64,000 nt of DNA, taken from assembly GCA_905221615.1 (NCBI GenBank), contig CAJNDT010000003.1:993831-1057830 (forward strand). The letters are read 5' to 3'. The stretch comes from Symbiodinium sp. CCMP2592. Taxonomy: Eukaryota > Sar > Dinophyceae > Suessiales > Symbiodiniaceae. Positions 1-64,000 of the stretch are shown here, piece by piece. The notes under the pieces are model-generated. The model was not told the DNA's origin. It did not search any database and was given only the letters and a program-made list of their open reading frames with translations. Made by a program: the position numbers and the translations under genes. Numbering within the stretch: the stretch's first letter is position 1; each line of letters begins with the position of its first letter.

Positions 1-557
1 GTCAACCTCAGAGTCTTCCACAGGAAACTACATCCTTGACTTGCATTTCAAGAAGCCGATCAAGGATCGATCCACTGCAATTGGAATCCACATGCAGTCT
101 TGTCGGGTCTCGACATCGTATGGTATGTAGGGCTTTGTGTTTCAGGATCTCGGGCGTGATAAATAGGACTGAGAGATGTATAGACATTTGCTCTTGCATT
201 CCATACTTAAAATGATAATAATGGCTCTGCGGCGGTCTTGTGCTGAGCTGATGGCTGCTGACCTGGTTGCCCCTCTTAATGGCGGTCTGCATATTTCCTA
301 GGTTACCCGACAACTTCGATATTATTCAGTCTTCGACGGCTTCTACACTAAGCCCGTAGCCCAAGGCGATGAACCCAAAGCCATGGTAGAGTGGCGTTGT
401 GGGGCTGAGAGGGAGGACGCTGTCAATGCATTGAAGGATTCTCGGCTTCAGTTCCCTTCCTTGAATCACAATCGTAGATCTTGAAAAGGGAACTTTTATT
501 GGAGCATAGTGGGGATGTAGGGACCCCGAATATGGCAAGCTGCATGAAGTAAGGTAA

Positions 558-853
558 GAGCCGGAATACAGGAAGCTTAAGTCATCAAGAAACTTGGGAG
601 TGGCTAAGGAACTTAGCCAGGGGCACAGGGCAGTAGTTGGGATCCCACTCGGTCGTATATGGGAGTTTCCGAAAATTAGGGGATACCTTATTTTGGGATC
701 CTTGTAATCAGGATCATACTATTTAGGGTGCCATATTAGGGTCCCCTGTTTTCGGAAACTCCCATATGGTTCCTTCTGGCATCACTCTACCTTCCAAGTC
801 GGGCGTCTTCCAAGCAGGGTTCACCTGACGCTGACGGGCTCAATACCAGTTGA
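558..853 (+). CDS. Terminal coding piece split by a TIR element
   Basis: The frame is open from 558 and reads into a TIR element at 661-763. Deleting the element with one copy of its ATAT duplication joins CGT-ATA-T to GG-TTC and the frame runs on to TGA at 851-853, with a leucine-rich stretch after the junction. No family is recognised. The junction has no GT-AG, so removal would be non-canonical; the alternative is a gene broken by insertion. Confidence 0.4.
661..763. mobile_element. TIR element, family A (GGGAGTTTCC), 4-bp TSD
   Basis: Inverted ends GGGAGTTTCCGAAAAT and ATTTTCGGAAACTCCC style (right end slightly diverged), core with GGGATCC and GTCCC. Flanked by ATAT at 657-660 and 764-767. 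Confidence 0.85.
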
Positions 854-1189
854 CAGAAATCGATAGAAAGCCGTGTGCTCAGCATGGATGTAGCGATTCG
901 GGGTTTGGACCTATGATACTACATCATGGGCCGGGATCACAGGGGATCGTCGCCCTTACGACGGGAAGCAACCTCCAACTGACCATACAGAGCTACAACT
1001 TTGTTGATCTGGATCTACTTTGTATTAAGAATGTAGTCTAGACCTATTAATGCGATATGTTATTGAAAAGTCTAGTTCCTTGTTTCGGCTTTCCAGGATC
1101 CAAGGAAAGCCGCACAGCAGCTGCCGGGCGCCCTTTCCGGGTGAGGGTGCAAAGTAAGGTTTCCTTTAGCCCTGAACCCTTGAACCTTA

Positions 1190-1400
1190 AGCCCCTAAAC
1201 CCACCCAAAAACCTAAACCCCAACAAACCCTGAGCCCCTTAACCTCAAACCCAAAAGCCCCCAAACCCTTCAAGCTTCTTTCAGGAAGTGTAGGGAAGAC
1301 CCTGAAAGCCTCAAGCCTAAGCAAACGGCAGCTACGAGCCTAGATGGTTGCAGCACGTGCATGTTTAGGGCCTTTAGGGTTTAGGGGGTGCAAACCCTAG
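1190..1400. repeat. Degenerate CCCTAAA-type telomere-like spacer
   Basis: Loose copies of CCTGAACCCT, CCCTAAAC and related units, switching to TTTAGGG near 1370. The same degenerate motif fills most non-coding spacers of the window up to about 61 kb. Confidence 0.7.
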
Positions 1401-1401
1401 A

Positions 1402-1507
1402 CGGGAACTTGTCAAAATTATGGTCCCTTGTTGGGTACCCTAAATATTAGGTGCCGTATTATAATAAGGACCCAAAAAAAGGGACCATAATTTTGATAAC
1501 CACCCAT
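1402..1507. mobile_element. TIR element, family E (GTTGTCAAAATTA)
   Basis: Ends TTGTCAAAATTATGGTCCC and GGGACCATAATTTTGATAAC are inverted copies, with the core TAAATATTAGGTGCCGTAT shared with the copies at 21249 and 25723. Confidence 0.8.
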
Positions 1508-1704
1508 ATAGGGGTTTGAACCATCATAAACCTACGCCCTGCAAGTCGGAAGCTTCCAGGCTTAGAGGCGTCTTGACTGATTGGTTCGGACTTATTTCGT
1601 AGTGTTCAGAGGGCTCTTCGTCCGGTCAGGAACCGTTTTTGTCTGATGCGGCCTGGATCAATGAAAGCGCAAGGCAACGACGAGATCAACAAACAGAGAG
1701 ATAG

Positions 1705-1984
1705 AGAGACAGGCAGGGAAATTGGCACCCAGCCACGGCAGGAAAAAGAGTCGCCCAGGCTTTGACAGCAAGAACTCGGAAACCGTGCCTTGCCGCGGCA
1801 GCAACAACAAAGGGTGCCCTGCCGTTTCTGCAGCCGACAAAAAAGCCTGCACTTCCCCAGCTTCAGCAAGCTAAAGGCACCTCGGAGCAACAAGAACCAA
1901 AAAGAAGCCGCCCGCAGCAACGACGACAGTTAGGGCTCAAGGATGCAAGTTACAGAACTTACAGAACCATGGTTCGCGGTTCGA
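1705..1984 (+). CDS. Q/A/K-rich exon candidate
   Basis: An open frame follows TAG at 1702-1704 and carries glutamine- and alanine-rich sequence, ending at a GTAAGT donor at 1985. A second frame from ATG 1660 is also open for part of the stretch. If the donor is used with the acceptor TTGCAG at 2012, the intron would be only 28 nt. Function unknown. Confidence 0.3.
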
Positions 1985-2012
1985 GTAAGTGGAGACTAGG
2001 CTAGGATTGCAG

Positions 2013-2339
2013 GCCATTCCAGGTTACCAAAATTGGCCACTGACCATGGAGACTTCTGTAGCCGAGCTCATCCCAAGTTTCCAGCTCCTGCATTCTGAGA
2101 TCCTACACTTCCCTCAGCCTGGAAGCCATAAACTCTACACAGACCAGGGCATAAGTGCCAAAGTCAGGAAGAACACGATTGGCGTGGTGGAGCACGGCTT
2201 CTTCACAGGTCAGCTACCAAGTCTTCCCAGAATGCAACTCCGACTTCCTCCCGATTCTTCCGTCCCGTCGTGTTCGGCTGATTGTTTTCATGATGACGGC
2301 CATGGGCATGACATGAATGCACACTCAAGGTCCGTGTAG
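2013..2339 (+). CDS. Unknown protein, open frame after TTGCAG acceptor
   Basis: A 109-codon frame begins after GATTGCAG, contains an internal Met at 2045, and ends with TAG at 2337-2339. Codons look used (VAELIPSFQLLHSEILHF; NTIGVVEHGFFTG). His/Asp-rich near the end. A GT follows ACAG at 2208, so an intron there is possible, but the frame stays open without it. The same frame continues past the TAG (next entry). Confidence 0.5.
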   Translation, partial: AIPGYQNWPLTMETSVAELIPSFQLLHSEILHFPQPGSHKLYTDQGISAKVRKNTIGVVEHGFFTGQLPSLPRMQLRLPPDSSVPSCSADCFHDDGHGHDMNAHSRSV

Positions 2340-2516
2340 CAAATTCATGGGGTAGGAGGTCCTACAACAGCGGCGTACACAGATCTTAAACAGCACCCGC
2401 AACATCGGCAACCGCAACATCAACATCTGATCGACAGAAACAGTTGCGCTGTTGCTCCTGCTGCCGCCGCTGCGGCTCTTGCTGCTGCCTTTGTTCAACT
2501 CGTTGGTCTTGATTGA
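2340..2516 (+). CDS. Same-frame extension past the TAG at 2337
   Basis: Immediately after TAG the same frame stays open for 58 codons to TGA at 2514-2516. It encodes a His/Gln-rich part (QHPQHRQPQHQHL) and an alanine run. It could be readthrough, a nonsense mutation in a once longer gene, or chance. Confidence 0.3.
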   Translation, partial: QIHGVGGPTTAAYTDLKQHPQHRQPQHQHLIDRNSCAVAPAAAAAALAAAFVQLVGLD

Positions 2517-2939
2517 GACACACGGTGTCTTCCGCCTTCGGCCGAAAACTGGGGGGCGTTAACATTAACGTTTCGAATGGGCTTGGGATTGCACTAATAG
2601 TCAGAACGGAATGCTACTAAACTCTGCAGACCCCTGCAGTACCCTGAACTCCAGATCCCTTGATCGGTTTGACGGATCGCATCTTGGAGGCTCAAGGTTG
2701 GAGTTTGTAGGGGTTCTTCTTTCGCGGAGTTGGGAGCTAAGGTTTGCGGGAAATTGCGTCCTGAACCACTGAACTCAAACCTTCCTACCCTAAGTCCATA
2801 CTAGGAGATATAGGCCCTAAGCCGTACAACCCGAAGTATCATCAGCCAGCCGTGCCCTATACTCCAGAACTTGTATGAGCCCTATAAACCCCAAAAGCTC
2901 GATTCTCCCGAAAGCCCAGATTCGACACCTGGAGCTCCA

Positions 2940-3054
2940 CATTCCTAAACAACATCTCCGCGACCTAAACCCTAACCCCTAAACCCCTAAACCCCTAAAC
3001 AACCCCTAAACCCTAAACCCTAAACCCCTAAACCCCTAAACCCTAAACCTCCGG
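2940..3054. repeat. CCCTAAA array, near perfect
   Basis: One of the cleanest telomere-like runs in the window (CCCTAAACCCCTAAA units), ending directly at an acceptor-like CCGGCAG. Confidence 0.8.
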
Positions 3055-3057
3055 CAG

Positions 3058-3121
3058 GCATGGCCTCAGTGGCCCTGGTAGCCGGCAAAACGGGGCCCCT
3101 CGTCGTGTCCCGGGGTTTTAG
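3058..3121 (+). CDS. Terminal exon candidate
   Basis: Lies directly after CCTCCGGCAG. The frame from 3059 reads HGLSGPGSRQNGAPRRVPGF and stops at TAG 3119-3121. A second frame (MASVALVAGKTGPLVVSRG) is also open, so the frame is not settled. Confidence 0.3.
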
Positions 3122-3428
3122 GGAATTTGGGTTTAAGGTTTCAGGATTGAGGGATCTGCTTCTACGACGTTTGAAGGTACAGGGCGTTTCAGGTTTAGAC
3201 TTGTAGGCTGTATTGTCAGAAAGCCTGGGACTCTAATACAAAACTCATGCGTTCTTTGCATAATTCCAACACTGTAAGAACTCTCCGATGAGCCTGAAAG
3301 GGGGTCTCTGTTCCGTGGGTAGCTGAAATTCATGGTGGAGCTTGGTGGTTACGGCTTCCGCATATAAGTTTCCGGGGGACTACTGAGTAGATTCACAACA
3401 GAAATCGATAAGGCCACTTTGATTGCAG

Positions 3429-3580
3429 GTTGCCAAGGCCGCAGAGTTTTTTCATTCAGCAGTTGTGCGCTGCCTTCGAGATCGGGGTTCGCTGCGAGCC
3501 CAGGATCTACGAGAAGCGTCCTTCTCGCTGGGGTTTCCTCAGCAGGCTTGGCAAGGTTGTTGCTGCAAGCGCGCTTCGGG
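3429..3580 (+). CDS. Internal exon candidate
   Basis: Bounded by GATTGCAG and by GG|GTTTAGGG. Two frames are open across it: one gives VAKAAEFFHSAVVRCLRD, the other QLCAAFEIGVRCEPRIYEK and a Trp/Arg-rich tail. It is flanked by TTTAGGG-type sequence on the 3' side, as expected of an intron here. No family recognised. Confidence 0.4.
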
Positions 3581-3654
3581 GTTTAGGGCCTAGACCATCA
3601 TTTTTAAAACCCTAAACTGCTAGAGCCTTAACCCTGGTTTGGGTTCGCCTGCTC

Positions 3655-3928
3655 GTGGGGAAGTAGTAGGTAGTACATGGCAGTAGCAGGCAGCAATAGG
3701 TAGTAGTAGGTATGTAGTAGTGGTAGCAGTGGTGGAAGTAGCAGGAGCAGGAGCAGGGAGAGGGGTAGGAGTAGAAGGAGTGGTGGTGGGACTTGTAGTA
3801 GTAACAGTGGTTGTAGTAGTCGTCGTCGTAGTGTTAGTAGTTAGTAGATGAGTAGAAGTAGTAGTGGTGTCAGTAGTAGTAATAATCATAGTAGTAGCAG
3901 TAGCAGTAGCAGTAGCAGTAGCAGTAGT

Positions 3929-3978
<50 letters not shown>

Positions 3979-3985
3979 CTCGTCG
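3655..3985. repeat. (AGT/GTA)n trinucleotide microsatellite
   Basis: Imperfect AGT/GTA/AGC trinucleotide tracts. They create spurious poly-Val, poly-Thr and poly-Leu open frames on both strands. On the minus strand just beyond (about 4007-4090) a helix-like frame (EIRELQHLQTLCQALRRAA) is open and may be an exon abutting the tract. Confidence 0.8.
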
Positions 3986-4343
3986 TCGTTGTAGGAGGAG
4001 CAGTAGTGGTAGTGCTTCAGTAGCAGCCCGCCGTAGTGCCTGGCAGAGGGTTTGCAGGTGCTGCAGTTCCCGGATTTCACGACCTACGGTCGCAGTCGTT
4101 TACCCGATTTGCGTTCAGATATCATATGGTATCATAGATGCGTTCATACGTACTTGTGATCATAGCAAGTCACTACTAATTAGTGAACGTTGGTCCAGCT
4201 CCTGCTTGCGATGGCTTAGACATCAGAAGCCTTACAAGCCTTACACTTATACCTTAAACCCGGAGCCCCAAACCCTCAAACTTTATTCTCCAAACCCTCA
4301 GCCCCGCACTTGTATAAACCGGAATGAACCCTCTGGAACCCTT

Positions 4344-4427
4344 ATGGAAAACCTGGTTAAAGCCGAAGCCCTGGCACTTCGGATGTGCCGCGCTGTCCTG
4401 CAGGTTGTGAGCGGCATGACCCACTGA
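4344..4427 (+). CDS. Small ORF or terminal exon candidate
   Basis: ATG-to-TGA frame of 27 codons (MENLVKAEALALRMCRAV) following telomere-like sequence. It could be the last exon of a gene. Function unknown. Confidence 0.3.
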   Translation: MENLVKAEALALRMCRAVLQVVSGMTH

Positions 4428-4499
4428 GACCTGCCTCGCAGTGGTCAGTTTAAAGTTCAGGGTGCATATTCCTCGTGTTTCTGAGTCTGAGTATACAGA

Positions 4500-4585
4500 C
4501 ACATACTCAAGTGTGCGCGTGTATACATGCATGTTGACACAAGCACATACATACATACATGCATGCATACATAGGTATGCATGCC
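4500..4585. repeat. CATA/TGCA tetranucleotide tract
   Basis: Runs of ACATACATACATGCATGCATAC. A similar tract recurs at 9980, 10470 and 43790. Confidence 0.7.
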
Positions 4586-5253
4586 TTGCCATTTTGTCTG
4601 CAGTATCTTGGTGTCTGCATATGTGCGGATTCGGGTTTAGATTCACTGTTTGGGGTTGGTGTTTCGGGATGACAGGCCTCAGGTCCAGCTTTTCAGGGTA
4701 AGGGTTCGGGGTGCATACCGCGATTCTGTTGAATCAGGCTTCGGTCCAAAAGAGCATGATAGAGCTGCTATAAGAACTCAAACAAGGTGTTGAGCCCGAT
4801 TCTCGCCCCTTACATTGGGAATCAGGGTTCAGCAGGGATTGCAGGATAAAGCGGTTATGGTATTCTTCAGGATTCCCAAACATAGCGGTTGTAGTAGGGT
4901 ATACCCCCAAACCCTAAGTAGTAAGCCCAGCCTAGTAAAACCCCATGAACCCCTTCTTAGCCCCCTCTGAGAGCCCTCTTGAACCCTGTATACACCTTAC
5001 TTGTGGAATTGCTGAGGCCCATTAAATAAAGGATCCGCAGTCCCACCCCTGATATAGGGGCCTCTCTAGATACCTAGAACGAGGACATGGGATATGGGGT
5101 ATATCATAGTAAGTTCTACTGAGACAGGCAATGCATGCCGTGATGATGTTTCAGTTCGGCTGGCAGTCTTCATGTTTTAACGATAGATGAAAGCAAACTC
5201 AAGCCCGAACATTCGGGACGTAGGAACTTAGGTTGTAGGGTCATCTTTTGAAG

Positions 5254-5306
5254 AAGCCATGCGCTTTGCTGAGCCGGGCGCTGGTGGGCTTAACTGGAAG
5301 GGTCAG
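5254..5306 (+). CDS. Internal exon candidate
   Basis: The frame reads AMRFAEPGAGGLNWKGQ between TTTTGAAG and the donor CAG|GTCAGT. Good codon look and a plausible donor; no homolog recognised. Confidence 0.45.
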
Positions 5307-6600
5307 GTCAGTGCGCGGGATGTGAGTGCATCGTTATGCCTACACTACCTCTGTGTCTGACACTGCTCAGCCCGCTCGAAATGGAGCTGCCGTGATCCTT
5401 CCATGACATACGGTAGGTGAAGCTATCGCTTGCAGATCGCGCAAAACCGACTGCTCGATCAGCTGTCTGACCTCAGCTTCTAAACCTTCTGGTTCTGTTC
5501 GTTCGTTGTCGACTTTGCGAGGGCTTGAGGTTCAGAGCGACCTGTGACACTAGAAACAATAGGCTAGAAGCTCTTTGAACCACAGTCCAGTATCCTATAT
5601 CATGACAGTAACCTGATCCCCAAACCATCAACGACTTTTGAACTTTCACTGGAGCAATCCACCCTGCCGCACGGCTTGTAGGCGTTACCAGGTCTGTGTC
5701 TTCATGTCCTTCTAGTAGAGACTTGTCAAAGATCCTGTTGTTTAGTTTAGACTTCTGAGCTAATGCAGAAACTCCGGAGTTTTAAACCTTCATATAGAGT
5801 CACAGACATTCCCTGCAGTACCCTAAACCTCCAGACCCTAGACACACCAAAACTGTTGCTCTAACTTTTTGAACCCAACCATTTGCTGAACCCTGAATCT
5901 TCAACCCGAAACCCTACGTAGCCTGAACCACCCTGAAGGCCCTTCACCCCTGGCTAAAAGAAGCCTTTCAGGAACTCTCAAGGTTCCCCCAGCCAGCATA
6001 GACCCTCTCAAGCTTCCACCGTCGATGCAGATCGACTCCGACGCCGAACAAGACCGTTGCCGTGCAGGGGTCCCGGCAGGGAAGTCTAAACAAAGACAGC
6101 TTGGGGTGCGGGGTTTGGGGCTTGGGGTCTTTCAGGGTAACTTGCTTGGCACCTGTTTGGTAGGTGTTTTGTGTGGTTTGGGGCTGAGGGTAGGCATTTT
6201 GCAGTTGTTCAAGACCTTTGGTTTGGTTTCGGGATTGAGATTGATGGATTGCGGGCAATCTCGGGGGGGCTTCAAGCGTTTCGCATTTGGCTGCTTGCGA
6301 TTCTTCCATGGTGTTTTGAGGGGCCTGGACGCAGTGCTGAGTAGCTTTTGCACTATTTTGGGTCAGGCTTGTTTGGCTTGAAGGTTCTGGGTTACGGATT
6401 TAGGGATTTGCATTTGATTCTGGGGGTTTGGGGTTTGGGCTTGGTGCTGAATATGAGGTTTCCGAGTAATATCCCTATTCAACGAGCCTCACTTCCTTAA
6501 GCAGTCTTCCTCTCTGTCACTCTTTTTGTTGCCCTCCCGCATCCCAAAACCTCTTGCATGACATCACAGACCCAGCCGCTGGCACCGCGCTACACCTAGG

Positions 6601-6957
6601 ATGTTTCGGAAGCCAACAATGGCATGCCAGGAGTCTGGGCCAAGCCCGCCCCAAGCCGTACCTAAACTTCCCGTGGTACATATCAAGCCCCACCCCGCTA
6701 CCCCCAAACTCTTGCTAAGCTCTCAACCCGAGACCCCACCTGTACTGACTAAGACAACCGTTAAGGGCCGCAGATTTCATGGCAATTGCTCAAAAGCCAC
6801 GGATCTTTTGGGGTTCCCGGCATTTCCTGAGTTGTGCCCGCCACGTCAGGTCCGACCACCTCCCAAGGAGGCAGATACACCCGAGGTGCCGCCGAAGATT
6901 GCAGGTTCATGGCTTGAGGTCCTTCGTGTTCGTGTTTTGTTTGGGTTTCGGGTCTAG
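6601..6957 (+). CDS. Pro-rich ORF of uncertain coding status
   Basis: A 118-codon ATG-TAG frame, proline- and lysine-rich with no recognised domain. Its last 50 bases are TTTGGGTTTCGGGTCTAGGG-like, so the end is probably intron read through. An overlapping frame is also open from 6779. Confidence 0.3.
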   Translation: MFRKPTMACQESGPSPPQAVPKLPVVHIKPHPATPKLLLSSQPETPPVLTKTTVKGRRFHGNCSKATDLLGFPAFPELCPPRQVRPPPKEADTPEVPPKIAGSWLEVLRVRVLFGFRV

Positions 6958-7096
6958 GGTTTCGGGTCTAGGGCTTAGGGCTTGGAGTAGAAAAAGAGCT
7001 AGAGGCCTGAAAGATTGGACTAAGAGTCTTGGGGGAAATTTGTCAGGGAGCAGCAGGGACCAGGGTTACGGGGTATCTCAAACGCCCCAGCCCTTC

Positions 7097-7102
7097 TCTC
7101 TC

Positions 7103-7172
<70 letters not shown>

Positions 7173-7180
7173 ATATAAAT
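7097..7180. repeat. (CT)n then (TA)n microsatellite
   Basis: More than 30 CT dinucleotides followed by TATATATATAATATAAATATA and a short GTT/GAT tract. Confidence 0.95.
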
Positions 7181-7782
7181 ATATATGGCGATGGTGATGT
7201 TGTTGTTGTTGATGATGAGTAGTTCTTGTTTCCCCATCTCAAGCGGCCACCTTTCGGCCCCCTTGCTGCGATTCGAACGGCTTCTTCAAAGATCAGATTC
7301 CTGAGTTGGGAGGCTACAATCTGCTTGCAGGAGATGGGTTTAGGGTTTAGGGTTTAAGGGTTTAGGGGTTTAGGGTTTAGGGTTTAGGATTCTTGAGAAC
7401 CATTTCAAGATGCGTTGTTAAATCACACTTCCCGGTATCATGAAAACTATCATCACTTATGGTTCTAAGGGCTCTGCAGCAAGTGGAATCGACAAGTACC
7501 AGATTTTTAACCCAGATCCTTTTAGACAGAAGCGGAGCAAGCATGGGGCAAGTTTAGTGTCTGTGATCGTGGTGATGATAGAGCTGTAAGGGGGATTACG
7601 TACGGGAGGTCGGAAGTTTCAGGGTAATGCAACGTCGGGCGTTTAGGGTTTCGGAGGTTTGCCAACCTAGGGAAGAAGGACCACTTAAACCATTACCCGA
7701 AACCGAAACCGCAAAACCTCAAACCAAAAACCCTAAACCTTAAACCCTAAACCCCCTAAACCGAAACTCCAAGCCGGCCTAG

Positions 7783-7833
7783 TTCCGTCTGTTGTCTTGG
7801 AGGGCAGCTTGCGAGGAAGCTTTGGCTCAAATG
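7783..7833 (+). CDS. Short exon candidate with GTAAGG donor
   Basis: From CCTAG to ATG|GTAAGG, the frame encodes FRLLSWRAACEEALAQM, an amphipathic-helix-like peptide. Telomere-like CCCTAAA sequence precedes it. Function unknown. Confidence 0.45.
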
Positions 7834-8430
7834 GTAAGGCTGGAGGGCCGAGTACACTCTGAAGGCAGCAACATGCCCGGTTTAGCTTTAAGGGTCTGGG
7901 TCAGGGATTTCCTTATAGTAGTTTGCGGTCTAATAAATCCCTCTGCAGCTTGCGGTTTATGCGTCATTGAAGCTCTCTGGGAGCAGCCTGTGTGGAGGAG
8001 CTCACCGAGGTTTGGCTTTAGGATTTAGGGTCTTGGAAGAGCTCTCTAGAGATGTAGAACCACAAGCCCGCGTCTACAAGCGGAGTTCCAGAATTGCTCG
8101 CCAAGGGGATTGGGCTCAGCTCGGACACGCTTAATCGCCTAACCCCCTTGTGTGTTTAGACCCACGATTCATGAGGTGAGCGATATTTGTATGAACCAGT
8201 GACTAGAAGGGAGCCCTCTTTGTGACCCGTAGATTGCGGATTAAAACCTCGCCAAATCATGCGCTGTCGTTGCTGGCGCGCATCGGTTTTGCTCGGCCTA
8301 CTGGCTGCGCGGCGATAAAGGTTGCTGATTAATACCCGCCCCTTTCGCTCATGGCCTTCAGAGTAATTTGCATCCGCCTGGTTTCATTTTGGCCCGTTTG
8401 AACGGAGTGGATTGGTTGTAAGGCTGCCAG

Positions 8431-8628
8431 GGGTTTTTACATTTTATCCTGTACCTATAGTCTCCATTGTAGTTCCTTTTTTTGGTTAACCAAACTCTCT
8501 ATTATAGGATCCTAACCATAAAACTGGTTAACCAAAAAAAGGAACTAGAATGGAGACTATACGTAAATTCTGCCCCATCCCCAATCTTGAAGCCGAGGCT
8601 CTGTGGCGTACGGCGCCGTGCTGGCAAG
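8431..8628 (+). CDS. Exon pair interrupted by a TIR element
   Basis: Follows GCTGCCAG; the element at 8454-8563 interrupts it. With the element and one TA removed, two frames stay open to the donor CAAG|GTCTTC at 8629; one reads CKFCPIPNLEAEALWRTAP. No family recognised. Confidence 0.35.
8454..8563. mobile_element. TIR element, family B (TAGTCTCC), TA-flanked
   Basis: Ends CCTATAGTCTCCATTGTAGT and the matching inverted right end (one mismatch), flanked by TA on both sides. Same family at 19018, 20878 and, diverged, 39103 and 41152. Confidence 0.85.
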
Positions 8629-8835
8629 GTCTTCGGACGAGTCGAGTGGCCAGGAGTGCTAGCAGGGTTTCAGGCTTTAGGTGAAGGAGTTTTGGAGTGT
8701 TTGGGACTGTTGAGATTTAGGCTCTTAGGGCCTTCAGCCCCATCTCAAGTCCACACCTGAACACGAAGCCCGAAGCCCTCAAACATGCTCCCCTTGATGC
8801 AAAGAGCCCAGCTGTCGTCCACCCACTTAGTTTAA

Positions 8836-8940
8836 AATAGGGGCCTAGATTAATTACCAATACTAGTTCGGGGGTTCCTTATTATAACCATGGTATAAGG
8901 GGACCCAAAGCCCGATTCGAAATATGGAGGCCCCGATATT
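8836..8940. mobile_element. TIR element, family G (ATAGGGGCCT)
   Basis: ATAGGGGCCT near the left end and GGCCCCGATATT at the right, with the family core GGGGGTTCCTTATTATAA and TATAAGGGGACCC. Confidence 0.65.
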
Positions 8941-8944
8941 GCAG

Positions 8945-9147
8945 GGCTGCAACTGTCAACGCCTTGCAGCCAAAGTTGGTGTCTTGTGTGGTGAAGATTC
9001 AAAGGGGAACAGGAGGGACCCTTAATGGGGACCCCTACCCTATAATGCTATGTTAAGGGTATATACCTAGGGGTCCTTATTAAGGGTCCCTCCTTTTTCC
9101 CTTGGACAGATGCACTTCTGATCGCCTCCCTGGTCCCATTTTCCTAA
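8945..9147 (+). CDS. Terminal coding piece split by a TIR element
   Basis: After ATTGCAG the frame reads GCNCQRLAAKVGVLCGEDS up to 9001. The element at 9002-9102 follows; removing it keeps phase and gives WTDALLIASLVPFS then TAA at 9145-9147. Function unknown. The exact removal point is ambiguous because no clear duplication flanks it. Confidence 0.4.
9002..9102. mobile_element. TIR element, family F (GGAGGGACCCTTAA)
   Basis: Left AAGGGGAACAGGAGGGACCC, right GGGTCCCTCCTTTTTCCCT. Related copies at 23701 and 51401. Confidence 0.8.
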
Positions 9148-9531
9148 AATTTTGTGCCTCGATAATTGCCATGAATATCGTAGGGGCTCCTTATTTATAA
9201 CCATAGTATAATGTAGCCAAAGCCCTATTACTATGGCAATTATGATACTATGGCCAATAATTATGAGGGCCGCCATCATACCATCTGCAGACTAAACATG
9301 TAGCCTCTTGGGGTTTGTGGCATCCGGGCAAGCGTGAAACAATGCTAGGGCCTAGCCAGACCTTCAGAACCCTAGATAGTCCATGTGGCCCTCGATAGTG
9401 CATAACGTTGGGCATTATGAAGGTAGTTGGGGGGGGTCTGGGGTCGGCGATTTGGGGGTTTGCTAAAGCCTTAACTCTAACAAGCCCTGTACTCGAAGAC
9501 CCTAAATGCCAAACCTCTGGTCTCCTTATGG

Positions 9532-9715
9532 GAGTTTCCCTAGTGTAGTACCTCAAATAGCAGGATAGTTGATTATAAGGACCCCCAAAATACGGTACCC
9601 TTAATTTGCAGAAACTCTAAACCCTAAACCCTAAACCCTTTGTGGAACCCCTATAGATCCCTTTAAGGAACCCTTAAAGGATCACTTTAAAGGTACCCTT
9701 AATTTGCGGAAACTC
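9532..9715. mobile_element. TIR element that contains telomere-like repeats
   Basis: Ends ATGGGAGTTTCC and GGAAACTCCCCTAT are inverted. Inside lie AAACCCTAAACCCTAAACCC and a duplicated block (GGTACCCTTAATTTGC at about 9594 and again near 9692), so it seems to have grown by internal duplication. Confidence 0.6.
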
Positions 9716-9934
9716 CCCTATCCAGGAGGGCCTTACAAGCAAACCCCGAGGGCTGGAAATGCGTCTCCGGCTGCTGGGCTCTTGTTATCTCACCTTTTAG
9801 GATTTGAGGTTTCGGGGTTTAAAGCTGAAGCTTAGAGGCGTCTTGGGGTTTATGAGGGTTTAGGAGAGGGTTGGAAGTTCAGGTTTAGGGTTTATAAGGG
9901 TTCAGGAGGATGGTTTAGGGTGCTTTCTTCGGAT

Positions 9935-10350
9935 GCCAGTGGCACGCAAGTAAGACTGGCTGCTGCTGTCCTGCATACAGATAAATACATACACATACAT
10001 ACATGCATGCATACCTACATACATACATACAAGTAGATAAACAGGTGTATGTATGCCTGTCACTCTTTTGTCGGATTATCTGTCTATCGATCTACCTATC
10101 TACCTATCTATCCGTCTATCTTTTTATCTATGTTTTTATCTATCTGTCCCTACCTGCCTGTCTATTTAAATACCTATCGATCTATCTATCTAGCAGATAT
10201 ATGCAGACACAGATTCGCGTACATCTACGTAGACATACATGCATATATCTTTGTTTATGTGTACAGAATTAATATCGACAGTTATGTACCCGTGTTTGTT
10301 GTACATATACACTCACCTACCTTTGTGCCGAGAGGGTTGGAGGTTTAGAG
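9935..10350. repeat. Microsatellite module, copy 1
   Basis: Order: TTTAGGGTGCTTTC, GGCTGCTGCTGTCCTGCATAC, (CATA)n, (TCTA/TACC)n, CAGATTCGCGTACATCTACG, then CATATACACTCACCTAC. Copy 2 repeats this order at 10405-10850. Confidence 0.75.
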
Positions 10351-10404
10351 TTTGAAGTTTCAGGTTAAGTTTAGGGTTTAGGACCTATAGGGTTCAGCAG
10401 GATC

Positions 10405-10850
10405 ATGTAGAGTGCTTTCAGTTGCCACAGCACGCAAAAGACGACTGGCTGCTATCCTGCATACGGATACACACATGCATGCATACATGCATACATGCAT
10501 AACCACGGACATACCTACATCCTGCATACATGCATGTATATAGTTACATGTATGCATATCTGTCTCTGCACTTATCTGATTATCTGTCTATCTATCTACC
10601 TATCTACCTGTCTATCTGTCCCTATCTATCATCTGTTTATCTATATGTCCATCTATCTGTCTATCTAACTATCTGTCTGTCGATCTACCTTATACATGCA
10701 CACACAGATTCACGTACACCTCCGCAGACATACACGCATATATATATATATATATATATATGTGTTTATATATTTATATGTATATGTTTAAATTTGTACC
10801 TATATTATTGTATTATTATACATATACACTCATCTACGTTTGTCCCGATT
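10405..10850. repeat. Microsatellite module, copy 2
   Basis: Same order of blocks as copy 1, including GACTGGCTGCTATCCTGCAT, (CATA)n, (TCTA)n, CAGATTCACGTACACCTCCG and CATATACACTCATCTACG. The unique blocks differ by substitutions, so this is an old duplication. Confidence 0.75.
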
Positions 10851-10866
10851 CTGAGAACCTAACTTC

Positions 10867-10923
10867 ATGAAGCTCCTCAACAAGAGCCCAGGCTGCGGCG
10901 CCTGCTGCTACCTTGCCTCGGAG
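10867..10923 (+). CDS. First-exon candidate, Cys-rich
   Basis: ATG at 10867 opens a 19-codon frame (MKLLNKSPGCGACCYLASE) ending at GAG|GTCTGC. TTTAGGG-type sequence follows. Function unknown. Confidence 0.4.
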
Positions 10924-11081
10924 GTCTGCTTGGGGGAGGGGGGGGTTGAAGAGTTTGCAGTTTTGGGGTTAGGGCTAAGGGTCTAGGGTTTGGGGTTTAG
11001 GCTTTAGGGTTTAGGTTCCTTGAAGGGCTCCTTGCGGGTGGGAGTTTTCGCGGCATTTAGGTCTTTGCTCAACGTTTAGAC

Positions 11082-11240
11082 GATGCATCTCGCTTCATTT
11101 GCGACTTCAGCTACGATACAGCGGAGAGCGTTTCTCCTGTGAAGGGCCGTGACAAGAGACGTCTTTCCGGTCGGACAGTTTTTTCTCAGAGGAGTCTCCC
11201 AATTTGCAACCCAGTGGTTGAAAGATATCCCAAACCCTAA
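11082..11240 (+). CDS. Terminal exon candidate
   Basis: A 52-codon frame (DASRFICDFSYDTAESVSPV, then Lys/Arg-rich) follows AACGTTTAG and stops at TAA 11238-11240, where CCCTAAACC repeats begin. No homolog recognised. Confidence 0.45.
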   Translation, partial: DASRFICDFSYDTAESVSPVKGRDKRRLSGRTVFSQRSLPICNPVVERYPKP

Positions 11241-11289
11241 ACCTTAACGCTGCAAACGATCGCTTGGTCGTTTATTGGGCATCTTGCAG

Positions 11290-11469
11290 TATTCTGGTCG
11301 TTTGACCAAAGGTGCTGGACAGGAGAGGCATGATGGTTCGTCCCATCACTTTTTGAAGCGCTGGGTTTGCGATCATCTTGCCACCCTTTTCCTGTGCTCG
11401 CATAACCCACGGGTCGCCGTTGATCAATCTTCTTTACTCAAGCCGCCGATTGCTGAGCCGTTTGGCTGA
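11290..11469 (+). CDS. Terminal exon candidate
   Basis: Begins after ATCTTGCAG and reads YSGRLTKGAGQERHDGSSHH followed by a Trp/Cys-containing stretch and a Pro-rich end, stopping at 11469. Bases just upstream are CCCTAAACC-like. Function unknown. Confidence 0.5.
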   Translation, partial: YSGRLTKGAGQERHDGSSHHFLKRWVCDHLATLFLCSHNPRVAVDQSSLLKPPIAEPFG

Positions 11470-11670
11470 GGAACAGAGGCTTTCAAAGTGGATTGTTGAA
11501 TCTGGTTCAGTCCGCGGAGGACGTATCACCCAATTCACCTGTCTTTGACGTGCCGATTCAGTGATGCGTGCGCCGTTTGCCGATTCTCATGAAGGGTGCA
11601 CCTTGAAAGCAAGATGCTAAAGCCCGCCTTGCGGGAACCTTAAAGAAGTCATGAAAGGAACCATTACAGG

Positions 11671-12027
11671 CCCTACACCCTAAACCGTGTCTGGAAGGAC
11701 CCCATCAACAAAACCCGAGGCCGTTCTGACCCAAGTATCGTTATGGTATATACTTAGACCCCCAAAATACCCTATAAGTATACAGGGAACTCCAGAAAGT
11801 TGGAATCTGGTTTCATGGTAGGATACCCTATAATTTACCATAGAAGGGTTAGGATAATCTCATTCCAACTTTCTGGCTTCTACCTTATACCATAACGATA
11901 CTTGGACCCTTCGGGTGAGCAGGATCGGCCTTTTCTGGAGGATTTGCTGGGCGAGGAGCGCATGAAGCGGCAGAGATGCAAGCAGAATTGGGGGCCCTGT
12001 CAGCTACCTGCTCAAGGGTCTCTTTGA
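11671..12027 (+). CDS. Two-exon unit whose intron is a nested TIR element
   Basis: Exon 1 (about 11671-11727) follows TTACAG and ends RVWKDPINKTRGRS. The intron starts GACCC at 11728 and ends GAGCAG at 11922; the next exon starts GAT. Exon 2 (11923-12027) reads DRPFLEDLLGEERMKRQRCK and stops TGA at 12025. Phase is kept (phase 0). The GA donor and the GA at the start of exon 2 match the J-domain gene. Function unknown. Confidence 0.55.
11728..11915. mobile_element. TIR element, family C, acting as an intron
   Basis: Ends GACCCAAGTATCGTTATGG and CCATAACGATACTTGG are inverted. It holds a family D element at 11782-11884. The intron extends only a few bases beyond. Confidence 0.75.
11782..11884. 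mobile_element. TIR element, family D, nested
   Basis: ACAGGGAACTCCAGAAAGTT on the left and AACTTTCTGGCTTCTAC on the right. Same core (ACCCTATAATTTACCA) as copies at 36855 and 41810. Confidence 0.8.
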
Positions 12028-12029
12028 AA

Positions 12030-12245
12030 GAAATAATATCATTAATATTAAGACTATTAATATTGTTAGTACTATTTAATATCATTAATATCATTAATAT
12101 TACCAAGGGTCTCTTTGACAGAAAAATATCATTGACATATACCAATAATATTAGTACTATGAGTATTGTTAATGCTGTTAACAATTTTTTCATATTGTTC
12201 ATATCATGAATATTGTTAGTATCATGAATATTATTAATATTGTCG
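12030..12245. repeat. ATT/AATATT-rich tract
   Basis: AT-rich low-complexity sequence (ATATCATTAATATTA units) with a duplicated GGGTCTCTTTGAMAGAAA (12015 and 12109). Confidence 0.7.
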
Positions 12246-12670
12246 ATGTTACTGTAGGTTTCAGGGATTAGGGAATTAGGGGTAGGGCTTTGGGTCGCAA
12301 GGGTTTGGGTGTTCTGCATTATTTTTTTCAAGTGGCTGTACTTTGGTTGGGTTGTATAGGGTTTCCGAAGAGCTGGTCAGTTTTTTGGGGTTAAGTCACC
12401 TGCTTAAGGTTCAGTCTTCTACATGGATCATTAGGTTTGAGCAGGGTGCTGTAAGGGATCAACGGCCATCACGGGCAATTCCTCCACTCACTCAATAACT
12501 ATAGACCTGACACCCTGACCCCGATCTCACTATCCCACACCCTAAACCCTACACTCCTAAACCCGAACCCCTATAAACCCTCATACCCTAAACCCCTCAA
12601 GCCCTACATGCCACGCCTCGATCACTGAAAACTCCGAGCGAGTTGGGGTTCGGGTTCGGGGTTTGTGCAG

Positions 12671-12706
12671 TATGCCACACGGAAGGTCCAAAAGCACTAC
12701 GAATGA
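12671..12706 (+). CDS. Short terminal exon candidate
   Basis: Between TTTGTGCAG and TGA 12704-12706 the frame reads YATRKVQKHYE. TTTAGGG repeats follow. Too short for a family call. Confidence 0.4.
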   Translation, partial: YATRKVQKHYE

Positions 12707-12711
12707 AACGG

Positions 12712-12800
12712 GTTCAGGGTTTAAGGGTCGGGGTTCAGGGTTTAAGGGTAGGGTTCAGGGTTTAAGGGTTAGGGTTCAGGGTTTAGGGTTTAGGGACTCC
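12712..12800. repeat. GGGTTCAGGGTTTAAGGGT tandem
   Basis: Four to five tandem copies of a GGTTCAGGGTTTAAGGGTM unit, a higher-order form of the TTTAGGG motif. Confidence 0.75.
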
Positions 12801-13673
12801 AGGATTTTGGGCTTCGCGTTGAGGGTTTGCAGGGTCAGGATGGTTCAGGCATGTTCAGGGTAGTGCCCCAAACGCACCCAAATCCCAGATCCCATAAAGG
12901 ACCTTTGTAGAACTCTCATAGGAACCTAAACGTAACCCTACGAACCCCAAACCTTCAATGCGCTGGGCGAGTGTCTGAGGACCTTCCGCAGCATCCTCGG
13001 GGTGCTTGTTCAGCATCTGGAGTTTTGGTTTTGGGTCTACTTGTTATTGGTTTTGGGGTGTAGGGTTTAGGCCGGGCAGTTTAGGGTTTAGAGTCCAGGG
13101 TGTGTTTATACCGGGATTTATGGTTTAGTTGCTTGCGGTTCAGGGTTTAGGAGTTTAGAGTGTCGGTTCTTGTAGGTATTGATGTTTGTTTGCGTGGGTT
13201 GCCTTCGGAGTTCCTTGTCTCGATTTGTTTGTTTGCGGGAACAGGCTTATGGAGGCTTCCGGGGTGTTATATACATGCTTTGGGAGTTATGACTGTGTTC
13301 ACTTTTCTTGCCGATGTCGTTGCTGGTTTTACCTGAGGCTTGTCATGGTAAAGAGGTGTGAGGGTAGCTGATAAAGGGTGATGCTGGGAAACGGGAAGAA
13401 GGGATTTTGCGTGTGCATTCTTTGGGCTTAATGCTTGAGTTACCGCACGACAGCCAAGCTCCAACGACAAAAAACATCAGGCTTGCGGGATTTAGGGGTT
13501 GGGCTTGTTAAGAGAGATCTGAGATCTCTCATGCGATTTCAGATGTGGGTCCGAAGCCCTATACGTGTACCCTTCAAATCCGTTACTTGGCTTCCAAAAC
13601 CTGCAAAAGCAGCTTAAGACCCTCAACCCACACACAAAGTCCTATATCTCACATCCTAAATCCCACACCCGAG

Positions 13674-13739
13674 GAGGATGGCTGGTGCAGGCACTTTGAC
13701 CATGAGCTTCTGCCTGCATTACAAGGGAGTGGGCTGCAG
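13674..13739 (+). CDS. Internal exon candidate
   Basis: From CACCCGAG to CAG|GGTTTAGGG the frame encodes EDGWCRHFDHELLPALQGSG. Another frame is also open. Function unknown. Confidence 0.4.
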
Positions 13740-13807
13740 GGTTTAGGGTGTCGTGAGTACAATTCAGGGTGGTTGATTTCGGGCTTGGGGTTCTGATCAC
13801 GTTTTCC

Positions 13808-13919
13808 TCAGAGTCGGAGGTAAACTTTAGGGATGTTGGCGGCGATGTTCAGGCAGGTCACTTGCATTTGTTGGGGGGAGTTCTGGTAAAACCCAATCAA
13901 CTTCTCAAAGCTCTTAGAC
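13808..13919 (-). CDS. Terminal exon candidate on the minus strand
   Basis: Minus strand: after GTTTCAG the frame reads SFEKLIGFYQNSPQQMQVT, then NIAANIPKVYLRL and TGA (13810-13808). Good codon look and intron-like CCCTAAA sequence upstream in this direction. No homolog recognised. Confidence 0.5.
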
Positions 13920-14059
13920 CTGAAACCCTCAACCCTTGAACATGAGACCTCCGAGTCCTGCACTCGAACTCTTACCCTTAACCCGTGAACCTCGGCCCCT
14001 GGCCTCTGAAACGAAATGCCCATCTCAAGAAGTGGCTGAGTGGCTGATTTGACTTGCAG

Positions 14060-14175
14060 TTACGTCCCAGCAGAATCCTACAGCCAAGGCCACCAGATCG
14101 TGCACCATCTACGAGGAACGTCCCGACTTCTGTCGCGTGAAGGAGCTCCGCGGCAACACGGAGAGGGCAGCATAT
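14060..14175 (+). CDS. Internal exon candidate
   Basis: After GACTTGCAG the frame reads SQQNPTAKATRSCTIYEERP, continuing Lys/Arg-rich into a CTGC/TCTG microsatellite. The 3' boundary is not visible. Confidence 0.4.
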
Positions 14176-14740
14176 CTGCCTGCCTGCTTGCCTGTCCGTC
14201 AGTCTGTCCGTCCGTCTGTGCGTCCGTCTGTCTGTCTCTATCTGTCCATCTACCCATCTGTGTGTCCGTGGGTCTACGTACCTGTGTTTCGTTCGACTTA
14301 CCAACCCACCAACCCACCGACCCACCGACCTACAGACCCACCGACCTACCTATCTGCCAACTGCCAACCTGCCTATCTACCTACCCAACCCGCGAACCTA
14401 TAACCGCCTTACCGACCGACCGACTCGATCTATCCTACTTCCCTGCCTCCGGCCTACCGACCTGCCTACCTACCTGCATACCTACCTACTTACCTACAGT
14501 ACCTACCCATCGATATGTCGATCCATGTCTCTCTCTATCTGTCTGTCTTTTCGTCCATCTGTGTGTCTATCTGTTTACTTATTTACCTGCCTATCCACCC
14601 ATCTGCTGAGTTATATTATGTGTCGGTCTACCTATCTCTCGACCGATCTGTGTCTCTGTCTGCCCGTCGAGCGATCGATCCATCGGTCTACCGATCCATC
14701 GACCTACCTGGCTATCCATCTATCTACGGTTCGTTAGTTC
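14165..14740. repeat. Degenerate tetranucleotide tract (TCTG/CTAC/ACCT)
   Basis: Long, imperfect TCTG, CCGTC, ACCTACC and CTAT repeats that leave all plus frames open as artificial Cys/Ser/Tyr/Pro-rich ORFs. Confidence 0.85.
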
Positions 14741-14953
14741 GTTCTGTCGCGCCTGTGTGCTATGTTTGTATTCAGTTCAGTACCCGTGGACTGTGAGTAA
14801 CTCCTTCGACATTGCCCGAAAAGTATTATCCCGAGCATATACCCGAAATCTTAAGCCCTAATCTCCGTCGACACGGCCGAGGTTTTACCCTGATCTAGGG
14901 GTTCGGACCAAGTTCTGTGCAAGTCGAGCTCTTGCTTAATTATTGCATGGTAG

Positions 14954-15134
14954 GACTTTGAATTTGACTAACCATTGATATTGGAGGAGCTAAAGAGCCA
15001 GGGATGATGATGAATCCCTATTAAATAAGGAGGTAAAGAGCCATGGAACCCCCAAAACCACTGGTTAGATGAGGCAGCTCAGGAGGAGTCTAGAAACGCC
15101 TGACAGCCCTGCAGCTGAGCAAGCACCAGCCTAG
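14954..15134 (+). CDS. Microexon plus terminal exon around a TIR element
   Basis: After ATGGTAG, GAC-TTT-GAA-TTT (14954-14965) is followed by GACTAACC..GGTTAG (14966-15068) and then ATG-AGG-CAG. The joined frame reads DFEFMRQLRRSLETPDSPAA and stops TAG at 15132-15134. This fits a GA-AG intron; removing the element by its GA duplication instead gives another open frame. Confidence 0.4.
14968..15067. mobile_element. TIR element, family K (CTAACCA)
   Basis: Ends CTAACCATTGATATTGGAG and CCCCAAAACCACTGGTTA are imperfect inverted repeats. The internal direct block GGAGCTAAAGAGCC occurs twice. A second copy is at 17093. Confidence 0.75.
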
Positions 15135-15547
15135 CCAAACATCCGCGCGTCAAACCTCATGCTCTGTCCCTTTTCAACCTACGTACAATAAACTTACACC
15201 ATCCGGTCAAACCCCAATCCTTTACAAAGCACGGTTTCGGTTCAACCTTAGGTTCAGGGTTGAGGGGGTTGCGGCCTTAGAGACCAGAGCTTTGCAGGCC
15301 ATTAGTTCAATAGCCGGGGGACCATGTTTCATGGAGTGTCGCTTTGCGTGACGTTCATGCTTGTTGGCTACATTCGGAGACTCCCAAAACCGAAATTCTG
15401 TTATTATGTGCTTCCTTGCTCTTCGATCATGGTCTTCGGATCTTATAACATGCTAGAACAGGAACTCCAAAGGAGGGTTCCGTTGTGAAGCCCACAAGCC
15501 CAAAAGCCCTACAGTTTAGGGCCTAAACCCTAAACCCTAAACATCAG

Positions 15548-15596
15548 AGGTTCCTCTGTGGCAATGCAGAGTTCTTCGGAGTGGCAGCACGATTGA
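15548..15596 (+). CDS. Short terminal exon candidate
   Basis: Follows CCCTAAACATCAG and reads GSSVAMQSSSEWQHD to TGA at 15594-15596. Function unknown. Confidence 0.35.
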
Positions 15597-15662
15597 ATTA
15601 GGGCTTTCAGGAAAGTAGGGTTTAGGGTTTCGGGCTTCGGCCGCGCTTCGGTTTCAGGGTTG

Positions 15663-16305
15663 ATGGCTGAAGCTGTGGACGTCAGGTTTCACGGCTTGGG
15701 TACTGTTAACTTTTCGAGTTTTATCGAATTTTCAAGATTCGTCTGCGGGCTGTATAGGTCTATCATGCTTTTGTCATTTACTTATGGTTGGTTAGTAGGG
15801 AATGGAGGAATGGGGTACAATTATAACTACTATTACTACCATTCTTCCATTCCCTACTAACCAAAGGTAAGGTATAGGACTACTAAGGCCCCTATACATA
15901 TTATAGTACCCTTGTAGATGCCTTATAGTAACCCTTATAGACCCCTTTAAAAGGCCCCTTCCATTCCCTATTAACCAGCGGTAAGTTTAACATTCTGGGT
16001 GCGGGGTCCCAGGAGGCGGGACTTGTCTTCAGTGATCCTAATATAGGGGCCTAAATTATTCCCTGCACTACGGTTGATGGACTGAATCCTGCATTACCCA
16101 GAAGAAGGAATATGCCAGCCATAACTCCCATAGTTTAAGGTCCTTGGTGTAATGCAGGATTTTGTCCATCACCAGTATTTTGGGGGTTCCACATTGTGAT
16201 TATGGTATAATATGCCTCAAAGCCCTATTCTAATTTACCAAGGCCCCTATATTAGTTCACGTTGAAATCACTTGCCATACTTGTGACCTGCACACTAGAT
16301 GCTAA
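15663..16305 (+). CDS. Three-exon gene interrupted by two TIR elements
   Basis: ATG 15663 opens MAEAVDVRFHGLGTVNFSSF and a hydrophobic part up to TAT-GGT at 15788. A TIR element follows to 15977; AAG at 15983 resumes the frame (KFNILGAGSQEAGLVFSD) to 16037. A second element (16038-16255, itself holding another) follows, and C+TT-CAC resumes LHVEITCHTCDLHTRC, TAA 16303-16305. Neither junction needs a frameshift, but the first boundary is blurred by a duplicated element end. No family recognised. Confidence 0.5.
15789..15977. mobile_element. TIR element, family I, with two right ends
   Basis: Left TGGTTAGTAGGGAATGG; matching right ends at 15849-15864 (CATTCCCTACTAACCA) and at 15961-15977 (CCATTCCCTATTAACCA), the second after an insert of family G-like sequence. 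Confidence 0.65.
16038..16255. mobile_element. TIR element, family G, carrying a family J element
   Basis: Ends CTAATATAGGGGCCT and AAGGCCCCTATATTAG. It is interrupted by a family J element at about 16073-16171. Confidence 0.8.
16073..16171. mobile_element. TIR element, family J, nested
   Basis: TGATGGACTGAATCCTGCAT left and ATGCAGGATTTTGTCCATCA right. The core TCCCATAGTTTAAGGTCCTT matches the copy at 43255. Confidence 0.8.
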
Positions 16306-16560
16306 GCTTGCGCACGCGCCGGCCTCAAACCCCACATTGCTATCGGACTAGGGCCAGCCCTAAGCATAAACTGCTTAGCCTGGCACAGGCACTGCACCGC
16401 AGACCCTACACACCCTCAAGCCCAAAATCCTACAGTCTTAAACCTATGAACCCTAATCTGCAAACCCTTGATGGAACCCTTACAGCACTGAGACCCGTAC
16501 AAGGAAACCTGAGAAGCCCTTCAAAGCCGTCGCAGCTCAAAAGCAAGTGATGAGCTGAGG

Positions 16561-16617
16561 ATGGCAGCAACGGGCGTGCTCTGGGCGGCTTCTGCGCGGA
16601 CCCTTTGCGGGAGTTAG
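16561..16617 (+). CDS. Small ORF or terminal exon candidate
   Basis: ATG-to-TAG frame MAATGVLWAASARTLCGS after CTGAG. It may be a last exon. Followed directly by TIR-like sequence. Confidence 0.3.
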   Translation: MAATGVLWAASARTLCGS

Positions 16618-16689
16618 ATAAGGGACCCTTAATCCTATTATACTGTACCACAGAACACATTTTCTCTACCATAATGTACTTTACCCTAA

Positions 16690-16763
16690 GGCCCCAAAGT
16701 AGTTCCTTTTCGGGGTTCGTATGTAGAATCCTGTAGGGTAATCCCAACTACTTTGGGGCCTCT
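16690..16763. mobile_element. TIR element, family H (AGGCCCCAAAGTAGTT)
   Basis: AAGGCCCCAAAGTAGTTCC and the inverted AACTACTTTGGGGCCT. It lies between matching ATAATGTAC (16671) and GTACATTAT (16772), suggesting it sits inside a further inverted-repeat element. Confidence 0.75.
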
Positions 16764-16888
16764 GGGGAACAGTACATTATGATACACTACAATATCTACG
16801 CCTGCATCCCAGCCTTCATCATATGGTTATTAAGGCCTCCAATGGTTGTCTTGGGGGTGCAAGCCGTGAGCCGTAGGTTTCGGCAACT

Positions 16889-17266
16889 ATGGACTCGACC
16901 TTTCTACAATTGAGGGGACGACTGCTCCCAGCCTCTAAGCCCAACATCCAAAAAGCATCTCACATTAATACTTTTAAACCGGTACTGCTATTAGTTATGA
17001 GCCTTCTTCTTGTTATTAAAACTTCTATTCTCATCCGAATTATTGTTAACAAGTACTGCTATGAATATTCACCAGAACCTTACAGATCTGAACTATCCAT
17101 TGACATTGGAGGAGCCAAGGAGCCAGGGATGATGATAGTCCCTCCTAAATAAGGAGCTAAAGAGCCATGGAACCCCCAAAACCACTGGTTAGTGAGGTTT
17201 CAGGTTTGCAGGTTCCCAGAGCCTCAGTCGACAGTGTCCAAGCGAAGACGGGCCGCTGCGATCTGA
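16889..17266 (+). CDS. Small membrane protein, frame closed by removing a TIR element
   Basis: ATG 16889 opens 68 codons with one hydrophobic helix (VLLLVMSLLLVIKTSILIRI) and ends PEPYRSE at 17092. The family K element at 17093-17191 would stop the frame soon after. Without it, GTG-AGG-TTT continues in phase (VRFQVCRFPEPQSTVSKRRR) to TGA 17264-17266. About 92 residues, single-pass membrane topology, basic C-terminus. No family recognised. Confidence 0.5.
17093..17191. mobile_element. TIR element, family K, second copy
   Basis: CTATCCATTGACATTGG left and CCAAAACCACTGGTTA right, near identical internally to the copy at 14968. Confidence 0.75.
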
Positions 17267-17286
17267 AACCCTACCTTAACCTACCG

Positions 17287-17372
17287 AAGCCTACAAAAAA
17301 GTAGGGTCCCTTTAAATTCCATAGGGTATATAATAAGAACCTGCAAAAAGGTAGGGTTTGGTAGATTCAGGT
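17287..17372. mobile_element. TIR-like element, family N
   Basis: GCCTACAAAAAAGTAGGGTCC at the left and an imperfect inverted GGTAGGGTTTGGTAG at the right, with a GGTATATAATAAGAACC core like other families. Single copy here. Confidence 0.5.
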
Positions 17373-17486
17373 AGGGTTTAGGATTTAGGGTTCGGGGCCC
17401 CCAACCTGAGCCGGAAGCCCCAAAGCTCGAAAACTTGCAAGGAACCTTGGACCCTGAACCCCCAAGTGTTAAGCCAAAAAGGATAG

Positions 17487-17557
17487 CTGCCGGCAAAACA
17501 TCGCGGAGATTTATGGCTCCGACTCGGAGGTGAAGCCGCGGGGATCCGGCTTCAGCG
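17487..17557 (+). CDS. Internal exon candidate
   Basis: From GGATAG to AGCG|GTTTAGGG the frame reads CRQNIAEIYGSDSEVKPRGS. Clean boundaries, no homolog recognised. Confidence 0.5.
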
Positions 17558-17630
17558 GTTTAGGGCTTTAGGGTTTCAGGGGCCCCAGAACCAACATAAA
17601 CATTAAATCCTAAACCCCAGGCCTGAACTC

Positions 17631-18060
17631 CAGAACTGCCAAGAGCGCCTCAGATTGTTGGGGGAAAAGGACCAGGATACACTTACAAGGGCGTGAGGGG
17701 CGGCTTGTTTGCCAGAATCCGTTGCTTCTTGTCGAGCGGCCGGCACAGGCTGCGAGGACGCACAGCCCGATGCCAATCCATCTCACTTGTGGTTTGCTGT
17801 GAAATGCGGCCGTGCTATGTAGAAGCGAAGGGAACCAGAGAGCAAGAAAGCCCCTTGAAGGGGGTTTGGGGGATGAACCCGAAGCCCGAATTGCGAACAG
17901 TTGGGAGGGTTGGTGCGAGACTGCATGCCGACGCAAGTGGCAAGGGCATGTTGTGTTGGTGGGTGCGCCCTCATTCACGGCTCCCCTTGCTGTTTGGCTT
18001 TGGGCTACTCCGCGCGCCTTTGGGTCTAGTGTTTCGGTGTCATGGTTCGAGGTTTAAGAT
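17631..18060 (+). CDS. GC-rich coding region, frame unresolved
   Basis: All three plus frames and one minus frame are open for long stretches. One plus frame at 17631-17695 reads QERLRLLGEKDQDTLTRA then TGA, resembling the LG-x-x-H-P-D-T-L-T pattern of kinesin-light-chain-type TPR repeats. Others give 81-128 codon ORFs. Probably one or more exons; I cannot choose. Confidence 0.35.
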
Positions 18061-18330
18061 TGAGGAACCGCTCCTTTGAAAGACTCTGTGAGATTTTGTT
18101 GCGATCTTCCCAAATTACTCCAGACGCTTCAATGAATACGCACACTAGAACTTTATCATACGAGCATTACACACGAATCCCATGTAAGGCCCAAACTGCA
18201 GGAACGGGATCAAGAAACCCTGGTACATAATCCCCAAATATTTGGATAGATATAAAAAGCCTAGTCAAGACCCAAAGTATCTAAATCAGGATCCTAAACC
18301 CTAAAGCCTGAAACCTACAGTATTCGGCAG

Positions 18331-18411
18331 GAAATGAGTCGCTTTGACGAAGAGGTCCCTGTCTACCTGGAGGCAATCCTCAAGGAGAACGAGGCCAGAG
18401 CCAGGGCTTAA
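18331..18411 (+). CDS. Terminal exon, acidic
   Basis: Follows TATTCGGCAG; GAA-ATG-AGT reads EMSRFDEEVPVYLEAILKEN and ends in a short Ala/Arg tail at TAA 18409-18411. CCCTAAA motifs lie upstream and TTTAAGG downstream. Clean codon use; function unknown. Confidence 0.55.
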   Translation, partial: EMSRFDEEVPVYLEAILKENEARARA

Positions 18412-19017
18412 CCGGGTTGAATCCGGGTTGAAGGCGGTTCGCTCAGGGTTTAAGGTTCAAAGTTTAGGGTAATATGCGGAATATAGTTATGTAGTAACAT
18501 GGTATGGCAGCATAGTAGTACAGGAACATAGATGTAGTATGGCAGCATAGTAGTACAGGAATATAGATGTAGTATTAGCATGGGAATACGGTAACTCGGT
18601 AGTATAGTTTAAGCGGTTCAGGGTTCAGATCATATCCGGCCGGAAAACCCTGAGACATGCATGGCCTGCAGATTTTATTTGAGGCTCCTTCTGCAGAGGG
18701 TTCGATGTTTTGGTTCTTTCCTAGCCGAAGCCCTAGAACCATGCCGTGAGCTCTAGACCCTGAAGAACAAACCATGGTCGCTTCACAGTTTACAGTGTAA
18801 AGGGCGAGGTTTACGTTTTTTTTCGGACATGCTTCTTACGGTGCTACCGGGAAGTCCTATCAAGGAGGAATCCGAAATGCTTCTTCTAGGCTTTAGGGTT
18901 GGGGGCCAACCCAAAGTGTAGGCCTGTAAAGGAGATCTGCTGTGGGGACCTGAAGAGTTAGTATAAGGGCACCTTTTAGGTTTATTGGTGTTGTTTAGTA
19001 CATACCCCCAAACCCGA

Positions 19018-19117
19018 CCTATAGTCTCCATTGTAGTTCCTTTTTTTTTTTTTTTTTATTCTATATTATGGATCCTATAATGTAACACCCAAAAGGAACT
19101 ACAATGGAGACTATAGG
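19018..19117. mobile_element. TIR element, family B
   Basis: CCTATAGTCTCCATTGTAGT and its inverted end at the right; the loop has a 17-T run instead of TTTTTGGTTAACC. Confidence 0.85.
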
Positions 19118-19517
19118 TACTCCCATGGTTATCGGGGGGCTCTCTACTCAAACCTGGCGGGGTTCATGGCGCTTGACATAACTCATAGGAAAGGGCTCTA
19201 AGATCCCATGGGGTTTCCGGTTGATGCCCCCACCCCGTAGGTGGGAAATTCTCTAAAAGGGTCCCACTCTCAGGGTCCTGTTTGCAAGGGTTGGGACGGT
19301 GAGCTACCTCTTCCAGGAACTGCGGATCTAAACTAAACCGTGAACCCCCGAATCCCCCCTGCCTGGACGCAGAATATCCCACCCTTTGCAGGATTTGTAC
19401 AGGGAAATCATAATATGGAGCCCGACACAGACAGGCAATATGGGATTTTGGTAAACCCGAAACTTTAGATAACCAAACCTAAAAACCGTTTAGAACGTGT
19501 ATCTCAACCCTACGAAG

Positions 19518-19605
19518 GCGCGTTCAAGTACCCTTGCTGCATCTGCTTCAGGAGCTCGACAGCTCCTGGGACCAAGCTTCTTGCCTTGCAGGGAGACGGG
19601 AGAAG
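19518..19605 (+). CDS. Internal exon candidate
   Basis: From TACGAAG to AAG|GTCTTG the frame reads VPLLHLLQELDSSWDQASC and then GRREK, a helix-like peptide. TTTAGGG sequence follows the donor. Confidence 0.5.
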
Positions 19606-20071
19606 GTCTTGGTTTGGGTTTAGGGTTCAGGGGATAGGGAGCAGGCAGTAAGGAATCTAGGCGGTTTAGGGTCAGGGAGTCGGGAATCAGTCTTACGGGT
19701 GTAGGGAATGGGGAATAGAGAGTCAGGGTTTATGACTTTGGGTTTGAATACGGAAGCAGCATTTAGGGGCTTGGGTTTAGGGTTCAAGGAATAGGGGAAC
19801 CAGAGCTTAGGGTTCAGGATTTTGGGTTTCGGGAATCAGGGTATAGGGCCATTATAGTCTTCAGGGTGTAGGGCGTAGGGCTTGGGATCAAGGTACGGAC
19901 GAGGTGAGCTGAGATCTTGAGCTTCTGCGAGTTTAGAGTGCATCATGGGTGTAGGGGTCTAGGAGCTATAGACCTGTACCGGGCAGAGCAGCCCTACGCC
20001 ATGAAGCCTTACATCCCCAAAAGCCCCTGAGGTCCTAAGACCCTTTCATCCCAAACCTTCAAGCCCCCAAG

Positions 20072-20128
20072 GAGGACGACACGTCCGTGCCTGCAGGCCG
20101 GAGCTTCATAGAAACTATTGCGATTGCG
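20072..20128 (+). CDS. Internal exon candidate
   Basis: Between CCCCAAG and GCG|GTTGGG the frame reads EDDTSVPAGRSFIETIAIA. It starts with GA after AG, like several exons here. Function unknown. Confidence 0.5.
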
Positions 20129-20209
20129 GTTGGGGGTTCGGGTTAAGAGCATGTTGGGCTAATGCTCATGTCAACGACTTAGTTGCATGTATATGTACAG
20201 ATGTGCAAG

Positions 20210-20392
20210 TTAAGTGTAACTGCTGCCGAAAATACCCACAGTTCCACCACCAGTCTCTCAGGCGTCAGGTTGCAAGGCAGAGTATTCCCTGCCCTCGGGG
20301 TTCTTTTTGTCGAAGCCGTAAGAGCATTGGACAAGATCCGAAGCACCTCAAGCTCGGAGTTCCGAAGCCCCGGGCCCAACCGAAGAGCTTAA
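20210..20392 (+). CDS. Terminal exon candidate
   Basis: The frame after TGTGCAAG contains ENTHSSTTSLSGVRLQGRVF and EAVRALDKIRSTSSSEFRS, ending TAA at 20392. A second frame is open, but this one has better codon use. Function unknown. Confidence 0.45.
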   Translation, partial: LSVTAAENTHSSTTSLSGVRLQGRVFPALGVLFVEAVRALDKIRSTSSSEFRSPGPNRRA

Positions 20393-20761
20393 ACCCAAAG
20401 CCGGAGAAATCACGGAACGTTTTCCAAAGCATGTCCAAGACTCTGTAAAACCCTATGCAAGCCCCAAGCACTCCACGCCAAGCGCCGCTTCAGGCCGTGG
20501 CAACCCGAAACCCTCCGAGCTAAATACTGGACCATAGACAGGAAGAGCCGAATCTTAAACGGCTTAAACTCTTCGATTCTGTTACTCTTACGTCATGAAC
20601 GGTGAATTCCAAGGGCTCTGAACCTTTCAGAGGCTACACAAGAGACGTCAATTAAAAAGGATCCTGAATCAGAATCCAGCGCATACAGATCCCTGCAAAG
20701 TGACCCCGGGTTTCATAATTTCTAAACACCTACCCCCTAAACCCTCAACCCTAAACCCTGT

Positions 20762-20844
20762 TGCCTTTCCCTACTCGCCGAAGTCTTGCGCGCAGGTTGG
20801 CAGGAGGATCCCGAGTGGGGCGCCCTGCAGGAGCTCGGCCCGGC
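20762..20844 (+). CDS. Exon candidate with canonical donor
   Basis: The frame CLSLLAEVLRAGWQEDPEWG, then LQELGP, ends at GGCCCGGC|GTAAGTATG, the best GT donor in the window. Other frames are also open through it. A family B element starts 33 bp into the presumed intron. Confidence 0.45.
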
Positions 20845-20877
20845 GTAAGTATGAGCATTGTCGCTTTCATGGCTGTA

Positions 20878-20986
20878 CCCATAGTCTCCATTGTAGTTCC
20901 TTTTTGGGGTTACCTGGTTACCTTTTAGGATCCTTAATGCAAAATTAGTTAAACCAAAAAAAGGAACTACACTGGAGACTATAGGG
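20878..20986. mobile_element. TIR element, family B
   Basis: CCCATAGTCTCCATTGTAGT left, inverted right end with ACTGGAGACTATAGGG. A degenerate family G copy follows at about 21000-21078. Confidence 0.8.
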
Positions 20987-21039
20987 ACCATCGGATTACC
21001 TAGGCTATTTTGGGGGTTCCTTAAGATATTCGTAGTATA

Positions 21040-21502
21040 ATGGACAAACCCTATTCCAATTATGAAGGACCCTACAGTATGACGAGGGTTTCTGCAGGAT
21101 TCTGTACGGGTTGCGCAAAGCTGGTAGAAGGCCTTCAACTTCTTTGCGGAAAGGCCAGGGAGACATCCAAGCCTACTGTAGAAAGCCCGAATACAAAACT
21201 TCATAGACCTTGGAAAGTTTCGCGTGGGCTGTCGGGCTTAGGACATCATATGGGAAGTTGTCAAAATTATGGCCCCTTTTTCGCCACCCTAAATATTGGG
21301 TGCCGTATTATAGTAAGGACCCAAAAAGGGACCCTACTTTTGACAACCACCCATACAACCTTTGCAAAAGCCCCACCTGGGTCTGATGGATGACATCATG
21401 CCTTCTCCAGAGAAGGAAGCCCATGCCATAGATTCTAGGGATCTCGGGCTCACTGTGGAAACGCAGCCATGTTTCCTTCAGCGGTATGTCCAATATTTAT
21501 AA
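21040..21502 (+). CDS. Coding piece split by a TIR element (strand not certain)
   Basis: The open frame contains GFCTGCAKLVEGLQLLCGKA and ends GLSGLGH at 21246. Removing the element 21249-21355 and one CA joins it in phase to PLQKPHLGLMDDIMPSPEKE, then on to TAA at 21500-21502. The downstream part also has a good minus-strand frame (KETWLRFHSEPEIPRIYGM, donor CAG|GTGGGG), so the strand needs RNA evidence. Confidence 0.45.
21249..21355. mobile_element. TIR element, family E, CA-flanked
   Basis: TATGGGAAGTTGTCAAAATT left, TTTTGACAACCACCCATA right, CA on both sides. Confidence 0.85.
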
Positions 21503-22030
21503 GGCATTGCTTCTACTACAGTAGACTATGTCAGACTTTATATTGCCATATTGCACTCCACTATACTATACCGTACTTTGCTGTCTTGTACTGTACTAGG
21601 TTAAAGACCCAATGCAACACAGGAGCCCCGGACGCCAAGACACACCTCGAGTTTAGCAGAGAAGGTTTCAGGTTTAGGGTTTAGGGTTTTAATTATGGGT
21701 TTAGGTTTAGGGTCATCTAAGGGCTAAGGATTGATTAAGGGTTGAAGATTTATAAGGTTCAGGTGTTAAGTTTTGGTTTAAGGGTTTAGGGCTTGGGGAC
21801 CCGAAGCCCTGAAACTCGGAAGGAGACCCTGGGAGAAGCACTGCAAGACGTTAGGTTTTGGGTTTTAGGGTTTGGGACTGGGGGACCCGAAACCCCCCAA
21901 AAATCGGAAGGAGCCCCCGGCAGAAGCACAAGAGGGGACGGAATCCTGAGATGTTGGGCTTTCGGGCTCGTCAGACGCAGGGTTTTCGATCCCTTGCCGT
22001 AGAATGGTTTAGGGTTTAGGGTTTAGGGAG

Positions 22031-22109
22031 GGAGTCTAGCCGCCTGTCGCGGATGAACGACCGCGTGCCAAAGCCGCCGCGAGAAAAGCAGGAGTCTTGC
22101 TTGGGGCGT
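22031..22109 (+). CDS. Internal exon, basic
   Basis: From TTTAGGGAG to CGT|GTGGGTGC the frame reads ESSRLSRMNDRVPKPPREKQ and then ESCLGR. Telomere-like sequence lies on both sides. Function unknown. Confidence 0.5.
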
Positions 22110-22114
22110 GTGGG

Positions 22115-22290
22115 TGCAGGTGTTCAGGGTTTAAGGTTTAGGGTTTAGGGGTTTAGGGTTTAGGGGTTTAGGGTTTTGGGGGTTAGGGTTTATTTATAAG
22201 GTTTAGGGATGTTTAGGGTTTTGGGGTTTCGGGGTTTAGGGTTTAGGTTAGGGTTTAAGGTTTAGGGGTTAGGGTTTAGGGTTTTTTGGA
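22115..22290. repeat. TTTAGGG array
   Basis: Dense GGGTTTAGGGTTTAGGGG units with single-base variation. Confidence 0.85.
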
Positions 22291-22303
22291 CTTGGGAGTT
22301 CAG

Positions 22304-22487
22304 GATCTGTAGGCTCCACTTCTTTGTCTGGCAATGTCATGGTAACCCATAGGGTCCAAGTATCATCGTGGGACATACTTAGACCCCCAAAATGCCCTAT
22401 AAGCATATACCAGGATGATACTTGGACCCTTTGGGTAAGGGAATTCCGAAGCCCAGGACTCTTCAAAGTCGGAGTTCTGGAATCTGA
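22304..22487 (+). CDS. Two-exon unit whose intron is a TIR element
   Basis: Exon 1 after AGTTCAG reads GSVGSTSLSGNVM and ends ATG|GTAACCC at 22341. The intron (22342-22439, 98 bp) is the element plus its TAA duplications, ending GGGTAAG. Exon 2 reads GIPKPRTLQSRSSGI, TGA 22485-22487, in phase. This is a GT-AG intron in which the duplication supplies both splice dinucleotides. Confidence 0.5.
22346..22435. mobile_element. TIR element, family C, TAA TSD
   Basis: CCCATAGGGTCCAAGTATCA and its inverted end CTTGGACCCTTTGGG, flanked by TAA at 22343-22345 and 22436-22438. Confidence 0.9.
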
Positions 22488-22771
22488 GCCCTTCTACCTA
22501 AGCGTTTTGAAAGCCCCATGAATCCTTGAGCCTGGAGTTCCCACCGACGTGGGTTTGAGGTTTGGGCGTAGGGCTTCGAATTTAGGTTTCGCTGAACCCT
22601 TTCAGCACTACCAGCCAAGACCCACGACGAAGTTCGGAGTCCTCTCTTTCGAACTAGGACGGGGTGTCAAATCTGACTGCATCTCAGCCAGGGAACCCTA
22701 AATGAAACCCCTACCTCCTATACTCAGCGCAAACCGTTCCGGCCGAAACACGTGTTCTTCTTCTCACCCAG

Positions 22772-22846
22772 CTCACTGCAGCCTTCAAGCAACAGCTCAC
22801 GCACCCCAATACAGATCAATATCAAGCATCTGAGCCGCTGTTTTGA
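22772..22846 (+). CDS. Terminal exon candidate
   Basis: After CTCACCCAG the frame reads LTAAFKQQLTHPNTDQYQAS then EPLF and TGA at 22844-22846. An overlapping frame is open too. Confidence 0.4.
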   Translation, partial: LTAAFKQQLTHPNTDQYQASEPLF

Positions 22847-23067
22847 TGGTTTCGGGTTCACATGCGCACCGTTTTGGAGTACCTTATTTTCACCGTTTCA
22901 GGTCCAACTGCTGATGGATTTTGAACACGGTTTTAAATTTCAAACCCCGCAGTTTCAAGACCCTGAGCCGTAAGCCCCAAGCCTTGCGACCCAAGTCCAA
23001 GAACGCCACATCAAACACCTAGACCCCGTTACCGAAAGAATCCCCCAAAACACGACTCCAACGCCAG

Positions 23068-23316
23068 GGTGCGAATCTCTTGGAGGCCTTCCGACGCTAC
23101 GATACCGAGGAGACAGGCAGGGCAAACCTTACTTTCAACTGCCATAGCCCAAGGGGGCCAAGTATCATCCTGGTATATACTTATAGGGCATTTTGGGGGT
23201 CTAAGTATGTCCCATGATGATACTTGGACCCTTTGGGTAAGGATGCCTGGGACTCACAAGAACTAGACCCAGGAGAGCCCTACCTGCTGCACCGGCTTAG
23301 AGCTTTGCGATTTTGA
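23068..23316 (+). CDS. EF-hand-like exon, TIR element, terminal piece
   Basis: After ACGCCAG the frame reads ANLLEAFRRYDTEETGRANL, which recalls an EF-hand (EAF..YD, Asp/Glu/Thr/Gly loop), although loop position 12 is not acidic, so calcium binding is doubtful. The element 23148-23237 follows at once; after GGGTAAG a frame reads DAWDSQELDPGEPYLLHRLR to TGA 23314-23316. The two pieces do not join in phase at the obvious sites. Confidence 0.35.
23148..23237. mobile_element. TIR element, family C
   Basis: CCCAAGGGGGCCAAGTATCA left and inverted right end, flanked by TAG and TAA. Confidence 0.85.
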
Positions 23317-23324
23317 GGGTTTGT

Positions 23325-23352
23325 GTTCTGTGTGTGTGTGTGTGTGTCTGCT
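23325..23352. repeat. (GT)n microsatellite
   Basis: About ten GT units directly before an exon candidate, giving a false Val/Cys N-terminus. Confidence 0.9.
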
Positions 23353-23371
23353 TTTTTGTGCCAAACCCCAG

Positions 23372-23660
23372 CAAGAACGGCATTCGGGACTGCAATTGTC
23401 TGCCAGCCTTGTCAATCCACGAGATCAGATCACATGGCGAGAACGTTTATACTTCAACCCATGTCAGGCGAGCTGTCTGTCCGCGATGCCAAGGCCTGCA
23501 GCAATTGTGCACCAAGCTGGCGATATGCCCCCACTGGGATTTAAGCTTTGGGGATGTAGTTGCATTCAGAGCGCCCGATACTGTTGCTCAAGAGGCATCT
23601 CTTGCATCATCCTCAGAAGCTTCCCGTTTCTACATCATCAACTTCAAGTATATTTGTTGA
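23372..23660 (+). CDS. Terminal coding exon with Cys pairs
   Basis: After AACCCCAG the frame stays open for 96 codons to TGA at 23658-23660. It includes IHEIRSHGENVYTSTHVRRA and a CPRCQGLQQLC..C cluster that could bind zinc. One of the longest good frames of the window; no family recognised. Confidence 0.5.
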
Positions 23661-23700
23661 TTAGGAGTGTAACTTGAGTATAGTCATCTTACTTATATCC

Positions 23701-23764
23701 AAGGGTAACAGGTGGGACCCTTATAGGGTAGGGGTCCCCATTAAGGGTCCCTCCTTTTCCCCTT
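23701..23764. mobile_element. Short TIR element, family F
   Basis: GGTAACAGGTGGGACCC left and GGGTCCCTCCTTTTCCCC right around a reduced loop. Confidence 0.65.
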
Positions 23765-23766
23765 TG

Positions 23767-23993
23767 ATTATACTTCTCGTTACTAAGTCCCGTACCCAGA
23801 GGCCCCAAAGTAGTTCCTTTTTGGGAGTACCCTATAGGATTCGAACTACTTTGGGGCCTCTGGGTAGTTGTTAAGTCCCAGGATCCTCTAAGGAAGTTTG
23901 GGATCTCTGGAAACCGGGCGACCCCGAGCTCTCCTTCATCGCAAGCTTTCCAATACCCTGAGAGAACTTCGGAGCTGAATCCCTACCCCCCTT
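23767..23993 (+). CDS. Coding piece split by a family H element
   Basis: Between the family F and H elements the frame reads LYFSLLSP. With 23795-23864 and one TA removed it continues VVVKSQDPLRKFGISGNRAT and a Ser/Pro-rich part to a GTTTAGGG donor at 23994. Function unknown. Confidence 0.4.
23795..23864. mobile_element. TIR element, family H, TA-flanked
   Basis: CCCAGAGGCCCCAAAGTAGT and perfect inverted end; TA on both sides; only 70 bp. Confidence 0.9.
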
Positions 23994-23999
23994 GTTTAG

Positions 24000-24270
24000 G
24001 GATTAGGTTTAAGGGCTGTAGGGTCTGATTATAGGGTTTAGGGTTTAATCCTAGGGTTTTGGGTTTAAGTATAGGGTTTAGGGTTTCATTAGAGGGTTTA
24101 GGGTTTGGGATTAGGGTGTAGGATTTGGGGTTTAGGTTTGGGGGTTTAGGGGTTGGAGAGGTGTAAGCTTAGGGCTTAGGCTTATGGGTTCAGGTTTTAG
24201 GGCTTAGGGGCTTAGGGCTTACGGGTTTAGGGTTTTCGGGGTTTGGGGCTTTGGGGTTCAGGGTTTAGGT
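24000..24270. repeat. TTTAGGG-type degenerate spacer
   Basis: Long TTTAGGG/TTAGGGCTTAGG stretch on the plus strand, with no coding look. Confidence 0.8.
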
Positions 24271-24617
24271 CATGTCATGGTCAGGTGTAAACCCGCTTTA
24301 ACGCTTGGGGCTACGGGATGCCTAGCGTCTAGGACGTCGGGTTTTCAGGGTTTGGGGTATATGGCAGGTTTATAGCCTTATGGGTTAAAGGCGCAGCTTT
24401 GTTCACATAGCTGATCGCCAAGAACCAGTGTGTGCTTTACTAGCAAGGCCTTTCAAAGCACTGGGCTTTCGATTTTGCGAACACCGTAAGCCCCCAGCCC
24501 AAACGAGCTCGGTCCCAAACCCTGCAACCCTGAACTAAACCCGAAGTCCTAAGACCCTGAAGCCCTGAAGCCTTTACACTCTATCCTTGAAGCCCTCAAG
24601 AACCATAAGCTTTCGAG

Positions 24618-24680
24618 GCCTGCCTGTCCGACCTCGGCATCCAGCCGACCTTGCCTCAGGACAAGCCCGTTGCGAGTTAG
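24618..24680 (+). CDS. Terminal exon
   Basis: After TTTCGAG, GCC-TGC reads ACLSDLGIQPTLPQDKPVAS and stops TAG 24678-24680. It starts with GC after AG, as in exons that follow GC-donor introns here. Confidence 0.5.
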   Translation, partial: ACLSDLGIQPTLPQDKPVAS

Positions 24681-24962
24681 CCGAAAACTTCCGAAGGCAT
24701 CAGTTTAGGCTTCAGGGATTTTGGGGAGTTTAGGCTTTAGGGATTTTAGGGTTCAGGCTTAGGGTTTACGGGTTTTAGAGTTTAGGGCCTTTTGGGGTTT
24801 AGGGATCAAGCTTGGGGTTGTCAAATTCGGGCCCGAATAAGCCAGGAGGACCCTCCTTGTACCCTCAAATAGGGGTATATGGTCCTAGATAAGGGGTATT
24901 TAGGGTCTAATAGAGGGTGCATGGAAGGTCTAGGAAGGATTTGTATGGGTCGCCAAGGATGA

Positions 24963-25207
24963 AGGATACAGGGTTACTGGAAAGCCCCTGTCCCTGAGCA
25001 ACTCGATTGCAAAGCACAGAAGCCCCACAACGAAAAGCATATGGTCTTGTTCAGAGACATGGGAGTCTCCGAAAATAGGGATCCTTGTTTTGGAGTCCTT
25101 ATAGTAAGGATCCTTCTATTTAGGGTACTATACTAGGGTCCCCTATTTTCGGAAGCTCCCACATGAGCTTAGTCTCCCTAGCCACTGCTGCCGGTTGCAT
25201 TGCCTAG
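24963..25207 (+). CDS. Terminal coding piece restored by removing a TIR element
   Basis: Open from 24963 (RIQGYWKAPVPEQLDCKAQK, then HNEKHMVLFRD) into the element at 25061. Deleting 25061-25160 and one ACAT gives GAC-ATG-AGC and continues MSLVSLATAAGCIA to TAG 25205-25207. The join is exact in phase and the only break is the element. Confidence 0.5.
25061..25160. mobile_element. TIR element, family A, ACAT TSD
   Basis: GGGAGTCTCCGAAAATAGGG left, inverted right end GGAAGCTCCC, ACAT at 25057-25060 and 25161-25164. Confidence 0.9.
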
Positions 25208-25264
25208 GGGTGGCCTCAGAGATTCGCTGTTGATTTCTGGTTTCATTTGCGGGTTCTGTGGTAA

Positions 25265-25468
25265 GCCGAAGTCCCAACCCCTGCATCAGTAATACAAGAC
25301 TGCACGAGAGGTATATGGGAGTTTCCGAAAACAGGGGTACCTTATTCTGGTGTCCTTATAATAAGGATCCTACTATTTAGGGTACTATATTAGGATCCCC
25401 TATTTTCGGAAGCTCTCATACACTGTGAACCCAGGCAACTCGGCCACGGAAGCTCAGAGCCCAGCTGA
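25265..25468 (+). CDS. Terminal coding piece restored by removing a TIR element
   Basis: Opens after TAA at 25262 and reads AEVPTPASVIQDCTRG to the element. Removing 25317-25417 with one duplication gives IHCEPRQLGHGSSEPS and TGA at 25466-25468, in phase. Confidence 0.4.
25317..25417. mobile_element. TIR element, family A, ATAT/ATAC TSD
   Basis: GGGAGTTTCCGAAAACAGGG left, right end GGAAGCTCTC, flanks ATAT and ATAC. Confidence 0.85.
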
Positions 25469-25614
25469 AAGGTGTGTACCCTCAACGCCCAACGCCAGAA
25501 ACGCCAACACCCTAGAATGGCCCTATAAACCCCTATAAACCCAAAACGCCCAACGCTTTAAACCCTTTAAACCCTAAACTGGCACTAACCCCCTATAAAC
25601 CCTAGACGCCCGAG

Positions 25615-25718
25615 CTGAACTGGAGCGCCTTAGAGCCCTCTCCAGGACAAGCAAGCTGCCGCTACAGTCCTCCAAAACTCCTTGCGACGACCCGAGGCTG
25701 CGAAAATGGGGATATTGA
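25615..25718 (+). CDS. Terminal exon
   Basis: After GACGCCCGAG the frame reads AELERLRALSRTSKLPLQSS then a Lys/Pro/Cys-containing tail ending KWGY, TGA 25716-25718. A family E element starts five bases later. Confidence 0.55.
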
Positions 25719-25722
25719 ATTT

Positions 25723-25825
25723 TGGGTGGTTGTCAAAATTAGGGTCCCTTTTGGGGCACCTTAAATATTAGGTGCCGTATTATATTAAGGACCCAATAAG
25801 GGACCATAACTTTGACAACTACCCA
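25723..25825. mobile_element. TIR element, family E
   Basis: TGGGTGGTTGTCAAAATTAG left and TTTGACAACTACCCA right, the best preserved ends of this family. Confidence 0.9.
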
Positions 25826-26139
25826 TTTGTGTGTCGGATGGTACAGCTTTGATGTTTTATGAGTGTATCGGTTCTGGGACGTAAAAGTCTCACAATTATC
25901 CCAGTTCCGTTGCTTATATGATTTTGCATACAGCTTCAAGCTTATCCTCTCTGCATCTAGAAACCTCGAAGCTCCACTCTCTACGCGTCGCTATATCCCA
26001 GATCGCCAGTCTTTAAGTGAAGGGAACCAAAGCACTATGCGCAAGAGTCAAGGCGATGAGGTTTACTGGGGCTTGAAGCTCGCGATGCGCAGATGAAAAA
26101 TTGAAGCCTTGAAGACTTGAACTTTATTTAACCTTTCGA

Positions 26140-27900
26140 AACTTGTCCATGCAGAACATGAGCATCTGCTGTGTCAGACCTTCCTTAGAGCCCGGGGCGA
26201 CAGCACACATGATCAGCATCATTTGCCTCAGACTTTCCGCAGTGCCAGGGGCACGGCACGCATCATCAGCATCAGCTGGTTCGGTTTTCTGGTTGGCCGC
26301 GACAGCACACATCATGAGCGTGAGCTGCTTCAGACTTTCCGCAGTGCCAGGGGGCGCGGCACGCATCATCAGCATCAGCTGGTTCGGGTTTTCTGGTTGG
26401 CCGCGACAGCACACATCATGAGCGTGAGCTGCTTCAGACTTTCCGCAGTGCCAGGGGGCGCGGCACGCATCATCAGCATCAGCTGGTTCGGGTTTTCTGG
26501 TTGGCCGCGACCGCACACATCATGAGCGCAAGCTGCTTCCACGCATCATCAGCATCAGCTGGTTCGGGTTTTCTGGTTGGCCGCGACAGCACACATCATG
26601 AGCGTGAGCTGCTTCAGACTTTCCGCAGTGCCAGGGGGCGCGGCACGCATCATCAGCATCAGCTGGTTCGGGTTTTCTGGTTGGCCGCGACCGCACACAT
26701 CATGAGCGCAAGCTGCTTCAGACTTTCCGCAGTGCCAGGGGGCGCGGCGCGCATCATCAGCATCAGTTGGTTCGGTTTTTCTGGTTGGCCGCCGCGACAG
26801 CATGCATCATCGGCATCAGCTGCCTCACACTTTCCGCAGACAGCCAGGGCCCACGGCACGAACCATCAGCATCAGCTGGTTCGGCTTCTCTGGTTGGCAG
26901 GAATCAGCACGAATCACCAGCATCACCTGCTACAGACTTTTCATAGAGCCAGAGCTGGTTTGGCTTATCCAGCTGGCAGCAATGGCACGCATCATCAGCA
27001 TCAGCTGCCTGAGACTTTCTATGGAGCCAGGGGGCACAGCACACATCATCAGCATCCAGCTGGTTTGGTTTTGCGGTGTGGCAGCTACGACGCGCATCAT
27101 CAGCATCAGCTGCTTCAGACTTCCCATAGTGCCTTTCCGTTCTGCTAGGGTCAGACTTGCCATAGTACCAGGGGTCACGGCATGCATCATCAGCATCAGC
27201 TGCTTCCAGCTTTTTGGCATCGGCACTCATCATCAGCAGTAGCGACACACATCATTAGCATCAGCTGCTTCTTGCTTTCCATAGTGCAAGGCGTCACGGC
27301 GCGCATCATCAGCATCAGACTCTCTCACAGTGCGAGAGGCCGCTGCACATCATCGGATTTTCGGTTGGCAGCAATTGCACACATCATCAGCATTCGCTGC
27401 CTCAGACTTTCCAGAGTGCCAGGGGCCACGGCATGCATGCATGCATCATCAACATCATCATCATCATCATCATCATCATGAGCAGCTGCGTATTTTTCTG
27501 GTTGGCAGCGATGGCGGCACGCATCATCAGCATCAGCTGGTTCCGTGATTCGAGTTGGCGGCAACAGTATACATCATCAGCATAACCTGCGTGAGACGTT
27601 CCATGGAAAGGCCACAGCACGCATCATCAGCATCAGCTCGTTTTCCTCTGGGTAGCAGCTATAAGGCATGCATCATCAACATCAGCTGCTTCATACTTTG
27701 CATAGTATACATACATACATATATATATATATATATGTATATTTTATGTAGAAATACTGATGTTTATATGTATGTCAATGTGTGTACACATATAGATATA
27801 TACCCACACACACATGTAAGCTGTAATGTAGGCTGTTTTTTTCTCGGGGTAGTGCGACGGCACGCATCATCAGCATCAGCTTCCGCAGACTTTTGCAGTC
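26140..27900. repeat. Two-phase minisatellite with GCACGCATCATCAGCATCAG core
   Basis: About thirty copies of a conserved core near GCACGCATCATCAGCATCAG, followed alternately by CTGCTTCAGACTTTCCGCAG and CTGGTTCGGGTTTTCTGGTT spacers. Copies are near identical at 26280-26740 and decay toward 27900. All frames are open on both strands (up to 215 codons), so the ORFs are a by-product. A (CATCAT)n run lies at 27445. Confidence 0.9.
27712..27745. repeat. (CATA)n/(TA)n microsatellite
   Basis: ATACATACATACATATATAT inserted within the decaying end of the minisatellite. Confidence 0.85.
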
Positions 27901-28599
27901 CGAGGGGCTCCAAGCATGTAAGCCTTTCTGGCTTTATGGTCCTGTGCCCCTAATAGCGGCTAGCGCTTAAGCCCTGAACCCTCAATACTTTAGACCCGGA
28001 AGCTGCATGAAGCCCTGAACCTAAACCCCTAAACGCGAGTTGGTTAGGGTTGGTTTAGAGCGTAGGGTTTAGGGACCTCAGTTGGTTCTGCTGCACTACT
28101 GAGCTGCACTACTTCTTCCTTCCTTCGGGGTCAGAATCGGTATCCTGGTCCTACCCTATATGTTGGTTAGGACAGGGATTGGTGAAGGGCCCGAAATACC
28201 TGGTAACAGAATTTTTTGGGGGGTCGTAATCTGTCTGCTACTCCTTTTTACCGGGTATACATGAGGGGCACAGGTTTTTTGGAGGAGCTGTCGTAGAATT
28301 CCTTGTGCTTCCGCAAGCATGATATCTGACACGCAGCCGCTCATGATGCTTATGTGGTTTGGAGGCTTTCTGCAAACGGCTGTGGGTGTTTGCATCGGGC
28401 AAGGGTTTCCAAAGAAGCCCGAACAACTGGCAACATCGTTCTTTGGCAAACCTATGTAGTAGACCACCAAAACTAGTTCGACGATTTTGGCTTCTGAACC
28501 CTAAACTCATCAGCCTGAACCCTAAACTCTGAACCACAACCAGCTCCGCAGCCGTGCTCTAGACGCCCAGCTTCAACTGCCAGCAACCCTGTGTTCCAG

Positions 28600-28713
28600 G
28601 GCGGCATGGACTTCTACGACATCGAGAAGTTGATGCCAAAGATGTGGGAGGCGAAGCTTGCTTCTGTCTCCCCTGGCGTTAAGGGCTCCAGTAGTTTGCT
28701 ACCATGCACCTAA
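28600..28713 (+). CDS. Terminal exon
   Basis: After GTGTTCCAG the frame reads GGMDFYDIEKLMPKMWEAKL and then a Ser-rich end, TAA 28711-28713. Good codon use; no homolog recognised. A GTTAAGG donor-like site at 28678 offers an alternative end. Confidence 0.55.
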   Translation, partial: GGMDFYDIEKLMPKMWEAKLASVSPGVKGSSSLLPCT

Positions 28714-28955
28714 ACACCCTGGAAGCGCTAAGACACCGAAACCCCCTGAAGCCGTAAGCCTTAAAGCCTGAAGCTCAGCACCCTAGACTTCCTAAGCCCT
28801 GACTCCTCCGAGCCTGATACCCGAAACATTGAATCCCTAAAACTCCCGATCGCTACATCCTAAGTCACGGATTCCCGGAGTCAAGCCTGATCAATCCTGA
28901 ACCTGAACCCCGAAAAACGAAGTCTCCAATTCCCTGAAAACTGCAACCCCCGAAG

Positions 28956-29003
28956 TGGCGAACTTGGAGTCCATGCTGCTCATCGCTCAGATCCCCAATA
29001 CAG
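28956..29003 (+). CDS. Internal exon
   Basis: Between CCCCGAAG and CAG|GTAGGG the frame reads ANLESMLLIAQIPNT. Clean, short exon. Function unknown. Confidence 0.5.
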
Positions 29004-29293
29004 GTAGGGCTTTAACACATTTTCCCAACTCTATAGCAAAGCTGCAGGTAGACCGCTTACAAAACCTTGGATTAGCCAGCCCCTTACAAAACCTAAAAGC
29101 CCGCATGGAAGCCTGCAAAACCTTAACAGCCCATATGAAACCTTAGGGAACCTTCTGGAGCCCACCTAAAACCCTACCGAACCTTGTAAAGCCCTAACGG
29201 CCCACATCAAGCCAGATGGAACCTTGTAACACCCAAAACCCTAATCTCTAAACCCTAAACCCTTAAACCCTAAAACCTCGCTGCGACTTAAAG

Positions 29294-29340
29294 CCAATGT
29301 GCAACGTCCTGACGAGGCGATCGCCCACGCTAAGCGCAAG
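29294..29340 (+). CDS. Internal exon, GC donor possible
   Basis: After ACTTAAAG the frame reads ANVQRPDEAIAHAKRK and ends AAG|GCTGGT. A later GT is also available. Confidence 0.45.
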
Positions 29341-29643
29341 GCTGGTTGTGTCTGTGAGTTTGTGTGTTTCAATAGCGTTTTTTTTGGGTCTTTAAAGGGG
29401 CTTCCCATGGGTTCCAGAATATGCGGGGCTTTCAGGCTTTTGATGAGGGGTTTGTTGGGTTTATATAGGGGGTTCTCGAAAGGTTGTGTGTAACCTTTGC
29501 AGCGGTTGTATACGGTGTTATAGGGCCTGCAAGGGTTCTAGCAGGATCGGGTTGAGTTTGTGGGTAGCAAGCAGTACGTAGTATGTAGTATGTACTTGTA
29601 CGTATTAAGTAGCAGGTAGTACGCAGTAAGCAGCAAGGCGTAA

Positions 29644-30069
29644 GTGGCAGGACGGCCTGAATGCTACCAACATCGAAGCCCTGATCCGTCTTGGCAAGGG
29701 TCTGGAAAAATGGGCAAGCTTGCTGCTGCCTTGAATCAGTTCATGACCAGACATGGCAATGAAAGACCACGGAACTTCGGCAGTCATGAACATCAGGCTG
29801 AGATTTGGCAGTGGGTCAAAACAGCTGATGTTTTACGGAAGAAGTTCGAGACAGTGAAACGGAGTCGATGGCACAATTGTACTGCCAGGCAGTGCCTCAC
29901 TCAGATTTGCATTGCGCCCAACACCGATCTGCATATCCTTCCATGGTTGCTTGCTTTCCGTGCCGAAGTATTCGGAAGCAGCATCATCGTCGAGTGCCAC
30001 TGGAAGCTGACAAGGTTCTCTGATCCGCTCTTCTTCGCAATAATCTTCTACAGCACTTTTGGTTTTTAG
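29644..30069 (+). CDS. 141-codon ORF, unknown
   Basis: The longest non-repetitive plus-strand ORF in this part. It contains EIWQWVKTADVLRKKFETVK and a Cys-containing second half ending in a hydrophobic FFAIIFYSTFGF. No domain recognised. The first 90 bases compete with the frame above. Confidence 0.4.
   Translation: MAGRPECYQHRSPDPSWQGSGKMGKLAAALNQFMTRHGNERPRNFGSHEHQAEIWQWVKTADVLRKKFETVKRSRWHNCTARQCLTQICIAPNTDLHILPWLLAFRAEVFGSSIIVECHWKLTRFSDPLFFAIIFYSTFGF
29645..29734 (+). CDS. Terminal exon candidate
   Basis: The frame after GGCGTAAG reads WQDGLNATNIEALIRLGKGL then EKWASLLLP and TGA 29732-29734. It overlaps the ORF of the next entry in another frame; only one is likely real. Confidence 0.45.
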   Translation, partial: WQDGLNATNIEALIRLGKGLEKWASLLLP

Positions 30070-30195
30070 GGTTTGTGAGTTTTGCCAAATTGAACCTGCA
30101 TTGACTTGTTCTTTCCCAAAGAGGCGAAGACGTTCATGTGTAGGCCTGCAGCATCTTGCCGTCCTAGGTGACCTTAAGGAATTGGTGATACAGGG

Positions 30196-30383
30196 GCCTG
30201 AGGAATTTCCTATGCTGTTTTTTGGGGAGGGGGATCCTGAGTATAACTATAGTATCATGGGCCTCAAAACCCTATTCTAGCTATTATGGCCCCTATGTAG
30301 ATCCCTTATAGAACGCTTACAAGAGCCCTTAGAATTCCCTGTGACGGAACCTTATTCTGATTATCAGGGCCCCTGCATTAGAG
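30196..30383. mobile_element. Extended TIR element, family G
   Basis: CAGGGGCC near 30200 and GGCCCCTG near 30371, with the family core (CTATAGTATCATGGGCCTC) and an internal CTTATAGAACGCTTACAAGA block that also occurs near 60980. Confidence 0.6.
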
Positions 30384-30387
30384 CCAG

Positions 30388-30480
30388 CTCTACACCCTCC
30401 ATGGCCACTTCAAGCGCCTGGGAAGGTCTGTAGTATCGAGACCCCAACAGGGAGAGGAGAAACGAACCCTAATTTGTTAG
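30388..30480 (+). CDS. Terminal exon
   Basis: After AGAGCCAG the frame reads LYTLHGHFKRLGRSVVSRPQ, QGEEKRTLIC, TAG 30478-30480. Another frame is also open. Confidence 0.45.
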   Translation, partial: LYTLHGHFKRLGRSVVSRPQQGEEKRTLIC

Positions 30481-30731
30481 AGTAAAGGGTTTAGGATTTA
30501 GTTTAGGGGTTTGGGTTTTTCAGGATTTTCGGATTTCGGGTTCGGGGTTTGATTAGGGTTTAAGGATAAGCTGTAAGGAATATTCGGGCTTCGATCCGAC
30601 TGGATTACCTCTCAAGTGCCTCTGCTTCTGAAATCGATTGAACATGCTGGCCCCTAAACCCTTAAACCGCTCCTCCATCAGGCATCCATCTTAGACGACC
30701 ACGTTTCAGACTGTAGCCCTGTGACCCTGAC

Positions 30732-30949
30732 TCACTGAGAACGCTGCCAACGAGACTCAGGGAAGCGGGGAGTAAACCTTGCTACAGCTACCACACTCTG
30801 GCCGCAAATCCTAAACCCCAAACTGCAGTGCAGTAGGAGTTTAGAGCAGTTCACCTTAATATTTTTGAAGTGCTCAAGAACTTTATGCAAGGCTCGTCTT
30901 TGCCAGAATCGAAGTTTTCCTGCACCGAAGCCAGCAACTGATCCCACAT
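30732..30949 (-). CDS. Two-exon small protein
   Basis: Minus strand. ATG 30949 opens MWDQLLASVQENFDSGKDEP and continues to a GT donor after 30855. The intron (30854-30778) ends in AG and is followed by GT, so the first two intron bases repeat at the start of exon 2, as elsewhere here. Exon 2 (30777-30732) reads FTPRFPESRWQRSQ and stops TGA. 46 residues; no family recognised. Confidence 0.5.
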
Positions 30950-31149
30950 GGCTCGTTGAGCAGAAAAAATGCCTTAAATGGCGAGATTTTGGGCGTAGAA
31001 ACTGAAAGATGCTGAAAGTGTATATCTGTGTGTGTGTGTGTGTGCTTAGAGCTCAGGGTGTATGCCAAGCAGGCCCTAGAGACATCTTTACTCTCGACAG
31101 TTCTTAGGCACCTTAGAGGCAAGAGGATCGGAGCAACAGTGCTTTGCAG

Positions 31150-31213
31150 AGGACCTCGAGTACTGGCACACGAGAGCTTTGGATGAGTGGCAACCTCAGT
31201 GTCTGAAGTTCTG
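31150..31213 (+). CDS. Exon candidate, strand uncertain
   Basis: After CTTTGCAG the plus frame reads DLEYWHTRALDEWQPQCLKF up to a GT. The minus strand is also open (LRLPLIQSSRVPVLEVL) and would fit between the two minus-strand exon candidates around it. Confidence 0.35.
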
Positions 31214-31314
31214 TGAAAACCCCCAAACCAAAACCCTATAAGACCCTAAACTTCCCTGAATGGCTTGAGGGAGCCGGGAGTCAGACCGAAACCCTTCAGC
31301 CTGCAATCCTTAAC

Positions 31315-31476
31315 CTGCTGAGCCCTAGAAGCTCCTCCATTCTGATTCTTGAACCCGACTGACTGTTTCTGTGACTGTCCACCTCTGACTCCCGCACGAC
31401 CCAGAGTCCCAACCACCGGTTTAAACAACGGATGAGTAGCCGGAACTTGTGAAAGAAGCACCCCAAGCCCGAACAT
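31315..31476 (-). CDS. First-exon candidate
   Basis: Minus strand. ATG 31476 opens 54 codons (MFGLGVLLSQVPATHPLFKP, then Gly/Gln/Ser-rich) ending CAG|GTTAAGG in phase 0. It may belong to the same gene as the minus-strand exons at 30.7-30.9 kb. Confidence 0.45.
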
Positions 31477-32100
31477 CGGCGTGTAGTGACGGGTATATTT
31501 ACCACAGTTCTATTTGGATTCTATCCTAAGCAGCATTATTAAATACGTGCCCTGAAGCCCTGTCTTTCCTTGTTCGCAACAAGACATCCCTACTACTCGA
31601 CCCAGGCTTCTGTGAGATGCGAATCTTAGAAGCCTTAAGCAGCCGGCGTGACAGCCGTTTTCCCTAAGACCCTCCTCTGATAGGGCTCTGAGTAGTGAGC
31701 ATTCAGATCCCTCTTTTCGTCCCTATGTATACCTCATTCTACCTTCTTCTACCTGGGCTCTTTCTTATTCTACATGGTTCTACCTTTACTCTACCTGATA
31801 TACTTCAGGTTTTGTGGCTGCTAGCCCCAGTTCCCAACCCGTGAACTTGTGAACGGGCGCCCTGCAGGCATCTTCTCCGAAGAGTGACTGATCCCAATCA
31901 CACATTTCTATAAACCATGAAACCCTGAACCCTAATAGAGGGGCCGTAACAAAGACTTATACTATTTTGGGAGCTTACTTATTATAAGTATATAGTATAA
32001 TGAACCCCAATACCTTGTGTTCTAACTATAAAGGCCCCTAGTTTAAACCATCAAGCCCTGAACCCCAAACCCTGAAAACCCCGAACTCCCAAACCGCAAG

Positions 32101-32302
32101 CCATAGCAGCAACGACGAGCCGAACGATGCTAGAACCGCGCCATGCCTCATGAGGATCTTGTGCGGTCGCCAACTTCCAGAGCCCGACGACAATACCAAA
32201 TCTAACAGGCTGGAGCATCCCATCCATAGTTTCCGGGAACCTGCCACAAGGATGCCACGGAATCCTGACAACCCTCAGAAACCTTCTGTGCTAGTCTTCT
32301 AA
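32101..32302 (+). CDS. Terminal exon
   Basis: After CCGCAAG the frame runs 65 codons (SNDEPNDARTAPCLMRILCG, then RQLPEPDDNTKSNRLEHP) to TAA 32300-32302, 23 bp before the ATG of the J-domain gene. Hydrophilic; no family recognised. The minus strand is open too, but codon use favours plus. Confidence 0.5.
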
Positions 32303-32325
32303 ACCGTAAACCCCAAACCCGAACC

Positions 32326-33809
32326 ATGGCCTTTTGCTACTACGAAGCCTTGGGCGTTGGCCGGTCAGCATCGGCCGCCGAGATCAAGTCAGCATCTTTG
32401 GCCGCAGAGAGGCTTCGACTACACAGCATACACTTATGCAGGGACACTAAGAGATCAGATGAGACCCTGACTTGTAGTCAGCTGTTTGGGGTCATGTTTT
32501 CATAAAGGGCGCGGGCAGTAGAGTAGGTTACCCATAGAATCCAAAACAACAATTTTTTAATACAGCAGTTCAGAGGCCCAGGTAGGGCCACAACAGTTGC
32601 GCTTTCTATTACATGTAGTCGACCAGATAGGCTCCGGTTGGCTATACGGGTAGTTCTCTAAAAAAGGGTACCATTTTTAGATCTCAAATGTATGCCACCC
32701 TTCTAAAAAGGAACATAACCCTAAGAAGCACCCTATTTTAGAGAACTACCCCCACCCATCCATCTCTCGCAATCCTTCAGTATCCTGCCCAGAAACATGC
32801 GACGTCTAATCAGCGGATCAGCCCTGAACCCTTGAAACCCTAAACTCCTAAATTCAGAAGTGCTAAAATCCCGAGCAAGGCCCGTAGTTCCAGGGTTTAG
32901 CCTTTGGGGTCGAGGGTTTATGGGTAACAGCTGTTCAGGGCTTAGGGCCGAGCGGTTAGGGGCCATGGGCCAATGAAAGCCCGGATGGTCTGCAGTGATC
33001 CATGTGGCATCGTCAGGTTGTTTTCAATGCCGGATTCGGGCGTACCACGGGTTGAGGGTTCAGGGTCAGCCAACTTGTTCTGACATTTTCCCAAGCGAAA
33101 CACGAATTTGGAACTCCGCTGCTACAGCTGAAGGTTTGATTAGCAGGCCGAAACATGGCATCTGGCAAAGGGCCTCCAGCGCGAAACCGCTGCTTACAGG
33201 TTCTTTGGGCTGTTGCAAGAAAGATTGTATGCACCATAGCCATAGTTACCTTACCCATGACTGGCAACCCTCCGTACTACGTCCTAGGATCCTTGGTTTC
33301 TTCAAGCCCGGTCTTCAAAAGCGAAGGCCTCGAAGCCCGAAGCCATCGAAGCCTTAAAGCCCTGAGCCCTGATCCCACAAGCCCTCGACCACGCAAGCCA
33401 GAAGCCACCGAAACCCCTGCATAAACTCGAATTCCGAGGCTGACGCAGGGGTGAAAAGTCCTGCAAAAAGGCCCTTGCAAACTTTGAGCAACCGGTAGTA
33501 GCAATACTATACTACAATCGTCCTTCAGAAACTGCAAGGGCATATCATGAATATCTGCGTGCAGTTCCACACCCAGCGACCGCATTTTGTTGATCCCTTT
33601 CAAGGGCCTGAATTATAAAGCCACTCACAAAGCGTCAAGAAGACCTACAAACAGCTTAAAGCAGCTCATTGGACAAACCCCAAGCCTTCCAGACTCGCGA
33701 ACCTGGCCCAGGCATACCTTTCCCGGGTCCGCAAGCTCCATCCAGATGCTGGGCCATTTTAGCTTCAGCGTTTATGGGATGTTATGGGGTGTTTCGTTTG
33801 GTTATTGTG

Positions 33810-33877
<68 letters not shown>

Positions 33878-33878
33878 G

Positions 33879-33933
<55 letters not shown>

Positions 33934-35707
33934 TTATTCGGGGATGTATAAGAACCGATAAAGCAGAAGGGGGTGTCAGTGGTTTGCACCAGGGACATAT
34001 GGTGATTTTGCTGAACTAGTGCAGCTTACGTTTTGTAGACCGCGTAGTTGGCATCTGTGCTGAAGTTGGTAATCAACATTAGGGTGTAGGGGTTAGGATT
34101 GTGCAGCATTAAGTAGAGGGTTTAGGATGCAGATTAGGCCGATGATTCGGAGACCATAATGGGATAAAAGAGGGAGACATGGACTAAGCCCAAACCCTAA
34201 GCCCTCAAACCCTAAACCCTTGACCCCTGCAGCCGTAACTTTTGAACCCCTACAGCGCTATACCCATACAGCTTTCAACCCCAAAGCCACACCGAGAGCC
34301 CAGGACGTGGTCGGGCGCGGGGCGCATGCTGCGAGCGAGTACCATCGGGTCAGCGAGGCCATCCGTTGGGGTGAAAGAGGGCTGGGAGGGAAGGCGGCTT
34401 AAAGTCCCTTCCTTTGGATAAGGTCGTAGGGTTGAGGGATAGTTCCTAGACCCTGAACCCTAAAGCAACAGGAGTCTGTGGGACTGAAATGTATGACCCA
34501 GTTCCCCTGGCCCAAGTGGCCTTGCTTGGATGTGTTGGTGACAGGGGATGCAGACGCACAAAGGGGCTGAACAAAACCCTAAAGCAACCGTGTAGTCACT
34601 GTCGTAGCCGATTCCCTTATCGGCAGTAACAAAGCCGTGCTTGAACCCATAGAGGAATAGCCGGCACCCCTTACCAACGCTATGAGCACCTGAAAGCCCC
34701 ACATACTCCCAAATCCGCTCACCAGGTTGTAGGCTTAAACTAGGTCATACTGGGATCCTTAAATTATGATCTCAAAACTACATCCTTAAATAAAGGGGCT
34801 TTAGATTCCCTGGGGCTTTAGCCCCGATCCCCATACGGCAGGCCTTCGAGGTGCTCGGAGACACAAGCCGGCGAAAGGACATTTCATTCAGGTTTCGGGT
34901 TTGGGTCCAAGGCCGCGGTGGTGTTTAGGTGTTGTTCACACAGTCTTTGGGTGGTTTGGGGCAGAGGGTTCCATTCATCGCCTTTGTACAGGCTTCGTTA
35001 ATCTGGTATGACGGTCGTGTGAAGGGCAACTCTAGCGGATGTTATATTGTGTGTCGTTCGGTTTCAAGTTTCTGTTCTTCCCTCGCATTGGCGAAGCTGG
35101 TTTTTGTTTCAGATGTTGTTCGGGATATGCTTCGGCTGCAGCTTTGAGTAAGGCTTAGTATGAAGGGTTTAATGATATTTCACAGACAAACTAATCGCAG
35201 CAACAGACTTTGGATGCAGTGTCTTGCTGCATGTTCCTTCTCTAGGCTCCCGTGCAAACAGGCTGCATGATCAAGCCAGAAATCTATGAACCTCCTCGCC
35301 TAGATCAAGAAGCGCACCTCTGAGTGCCAGATCATAATAGATTATACTAGATCCTTACCACTGCAGTATATTATTGTATATACTTCTTTAGAAGCCGACG
35401 GCCTCTGTCGAGGAGTATGACCAAGCGACGGACTTGAAGCAGCGCGCAACAGACAGAGGTAAGTTGGCAGAGTGTTTTTGTGAATGCTATAGGGGCCTAT
35501 AAACAATTACCACTGCCATTTTGGTGGTTCCTTATTGTAGTTAGAGTAATTATACTGGGCCCCCGGACCCAATTCTAATTATTAAAGGCCCTATATTACG
35601 GGGTTTAGGTTGTGGGCTGCGGCTACTAGCATCAAGCCTGACATTGTGAACCCTAAACCCAAGACCCAACACCGTCAAGTCAGATCAGAGGGCTGAACTG
35701 TCGATGA
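32326..35707 (+). CDS. Small stand-alone J-domain (DnaJ-like) protein, six exons
   Basis: Exons 32326-32391, 33712-33744, 34304-34357, 34842-34877, 35413-35458 and, less surely, 35691-35707. Joined they give about 83 residues: [20 protein letters not shown] (helix I), [11 protein letters not shown] + D (helix II and the HPD motif, split by intron 2), EYHRVSE + AFEVLGD (helix III) and TSRRK + [10 protein letters not shown] (helix IV). Spacing between HPD and helix III is that of bacterial DnaJ. J-domains stimulate Hsp70 ATPase. Introns begin GCATCT, GATGCT, GCCATC, GACATT and GTAAGT; each of the first four ends AG and the next exon repeats the same first two bases. The exon 6 frame is tentative. 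Reading straight through exon 1 meets a stop without HPD. Confidence 0.8.
32648..32751. mobile_element. TIR element, family E-like (GGGTAGTTCTCTAAAA)
   Basis: GGGTAGTTCTCTAAAAAAGG left and TTTTAGAGAACTACCC right; lies inside intron 1 of the J-domain gene. Confidence 0.85.
33153..33424 (+). CDS. 89-codon ORF inside an intron
   Basis: A complete ATG-TAA frame ([20 protein letters not shown], hydrophobic, then a Pro/Arg/Ser-rich half) within intron 1 of the J-domain gene. An overlapping plus frame and a minus frame are also open, so it may be chance. Confidence 0.25.
33806..33931. repeat. (TA)n microsatellite
   Basis: About 120 bp of TATATA with ATGTATATATA variants, inside intron 2 of the J-domain gene. 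It produces Tyr-Ile ORFs on both strands. Confidence 0.95.
34589..34689 (-). CDS. Antisense exon candidate within J-gene intron 3
   Basis: Minus strand: acceptor TTTCAG, frame [20 protein letters not shown] continuing to DSDYT, donor ACG|GTTGCT. A plus frame ([23 protein letters not shown]) covers the same bases. Confidence 0.25.
35487..35594. mobile_element. TIR element, family G, in J-gene intron 5
   Basis: ATAGGGGCCTATAAACAATTA left, TTATTAAAGGCCCTATAT right. Confidence 0.7.
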
Positions 35708-36110
35708 ACAAACGACCGTTTTCTTAAAGGGGCTTCGCATCAGGATCCCTGGTATGACATTTAAGTTTCCAGCTTTTGCATGTTAGAGTTTTATAGGTTT
35801 AGGCTAGCGTGTGGCCAATGATTAGGGCTTATAGGTTTGCAAGTTAAGGGATGTTCAGGGATTCTAATTTTGGTGATTTCCATTCTTATCGTGGCATGGA
35901 TGTTTATGGTATCAGGGATGCTCATGGTCTACACGGCTGATATTCGGCTGATGTTTTCTGTTTCAACATACGGAAAACCTCCCCGAGGTTCTCGGAGGCA
36001 TGCCGACTCTGCAACATCGTCGGCACGTTCATCGCAGGGTGCAAGAGGCAGGCATTGCTCCAGACTGTACCTGTTAAACATGATAGGTCATATCCTTTAT
36101 ATTTATTTAC

Positions 36111-36112
36111 CC

Positions 36113-36148
<36 letters not shown>
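36111..36148. repeat. (TA)n microsatellite
   Basis: CCTATATATATATATATACA followed by a further TA run. Confidence 0.9.
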
Positions 36149-36854
36149 GCGAGACTATACCAGCCCTGCAAGACCTCGCTCTCTTCCTGTTAAGGCCCTT
36201 TGACTAGGCCGTGAAGTCTGGAGCCCGGACTTCTTGCAGATGTCTCGCATTGTGAACTTTTGGGTGGTTTTGATAGGCTCAATGCTAAGGGGCTGGATGT
36301 ACTAGCCTGCAGCTTGTGGACTCATCAGACTGCAGCCTAGACCCTGAATTGTAGTATGTGTTGCTGCAGAACCTGGTTCATGGCATTACGGACCTTTTTT
36401 AGGAAAGCAAGGTAACCACCAACAAAGGTACTACAACTCACAATCTAGAGTCCAGGCAGAAGAAATGAAATCCCGGGCCGGCCCGGGCCAATCCCAGCGG
36501 ATACCGGCAATGCCCAAGCCGTTCTCATCCTGCGAGCAGCAACCTGCGTACGAAGGCCGTGCTCCCGATTTCGACGCTTGGGCGCAGCGCGGGCAAACTG
36601 AGGCCTCCCGTGAATCCTTACGGGTACTTAGAAATAATCTTTAATTTTGGGTCATTATAATCCCTAAGAAACAGCTGAAATTAAAATTGTTGCTAGGGTT
36701 CTAAGTTCAGTCTAGAGTCGAATCGAGCTCAGATTGACTGCCTAGGGTGTACGACCTACAGGGGTTGGGTTTTGAAGGGCTTAGTTTTGATGTTAAGGAC
36801 GGGGGTTTCGTAGACCATGGTCTGCACTAACCACACATGACCATCCAGTGAACT

Positions 36855-36960
36855 TACAGTAGAAGCCAGAAGGTTGGAATATCATTATCCTAACCCTTCT
36901 ATGGTAAATTATAGGGGATCCTACCATGAAACCATATTCCAACTTTCTGGAGTTCCCTGT
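36855..36960. mobile_element. TIR element, family D
   Basis: ACAGTAGAAGCCAGAAGGTT left and AACTTTCTGGAGTTCCCTGT right, opposite orientation to the 41810 copy. Confidence 0.85.
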
Positions 36961-37000
36961 ACACTATTTCTATTATTTCAATGATTTACAATTATTTACA

Positions 37001-37040
37001 ATATATATATATATATATATATTGGTATATATATATATAA
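37001..37040. repeat. (AT)n microsatellite
   Basis: Two TA runs separated by TTGG. Confidence 0.9.
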
Positions 37041-37090
37041 TTATATAGAAGAAATAGGGTAGCTAAATAGACCCCAGAGGTATATTACAG

Positions 37091-37157
37091 CTTCTGTTGG
37101 AGGCTTTGCGCTGGTATCGCATGCCCATCCCAGAGTTCGCCTGGCGCGGCTCGCTCT
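37091..37157 (+). CDS. Exon ending at a TIR element
   Basis: After ATATTACAG the frame reads LLLEALRWYRMPIPEFAWRG then SL, meeting the element's TGT duplication at 37157-37159, which would provide a GT donor. Without the element the frame would run VLLF and stop. Confidence 0.5.
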
Positions 37158-37159
37158 GT

Positions 37160-37351
37160 CCCAAAGGGTCCAAGTGTCATCCTGGTATATGGGAGTTTCC
37201 GAAAATAGGGGTACCTTATTCTGGGGGCCGTATAATCAGGATCCCATTATTTAGGGTACTATATTAGGGTCCCCTATTTTCGGAAACTCCCATATACTTA
37301 TAGGGCATTTTGGGGATCGTATGTCCCATGATGATACTTGGACCCTTTGGG
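37160..37351. mobile_element. TIR element, family C, TGT TSD, hosting family A
   Basis: CCCAAAGGGTCCAAGTGTCA left, CTTGGACCCTTTGGG right, TGT on both sides. Split by the family A copy at 37191-37291. Confidence 0.9.
37191..37291. mobile_element. TIR element, family A, nested, ATAT TSD
   Basis: GGGAGTTTCCGAAAATAGGG and perfect inverted end. Its removal restores the host element's GGTATATACTTATAGGG. Confidence 0.95.
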
Positions 37352-37941
37352 TGTGTTTTGTTATTTTGAGGTTGGAGGTTTGGGTTTGAGGTTGGGTTTT
37401 GGGTTGGGCAGCGGAACAGGTTTAGGGTTCTGGTTGTGAGTTGGGGGGCTCTAGGGTACGGCCTCGTCGTTTTGGCAGAGGCGACCTGGCGTTGCGACTG
37501 GGGGTTAGCAGTGGCCCGTAGCCGTAGTCTTTCTGGAGGTCTCTGTAGTAGTTGAGTTTCCGATGGCTCCAGGTCTAACTCAGGCGCCCGTGATGTCAGT
37601 TCGGTAATGCCCTGTCTTGCTGAAAGCAAAGCCTTGAATTTCATCCGAAATACCATCGTAGGTGATTGGGCTTTTGTGTGAGGAGGGGTTCAGGTTCTAG
37701 GCTCTGCTTGCAATGCTTCTATCTTTGAGCTGTGAAGCTCCAGAAACGGTCGGTTCCCGCACCTTGCGCGCAGTTCGCGCCTGAACTTAAACCCAGCCCT
37801 TCCAGTTCTGAATCCTGAGCCGTTTCAAGTTACAAACCTTCTTGAAAAAAAAGGGGCGCCCCTAAACCGCCTGAGACTTGAAGCGCCTGGACTTTAGAAA
37901 TCCAAGCTCGCACACCCTGAAGCTTTAATGTCATGCTTTTG

Positions 37942-38031
37942 CCCAGAGGGTCCAAGTATCATGCTGGTATATACTTATAGGGCATTTTGGGGGTCTAAGT
38001 ATGTCCCATGATGATACTTGGACCCTTCGGG
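37942..38031. mobile_element. TIR element, family C, TTG TSD
   Basis: CCCAGAGGGTCCAAGTATCA left, CTTGGACCCTTCGGG right, TTG on both sides. Confidence 0.9.
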
Positions 38032-38383
38032 TTGGTTTCTACGTATCATCCTTTCTGTGATCAGTCTCACACTTTGAATGTAGCTATTGCTCTACTATCA
38101 TTGTCACTGTTGTTGCTACCGGACAGGGCAAGCGGCACATCGTTTCATGACATCTCCACCAGCAGACCATACTCATAAACGATCATTCCCACGATCATTT
38201 TGCTTACCATTGTTTTCACCATTACCATTGTCACAGCCATTATCACTGCTACCACAACTGCCATCATTATCAGTTGATGGCTACAGTTTCAATGCTAGCT
38301 AATTGTGTTTTAGGGCCTCTAGGGGCTGTGCCAACGGGCGGGCAGCGCAAGTAGAAGCCTGAAGCAAGGCCACACACCCGCCC

Positions 38384-38803
38384 TTGTGTTTGACCCTCCC
38401 CTTGCCCACTCAGCCCGCGTCGGCCCTCCATGTAGCACGCACCCCTCCTATTAATGATGCGCGCCCGTTGGGGGCTCCCGCAACCCACTCAAAAACTGGC
38501 AAAACATCGCCTCGCGCCGCAGGGCCGGTTGCGGGTGCCCGAGTGCTCATGATGCTCACCGGCTGGCCTCCTGTGGTCGTCCACGGTGGCCCCGAAACCC
38601 GCCATAGCCTGGGGAATGGCTGCGAAACGCGTGCGCGTTCCGGCGCGGGCCGTCGTGGCTTTTCGGGGACCGAGCGCTGCCCGATTTCTTCCAAGTGGCC
38701 CAACCGAATCGCTGACCCAGTCCCAAAGCTGAGCCCAGGCGTTCACAGCCTTTGGTGCGAGATTTCCGGTCGCCAGCAGGCGAAGTGCTCGAGTGTCAGC
38801 TAA
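38384..38803 (+). CDS. GC-rich block with long open frames on both strands
   Basis: A 139-codon plus ORF (SALHVARTPPINDARPLGAP, Arg/Pro/Gly-rich) faces 97- and 109-codon minus ORFs. Base composition is clearly more GC-rich than its surroundings and the telomere-like motif is absent. It may be an exon cluster, an insertion, or foreign DNA; I cannot assign a function or a strand with confidence. Confidence 0.3.
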   Translation: MCLTLPLPTQPASALHVARTPPINDARPLGAPATHSKTGKTSPRAAGPVAGARVLMMLTGWPPVVVHGGPETRHSLGNGCETRARSGAGRRGFSGTERCPISSKWPNRIADPVPKLSPGVHSLWCEISGRQQAKCSSVS

Positions 38804-38879
38804 GGGTTTCTTGCACATTTGATCAAGGTGCCTTAAACGAATCTTTAACGGCCCTTTTTTAACAGCCGAAATTTTTACC

Positions 38880-38975
38880 AGTACGTACTATTTGCGCGGC
38901 TCCTTGTTATAATGTACAATTATAGTATAATATGCCCCAAAACCCTAGTCTTATGATTACGGCCCCTATATTATG
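38880..38975. mobile_element. Degenerate TIR element, family G
   Basis: Family core GGCTCCTTGTTATAATGTAC and AAAACCCTAGTCTTATGATT with the right end GGCCCCTATATTATG; the left end is lost. Confidence 0.5.
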
Positions 38976-39026
38976 AGGTTTCTGTAAGGGTTGCTTGAGG
39001 GGAATTGTCAAGGTCTGTAAGGGTCC

Positions 39027-39473
39027 TTGGAAGGTGCTTTGGTGCAGTTCGGGGGATTAGGGTTCATGGCTTCGGGTTTTAACAGGTTTGCAATGGTCGA
39101 TACCCATAGGCTCCATCGTAGTTCCTTTTTGGGATTACCTTATAGGATTCTACATGTGAACCCCAACAAGGAACTACTATGGAGCCTAGGGGTATCTGAA
39201 ACATCAGGAGTGAGGGGAAGCAAGGCGGTGCTGTACCCCAACAGCTCTGCACTGGGCTGCAGAAGGACTGTGGGGCCAGGAACCCCAAACTCCGAAACTC
39301 CAAGCTCTTGCTGGCTTCCGGCAGATGTCGCTTGCGGCCTTCACCGAGCTGTTGCGCCGGCGATGGCGCAGTGCGAGGCCAGCAACACGGCAGCGGTTCA
39401 GGTGTGTTCCATACCTCAGTATCTTTTGATTAATGGAAAAGGTTGGGACGGGCAAGATGCAAATCTACGTTAG
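39027..39473 (+). CDS. 148-codon ORF running through a TIR element
   Basis: Open from 39027 to TAG 39471. The element at 39103-39192 happens to be open in this frame. Downstream: GSKAVLYPNSSALGCRRTVG, a Cys/Ala-rich central part, and QCEASNTAAVQ before a CAG|GTGTGT donor-like site. Removing the element with one TA instead joins LTGLQWSI to SETSGVRG. Either reading is possible. Confidence 0.45.
   Translation: MEGALVQFGGLGFMASGFNRFAMVDTHRLHRSSFLGLPYRILHVNPNKELLWSLGVSETSGVRGSKAVLYPNSSALGCRRTVGPGTPNSETPSSCWLPADVACGLHRAVAPAMAQCEASNTAAVQVCSIPQYLLINGKGWDGQDANLR
39103..39192. mobile_element. TIR element, family B variant (TAGGCTCC), TA-flanked
   Basis: CCCATAGGCTCCATCGTAGT left, ACTACTATGGAGCCTAGGGG right, TA on both sides. 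Confidence 0.85.
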
Positions 39474-39660
39474 ATAGGATTGAGCTGCTACAGTAAAAGA
39501 GGCCAGTAAAATTAACTACGAGTAAGATTAGCTAACGCCCATCATCAACAGAATGGATTAACAAGTGCTTGACAAAGACACCCGCACTAAATATCACATT
39601 GGCACCAACCCAAAACCCTAGACTTTAACCCAAGGATAACCCACGATTAGTCCGAGCCGT

Positions 39661-39860
39661 ATGTCCGGTGCCGGGTCCAGCTCCCTGCAGGGTCGGTTTG
39701 GGAGTTTCCGAAAATAGGGGGGTTACCCTATTTTGGGGTCCTTATAACAAGGATCCTATACTACTTAGAATACTATATTAGGGTCCCCTCTTTTGGGAAA
39801 CTCCCGTTTGGGTTTCGGGAGGAGTTGCTATCATGTCTTGTTCGTCTTTGCAGGTTTTAG
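39661..39860 (+). CDS. 29-residue frame restored by removing a TIR element
   Basis: ATG 39661 opens MSGAGSSSLQGR. Removing 39700-39805 with one GTTT gives FGFREELLSCLVRLCRF and TAG 39858-39860; CAG|GTTTTAG at 39853 could equally be a donor, making this a first exon. Confidence 0.4.
39700..39805. mobile_element. TIR element, family A, GTTT TSD
   Basis: GGGAGTTTCCGAAAATAGGG left, GGGAAACTCCC right, GTTT at 39696-39699 and 39806-39809. Confidence 0.9.
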
Positions 39861-40516
39861 ATCGTTGTTTAGACTACATGCATCTGCAATACTGCTCTTA
39901 GTATTTTTAAGCAATCATATATTTCGTAGATTTCATCATCTTTCCGCTCAGCCCTTTCGATGAATGTAGGATGATGTAGGAATGTGGGTCAATCGGGGTC
40001 CCACCTTTAGCTTTTGGCGGGCTCTTGTAGTTGAGCGTTCTATTCGCAAAGTAAGATGGACCCTAAACCCTAAGTTTCGTATTTCTAGGGTATCGGGTAA
40101 GAAGGAACAAGAGGGCCCCCAGCCCTAAATCCGAAGCAACACGATAAAAATCTCCCTACACCCTAAACCGTGCGAAGGGTTGCGCAAGAGCTCCTGAGGG
40201 CTGAGTTTTCGTCTGTCTTTTGATGTGCCCGTAATGTGGGCCGTCTCTCCTGGCCTCAGGGAGGCCTTCTTTGGAGTCGCTCGTTCGCTTGGGACTTCGG
40301 TGAAAAAGGGGCTCAAAAAAAAAATCGTGCGTCTAAATCCTAAACCCTGAACACCAAAACCGGAGAAGACATGCCTCAACGCCTTAACGACATCTATGCA
40401 GTTGAACAGGCAAACTTCCTTATGAAACGCTCGTAAAGCCCTTCAGAAAACTCATACAAAGTCCTTTAAAACCCAAGAACGCCCACCATGAAACATGAAA
40501 TCCCAAACACCTTGAA

Positions 40517-40612
40517 TAGGACCTATACTATCGTGGGGTTCCTTGTTCTAATCATAGGTCAATGGGCCCCAAGGACCCTATTGTAATTATCAAAGGCCTC
40601 TATATCAGCTGG
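40517..40612. mobile_element. Degenerate TIR element, family G
   Basis: AATAGGACCTATACTATCG left, TATCAAAGGCCTCTATATC right, family core between. Confidence 0.5.
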
Positions 40613-40723
40613 GTTGTCTTTTGGGATCTGTTTAATTTCCCCTACTGTTTTGTAGAGAACCATAATAGTAAGTAACTTTCAAAGGGCTTGAAGGACAACT
40701 CAGCTAGGTATCCCTTGGACCAG

Positions 40724-40834
40724 ACCGAGGCATCCCTGCTTGCACATTCGCTCGACGCGGCAGCAGACTCGCTTGCTCCTGGGCGTACTCTCCTGGGTTC
40801 CGGTTTAGGAACTCTAGTTTTGTTCGGCACATGA
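40724..40834 (+). CDS. Exon candidate
   Basis: After TTGGACCAG the frame reads TEASLLAHSLDAAADSLAPG, then RTLLGSG; TGA follows at 40832-40834 unless CTGG|GTTCCG is used. The minus strand is also open (62 codons). Confidence 0.4.
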   Translation, partial: TEASLLAHSLDAAADSLAPGRTLLGSGLGTLVLFGT

Positions 40835-41151
40835 TTTCATAAGGGTGTTGGAAGGTTCCATGTTTGAAGTTAACTAGAGTTGCTTTTTGATTTTGTAGGG
40901 AGTGAGGAGCAGAACCTAGTTTGGGCTGATATTAGCAAAAGTTCAGAAAAAAAGCAAACGCGGTCCTTATTGTGGTAGCTGAAAGTCTTTATCGGTCTTT
41001 GATTCCTCCCCTATTGCAGTTAAAGAGGTCCTTCCATTGACCTAAAGGCTCCATGTACCCATATCGTATATACTTAGGCCTGAAAGGACCTATATATAGG
41101 GACCCCTCTAAGGCTTAAGTATCCCTGAGTCGCTCAGCCCTTCCTTCTCTA

Positions 41152-41276
41152 CCCATAGGCTCCATAGTAGCTCCTTTTTAGGGACTAAGTTCCTTTTTGG
41201 GATTAGGGTTTAGGGTTTAGGCCTTATAGACTTCTAAATATGACCACCCAACAGGAACTACTATGGAGCCTTTGGG
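41152..41276. mobile_element. TIR element, family B variant with TTTAGGG inside
   Basis: CCCATAGGCTCCATAGTAGC left and CTACTATGGAGCCTTTGGG right, TA-flanked. The loop holds GATTAGGGTTTAGGGTTTAG. Confidence 0.8.
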
Positions 41277-41386
41277 TACACCCTTCTTGGGGCTCCTTGA
41301 GCAGCCCAGACCTCAAACACCAAAACCCGAAAATCCTGAAACAGGAGACCATTATACACTTGGAGGCTTTCTTTTCGGGACCTCAG

Positions 41387-41477
41387 TACTGACGACAGGG
41401 ATGTCTTGCTCGATTTCTTGAACATAGTTATTTGTTCAAGCTTTCATGTGAATAAGCTCCAACAGGGCTGTAATTAA
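41387..41477 (+). CDS. Terminal exon
   Basis: After GGGACCTCAG the frame reads STDDRDVLLDFLNIVICSSF, then HVNKLQQGCN and TAA 41475-41477. Confidence 0.5.
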
Positions 41478-41499
41478 GGGAAGCACCCCTTACTTTGTG

Positions 41500-41764
41500 G
41501 TCACAACAGAGGCTACACTGTTACAGTCTCTGGAAAGGCACGGCTGCGGCATCGCTTGCGTGACCCGCCGCGGCAAAGGTGGGAGAAAGAGCTGAGGATT
41601 TACGGCTCGACTCAGACCCGTCCTACAATAGGTTCTTGTTTCTTCATCGTCCAGGGTGTACTTTATGCCTAGAAAACCTACAGTTTGGGGATTCCTCGTT
41701 GTGGGTTCTCTGCATACTGCCGAAAACGGGGGGGGTTAAGGCAGGGCTTACGGCGAGAATCTGA
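41500..41764 (+). CDS. Coding region, frame unresolved
   Basis: Three overlapping candidates: LERHGCGIACVTRRGK with donor AAAG|GTGGGAG; GYTVTVSGKARLRHRLRDPP running to TAG near 41665; and a 61-codon ATG frame 41579-41764 (DPSYNRFLFLHRPGCTLCLE). At least one exon is likely. Confidence 0.35.
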
Positions 41765-41776
41765 GCTTGGGTTGTT

Positions 41777-42121
41777 ACAGTAGGGTCTTTCGGTAGACTT
41801 CAAGGCTTTACAGGGAACTCCACAAAGTTGGAATATGGTTTCAGGGTAGGATACCCTATAATTTACCACAAAGGGTTTAGGGTAATCATATTCCGACTTT
41901 CTGGCTTTTGCTGTAGGGTTCAGGCAACCTCACTTTCGGAAGGAGCCCGCCAGGCCCCCAACCTGAGCCCGAAAAGGTGCAGCTTTACCTTAACCCTGAA
42001 TAACCTACTCTTTTTAGGGTTCCTTATTATGATTTCCTTATATAAGTCCTTAAGAATCTAGGTTATTCCGGGTCAAGGTAAGCCTAGAAGTTTAGATATT
42101 AAGCTGAAAATCCCATTTTGA
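41777..42121 (+). CDS. Coding pieces joined across two TIR elements
   Basis: VTVGSFGRLQGF ends at the family D element (41810-41914); RVQATSLSEGARQAPNLSPK then RCSF runs to the family L element (41988-42078). Removing it with one TA gives KPRSLDIKLKIPF and TGA 42119-42121. Phase is kept at both joins. Function unknown. Confidence 0.4.
41810..41914. mobile_element. TIR element, family D
   Basis: ACAGGGAACTCCACAAAGTT left, ACTTTCTGGCTTTTGCTGT right. The loop contains AAAGGGTTTAGGGT. Confidence 0.85.
41988..42078. mobile_element. TIR element, family L, TA-flanked
   Basis: CCTTAACCCTGAATAACCTA left, TAGGTTATTCCGGGTCAAGG right, TA on both sides. Single copy here. Confidence 0.8.
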
Positions 42122-42273
42122 GCGGCAGGCCTGCTGCTTCCTCCACCTCGGGCGCTCGCTGGTGGAGGTGTGCTGTTCCTCTTGCTCCTAATCTGGAGGA
42201 TGACACTTCCGAAATGGCTCAGTGGCCCATATTGAACTCCATCATGCTGGTTATACAAAATTCTGGGTGCTGA
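42104..42273 (+). CDS. Terminal exon candidate
   Basis: After GATATTAAG a 56-codon frame reads ENPILSGRPAASSTSGARWW and LEDDTSEMAQWPILNSIMLV, ending TGA 42271-42273. Confidence 0.45.
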
Positions 42274-42312
42274 AAGGTTTATCGACCATAGAGGTAGCTG
42301 AGCTCTGAGGGA

Positions 42313-42573
42313 ATGCCATGGAAGGCAAGGCCACCTGACGTCTACTACTTCTACTGGTACCCCTACGAACACACACTAATACCAGAAACGGTACTTTTAC
42401 TAGTACGGCTTCTTTCAGTACTACTACAACAACGACGAGGGCTACCACCATCACCATTACCACCAGTACTTCAGCTTCACTGCTTGTGCATCTACGCCTG
42501 TGAAGCATGCAGCCTATTGCAAGTTTGCGAGGCATGCAGCCTATCGCAAGTTAGATGTATCTGCGAAACATAG
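42313..42573 (+). CDS. 86-codon ORF with duplicated Cys-rich end
   Basis: ATG-TAG frame: Tyr-rich start (PDVYYFYWYPYEHT), hydrophobic Leu/Val part, then EACSLLQVCEACSLSQVRC, produced by a 25-bp direct duplication near 42505-42550. Partly low complexity; unknown. Confidence 0.35.
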   Translation: MPWKARPPDVYYFYWYPYEHTLIPETVLLLVRLLSVLLQQRRGLPPSPLPPVLQLHCLCIYACEACSLLQVCEACSLSQVRCICET

Positions 42574-42907
42574 GTTAAGCGAGGTGTGCCTCTGTCCTTG
42601 GTTAGGAACCTCGGCTTAAGCGATGAGTGCCTTTGCTCCACTGGAGCAGGGTTTGGGGTGATTATGGGGTTTATTAGGGTTTTCATGAACTCTTCCAACA
42701 CGATTTTGAAAGGTTGAGCTTATCTTGCCTCACGCTTTCTCCACGGACACATCCACCAATGCCTTGATACACCCTGCACGCTACACCAAACCGAAACCCA
42801 GAATATGTCATCATGTTATAACACATGTTAAAATAGTAACAAGACTGACGATGATCAAGAGTTTTTCATACCAATTATAATGCTCTCTTGTAAAGACCAC
42901 ATATCCT

Positions 42908-43025
42908 AAACCTTTGGCTGCCCGAAAGGCCTCGTTTCGTCGCGACGGAGCAAAGTGAGCGGCTGCGCAGTCTGCTGGCCGCGGGGCGGGGCCAAGCGGC
43001 CCAGGCGTCGCAAGCTGACGCGTGA
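42908..43025 (+). CDS. Terminal exon, Ala/Gln-rich
   Basis: The frame LWLPERPRFVATEQSERLRS continues LLAAGRGQAAQASQADA and stops TGA 43023-43025. GC-rich, helix-like. Function unknown. Confidence 0.45.
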
Positions 43026-43093
43026 GCAGGGCTAGGGCGGTTCAGTGTGTGGGGCTCTGGGGTTGAGGGCTGAAGAATTCAGGTTCTAGCTGT

Positions 43094-43445
43094 TTGTATC
43101 ACACGGTTAATGAAAACATATGTTGTGCGCGTCGGGAACCATTGGCCTTTGCCACCATCATCATCAGCGTCACTACCACCATCATCAGCATCATCACCGC
43201 CAGCTCTAGCAGCAGCAGCAGTGCCGCGACCCCGGCCGCCACCAGCACCACTACGGTTGATGATATAAATCTTGCATTACCCATAATAAGGAATATACCA
43301 TAATTCCCATAGTTTAGGGTCCTTAAGGTAATGCAGGGTTTATATCATCAACCGCAGCACCTCATCGTGACAGGAGTTTGCCTGCCGACTGCGCACGCTG
43401 CTTGCTTGAACACGGAAGAAGCAGCAGGGTCCAGAACTTTAAGGC
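43094..43445 (+). CDS. Coding pieces around a family J element
   Basis: ATG 43094 opens MYHTVNENICCARREPLAFA, a hydrophobic/Thr stretch and a Ser run ending PAATSTT. Without 43255-43353 the frame continues QHLIVTGVCLPTAHAACLNT and beyond. A GT-AG pair (ACG|GTTGATG..CCGCAG|CAC) would also keep phase, so here the element can be an ordinary intron. Confidence 0.45.
43255..43353. mobile_element. TIR element, family J
   Basis: GGTTGATGATATAAATCTTG left, GGTTTATATCATCAACC right, core as in the nested copy at 16073. Confidence 0.9.
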
Positions 43446-43774
43446 GTTGGGTTTGAGGGCTGTCGGGTTGAGGGCTTTCCAGGTTCTACGGTTTAGGGTC
43501 CAAGGTTTGAGTTTTGGATTTCTGCCTTTAGAGTTTGATGGTTTAGGGTTTTGTTGTTCACGGCTTTCCGATTTCAGGTAGTTTGGATTTGTGGCAGAGC
43601 GTGTGTTGGAGATGTACTCAACATCTCACCCTTAGTTGACACCTTGTTGCGAGGATTGCTGCGTTCAGCTATTCGCCTACGGTCCCGTTCTTTTGGCGGC
43701 AAGGGTTCTATCGAGAATCCTAGAGTTTGAGGTTGGAGGTTGTATGTTTCATTTCCATGTAAACATAAACATAT

Positions 43775-43860
43775 GCAGGTACATACATGCATTCATGCAT
43801 GCGTGCATACATACATACATTCGTTCGCATATGCGCGCACGCACGTACGTACATACATAT
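43775..43860. repeat. CATA/TGCA tetranucleotide tract
   Basis: ACATACATGCATTCATGCAT and CACGTACGTACATACATA. Confidence 0.8.
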
Positions 43861-44184
43861 CAAACCATGACAAAGCTAGGATGCCTTGATAGCAGCTCAA
43901 TGAAATTCAGTCAATGCAGCACTACAAAATCCTATCGATATGTTTGTCGAAAGCGCCCATTCACATCTGTCCAAAGCCTCGTATACACTCTCCCCAGCAA
44001 ACCCTATAGACAGCAGAGGCCACATGGCGTTTGAGATCTGAATACTTAGTAGCAGTACCCCCTTATATTCACTATATTCAGAATGCCACTTTCAAAATAC
44101 TCCAAAGTCCTACAGAGACCCTATTCCAAGTATAGAGACGCAAAGCCCTAAACACTAAACCCTAAACCCATTTTCCACTTAGTC

Positions 44185-44340
44185 ATGAAGGTCCTCATTA
44201 TGCCTAAACCAGGCTCGAGTTGCCCCGGCTTGCGTTGCGTCGGCCGCGCTGTGCGCCGCTGCCGGCGGCGCAGGCACTCGTCGGCTGTATGCCTCTTTAG
44301 ATTTGCATTGAAAGATTGCTCTTGTCTTCGATATGAATGA
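44185..44340 (+). CDS. 51-residue Cys/Arg-rich ORF
   Basis: ATG-TGA frame MKVLIMPKPGSSCPGLRCVG then an Arg-rich stretch. Another frame (RVAPACVASAALCAAAGGAG) is also open over the GC-rich middle. Coding is likely, frame uncertain. Confidence 0.35.
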   Translation: MKVLIMPKPGSSCPGLRCVGRAVRRCRRRRHSSAVCLFRFALKDCSCLRYE

Positions 44341-44930
44341 GGCTGAATTCAGTGTGATTACTAGGTAATGTTGGTATCTCGTTGCTGAGTTTGCAAGATT
44401 CTTTTGGAGAATGTTCTCTTCTGGTTAAAAGGGTTGTTCGGGGTTTTAGGGTTCATTGGGTCCACGGACTTGGGCGGCGTTCAGGGTTTAGGGTTAGGGT
44501 GCAAAAGGTCTACGGTTTTTAGGGTTTAGGGCTTGTAGGGTTGTCTATACCTTGAAATACTGGGTCTGTACTGGCTTGGCAGGGTTCTTTGATCGGGTGG
44601 TTTGGCTTTTGCAACCTATAACGCATACTGCTGGAAGTTCTGAAATCCCGGACTGAAACTTACCTGTGCTTTTATCTATCCACCCATCCATCCAATTAGC
44701 TGTCCATCTATGTTGCTATCTCTTTCTGTCGGCAATCTGATTACCTAAAAGGCTGGTAGGTCGAATCTGTCTCATTTCTGCCGCTGTATCCTTTAATATG
44801 TTCTATCTGTCAGTCTATCCGGGTAGTCATCGGCTTGATTTAGATGCTTGCAGTCGCCTTATTACCCTATAGGGCCCTAGGTGTCCGTAAGTGAGTAATC
44901 CTTTGGACAGAACGTTCATATTCCAGCGAT

Positions 44931-45155
44931 GTGCCTACTATCATGTTCCTGGATTTGGTTGACCGGCAATTATCACATACTTTGCACGATACCCTTGAAC
45001 CCTATCCATCCCTCACAACTCACAAATGGATAGTGCCGGTTCTTGTCATGTTCTTGTCCGTCAGCGGCACACTCGCTGGGGACGTTCCTGAACCCCAATA
45101 CCCTGTGATTAGGCAACATGCCTTGACGTGCAAAAGGATTCTTAGTAATACTTAA
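44931..45155 (+). CDS. 74-codon ORF with hydrophobic helix
   Basis: After a CCAG acceptor-like site the frame reads MFLDLVDRQLSHTLHDTLEP, then WIVPVLVMFLSVSGTLAG (membrane or signal-like), ending TAA 45153-45155. Confidence 0.45.
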   Translation: MPTIMFLDLVDRQLSHTLHDTLEPYPSLTTHKWIVPVLVMFLSVSGTLAGDVPEPQYPVIRQHALTCKRILSNT

Positions 45156-45186
45156 GTGGAGCTCTGTAATTTCAGGATTTTTTTGA

Positions 45187-45396
45187 TTTCAGGGGCATTG
45201 GGCTGTTATGGGAGCGTGCACCAGGCAGCTTTGGCGGCGGGGGTGGCCTGCATGTGCCTGGGCAAAGACATGCGGAGCAGCTCGATTCCGGAACAAGCAT
45301 AGGCATGAACACAGGGTATGGGTGATGTATTTACGGATTTGTAAACTTGTGCACGCATGGTTTGAGGCTGCATTTGTACTTTCGAGGGATCAGTAA
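45187..45396 (+). CDS. GC-rich coding region, frame unresolved
   Basis: After ATTTCAG all three plus frames are open: GCYGSVHQAALAAGVACMCL (TAG at about 45300), LLWERAPGSFGGGGGLHVPG, and a 62-codon frame to 45396. At least one exon is likely. Confidence 0.35.
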   Translation, partial: FQGHWAVMGACTRQLWRRGWPACAWAKTCGAARFRNKHRHEHRVWVMYLRICKLVHAWFEAAFVLSRDQ

Positions 45397-46171
45397 TGAA
45401 TACAGAGCGTCCGAGGCTCGGCTGTGGAAGTTGAGATAGCTGCTCGTACCCATGGAGTAGGTTGCTGTAACCCTAGCCCTTAACCCTAAACCCTAGGTCT
45501 GTAGTACAAGCCACTTTCAAGGTGCGGTCTGATTCGGCACAGGTCCGGACACTTGTCACAAAACTGCAGACTGCAAGCCCAAACCCTATAGACCTAAAGT
45601 GCAAAACCCGAAACCAACAAAATCCCAACCCTAAACCCTAAAACTAAAACCCCAAGACCCCCAACAAGTTGTGCTATTGCTGTTTAAGCTTGACGGCGAC
45701 GCCCTCCGTGTAGGTTGGGTATCGGTGGCTGCAGCTCTGTTTGGCTTGCATCACGGTCCCGGCGTGGTGATGATCAGGCCCAGCAAAAAAGGGTGGGAAC
45801 ACCTCGAGGCTTTCGGTGTTTAAGGGTTTGAGGTCCGGTTTTGGCATGGTGGTTTTGAGGCTTCAGGGTTTTGGAGTTGTTGCTGGCGGTTTGGCAATGT
45901 CAGCAGTGTGGCTTCAGGTGGCTAGCGTCTAGGGCAATGGAGAATTTGTAATATGTATATACACATATGAAAACACACACGCGCATGTGTTCTTGAAGGT
46001 CCGATTTTGCATCCCTGTAGGTCCCAACGTTCTGGTTTCAGGTCTACCTAGCCCTGGATTGTACTATATGAGGTTTGCGAGTCACCAAATTTTATGATCT
46101 CGGTATTTGGGTCTTTCGCGTGAGAGAACAAGGTATCCAGTAAAAAGGGTATCACAAGTCAGTGCCTACAG

Positions 46172-46279
46172 GTAGGCTTCTTGGATTCTACCTTGCTTGT
46201 CGGCGTGGTAGCTCGAAGCAGAGTCTGGACTTCTAATACCTCGAGACATGATGCCTCATATGATGCTGGACCTATGTAA
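46172..46279 (+). CDS. Terminal exon candidate, strand uncertain
   Basis: After GCCTACAG the plus frame reads VGFLDSTLLVGVVARSRVWT and RHDASYDAGPM, TAA 46277-46279. The minus strand is also good (SYEASCLEVLEVQTLLRATT), ending TGA. Confidence 0.35.
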   Translation, partial: VGFLDSTLLVGVVARSRVWTSNTSRHDASYDAGPM

Positions 46280-46591
46280 CCCCCCCAACCTAACGTTGCA
46301 AATCCCATGCCCAAAACCCTTGAACCCCAAGCGTCTGGAACCCTCAACCCCAGAAGCCTACAACCCAGAACGAGCTTTCATAGAACTCTTCTAGAGCCCC
46401 TATACGCCACCCTTACTAGTATTCCTGTCATTACTAACATGTCTATTTAGGTTCCGAACGCGAAAAGCCTGTAACACCCTTGAATAATTTTAACGGGCCC
46501 TCTACAGACGGCTACAGCAACCTCTCCAGGAACCCTATAACGGTTCAGGATCCGAATTCTAAGCCCTGAAGTGCAGAGCTTTTCGGTTGCC

Positions 46592-46660
46592 ATGGCTGAC
46601 TCGGGCGGGTCCCCCGATGTGCACGTCAAGGCGGGGCCTTCCTGCAGTCGGGAATCCATG
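46592..46660 (+). CDS. First exon
   Basis: ATG 46592 opens MADSGGSPDVHVKAGPSCSR then ESM, ending ATG|GTGGGG in phase 0. TTTGGGG-type sequence follows. The minus strand has a 70-codon ORF across it. Confidence 0.45.
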
Positions 46661-47092
46661 GTGGGGTTGGGGCTGAGGGGTTTGGGGTGTCTAGTTTAGG
46701 CTTCAGAGTCTGATATTCAATGTTTGGTGTTTTTTTGGGGGGCGAGTTTGGGTTTGTTGGGGTGTTTTAAGGGGTTTTGTGCACGGGATTTTGGGGATCA
46801 GTTAGATTAGAGCTCAGGTTCCCTTCAGAATAAGCACCTACAATTTCGGGACTCCCTGCAAAAGGATATTGCCTTTAAACATTTTGGTTAAGGCTGCTTA
46901 GATGTTGTTTTCGGCTTCTCTGTTGTCCCAGAACTTTGGGTGCTAGACGTTTGCCATCGCGACTTCTGTGCTGTAGGAGGTCAAACATGCTTTTCACTTT
47001 TGGGCTGTTCCTGAGTAAGTACGTAGGTTTTGAGTATAAGGCCATAAGTACAGCGACCCAACCCTAACACTGAACCAACCAGAGGTTTACAG

Positions 47093-47266
47093 CCGACTTT
47101 GCTAAGTTGCCAGGAGCTCCTGCTACCGCCGGACAAAACCTTCGTTTACAAGGCTGAGCCTGCATTAGGGCGGGCCGGTTCTACCGCTGAACTAGGTTTA
47201 AGACGAATAGTTATAAGGTATTTTGTGGGGATTTCACCTCTGGGAGTCACAGGCACTAATAAGTAA
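47093..47266 (+). CDS. Terminal exon
   Basis: After GGTTTACAG a 57-codon frame reads PTLLSCQELLLPPDKTFVYK, EPALGRAGSTAELGLRRIVI, and stops TAA 47264-47266. No family recognised. Confidence 0.5.
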   Translation, partial: PTLLSCQELLLPPDKTFVYKAEPALGRAGSTAELGLRRIVIRYFVGISPLGVTGTNK

Positions 47267-47435
47267 GCATACTCAGTCAAAATGCCTGCAGCACATGATG
47301 CGAGCCATTCTTAGCGCTGGGCATGCTGCGGATTACACTCTCTTCAGAGCTTAAATCCCAAATCTGAAGAGTTCCTAAACCCCAAGACCAAACCCCCAAA
47401 TCCTAAACTCCGCATTGTGAGCCCCCTGCGCCGCC

Positions 47436-47507
47436 ATGGTCGCACCACTGACAAACGAGAAGCGTGCGCGCGAGCTGTCGAAGGGCCTGCACAGCTGGTT
47501 TTGCGAG
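47436..47507 (+). CDS. First exon with a GC donor
   Basis: ATG 47436 opens MVAPLTNEKRARELSKGLHS then WFCE. GAG|GCCCCATG resembles the GCCAT donors of the J-domain gene, and AG|GCCCATG occurs at 47668 as a matching acceptor. Unspliced it stops two codons later. Confidence 0.45.
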
Positions 47508-47602
47508 GCCCCATGACAAGCTGGGGATGTTGGGCTTATAGGGTTTAGGATTCAGGGGTCTTGGGTGAGGGCTAGCGGCTAGGGCTGAAACTACACCCTC
47601 CA

Positions 47603-47704
47603 GTTGAAACCGCAGAGTGTGACGGAGGAGCTGCAGATCCCGATCCGGAAGCGGGACGCAGGCCCATGCAGGTGTTCGCAGCTTTCCTCGGCGCCTCGGG
47701 GTGA
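47603..47704 (+). CDS. Terminal exon candidate, acidic
   Basis: The frame reads VETAECDGGAADPDPEAGRR then PMQVFAAFLGASG, TGA 47702-47704. It overlaps the presumed acceptor for the previous exon in another frame. Confidence 0.4.
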   Translation, partial: VETAECDGGAADPDPEAGRRPMQVFAAFLGASG

Positions 47705-47920
47705 GCTTCTGAATGGGCCAGTCCCAACTCAAACGTATTTTGAGTTGTGGTGTGCATGTATTAATATATAGAGGGTTTAATACCGTCAATTACTCTAAAA
47801 AGCCTTAATAATTGTTATAGCACTATCCAAACTTATGATGCAATCTTCCCGCCAACGTTTTGAAACAGAACCAGCGTTTTGGTGACCGGTGGCCTCGCCC
47901 TTCAGCGCAGTCGATGAGGT

Positions 47921-48361
47921 GTGCTGCACAGCTCCAACCCGCTCTTCAGCCAGAGAGCCGCCATAACAGACCTGCGCAAGCCCTACCTTGTGACACAACG
48001 CTTCCCAACCGTCCACACTGGACGATGGTTGCATTACCCGGATGTCTACGTGGCCAAGCAAGAAGTCCTGGACGCAGACAACAAAGCCACGCACGAAAGC
48101 AAGCTCTGGCGATTACTGCTGTGGCGTTTTTCTGGGCATTGGCAGATGTCATCACAGAGCTTGGCATGGAATCAAAGGTATGCTTTGTGCCAAGTCGTAC
48201 ACAGGGCAAAAGACTCAACCGGATGCCAGGGCCTCCCCGGTGAGCTGTCCAGTAACGAGCTCTACGTAATCATGGCTGTGGCAGAGAGCAACAGCATTGC
48301 CCGGGTGGGGCGATTTTCGCTGCATTTTGGGGCACCGAGAACTGCGCCAAAACATACCTGA
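47921..48361 (+). CDS. 146-codon ORF, unknown
   Basis: ATG-TGA frame with ITDLRKPYLVTQRFPTVHTG, DVYVAKQEVLDADNKATHES and SNELYVIMAVAESNS. A second plus frame is open with a hydrophobic helix (LAITAVAFFWALADVITELG) ending GGAATCAAAG|GTATGC, and a minus frame too. The region is surely gene-like; the exon structure is not settled. Confidence 0.45.
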   Translation: MLHSSNPLFSQRAAITDLRKPYLVTQRFPTVHTGRWLHYPDVYVAKQEVLDADNKATHESKLWRLLLWRFSGHWQMSSQSLAWNQRYALCQVVHRAKDSTGCQGLPGELSSNELYVIMAVAESNSIARVGRFSLHFGAPRTAPKHT

Positions 48362-48434
48362 AGGTGCCACTCAAAACTGGCAGGGCATCCGCCGCGTACT
48401 ATGTAAGGATCACGTGGCCAAGCTCTGACCCAAG

Positions 48435-48557
48435 CTGGAGAAGACCATCGGGAAATTGTATCCACAACTTCCTGCCAAGCTGAAGAAGAAAGTTGACATC
48501 TTCGACGTCGAGCCAGCTCGGTGTGGTGCATTTATCCATGCGAAGCAGGCGGCTTGA
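48435..48557 (+). CDS. Terminal exon, Lys-rich
   Basis: After TGACCCAAG the frame reads LEKTIGKLYPQLPAKLKKKV, DIFDVEPARCGAFIHAKQAA, TGA 48555-48557. EPARCGAF faintly recalls the PRRGSFEV segment of the SelH/Rdx family, but the redox motif is not visible; I do not assign it. Confidence 0.5.
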   Translation: MEKTIGKLYPQLPAKLKKKVDIFDVEPARCGAFIHAKQAA

Positions 48558-48749
48558 CTCAAAGTTAAGTTGCCCCGTATGCTCCTCATGTCGCTGTCAT
48601 ACTAGCCGATTTTGGGATGCTTTGGGTGCCCTGCAAGCACCGGAAGTCCCTGTAATCTTCAACCTTATTAAACACGAAGAGTTTAAACCCTAAACTGTGT
48701 GAGCCAAGGTTAAGGCCCTGCGTGCCATGGGCAGCACTGACTGTAAGCG

Positions 48750-48953
48750 GTGAGGCGACTGCCCGTTCCCGCAAGTTTCAGCGCTTACACGGCTGCGGGC
48801 GTGCCTGATCCGGAGAACGTGCAGCATTTTTCGAAACAAGTTGCATGGGCGAAGTTGCTTAGCTCTCAAAGACATGTCCTACAAAGACATCAAGATCACC
48901 ATGCTGCCGAAAGCACCGATGTCCAACAGAAGCTCGTCCTGTCCGGGCACTGA
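48750..48953 (+). CDS. Coding region with two good frames
   Basis: One frame reads AAGVPDPENVQHFSKQVAWA to TGA 48951-48953. Another from about 48860 reads ALKDMSYKDIKITMLPKAPM and runs further. Likely two exons or one misread frame. Confidence 0.4.
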   Translation: MRRLPVPASFSAYTAAGVPDPENVQHFSKQVAWAKLLSSQRHVLQRHQDHHAAESTDVQQKLVLSGH

Positions 48954-49219
48954 AACATCATTTGCCGGCACAGGCTTACGCCCCTAACAAATCCTAAGCC
49001 CTAAACCGTAAACCCCAAGCCTAAGCTTTTGACTCCAAGCCTTTATAAGCCCTCAACTGAAGCCCTGCGGTTAGAGAAGAAAAGGAGTTGCCAAAAATTC
49101 ATCAAATTCCTGAGCCTGGGGGTTTCTGAGATGTTTCGGCACATCGAAAATATGTGTTCAAGCTTCAACCTCGGCATCAACCCCAACCAAAGTCCTTAAG
49201 CCTGAACCCTGCGACAAAA

Positions 49220-49450
49220 ACTCCGAACGCCAGACTGTGTTTTGCACAGAAATCAGGAGTTTCATCCACGGTGGGGAGGTCGAGTTTCAACGGTTCGAGA
49301 CTTCAGGTTCGTTGGATTATCAGACATAATCAGTGGGGTCACATAGAAGGGGTTCCCTTTAAGGGCTCCCTCAAGGATACCATGCGGTTTCGGGCTTACG
49401 GAGAAGATTTGGACTCACGAAGGCCTCGAAACTGCACGTATATTTTTGGT
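49220..49450 (+). CDS. Coding part of a 138-codon ORF
   Basis: The central part has good codon use: VGRSSFNGSRLQVRWIIRHN, QWGHIEGVPFKGSLKDTMRF, AYGEDLDSRRPRN. The ORF extends from 49154 to 49570, but its ends look intronic. Function unknown. Confidence 0.45.
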
Positions 49451-49883
49451 TTAGGCCTAGGGGCTTGGAGTTTCGGGTTTAGGGTTCAAGGTCATGGATG
49501 GTCCCAACTTCACTTGATGAGTGACCTCCTCATGTCGGATCTTCTGACTGCTTTGTGTTGCTGGGGTTGACCAGGATCAGCAGCGCTATGTTTCGGCTAC
49601 ACTGTCTTCGTGATTCCTAATTACTTGCTTCTATCTTCTTCATTTGGCGCACTCGCATGGTTCACTTTCTTACAGGGTGTTGGCAGTGTGGGATCTCACC
49701 AGCCGCTGCATAATTGAGAGCCGATTGCGGGGCAGATCCTTTCATCGTGTGCGCCTTTAATTGGATGGATCTTCATCACCTCTTAAGCGCGGGGAACCTT
49801 GAGGTTCGGGTTTAAAAATTTGGGTTCAGGTTGCAGGAATTGCCCTCAACCCCAAAACCCAAGTTGGGGAAGTCGGCGTTAAG

Positions 49884-49968
49884 GATGATGCCGAGAGTCT
49901 AAGATATTACCAGAGTTGGGCTTTGGCAATGACTGAGAACCTTCCCAAAGGGTCCAAAGTACCTAGCC

Positions 49969-50005
<37 letters not shown>

Positions 50006-50190
50006 AGGGTTTCCGAATTACCATTATGATTAGGGGAAGTAACCCCGATTGCAGTACCCAGGACCCTTTGGGCTTCATTGAAAGTGCCCAGGAGCAGACG
50101 GTGGGTTGGAAGTTTTCTTCTCTTGCAGGAGCTATGACCCTTAACCTCAGCATCGTCACCCTGAACCCTACAGACATAAAAAAGAGTTAA
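49884..50190 (+). CDS. Two-exon unit with a GA-AG intron holding a TIR element
   Basis: Exon 1 (49884-49934) follows GCGTTAAG and reads DDAESLRYYQSWALAMT. The intron (49935-50091) starts GAGAACC and ends GCCCAG; exon 2 starts GAGCAG, repeating GAG. Exon 2 reads EQTVGWKFSSLAGAMTLNLS and ends TAA 50188-50190, in phase. Function unknown. Confidence 0.55.
49944..50072. mobile_element. TIR element, family C relative with (TA)n inside, CTT TSD
   Basis: CCCAAAGGGTCCAAAGTACC left, GTACCCAGGACCCTTTGGG right, CTT on both sides. A (TA)n run lies at 49973-49998. Confidence 0.85.
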
Positions 50191-50521
50191 CACAAACTTT
50201 ACATCCTACAGAAGTGCCCTCCTCAATACCAACCCTCCCAAGTTTTGCAACCCACATCCCAAAAAGCGCGATCCCCTTACACTCCTTACCAAAAGCTTCA
50301 TAGAGCCCTGAAAGAAGCTTCATAGAGCCTGCAAAACGTTCCCCACAAAATCTTACACACCGTTTTTAACATTTTTCTCAGACCCGACTAGAATGCCAAT
50401 GCCTGTACAGCACTTTGAAACACAATCCGATTTGGAACCCCGTATAGCTTAATAGAGGCCCTAGAGTGCCCTGCCCCTGTAGAACACCAAAAAGTTTATC
50501 TTCCCCTCGCAACCCCACCAG

Positions 50522-50605
50522 GTCGTCGGCTCTGAGAAGAATCTGAAAGAGTACAACGAGAATCGGAGAGTGGCGAGACTTGGCGCAAAAGAGTTCCGGC
50601 TTTAG
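50522..50605 (+). CDS. Terminal exon, basic
   Basis: After CCCCACCAG the frame reads VVGSEKNLKEYNENRRVARL then GAKEFRL, TAG 50603-50605. TTTAGGG sequence begins inside the stop context. One of the cleanest exons here. Confidence 0.6.
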   Translation, partial: VVGSEKNLKEYNENRRVARLGAKEFRL

Positions 50606-50688
50606 GGCTTTTAGGGTTCAGGGCTTGGTGCGTTTTCGGGAGAGAGTTCCCAAATATTTACCACTGACACAAGTCAAGGGTTCAGATC

Positions 50689-50880
50689 TCGGCAATCGCC
50701 GGGCATCGCTGGAAAGAGCGCAACGGTACTGCCATTTTACAGGAGCTGGCCAAAGAGGGAGGCTCGGTATATTTTCAGCTGAAGGCAGGGGGGAAGCCCG
50801 TCTTGCCAAGTGTCTCTCGGAGTCTTGGCCGACCACCTTCTCCACTGATGGCTTTCCGCTGGGAGCGGTGCCCTCCCTGA
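50689..50880 (+). CDS. Terminal exon
   Basis: The frame reads GHRWKERNGTAILQELAKEG, GSVYFQLKAGGKPVLPSVSR and a Pro/Arg-rich end, TGA 50878-50880. A longer ATG ORF (50580-50924) uses another frame with poorer codon use, and the minus strand is open for 96 codons. Confidence 0.5.
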   Translation, partial: SAIAGHRWKERNGTAILQELAKEGGSVYFQLKAGGKPVLPSVSRSLGRPPSPLMAFRWERCPP

Positions 50881-51088
50881 GCACAAATTCGCAAGCCCTA
50901 AACACCAAAAGCCCTGAACCCTGAATTCAACATTCAGGGAACCCTAAACCGTATACCCTATCAAACCTAAACCCTACTATACCCTATACCCGAGACCCTG
51001 ACCGTTGTACCTCACCCATGCCCCCAACAGGCCCGAAACCTAAAGCTTGAGTTCTAACTTCCTGGAGCCTAAGCTCCGCTCCCCCAAG

Positions 51089-51154
51089 CATCTGAGGACA
51101 GAAGGCGCCGAGAAAGACTGGACCGCCATGTGCGCTGCTCTCTTTCGGATGTAA
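51089..51154 (+). CDS. Terminal exon
   Basis: After CCCCCAAG the frame reads HLRTEGAEKDWTAMCAALFR then M and TAA 51152-51154. Confidence 0.5.
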   Translation, partial: HLRTEGAEKDWTAMCAALFRM

Positions 51155-51400
51155 ACTTATGTTTAGGGTTCAGGGTTTAGGAACAAAGCTCTACGGGGCC
51201 ACTTCAGTCAGTGTCGGTATTCGTATCGAGTGTAGTAAGCATGCACTGTAGACTTAAGCGCCAAGAGCGTTCCCATATAGGCTTTTAAGGGCCAGTTTAA
51301 GCTCAAGCAGAAACGGCACATGTGTCGTTAGGGGGACTCCGTGCTTGCTTGTGTGGGTGTCACCGGATATAGGAACTGAGGGATTCGAGTAGCTTAAATG

Positions 51401-51530
51401 AAAGGGGAAAAGCAGGGACCCTTAATGGGACCCCCACCCTATAATGGGCTATATTAAGGGTATATAATAGCTATAATATTAAGGGTATATACCTAGGGGT
51501 CCTTATCAAGGCTCCCTCCTGTTCTGCTGT
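51401..51530. mobile_element. TIR element, family F, with internal duplication
   Basis: AAAGGGGAAAAGCAGGGACC left, GGCTCCCTCCTGTTCTGCT right; the TTAAGGGTATATA block is present twice. Confidence 0.75.
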
Positions 51531-51652
51531 GATTCAACAAACTCAAAGCCCAAGTACGAAGCCAGAGCTGATAGTCTTAAACCCCCTGACCTTAACCCGG
51601 AAACACTAACCCTGAACCAGTAGCTCGATTTCGCCAAAACTCCTGAAGGCAA

Positions 51653-51747
51653 TGGGCAGTCCTCTAAATTAGGGTCCTGCTTTCAGGCCCTCTTTGTCAC
51701 GGTGCCGTACTATATTGGGAACCTACCCTGGTTTAGAGAACTACCCA
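51653..51747. mobile_element. TIR element, family E-like
   Basis: TGGGCAGTCCTCTAAATTAG left, TTTAGAGAACTACCCA right, core GGTGCCGTACTATATT. Confidence 0.7.
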
Positions 51748-52239
51748 TATCCATATACATGCCCAAGAGCCTTCTCTAACCGACAGTCTTAAGCGTGAGG
51801 TACACGCAATTTCGCGTTAGCCATGCCTTGGGCACGGTGCCATATCGCTGGGACCAACGTGGTGCAGACGGTCACGGGGCAAGCTTAGGCGATTAGGTGA
51901 GTTCTCGGTGATCAAGTGCATAGCAATCAGCGCTGGATCGATAAAGGTGGGGGATTAGAACCAGCGGACTCTCAATCCTTGCAGCCTTGAGCTCGATTCA
52001 CAAATCTCTGGTTTTTGGAGCACTTCCAGAGAGCGCCAAGCAGTCTTAGGATCTCTGGGAACTTTCGACTTTGTTGCAGATCGATGTAAGACTGTTAAGA
52101 CTCTACTTCTGTCCTTTCAGTCGCTACGTTGCTTTTTTTCACGGTTTAGGGCTTAGGGGTTTAGGGTTTAGGGCTGTTAGCTACTATCACCTCGACCTCA
52201 GCATGGGAGCTTCAGGAAGTGCACGACGATCGGTCCATT

Positions 52240-52560
52240 TATTTACCTAATTACCTATAAATCCATCTGTCTGTGTGTATCTGTCTAATTCTATCTCTAT
52301 GTTTATCTACATATCTATCCGTCTACCTACCTGTCCATCTAACTGTCTTGCTTATCTATGTATCTACCTATCTATCCACCTGTCTGTCTTACCTTCTGAC
52401 TGTCTACCTAGCTGCCTATCCACCTGGTCTACCTATCTACCGTTTATCGAGCTGTTGATCGATCTATCTATCGAAAGTCTAACTGCCTGCCTATCTACCC
52501 ATCTATCTATCTATCTATCTATCTATCTGTCGCTTAATGTCTTTCTGTCTTTCTCATAAA
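52240..52560. repeat. (TCTA)n/CTGTCTA degenerate microsatellite
   Basis: TCTATCTA, CTACCTAC and TCTGTCTG repeats giving Tyr/Leu/Ser-rich false ORFs. Confidence 0.85.
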
Positions 52561-52579
52561 CTCTCTCTATCCCGCAAGG

Positions 52580-52785
52580 TCTCTAGCTCTGAATCTCCCA
52601 AACTATCCGTCTGTTGTAGAGATAAGGCAACATACGAGTACGTGCCCGCAAAAGCCATATTCTCAGAGCTTGGACACCTAATGACCCCCGCTTTGCCTAA
52701 GGGCCGGCACGAAAGGATGCCCATCATAGCAAGTGTCGAGCAAGAGACTTTTCATGATTTGGTATATTTCCTCATCTGGAACTGA
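52580..52785 (+). CDS. Terminal exon
   Basis: The frame reads YEYVPAKAIFSELGHLMTPA, then HERMPIIASVEQETFHDLVY, FLIWN and TGA at 52785. It begins beyond a microsatellite. Unknown family. Confidence 0.5.
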
Positions 52786-53199
52786 AGATGCCAAAAACGA
52801 AACCTTAAAACCCTCTCAAGTCCAAACCTCTAACCCTCAGCCTGTCGATCCCTTCATGGAGATTGTAATACGAGTCCTACGGTCCATTAATGCTCTCCAC
52901 ATCTTGAAGCTGAAACCGAAGCCCCAGGTCAGCCCTACACGACGGCCTCTCTACTGGAGGTGCCAGGGCCCCTGAAACCCTACTGCCCTAAAGCAGCCAT
53001 AAACGCTTAAAGCGAAGAACTCTCAACAAACACGTAAGCATAAATAAACTGGTCAAGGTAGTATCGCGTTGTGGTTTGAATAGTTTTTGCTTAGGTGCTG
53101 TTGTGATGCCAAAGCTGTCGGGTGCATTAGGGCTTACACTGCTCTACGATTCGGCTTTAGGGGCTTGAGGAAGCCCGTAAATGACCTAAGCCCTAAACC

Positions 53200-53530
53200 T
53201 TAAGCTCCTAACCACTAACCCCCTAAACCCCGAAACCCCTAAACCCTAAACTCCTAACCCCTAAGCCCCCAAACCCGGAAACCCCCAAACCCTAAACTCC
53301 TAACCCCTGATCCCTAAAGCCCGAAACCCGTAAACCCCAAGCCCCTTAACCCTAAGGGTTCGGCTGATTGAGCTTCGGTCTGAAAGGCGTAGAAGTAGCT
53401 GTGGGTGTAATTAGGGCTTAGGGGTTTTAGGGGTTTGGGGTTGAGGGTTTTAGGGATAAAGGGGGTTGAGGGGTTTAGGGGGTTAGGGGTTAAGGTTTAG
53501 GGGTTCAGAGGTTTAGGTTTTAGAAATCAG
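53200..53530. repeat. CCCTAAA array facing a TTTAGGG array
   Basis: CCCTAAACC-type units at 53200-53355 and TTTAGGG-type units at 53410-53520 form a large imperfect inverted repeat around a short AT/GC-mixed loop. Confidence 0.8.
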
Positions 53531-53587
53531 AATAGTCATGAAGCCTTTTGCAGGACAGCGTGTGGAGTTTGAGATTAGAGCTTGGTG

Positions 53588-53686
53588 CCGGCTGATAAGG
53601 CGCGCTTTATGGAGCCCTTGCCCGTGGTGGTAGCCCATGGAGCGACTGAGCTTGAAATCGGGGAGCTGTTTGGTAAATCTTTGCAG
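53588..53686 (+). CDS. Internal exon candidate
   Basis: The plus frame reads DKARFMEPLPVVVAHGATEL then EIGELFGKSLQ, ending before GGTTGTGAG. The minus strand has a 75-codon ORF across the same bases. Confidence 0.4.
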
Positions 53687-54045
53687 GGTTGTGAGTGTAG
53701 GAATTAAAGGGGTTTTGGGGTGACAAGTCTTAAACCCCAAACTTCCGTCGAGGTGAATGATTCGTAAGATTGAATGCTTCTGGCCGTTACACCCCTGTCA
53801 GAGTTTGACTAAGGTGCATGCTGTGCGGTCCAGGGAGTCAGCTTTTGTTGTGTGGTTTGGGTTTGAGAAATGACTGGCTTGGAATTCAATGTTAAGGCTG
53901 GGTTCAAGTCTTGTCAGGGTTCTGGTTTCAGGGGGACAGTTACAGGGATCAGCATTCAGGGTGTTGGATGCACGACACACCAACACGAAGAGTAGCTAAA
54001 GCCGGGCTTTAAGATAGGACTTTTGGATCTCAGAATGGTTTCCAG

Positions 54046-54165
54046 GATTCGCCGCACGCGGATAATTACCCATCGCTGCAGAAGCTGAGCAACCGATCAT
54101 ATGCATGGTTTCTTCAAAGTGCACGTCGCATCGCCGCAATGCTCAACTTGCCTACCTCCGGTTGA
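54046..54165 (+). CDS. Terminal exon
   Basis: After TTTCCAG the frame reads DSPHADNYPSLQKLSNRSYA, then WFLQSARRIAAMLNLPTSG and TGA 54163-54165. It starts with GA after AG. Good codon use; no family recognised. Confidence 0.6.
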   Translation, partial: DSPHADNYPSLQKLSNRSYAWFLQSARRIAAMLNLPTSG

Positions 54166-54427
54166 AACATCCTCTCCAAATAGGAAGCCAGGTTTGTTTT
54201 GGGTTCAGGAGGTAGTGTTCAGGTTAAGGGTAGTTTAGTGTGTTAGGCTTTAGGGTTCTGAGGTGCCCAAGTACTGAAGTAATCCGGATTCTTGTGATTC
54301 GAGATGTCTGGAGCGGAAACCAAGTCACCAAACAGTTGTAAGACCCTTCGCGCCACCCCCAAGCCTGAACCGCTAACCCTGAACCTTGGAATGGTTCTGG
54401 GCCTAAAACCTGAAACCGAACCCTCAG

Positions 54428-54494
54428 GGGCTCTTTGCTGATGGCGCCGTGGAGGGCAGCATGAAGGCACGTCGAGGTGTTGAGAGTTTGACAG
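54428..54494 (+). CDS. Internal exon candidate
   Basis: Between CCCTCAG and ACAG|GTTTTC the frame reads GLFADGAVEGSMKARRGVES. Confidence 0.45.
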
Positions 54495-54519
54495 GTTTTC
54501 GGGTGTAGGGCATCTGGAT

Positions 54520-54930
54520 TTAATGCTTACTAGGCTTACTGCTTACTACTTGCTCCTTGGTACGTAGTGCTTCTCTGCCCTCGTCCACGTGCTACCTACT
54601 ACTCATCCGTTGCTACTGACCACTCACTACTTAGCTGTAGCTTTGCTACTACATGCTGCTTCCTACTTGCAAATTGCTGCTTACTGCTCACTACTTACGC
54701 ACTACTCACTCCTCGCTACTGACTGCGACTGACTACCTGTTTCTTTAAGCTGCCCACTTGCTATTTACGACTTACCACTTGCTACTTACTACTTGCTACA
54801 TATTTTGTCGGACTCAAGACTCCGACTTACTACGCACTAGAGGCTACATGCTCCAGCCTGCCCGTACTATCGACTGGCGGTTACTTGCTACTGGCTACAT
54901 ACTACTTACTGTGTACTATGAGCGTACAAC
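54520..54930. repeat. Degenerate ACTACTTGCT spacer
   Basis: Irregular CTACTTGCTACT/CTTACTACTCACT units with no coding look; merges into ACT microsatellites downstream. Confidence 0.65.
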
Positions 54931-55009
54931 ATACTAGTTGCTGACTGCTGCTTTCTGCATACTAGAAATAAGCACTTTCGATTACTACAGAATTGGTACT
55001 TCTCACTTC

Positions 55010-55085
55010 CTACTACTACTTCTACTACTACTACTACTGCTGCTACTACTACTACTACTGCTGCTACTACTACTACTACTACTAC
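55010..55085. repeat. (ACT)n microsatellite
   Basis: CTACTACTACTTCTACTACT and CTGCTG interruptions. Confidence 0.9.
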
Positions 55086-55130
55086 AGCTCCTGCTCATAC
55101 CAGTGCTTGAACTAAGGGGGTGGGTGGGAA

Positions 55131-55322
55131 TGGGGGGGCGTTGGGCGATTACGTTCATGGTTGCCCGAAGCTGGCTCCAGCGCGGGGAGTGAGCCCGCTT
55201 GGTTGGCCGCGAGCCTTTCTGCTTCCCTGGTTCTCCGCGAGGGAGGCATTCGGCTGAAGGAGCCTGATCATGTCTGCAATCGGAGAAAGGAGTTTGTTAA
55301 AGCCGCTACCTCAGGCCATTGA
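55131..55322 (+). CDS. Terminal coding exon
   Basis: The frame LAASLSASLVLREGGIRLKE, then PDHVCNRRKEFVKAATSGH, stops TGA 55320-55322. It overlaps the ATG of the next ORF in another frame. Confidence 0.45.
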   Translation, partial: WGGVGRLRSWLPEAGSSAGSEPAWLAASLSASLVLREGGIRLKEPDHVCNRRKEFVKAATSGH

Positions 55323-55494
55323 TTGCCTGTGGCGACAACTTCATCAGACCGACGACGCAGAACCGAACTTTTCAAGGTGGCCTGAAGCCATGCTTCGGAC
55401 GAGATTGTTCGCACGGTGTTTTCGCTACAATCCGCTACAACCTGAGTTTGCCACAAAAAAAGCGACTTTTTCAAGAAACCAGGTTCAGTTCTGA
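55270..55494 (+). CDS. 74-residue ORF
   Basis: ATG-TGA frame MSAIGERSLLKPLPQAIDCL, RWPEAMLRTRLFARCFRYNP and on. The first 50 bases overlap the previous entry; a third frame (55319-55567) is open as well. Confidence 0.35.
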   Translation: MSAIGERSLLKPLPQAIDCLWRQLHQTDDAEPNFSRWPEAMLRTRLFARCFRYNPLQPEFATKKATFSRNQVQF

Positions 55495-55496
55495 AG

Positions 55497-55811
55497 ATGT
55501 TTCAGAAGTGGCACGTCACCACAACGCCCGCCAGGCGACAGCAGACGCGACAAAGTCTTCTTCCTGATGAGGAAGATGACGACGATGATGATGCTGGTCT
55601 CCATTTCCTTATCTTCCTCGCCGGCATTACCACCATCGTCCTGGTTGTGCTCCCGATGTCATCCATTGACATGGTCATAAACATCATCCTCGCCGGTATG
55701 CTCAGCAAGCTCTTGCACATCAAATTCGTCGTGCAGGCAAATCCAACATCATCATCATCAGCAGCAGCATCGTCAGTAGCACCAGCATCAGCAGCATCAT
55801 CAGCATCATGA
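55497..55811 (+). CDS. Membrane-protein-like ORF with acidic run and Ser/Ala tail
   Basis: ATG-TGA frame of 104 codons: basic start, a poly-Asp run, two hydrophobic segments (GLHFLIFLAGITTIVLVVLP; MVINIILAGMLSKLLHIKFV), then a Ser/Ala tail from CATCAT/CAGCAG repeats. The tail is low complexity. Unknown. Confidence 0.4.
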   Translation: MFQKWHVTTTPARRQQTRQSLLPDEEDDDDDDAGLHFLIFLAGITTIVLVVLPMSSIDMVINIILAGMLSKLLHIKFVVQANPTSSSSAAASSVAPASAASSAS

Positions 55812-55974
55812 GTATCAACATCGTCATAATCGGCATCTTCATCATTATCATCATCATCACAACCATCGTCATCTTCATCTTGATCATTGTCGTGTTTCAA
55901 GTAATTTCCGGGATTTCGATTCCGCGATTTTTCAATACGCCTCATTACCCAACAGCCCCAATGGCACACAATTT

Positions 55975-56285
<311 letters not shown>

Positions 56286-56339
56286 ACATCTATTGCTAGC
56301 AATCTCGCTACGTACTGATACCAGCACTTACCAGGACTC

Positions 56340-56650
56340 GTAGTATATAACAAGTATTATGTATGAGTACCAGTACAGTGCCGGTATGACGGTACGAGTA
56401 CTAGTACCAGTACCCGGTACTAGTACGTACCAATACACGTAATAATAATAATACTAATAATAAAAATAAATAATAATAGTATAGTAGTGTATTAGTGTAC
56501 AAGTGTACCAGTGTGCCAATGTACTAGTGCACCACTGTATAAGTGTACCAGTGTACCAGTGCAGCAGTGTAGCAGTGTACCAGTGACTAGTGTACCGGTG
56601 CACCATCGTACCAGTGTGCCAGTGCCAGTACCAGTAGTTACAGTAGCAGG
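56340..56650. repeat. GTACCAGT minisatellite and AATA tract
   Basis: Units of GTACCAGTRC and GTGTACCAGT around an AATAATAATA tract at 56440-56475. Confidence 0.8.
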
Positions 56651-56792
56651 AGTAGAACCAGTGCCAGTTACGCGTACGAGCTCGTACTTGTGCCAGTACC
56701 AAAGCCTCATGCCGATTCCAGTCCAAGCCTTACTTGCATACTGAACATCCAGATGGGTTGTTGATTCGCTCGGTTGCGAACAATACATCCTG

Positions 56793-56975
56793 ATGATTGT
56801 CACGCTTAGTCGCAAAAGTCCTTATGGGACCAATGTTGGTCGTTGTCCGGGAGGGAATCAGGTGATTAGCTGTACTACACAGGCTTTGGAAATGCTTCAA
56901 GCCCAGATCCTTCAGATAATGCAACACCGACAATGTTTGACATTTGACAGTCTAGCATTGTTTGCTCCGGATTGA
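56793..56975 (+). CDS. 60-codon ORF
   Basis: The frame reads TTQALEMLQAQILQIMQHRQ, CLTFDSLALFAPD, ending TGA 56973-56975. Plausible terminal exon. Confidence 0.4.
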   Translation: MIVTLSRKSPYGTNVGRCPGGNQVISCTTQALEMLQAQILQIMQHRQCLTFDSLALFAPD

Positions 56976-57052
56976 ATCTTGCTTGCCAAATAGGGATCAT
57001 GTGCATCACGTGACGGTCGTGTTGGAGTTGAGGTCGGTATTGCGAGAATTTT

Positions 57053-57541
57053 TTACCGGGACTGTTGGTTCTGGCGGCTTACATACTGCTCTCCGGGGAA
57101 CCGTGCGCGAGGTTCACGCACTGAAAGGGAACCATCAAGGCGAGCTTGCAAGATGCGGGACTTCAGCATCACGTAGTGCAGGTTGCACGAGCGGCACTCG
57201 CAGCCCACATCAGCATGTGTTTCGCGCCACGTCGAATTGTGTCCATGGTAGGCATGAAGCCCAGAATCACAAACGCGTAGTCTTGGTTCCTGAGATTTGA
57301 ACATGCTTGAGCGCCAACTTGGGTTTCGACATTTCATAGCTATAAGATGTTGCGTGAAGTATATTGCTGCGTGTAGGTTCTGAAGTCCAACAGTGCCAGA
57401 GAGATTTTGTGACGGGTGTCCGTGATGTGGCTCATCAGGGGTAGCCTTTTGCAGGGTTGGATTGCCGGAAACGAAATCTGAAGCGTGATGCCTGAAACCC
57501 CAAAGCTTCAAAGCCGCAGGCCCAGAGAGTTTAAACACCAC
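57053..57541 (-). CDS. 162-codon minus-strand ORF
   Basis: The longest minus-strand frame outside repeats. It includes QNLHAAIYFTQHLIAMKCRN and a CECRSC cluster after ETHADVG, with basic C-terminal parts. A 112-codon plus ORF (56962-57300; HVTVVLELRSVLREFFTGTV) overlaps it. No family recognised; the start may really be an upstream exon. Confidence 0.4.
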   Translation of the reverse strand: MVFKLSGPAALKLWGFRHHASDFVSGNPTLQKATPDEPHHGHPSQNLSGTVGLQNLHAAIYFTQHLIAMKCRNPSWRSSMFKSQEPRLRVCDSGLHAYHGHNSTWRETHADVGCECRSCNLHYVMLKSRILQARLDGSLSVREPRARFPGEQYVSRQNQQSR

Positions 57542-57612
57542 CGCATAAAACTCTTCTCACACTGCCTAAACCCAGAGGCCCTAGACCCTCCGCTTTTGAT
57601 TGTAAGGCGCAG

Positions 57613-57998
57613 GTGGTGAAAGAGCATCTCGGGCTGAATGTTGAGGCTGGATCTTGCATGCACAGAATTCCACAAAAGGTTTGAATTTCCTTGAGTACAG
57701 AACGGCCTTCTGGCCGAAGAACCTAGAGATATGGATTTCAGAAGGGGCCCCCACCCTGTAATAGTGGTATAATAGGAATAGAATAGGGCCCGAATATAAT
57801 CCTTATAGTCACTATTACAGAGTGGGGGCAGCTTCTAATATGGATCCCTGGAGCCATCTAGATTATTCGGTAGGCGGGCGGCGTAAAATAGTAGCTCTGC
57901 GGGAAGTCAGCAAGCAAGTTTGCATGCGCTCTTGCATGCATACGTCTGGGCATGAGACACATGACATGACACGGCAATCCGGTCATGACAGGTCCTAG
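57613..57998 (+). CDS. Gene with a mini-intron and a TIR element with 8-bp TSD
   Basis: After AAGGCGCAG the frame reads VVKEHLGLNVEAGSCMHRIP up to AAG|GTTTGA (57678). A 22-nt GT-AG segment (57679-57700) could be skipped in phase to NGLLAEEPRDMD. Removing 57737-57837 with one ATATGGAT continues PWSHLDYSVGGRRKIVALRE and a His/Ser-rich end to TAG 57996-57998. A second frame (LEYRTAFWPKNLEIWIPGAI) is open across the same junction. Function unknown. Confidence 0.45.
57737..57837. mobile_element. TIR element, family M, 8-bp TSD ATATGGAT
   Basis: AGAAGGGGCCCCCACCCTGT left and CAGAGTGGGGGCAGCTTCT right; ATATGGAT at 57729-57736 and 57838-57845. Single copy here. Confidence 0.85.
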
Positions 57999-58117
57999 AC
58001 ACACATTAGTGTTGGATGTTGGAGCAGTCTTGCACCCATTGCTCCGCGCGTGAACTTCGATGTACATGTAAGTCACAAGCCAGGACACCTGCAGCCCCAA
58101 TCGCCGAAACCTTCAAG

Positions 58118-58180
58118 CCCGAAGGGATCAGCCACCAAGTGTTTGAACCCAAAGCAGCAAAAGAGCGGCCGAAGCGCTGA
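58118..58180 (+). CDS. Terminal exon, basic
   Basis: The frame reads PEGISHQVFEPKAAKERPKR to TGA 58178-58180, after CCTTCAAG. Clean. Confidence 0.5.
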   Translation, partial: PEGISHQVFEPKAAKERPKR

Positions 58181-58705
58181 TTTTCTTAAACCGTCCTATC
58201 TGAACAGCAGACGATCACATCAGCCTGACATACCCTAAACCCTAACCTGCACGCGCGACACCATCAACCATAAATCTTAGAATGAATCCTTCAACCCCTT
58301 GCCCCTGCCCCGAAATCAGTACTGATATTCCGCAGGGCTATTCAGAAAATCGCAGCACATATTCCGGCCCCCACCCCTCACAAAAAGAAACTTCCCAAAC
58401 CCAAGTATTAAAAGAATCAAGGAACCCAACCTTGGGCAGGAGCCACTCATGAAGCAGCTGGGGGCTCAGGGCAAGGCAGCACACGTTTACATGCCTCGGT
58501 TTAAGGTTTCGGTGTTTGGGGGTGTAGGGCTTTAGGGGTTTAGGGGTTAAGGCTTACGGGCTTTATAGGCTTCTGGGTTCGCGGCTTATTTCCCCCATTG
58601 GTGCTCTTGGTTGGTTTGGCGTCTATTTGAGGCTTCTAGGTTTTTCGGTTTGTTGGTTTGATGCAAGTAGGCCTTCATGGTATGGGGTGCTAATGAATAT
58701 TTCAG

Positions 58706-58919
58706 GTCGGCTGCTTCTGATGAAACTGAGAAGACCTTCGTTATGGGATGGACCCAAGCACTTAGGAAAAGAGACCCAACTAGACGCAACAGATCACAGA
58801 CACTGGCCAGAGGTCAACGTCAGTCAACGTCTGTGTTTAAGTACAAGTACCGCAGAGTAGGGGCTCCGCTTGTGCACAAAATGAGCTCGAGGTTTAAAGG
58901 TTTAAACTCTAAACACTAA
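58706..58919 (+). CDS. Terminal exon, strongly basic
   Basis: After ATTTCAG the frame carries DETEKTFVMGWTQALRKRDP and VFKYKYRRVGAPLVHKMSSR to TAA at 58917-58919. Basic and possibly nucleic-acid binding or ribosomal in character, but no family match is visible. Confidence 0.55.
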
Positions 58920-59018
58920 ATGCTTGTTGCAACTGTTCATCTGTTGGGAATTCGCGGCCGTGAGACCCGAGACCTTTAACCCGAAACTGGGAGTGTACAG
59001 AAACTGCTCGAAAACATT

Positions 59019-59111
59019 GGGGAGTTTCTGAAACATAGTACACTAAATAGTAGGATCCTGATTATAAGCCCCAAAAAATTACTCAGGTATTCCTAGCTTT
59101 CGGAAGCTCCC
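59019..59111. mobile_element. TIR element, family A, diverged
   Basis: GGGGAGTTTCTGAAACATAG left, TTTCGGAAGCTCCC right, ATTG/ATTT flanks. On removal two plus frames stay open for at least 35 codons past the junction. Confidence 0.75.
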
Positions 59112-59206
59112 ATTTCACTTTTTCGTGTTATCGTCAGATTAGCGCTGGATCTCCCAGCATCGCTAGTTTCGCCAGCCTTCTTGGCTTTCCCTCATATGGA
59201 ATGCAG

Positions 59207-59308
59207 GGGCCTTAGTAGTTAGAGTAGGGCTCTTGGGGCTCCTTATCATATAAATATAGTGTCACATACCCCCAGAGCTTATTCTAATTAGTGTAAGGTC
59301 CCTACAGT
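59207..59308. mobile_element. Degenerate TIR element, family G
   Basis: GCAGGGGCCTTAGTAGTTAG left, GTAAGGTCCCTACAGTAATG right, family core between. Confidence 0.5.
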
Positions 59309-59363
59309 AATGCGGCGTTGGTTGCTACAGTTACGCTTGTTACTGCTTGACTAGTATAGTGGT

Positions 59364-59789
59364 TTGCCAGCGCGCATGCACCACTTCGACTACGCCTGCT
59401 GCTGCTACTGCTGCTGCGCCGACTTTGCCTTTACTTCTGTTTCTACTCCACCACTACTGCCACCGCAGGGTTTCCATCCCTCGCAAGCAACTTACGTCGA
59501 ACAGCCCCACACGCGCAAGCAGATGATCACCCCTGCCGCTCCCACAGGCGTTGCTGATGCAAGAAACGGAGGACCTCATTTCGGGTTTTGGGCTCATTCG
59601 GGCGGTCCACTGACGATGGTTTTTGACGCTTGGCACTTATATCTTGAATTCAGACAGACTCCTAAACCCTACACCTCCACGCCCCAAACCTCTTTCACCG
59701 CAACGATCCACAACTCGAAGGCTAATTGCCCTGAACCCGCAAACCCTGTGTCCTGGAACCTTCCGAAACTCATGCAGGTTGATTTCTAA
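59364..59789 (+). CDS. 141-codon ORF, Cys cluster then Pro-rich
   Basis: ATG-TAA frame. MHHFDYACCCYCCCADFAFT, then GFHPSQATYVEQPHTRKQMI and GPLTMVFDAWHLYLEFRQ have good codon use; after about 59655 it turns into CCCTAAACC-like sequence and is probably intronic. No domain recognised. Confidence 0.5.
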   Translation: MPARMHHFDYACCCYCCCADFAFTSVSTPPLLPPQGFHPSQATYVEQPHTRKQMITPAAPTGVADARNGGPHFGFWAHSGGPLTMVFDAWHLYLEFRQTPKPYTSTPQTSFTATIHNSKANCPEPANPVSWNLPKLMQVDF

Positions 59790-60056
59790 GCCCCACGTTT
59801 CAATTCAGAACGCATACAGGTCGCTTAACTCTGGAAACCTACCCGGCCTTTCGAAAATCAGGAGCCCAGTTTGCACTACGCCGCGAACCCTAGACCTTAG
59901 ACCTTATGACGCCAAACCCTGTAAGCCTGAAGTCTTACAGGCCTAGAGTCTGTCTATCTATCTAGAAAACCACCCAGACCCCAAAACCCTAAAGCCCTCA
60001 ACCCTGCAACCTTCAGCCCTGTACCCTAAACGTTCTATTTTGGGCTCTTCTTATCT

Positions 60057-60159
60057 GGGAGTTTTCCGAAAATTAGAGGTACCTTATTTTGGGGGTCCTT
60101 ATAATAAGGATCCGACTATTTAGGGTACCTGAAAGGAACCCTAATTCAGAGAACTACCC
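60057..60159. mobile_element. Mosaic TIR element: family A left, family E-like right
   Basis: Left GGGAGTTTTCCGAAAATTAG and middle ATAAGGATCCGACTATTTAG as family A; right end AATTCAGAGAACTACCC as the elements at 32648 and 51653. ATCT/ATTT flanks. On removal the frame ILGSSY joins FEEEWELIFSHQHLSAAP. Confidence 0.65.
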
Positions 60160-60289
60160 ATTTCGAGGAGGAGTGGGAGTTGATCTTCAGCCACCAGCAC
60201 CTGTCAGCAGCACCCCTTTTTGCTTTTTTGTTTAGGGTCCAGGGTTTAGGGGTTTAGGGGGTATTAAACTGAGTGCTTGGCAAAAATGT

Positions 60290-60425
60290 AACAAACCCTG
60301 TACCCTAAAAGCCTTAAACCCTACACCCTAAAAACCTTGTACCCTGAACACCCTAAACCGCAGACCCGAAAAAAAAACCAATAAACCTTAAACCCTATAC
60401 GCTAAACCCCTAAACCCTCAATCCT
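60290..60425. repeat. CCCTAAA-type spacer
   Basis: CCCTGTACCCTAAAAGCC units, degenerate. Confidence 0.7.
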
Positions 60426-60844
60426 GTGGGGAACCTAGGCCACCAGCACCTTGCGGCCCTCGAGCATCAGACGCGGGTGGCGCCTTCTTTGAACTTGGAC
60501 TTACTTAAACCGCCAAAAGTAGGTAAAATAGTGGCCCAATACCTATAAAAGGCTATTATTGTACATACTTTTAGGGTCCAGGTCCGTGCAATTTCATGCC
60601 GCAGTGCGCAGCCATGCCAAGCTACTAAAGAGTGTTCGCTCTAGAGCAAAGCCCCAGCAAGACTTGGTTCGGGCAAGTTGTAATGGGTACCTCTGCCGGT
60701 CCCAGAATACGTACTTACACCTTCCAGAACCCCAAAACCTTAAAGCCATATACTAAAGAACCGACCCGAAAACGCAAAACCCTACACTTCAAGCCCTGGC
60801 CCCCAGACCCTGAACCCAAAACCCTATGATGTAATGTAGAGGTA

Positions 60845-61065
60845 GAGGCCTTTCAAAATGGAGCTTTGGGGCATATTATACGATAACTACAATAAAGAAC
60901 CCCCACAACAGTATCGGTCATGGCCCTTATAGTAGCCCTTATAGAGCCTTTTCACGGCACCCGAGCCTAATTAATAAGGCCCCTACATAGATCGCTTATA
61001 GAACCCCAAAAAGGAAATCTTACAATACCCGTTAAAGGAACCCTGTTCTAATGATTATCAGGGCA
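60845..61065. mobile_element. Family G-related element, long and degenerate
   Basis: Contains the reversed family core (GGGGCATATTATACGATAAC) and blocks GGCCCTTATAGTAGCCCTTA and GGCCCCTACATAGATCGCTT also seen at 30196 and 15880. Confidence 0.45.
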
Positions 61066-61164
61066 ACACAGAAGGGGGCAACACTTTGGAAAGGCAAGAC
61101 CCGACCCTTCGCCCGAAGTTCGTCGAACCCCGCCGGCGTTCGCCGAACCCTCGCCGAACACCTC

Positions 61165-62540
61165 CCCTCCTTCGAACCTTTATTATTAAATTCTAATATT
61201 ATTAATATTAATTAATACTAATAATACTAATAATAACTAATTAATATTCATTTAATTATAATTAATATTAATATTAATATCAATAATACGAATACTAATA
61301 TAATACTAATAATACTAATACTAATATAATAATACTACTAATAATAACTACTAATACTAATATTAATGCTAATACTAATTTGTTTAATACTAATACTAAT
61401 TAAATCCTAATACTAATGTTACATAAATTATTATTATACTTAAATTTATTTAAATACTAGTACTTATGATACTGATATTTCAATATAATTTGTAACAACA
61501 GAACTAATAATACTAATACACTAATTAAATTAGTAATTAAATATTACTAATACTAGTATTATTAATGATGTATTAAATACAAATATTTATTAAGTCTCAT
61601 ATTAATAATTTTAGTAATATTTATATTCAAAAAATACAAAGGTGAAATTACAATGAATGTGAAAAACTAATAAACTAAAAAGTATTAGCAATAATGTGCA
61701 TACTTTAACCTTATCACGAATGGCTCATAGTATAATAGATTTGCATTCGAAGCCTGAATGGCTTGTATTCTTAGTCATAGATGAATAATATGGGAACCCT
61801 GTCATGAACAATTAACTTGCAGAATACTTGTTAGTGTGCTGTTCAGAGTTACTAATTGATAATCAATGTCCATACAGGCCATTGTCAATAAAGTATATTG
61901 TTTGTTAGCTATTTCTTATTATTCAATTTGTGATACTATCGCTAGTGGTAACAATTTAAACAATAATTTTTAAATAACTCATCATCAGCACACTATTTCT
62001 CACAGGGGCCTGCCTATCACCGGTACGATCCCAATTCATATTCTAATAGTATCAATAATAAAAAAACTCAGTTTCCTGATTGCTTAATTTGGACGCAGAA
62101 CATGTGTGTCCTGGATATGCATCTATTTTCTTTGAGTGGTTCTGTATAATAATTAAGCAGCTTTATGAACTTGTGTATGATATGATGTCAACACTAATCA
62201 AAACATACTGCCGTATAAGTGATGAATAATTAAATACACACTTTGACTTAGCTAGATTATTCGTGGTTTTGCCTGTTGTAACACTGAATACTGGCTAACA
62301 AGAACAATAGTACTATTTTATAATCAGCAGGTTTCAGCAAGATTGAGTACAATAATATCACGATCATCCCTCTGCTTGTAACCAGAAAGAATAAACAACA
62401 GTTGAGTCGAAAGAACAAACTTGACAATAGTGTAGCCAGAGGCTTAGGCAATTACATTGTTACTAACTGTTAGCAGCATAAAGAATGTAGTTAATAGCAA
62501 CAACAAATATGAACACATATAGATACTCACCATCATCATC
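61165..62540. other. AT-rich island
   Basis: Strong compositional shift. 61175-61640 is TAATAC/AATATT low complexity; 61640-62540 is AT-rich but more complex, with no convincing gene (one 64-codon hydrophobic minus ORF at 62257-62451). No telomere-like motif or TIR element is seen. Confidence 0.75.
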
Positions 62541-62560
62541 GTCATCATAATCATGCGTGC
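62525..62560. repeat. (ATC)n microsatellite
   Basis: CACCATCATCATCGTCATCA at the edge of the AT-rich island. Confidence 0.85.
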
Positions 62561-62843
62561 TGCTGTGTCTTTTTGTTTTGGGAAGGGGGGAAGGTTCAGT
62601 CAGGGCAAGACTTCGGCTTCGCTGCAGTTGGGAGGGTTTGGGGTTTGCGAGTCTTGCAGGGTTTGGCCCGAGTCCATTGTAAGAACCCTATTCCCAAAGA
62701 CCCGAAAGAAAAGAAACCAACCCCACCATGCAGCCCTCCTGAAGCCGCAAGCCCAGCCCAAGCAAGAGAGCATTCACGTCTTGGACAAGATCATGGTGAT
62801 GCTGGGAGCCCGGGCAAAGTACTCAGTGAGGGTTTCCGGGTGA
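62553..62843 (+). CDS. ORF with a plausible last exon
   Basis: A 96-codon frame whose final part ESIHVLDKIMVMLGARAKYS then VRVSG looks coding, ending TGA near 62843. The earlier part is TTTGGGG-like or Gln/Pro-rich. Another frame is open over the same bases. Confidence 0.35.
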   Translation: MRAAVSFCFGKGGRFSQGKTSASLQLGGFGVCESCRVWPESIVRTLFPKTRKKRNQPHHAALLKPQAQPKQESIHVLDKIMVMLGARAKYSVRVSG

Positions 62844-62872
62844 GCGCCTAAGGATTCGGGTTAGGAGTTAAT

Positions 62873-63165
62873 GGGCCGACCGTGAGGTCGTGCCCGGGTC
62901 TAGGAGTAAGATTTACGCTAGCCGGGTCGACCGGGAGGTCGCGCCCGTTTTTGCAAGACGTCCATCGGACGCCGGCCGTGAGGTCGTAAGAACAGCGGCT
63001 GGGAAGCCGAGTCGTAATACGGCAAGAATTAGCAAGACGTCCATTTGGACGCCGGCCGTGAGGTCGTACGAGTAAGAGATAGCAAAGTCACTATATGGAG
63101 AGACGGTAGGGAGTAAGGTGTAAGATCAACAGACGTCCATAGGATGCCGACCGGGCGGTCGCAAG
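62873..63165. repeat. Array of GNRA-type hairpins
   Basis: Repeated stems closed by four-base loops: GACCGTGAGGTC, GACCGGGAGGTC, GGCCGTGAGGTC (twice), CGGCTGGGAAGCCG, GACCGGGCGGTC. Four are preceded by AGACGTCCAT..GGACGCC-type stems and most are followed by GTAAG or GCAAG. Function unknown. Confidence 0.7.
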
Positions 63166-63569
63166 ATTAGAAAGGAGGGTCAATGCAGAGTAAGATTATT
63201 CTTCCAGCAAGCAACTAGTTACGTCGTATTGAACTGATATTATTGGCCATTGGTTGATGGTTGTTGGGTTGAGTAGTCAGTGTTACAGTGTATAATAAGA
63301 CTGTGATGTGTTTCTTGATGTGGGAATTTCAGGGCAAGACCTAACCCTGCCGAGAGCGTAAGAACCGATGACGAACGCCCCCTGATAAATACGGAGCTTC
63401 CGCAAGCTTTGAATGTAAGTCGTAAGTGTAAACCGAACCACCCTCTCCCGCGCAAGATTCCGATTTGCTAGCTGCCCGAAGCCATCAGACTTGAACTCTG
63501 CCTGACCTCAGACCCAACTCCGAGCCCTAAACCGGGACCAATCTCCAAACAGGCAAGAACATTTGTAAA

Positions 63570-63660
63570 AAATGTTAGACATTAGTTAGAGACTTGCCCA
63601 AGGCAATCAATCAATATACAAAATTCAAATCAATTAATAATAATATACAAAATTCATGCT
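63570..63660. repeat. AATCAAT/ATACAAAATTCA repeats
   Basis: ATATACAAAATTCA occurs twice (about 63614 and 63641) in an AT-rich stretch. I see no gene from 63200 to 64000. Confidence 0.6.
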
Positions 63661-64000
63661 AAGTGAATTGCCAGATTGACTACCGAGGCCAGACCTCCGC
63701 ATGCCTCGTCGTGCCAGATTTCTAGCAGGAGGAGACCCGGGTGGTTTGGTTTTCTGCAGTGGGCTTTTGATCAGATCAATAATCGAATCAGCGGTTGTTG
63801 ACCATTTGTCAGATTTGCGTCAAGGTTGAATTGAGTCAGCAAGAACAGTGCGTCCGCAGTTGACCAGGTTGTCTCAGTCAGACTCAGAAGCATAATTAAT
63901 TAATTATATTTTTTACAACGTAGAGTGAGTGAAGACGAGTAGACACTGACACGTAGTAGCTCCGCTTCCATGGCTGACCAGTGGCAAGATCAGCAGTGGA

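Follow-up and report, generated by a model that had tools for sequence, protein, structure and literature searches.

Short inverted-end elements in the window

The stretch of DNA analysed here (the window; 64 kb) derives from the 1.1-Gb genome of a dinoflagellate host and contains, over its whole length, 33 short elements with inverted ends that belong to many kinds. They are listed below by window position, without strand; TSD stands for the duplicated target.

661-763: family A MITE, ends GGGAGTTTCC/GGAAACTCCC, TSD ATAT (match 4/4)
1403-1505: family B MITE, GGGTGGTTGTCAAAA-type ends
8454-8563: family C MITE, TSD TA
9011-9094: family D element
11731-11905: family E element
14968-15068: family S element, flanks TTGA/ATGA (match 3/4)
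15781-15871: family F MITE; genome copies have ends CTTACCTTTGG/CCAAAGGTAAG and 4-bp TSDs
16038-16255: composite, Q-type element (16074-16172) within outer inverted ends
16684-16766: family H MITE, flank match 1/2
17093-17192: family S element, flanks TGAA/TGAG (match 3/4)
19018-19117: family C MITE, TA on one side, one base off on the other (by eye)
20878-20985: family C MITE, TA on one side, one base off on the other (by eye)
21252-21352: family B MITE (named site 21249), TSD ATAT/ATAC (match 3/4)
22346-22435: family E MITE, TSD TAA
23148-23237: family E MITE, flanks TAG/TAA
23795-23864: family H MITE, TSD TA
25061-25160: family A MITE, TSD ACAT (match 4/4)
25317-25417: family A MITE, TSD ATAT/ATAC (match 3/4)
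25724-25824: family B MITE
32648-32751: M-type MITE, GGGTAGTTCTC ends
37160-37351: family E MITE, TSD TGT, hosting the family A element 37191-37291
37191-37291: family A MITE, TSD ATAT, nested in the family E element 37160-37351
37942-38031: family E MITE, TSD TTG
39103-39192: family C/H MITE, TSD TA
39700-39805: family A MITE, TSD GTTT (match 4/4)
41152-41276: family C/H MITE, TSD TA
41984-42082: family V element (named site 41988), no TSD seen
43257-43351: family Q element
51411-51520: family D element
51654-51746: M-type MITE
57747-57829: family R element (named site 57737), no TSD seen
59020-59111: family A element, degenerate, flank match 3/4
60057-60160: A/M-like element, degenerate, TSD not clear

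A sequence-only reading of this DNA had named 11 sites as carrying short inverted-repeat elements of many kinds, and inverted ends are indeed present at all 11 of them. Where the target duplications in the window are clear, they measure 4 bp (families A, B and F), consist of TA (C/H), or measure 3 bp (E), the C/H and E assignments being based on few copies and partly read by eye. Among the named sites, three have 4-bp flanks that agree in all four positions (661, 25061, 39700), four have flanks that agree in three positions (14968, 17093, 21249, 25317), and the remaining four agree in two or fewer (16038, 41988, 57737, 60057); a direct repeat of at least 3/4 is hence found at 7/11. Target duplications were looked for, and not seen, in the window copies of the R and V elements and of the outer element of 16038.

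Relationships between the element cores

The core word GGTTCCTTATTATAA occurs 1255 + 1169 times in the genome, as compared with 26 + 9 occurrences of the reversed word. For comparisons between families, the outer 18 bp were stripped from each element, and pairs of cores were scored against the 99% and 95% levels of a null distribution. The cores of families A, B and V are partly related (73% of 15 A-B pairs, 60% of 5 A-V pairs and 33% of 3 B-V pairs exceed the 99% null level), and so are those of C and H (58% of 12 pairs). The M group is not coherent, as none of its 3 internal pairs exceeds this level, and 33% of 15 A-M pairs do so. Since 8.8% of the 431 cross-family pairs lie above the 99% null level and 21.3% above the 95% level, there is a weak general likeness of cores across families. 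The proposal that thirteen families share a similar core therefore holds in part.

Copy number and target preference in the genome

MITEs are in general short, possess terminal inverted repeats (TIRs), are flanked by target duplications, and occur in thousands of copies. The window elements resemble them in these respects: they are short elements with TIRs, their duplications are of fixed length (most clearly in families A and F), and copy numbers are high in the two families, A and F, for which ends were counted genome-wide. Family A, the commonest of those counted, has 15,370 + 15,396 = 30,766 exact ends, and family F has 2787 + 2727; the corresponding reversed words yielded 1 + 3 and 0, respectively. 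The target duplication matches in at least three of four positions in 15/18 pairs of family A ends (binomial p = 1e-16) and in 12/14 pairs of family F ends (binomial p = 9e-14). Family A duplicates 4 bp and prefers targets of the form A-N-N-T, ATAT being the most frequent; ATAT stands directly before 8626 of the 30,766 ends (28%), and AGGT before 241 (0.78%).

Elements of this type are also present in an HSP90 gene of the host. On contig C680, they sit within the longer gaps that separate conserved exons, and these gaps are much longer than those on C5133. One family F copy (L021), with the target GTAA, likewise occupies a long stretch separating two HSP90 exons.

Frame, codon and splice-site analysis of the window copies

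It had been suggested that deletion of an element joins two open frames in phase at the 11 named sites. We deleted each element by its exact ends together with either 0 or 4 bp, and compared the best open frame across the join with those of 1500 size-matched random joins. The frames were no longer than those of random joins at any of the 11 sites (0/11 at p < 0.05; p between 0.15 and 0.94; combined p 0.84 with 0 bp and 0.82 with 4 bp), and the suggestion cannot be upheld. A codon score trained on two gene families gave 1/11 joins below 0.05 when no extra bases were removed (60057, p 0.046; combined p 0.33), and 0/11 when 4 extra bp were removed (combined p 0.36). Across all 33 window joins, the codon score fell below 0.05 once (16038) and the frame length never, with mean p values of 0.49 and 0.51; since one case in 33 matches the chance expectation, the codon scores of the window are at chance level. 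A codon-score match at 43144-43251, beside the family Q element at 43257, looks repetitive by eye.

No Pfam match over the cut-off was obtained for the 10 frames submitted out of the 17 window frames of at least 150 aa. When the element and 4 bp are removed, a G[TCA]-AG boundary is absent at 10/11 named sites; one GA-AG boundary is possible at 16038, without a matching duplication. In a de novo scan of 169 inverted-repeat elements from the window and the other loci, intron-like coding joins exceeded the 95% null level in 1.2% of the cases, and in 0/39 within the window; this is a weak test because its null loci include known genes, and two copies discussed below, L116 and L103, score below the level. 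Removal of the window copies does not join coding exons in the manner of an introner (0/11 by frame; 1/33 by codon score at p < 0.05). The window elements are probably not introns here, and the surrounding DNA shows no coding signal.

Two family A copies with the layout of introns

Starting from the 241 family A ends preceded by AGGT, we retrieved 20 copies on the basis of AGGT at one end, and 10 of these carry AGGT at both ends. In two of the 10, L116 and L103, both of which lie outside the window, a conserved coding frame is restored once the segment GTGGGAG...CTCCCAG (GT-AG) is removed, and both splice sites derive from the duplicated AGGT target. Family A hence appears, as judged by homology, to form exact introns at two coding sites, with usable GT-AG splice sites in each. 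A further copy, L107, is two-sided for AGGT by eye, and its right end is decayed.

The element-free join of L116 (contig C1017, locus 66790-67790) encodes 111 aa with 78 matches; 48 of the 76 non-self alignments extend at least about 10 aa past the junction in both directions, 41 of these 48 are net ungapped, and an uninterrupted paralog on C990 aligns gap-free through the junction. The L116 protein has no Pfam match over the cut-off. In L103 (contig C88, locus 99070-100070), a frame of 202 aa is recovered, with a Pfam NYN domain across the junction (E 3.8e-6), and here, too, an uninterrupted paralog (C4488) aligns without a gap. Among its 33 matches, 29 span the junction, 9 of which are net ungapped. 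If retained, the L103 element with its duplication adds 106 bp and a stop. Taken singly, L103 reaches no better than p = 0.043-0.046 by codon score, and a search of solved structures with the NYN frame gave no useful match.

Two intron-like cases among 10 AGGT copies compare with none among the 67 further copies whose joins were scored (Fisher p = 0.015), the 10 having been selected for that target and the 67 having been judged by codon score and not by homology; against those 23 copies that belong to family A itself (0/23), the p value is 0.085. Among the 67, the family F copy L067 (codon p = 0.001) was set aside because of a poly-alanine repeat, and the coding join of another family F copy, L073 (flanks GAAG/GAAA), is not convincing. 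Family F ends in AG, and an intron is possible given a GYNN target; no such target was found among 14 pairs of this family, and the L021 copy, whose GTAA would suit, is the one in the HSP90 gap.

Comparison with known introners

The introners of Symbiodinium microadriaticum are described as having TIRs, 4-bp TSDs, and a splice site that stems from the TSD (Gozashti 2022, PMC9860276). Compared by this description, family A is similar in all of these traits and in its dinoflagellate host, but in S. microadriaticum the 3' splice site is part of the introner, whereas family A carries neither and requires AGGT. In that respect it resembles the Florenciella introners, which also lack splice sites of their own and take both from the insertion site according to the legend of Fig. 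2E of the same paper; Florenciella represents another lineage than the family A host, and the likeness is drawn on the origin of the splice sites. Roy et al. 2023, as summarized in a review (PMC11453091), found diverse introner families in dinoflagellates; in Polarella glacialis, 15 families each comprise at least 100 introns. The dinoflagellate setting with diverse families is common to their introners and our elements, but the sampled copies of the families examined here are mostly not introns. The introner elements of Amoebophrya (Farhat 2021, PMC7789003) combine inverted repeats (8-20 nt) with direct repeats (3-5 nt) and have been likened to MITEs; they are introns supported by RNA, have non-canonical ends, and occur in compact genomes. 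The named window sites share the combination of inverted ends (11/11) with short direct repeats (7/11). Unlike the Amoebophrya introners, the window copies are without signs of being introns, no coding join being found at them, and GT-AG ends delimit both intron-like cases.

Interpretation

The elements are probably MITEs, non-autonomous DNA transposons with terminal inverted repeats, of several classes, the window copies not being introns, with family A forming a GT-AG intron when it sits at an exonic AGGT. According to the mechanism that we envision, a cognate transposase would move these elements; family A favours A-N-N-T targets and duplicates 4 bp. If the target is AGGT within a coding exon, the duplication would give AG/GT-element-AG/GT, a ready GT-AG intron whose removal would restore the original coding sequence; the element itself supplies neither splice site, both coming from the target. 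The L116 and L103 elements are predicted to be spliced in RNA, and exonic copies at targets other than AGGT may have been lost by selection.

One might instead regard the window elements as non-canonical introns of the Amoebophrya type, spliced without GT-AG through their inverted repeats. Their inverted ends (8-20 nt or longer) and their short direct repeats do resemble the Amoebophrya introners as described (PMC7789003), and the codon scores at 60057 (p = 0.046, only the element removed) and 16038 (p = 0.045-0.05) would be in keeping with it. However, frames across the joins are no more open than chance (0/11), the 1/33 codon scores below 0.05 are what chance yields, the HSP90 introns of the host are mostly GT/GC/GA-AG as read by eye, and both intron-like copies are GT-AG, so that we consider this explanation very improbable. 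With it, the case for a novel, non-canonical type of intron no longer holds; what endures of the link to introners drawn by the sequence-only reading is that the GGGAGTTTCC family fits an introner elsewhere in the genome, provided that AGGT is the target it duplicates.

A more serious objection is that L116 and L103 are never spliced and simply represent insertions into pseudogenes or into gene duplicates that are dispensable, their frames reflecting nothing but the exact duplication of the target. Both genes come from multi-copy families (78 and 33 matches), and removal of an element with one duplication restores the frame after any clean insertion into an exon. On the other hand, both copies have the exact GT-AG layout, even though this layout was the selection criterion, their frames remain open to either side of the element (202 aa in L103), and a convincing coding join was found in none of the 67 other scored copies; we therefore regard such insertions as an unlikely account of the two cases. 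Precise excision from the DNA in a ciliate-like fashion, and not from the RNA, is permitted in principle by inverted ends and exact target duplications, but tens of thousands of element copies are retained in the assembly, which makes this idea hardly credible. We know of no precise DNA-level deletion of such kind in dinoflagellates.

Family A, as a MITE that occasionally serves as an introner, fits the known phenomenon of intron gain. Its A-N-N-T preference includes AGGT; therefore, a small fraction of its transpositions would produce complete GT-AG introns without any splice signal of the element. We lean slightly towards regarding family A as such a conditional introner, in which a single family would display both the raw spectrum of transposition and the subset selected as introns. 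By a crude extrapolation from 2/10 two-sided copies, among 20 of the 241 AGGT ends, the genome may hold some tens (about 24) of such introns. If this reading is correct, the sites at which a transposon lands could be separated from those at which it survives as an intron directly in this genome, because the non-intron copies of family A appear to far outnumber its intron copies, and intron gain by transposition would become measurable family by family.

Inverted-repeat elements and their targets

The short inverted-repeat elements of the window are real, as the sequence-only reading had proposed: 33 copies were recovered by a combination of a TIR scan, self-comparison and a fuzzy end search. 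Classes were defined by the element ends together with the target site duplication (TSD). Families A and B possess GGG...CCC ends and a 4-bp TSD, which in most family A copies reads A-N-N-T; family F also has a 4-bp TSD, families C and H duplicate TA where the TSD is clear, and family E generates a 3-bp TSD (TAA, TGT, TTG; TAG/TAA in one copy). The flanks of family S match at three of four bases, and no TSD was seen in the examined copies of families R and V; Q and D are further families. Among 18 family A pairs (12 from 20 fetched genome regions and six from the window), 15 match at 3 or 4 of the 4 TSD bases, as do 12 of the 14 family F pairs taken from 20 fetched regions. The similar core suggested for at least thirteen families is borne out in part: A, B and V are partly related, as are C and H, while M is incoherent and most other pairs do not rise above shuffles. 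At 37160-37351, a family A element is nested in a family E element, fixing the order of these two insertions.

In the 1.098-Gb genome (5383 contigs, with the window representing 64 kb of contig C3), the family A end GGGAGTTTCCGAAAA occurs in 15,370+15,396 copies (reversed-word control, 1+3), and the family F end in 2787+2727 (control, 0). Directly upstream of family A ends, ATAT is present in 8626 cases (28%) and AGGT in 241 (0.78%). Family A 21-mers are unevenly spread along contig C1, with 33 in its first 1.66 Mb vs 8 in the other 2.35 Mb. A word count of the dinoflagellate spliced-leader 21-mer gave 217+212 genome copies vs 0 for the reversed word, and on this basis we regard the host as a dinoflagellate.

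Other features were noted in the window:
throughout, telomere-like 7-mer TTTAGGG/CCCTAAA, 104+72 copies vs 12+11 for reversed words
26197-27133, tandem array with units of ~104 bp and ~180 bp, one pair being 100% identical; the greater part of the longest window frame falls inside the array
55982-56284, (CTA)n array of ~101 copies
60001-62000, GC content down to 0.365 vs 0.45-0.53 in the rest of the window
61200-61623, AT-rich inverted repeats

Test of the window copies as introns

There is no evidence that the window copies are introns. At eleven sites, deletion of the element plus one TSD copy had been held to join open frames; with exact ends, none of the 11 joins has a best frame beyond that of random joins at 0.05 (p 0.15-0.94). 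Joins were also rated with a codon score for which 3959 codons from HSP90 and dynein frames served as training data. The score ranks 99% of true coding splits drawn from its own training set over the null 95% level, and it placed one of the 33 window joins below 0.05 (16038; mean p 0.49), as expected by chance. A Pfam scan of 10 of the 17 window frames of at least 150 aa gave no hit at the cut-off; the longest frame (26324-27148) lies largely within a tandem repeat array.

Family A copies at AGGT targets

Where the A-N-N-T target happens to be AGGT, insertion would produce AG|GT-GGGAG...CTCCC-AG|GT, which has the layout of a GT-AG intron. Sampling the first 100 AGGT rows at intervals of five gave 20 copies (L100-L119), and AGGT flanks both sides in ten of these. 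Two of the ten, L116 on contig C1017 (p=0.004) and L103 on contig C88 (p=0.043), stand out by codon score, the remaining eight scoring at least 0.098. Family A copies exactly interrupt two conserved coding sequences. The L116 join encodes a protein with 78 genome matches; 48 of 76 non-self rows cross the junction, 41 of them net ungapped, and a paralog on C990 aligns through it gap-free. The L103 join restores a 202-aa frame with an NYN domain (PF01936, E 3.8e-6, residues 19-110) that spans the junction at residue 55; of the 29 rows that cross this junction, nine have no net gap, and the C4488 paralog aligns across it without gaps. Unspliced, element and TSD add 106 bp including a stop.

Among the 67 other copies that were scored, no convincing coding join was seen; the single low p-value in that set, at L067, reflects a poly-alanine repeat. 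Comparison of the two in ten AGGT copies with none in these 67 gives a Fisher p of 0.015, or 0.085 against family A alone; the four other L100-L119 pairs, among them L112 (p=0.036), were excluded from both groups.

Introns of HSP90 and dynein genes

The HSP90 loci on C680 and C5133 have exon blocks in common (87-97% DNA identity), and several inter-block gaps are far longer on C680 and contain A, C and F elements. Since the C5133 locus has no match to the element library, its introns are not made of these elements. By eye, HSP90 introns have GC-AG, GA-AG, GT-AG and GA-AG ends, plus one with a GA donor; one intron best fits CT-AG in two copies (L021 5853-6465 and its L020 counterpart). Tandem HSP90 copies with the domain in one open frame (L009-L012, C1335) exist alongside intron-rich tandem copies (L020, L021, L023, L024), and long intron-free dynein heavy chain frames (C1446, 3269 aa) alongside genes matched exon by exon.

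Mechanism and relation to known introners

The ends, duplications and target bias of the elements are directly observed. We suggest that an unseen transposase moved them by cut-and-paste, that the ordinary spliceosome would remove the two AGGT copies (L116, L103), and that other exon insertions may have been lost through selection.

Symbiodinium microadriaticum has TIR-bearing introners with a splice site supplied by the TSD, and Florenciella has introners that take both from the target (PMC9860276). Passages in the respective sources describe dinoflagellate introner diversity (Roy et al. 2023, as relayed in the review PMC11453091), introner elements in Effrenium (PMC11114475) and Prorocentrum (PMC10666404), and non-canonical introners in Amoebophrya (PMC7789003). 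A limited literature search found no paper related to an AGGT-dependent dinoflagellate MITE, which is weak evidence of absence. The intron-like family A copies resemble the Florenciella introners in drawing both splice sites from the target. Introners that obtain splice sites from the TSD or target are an already known kind, to which family A would add a member.
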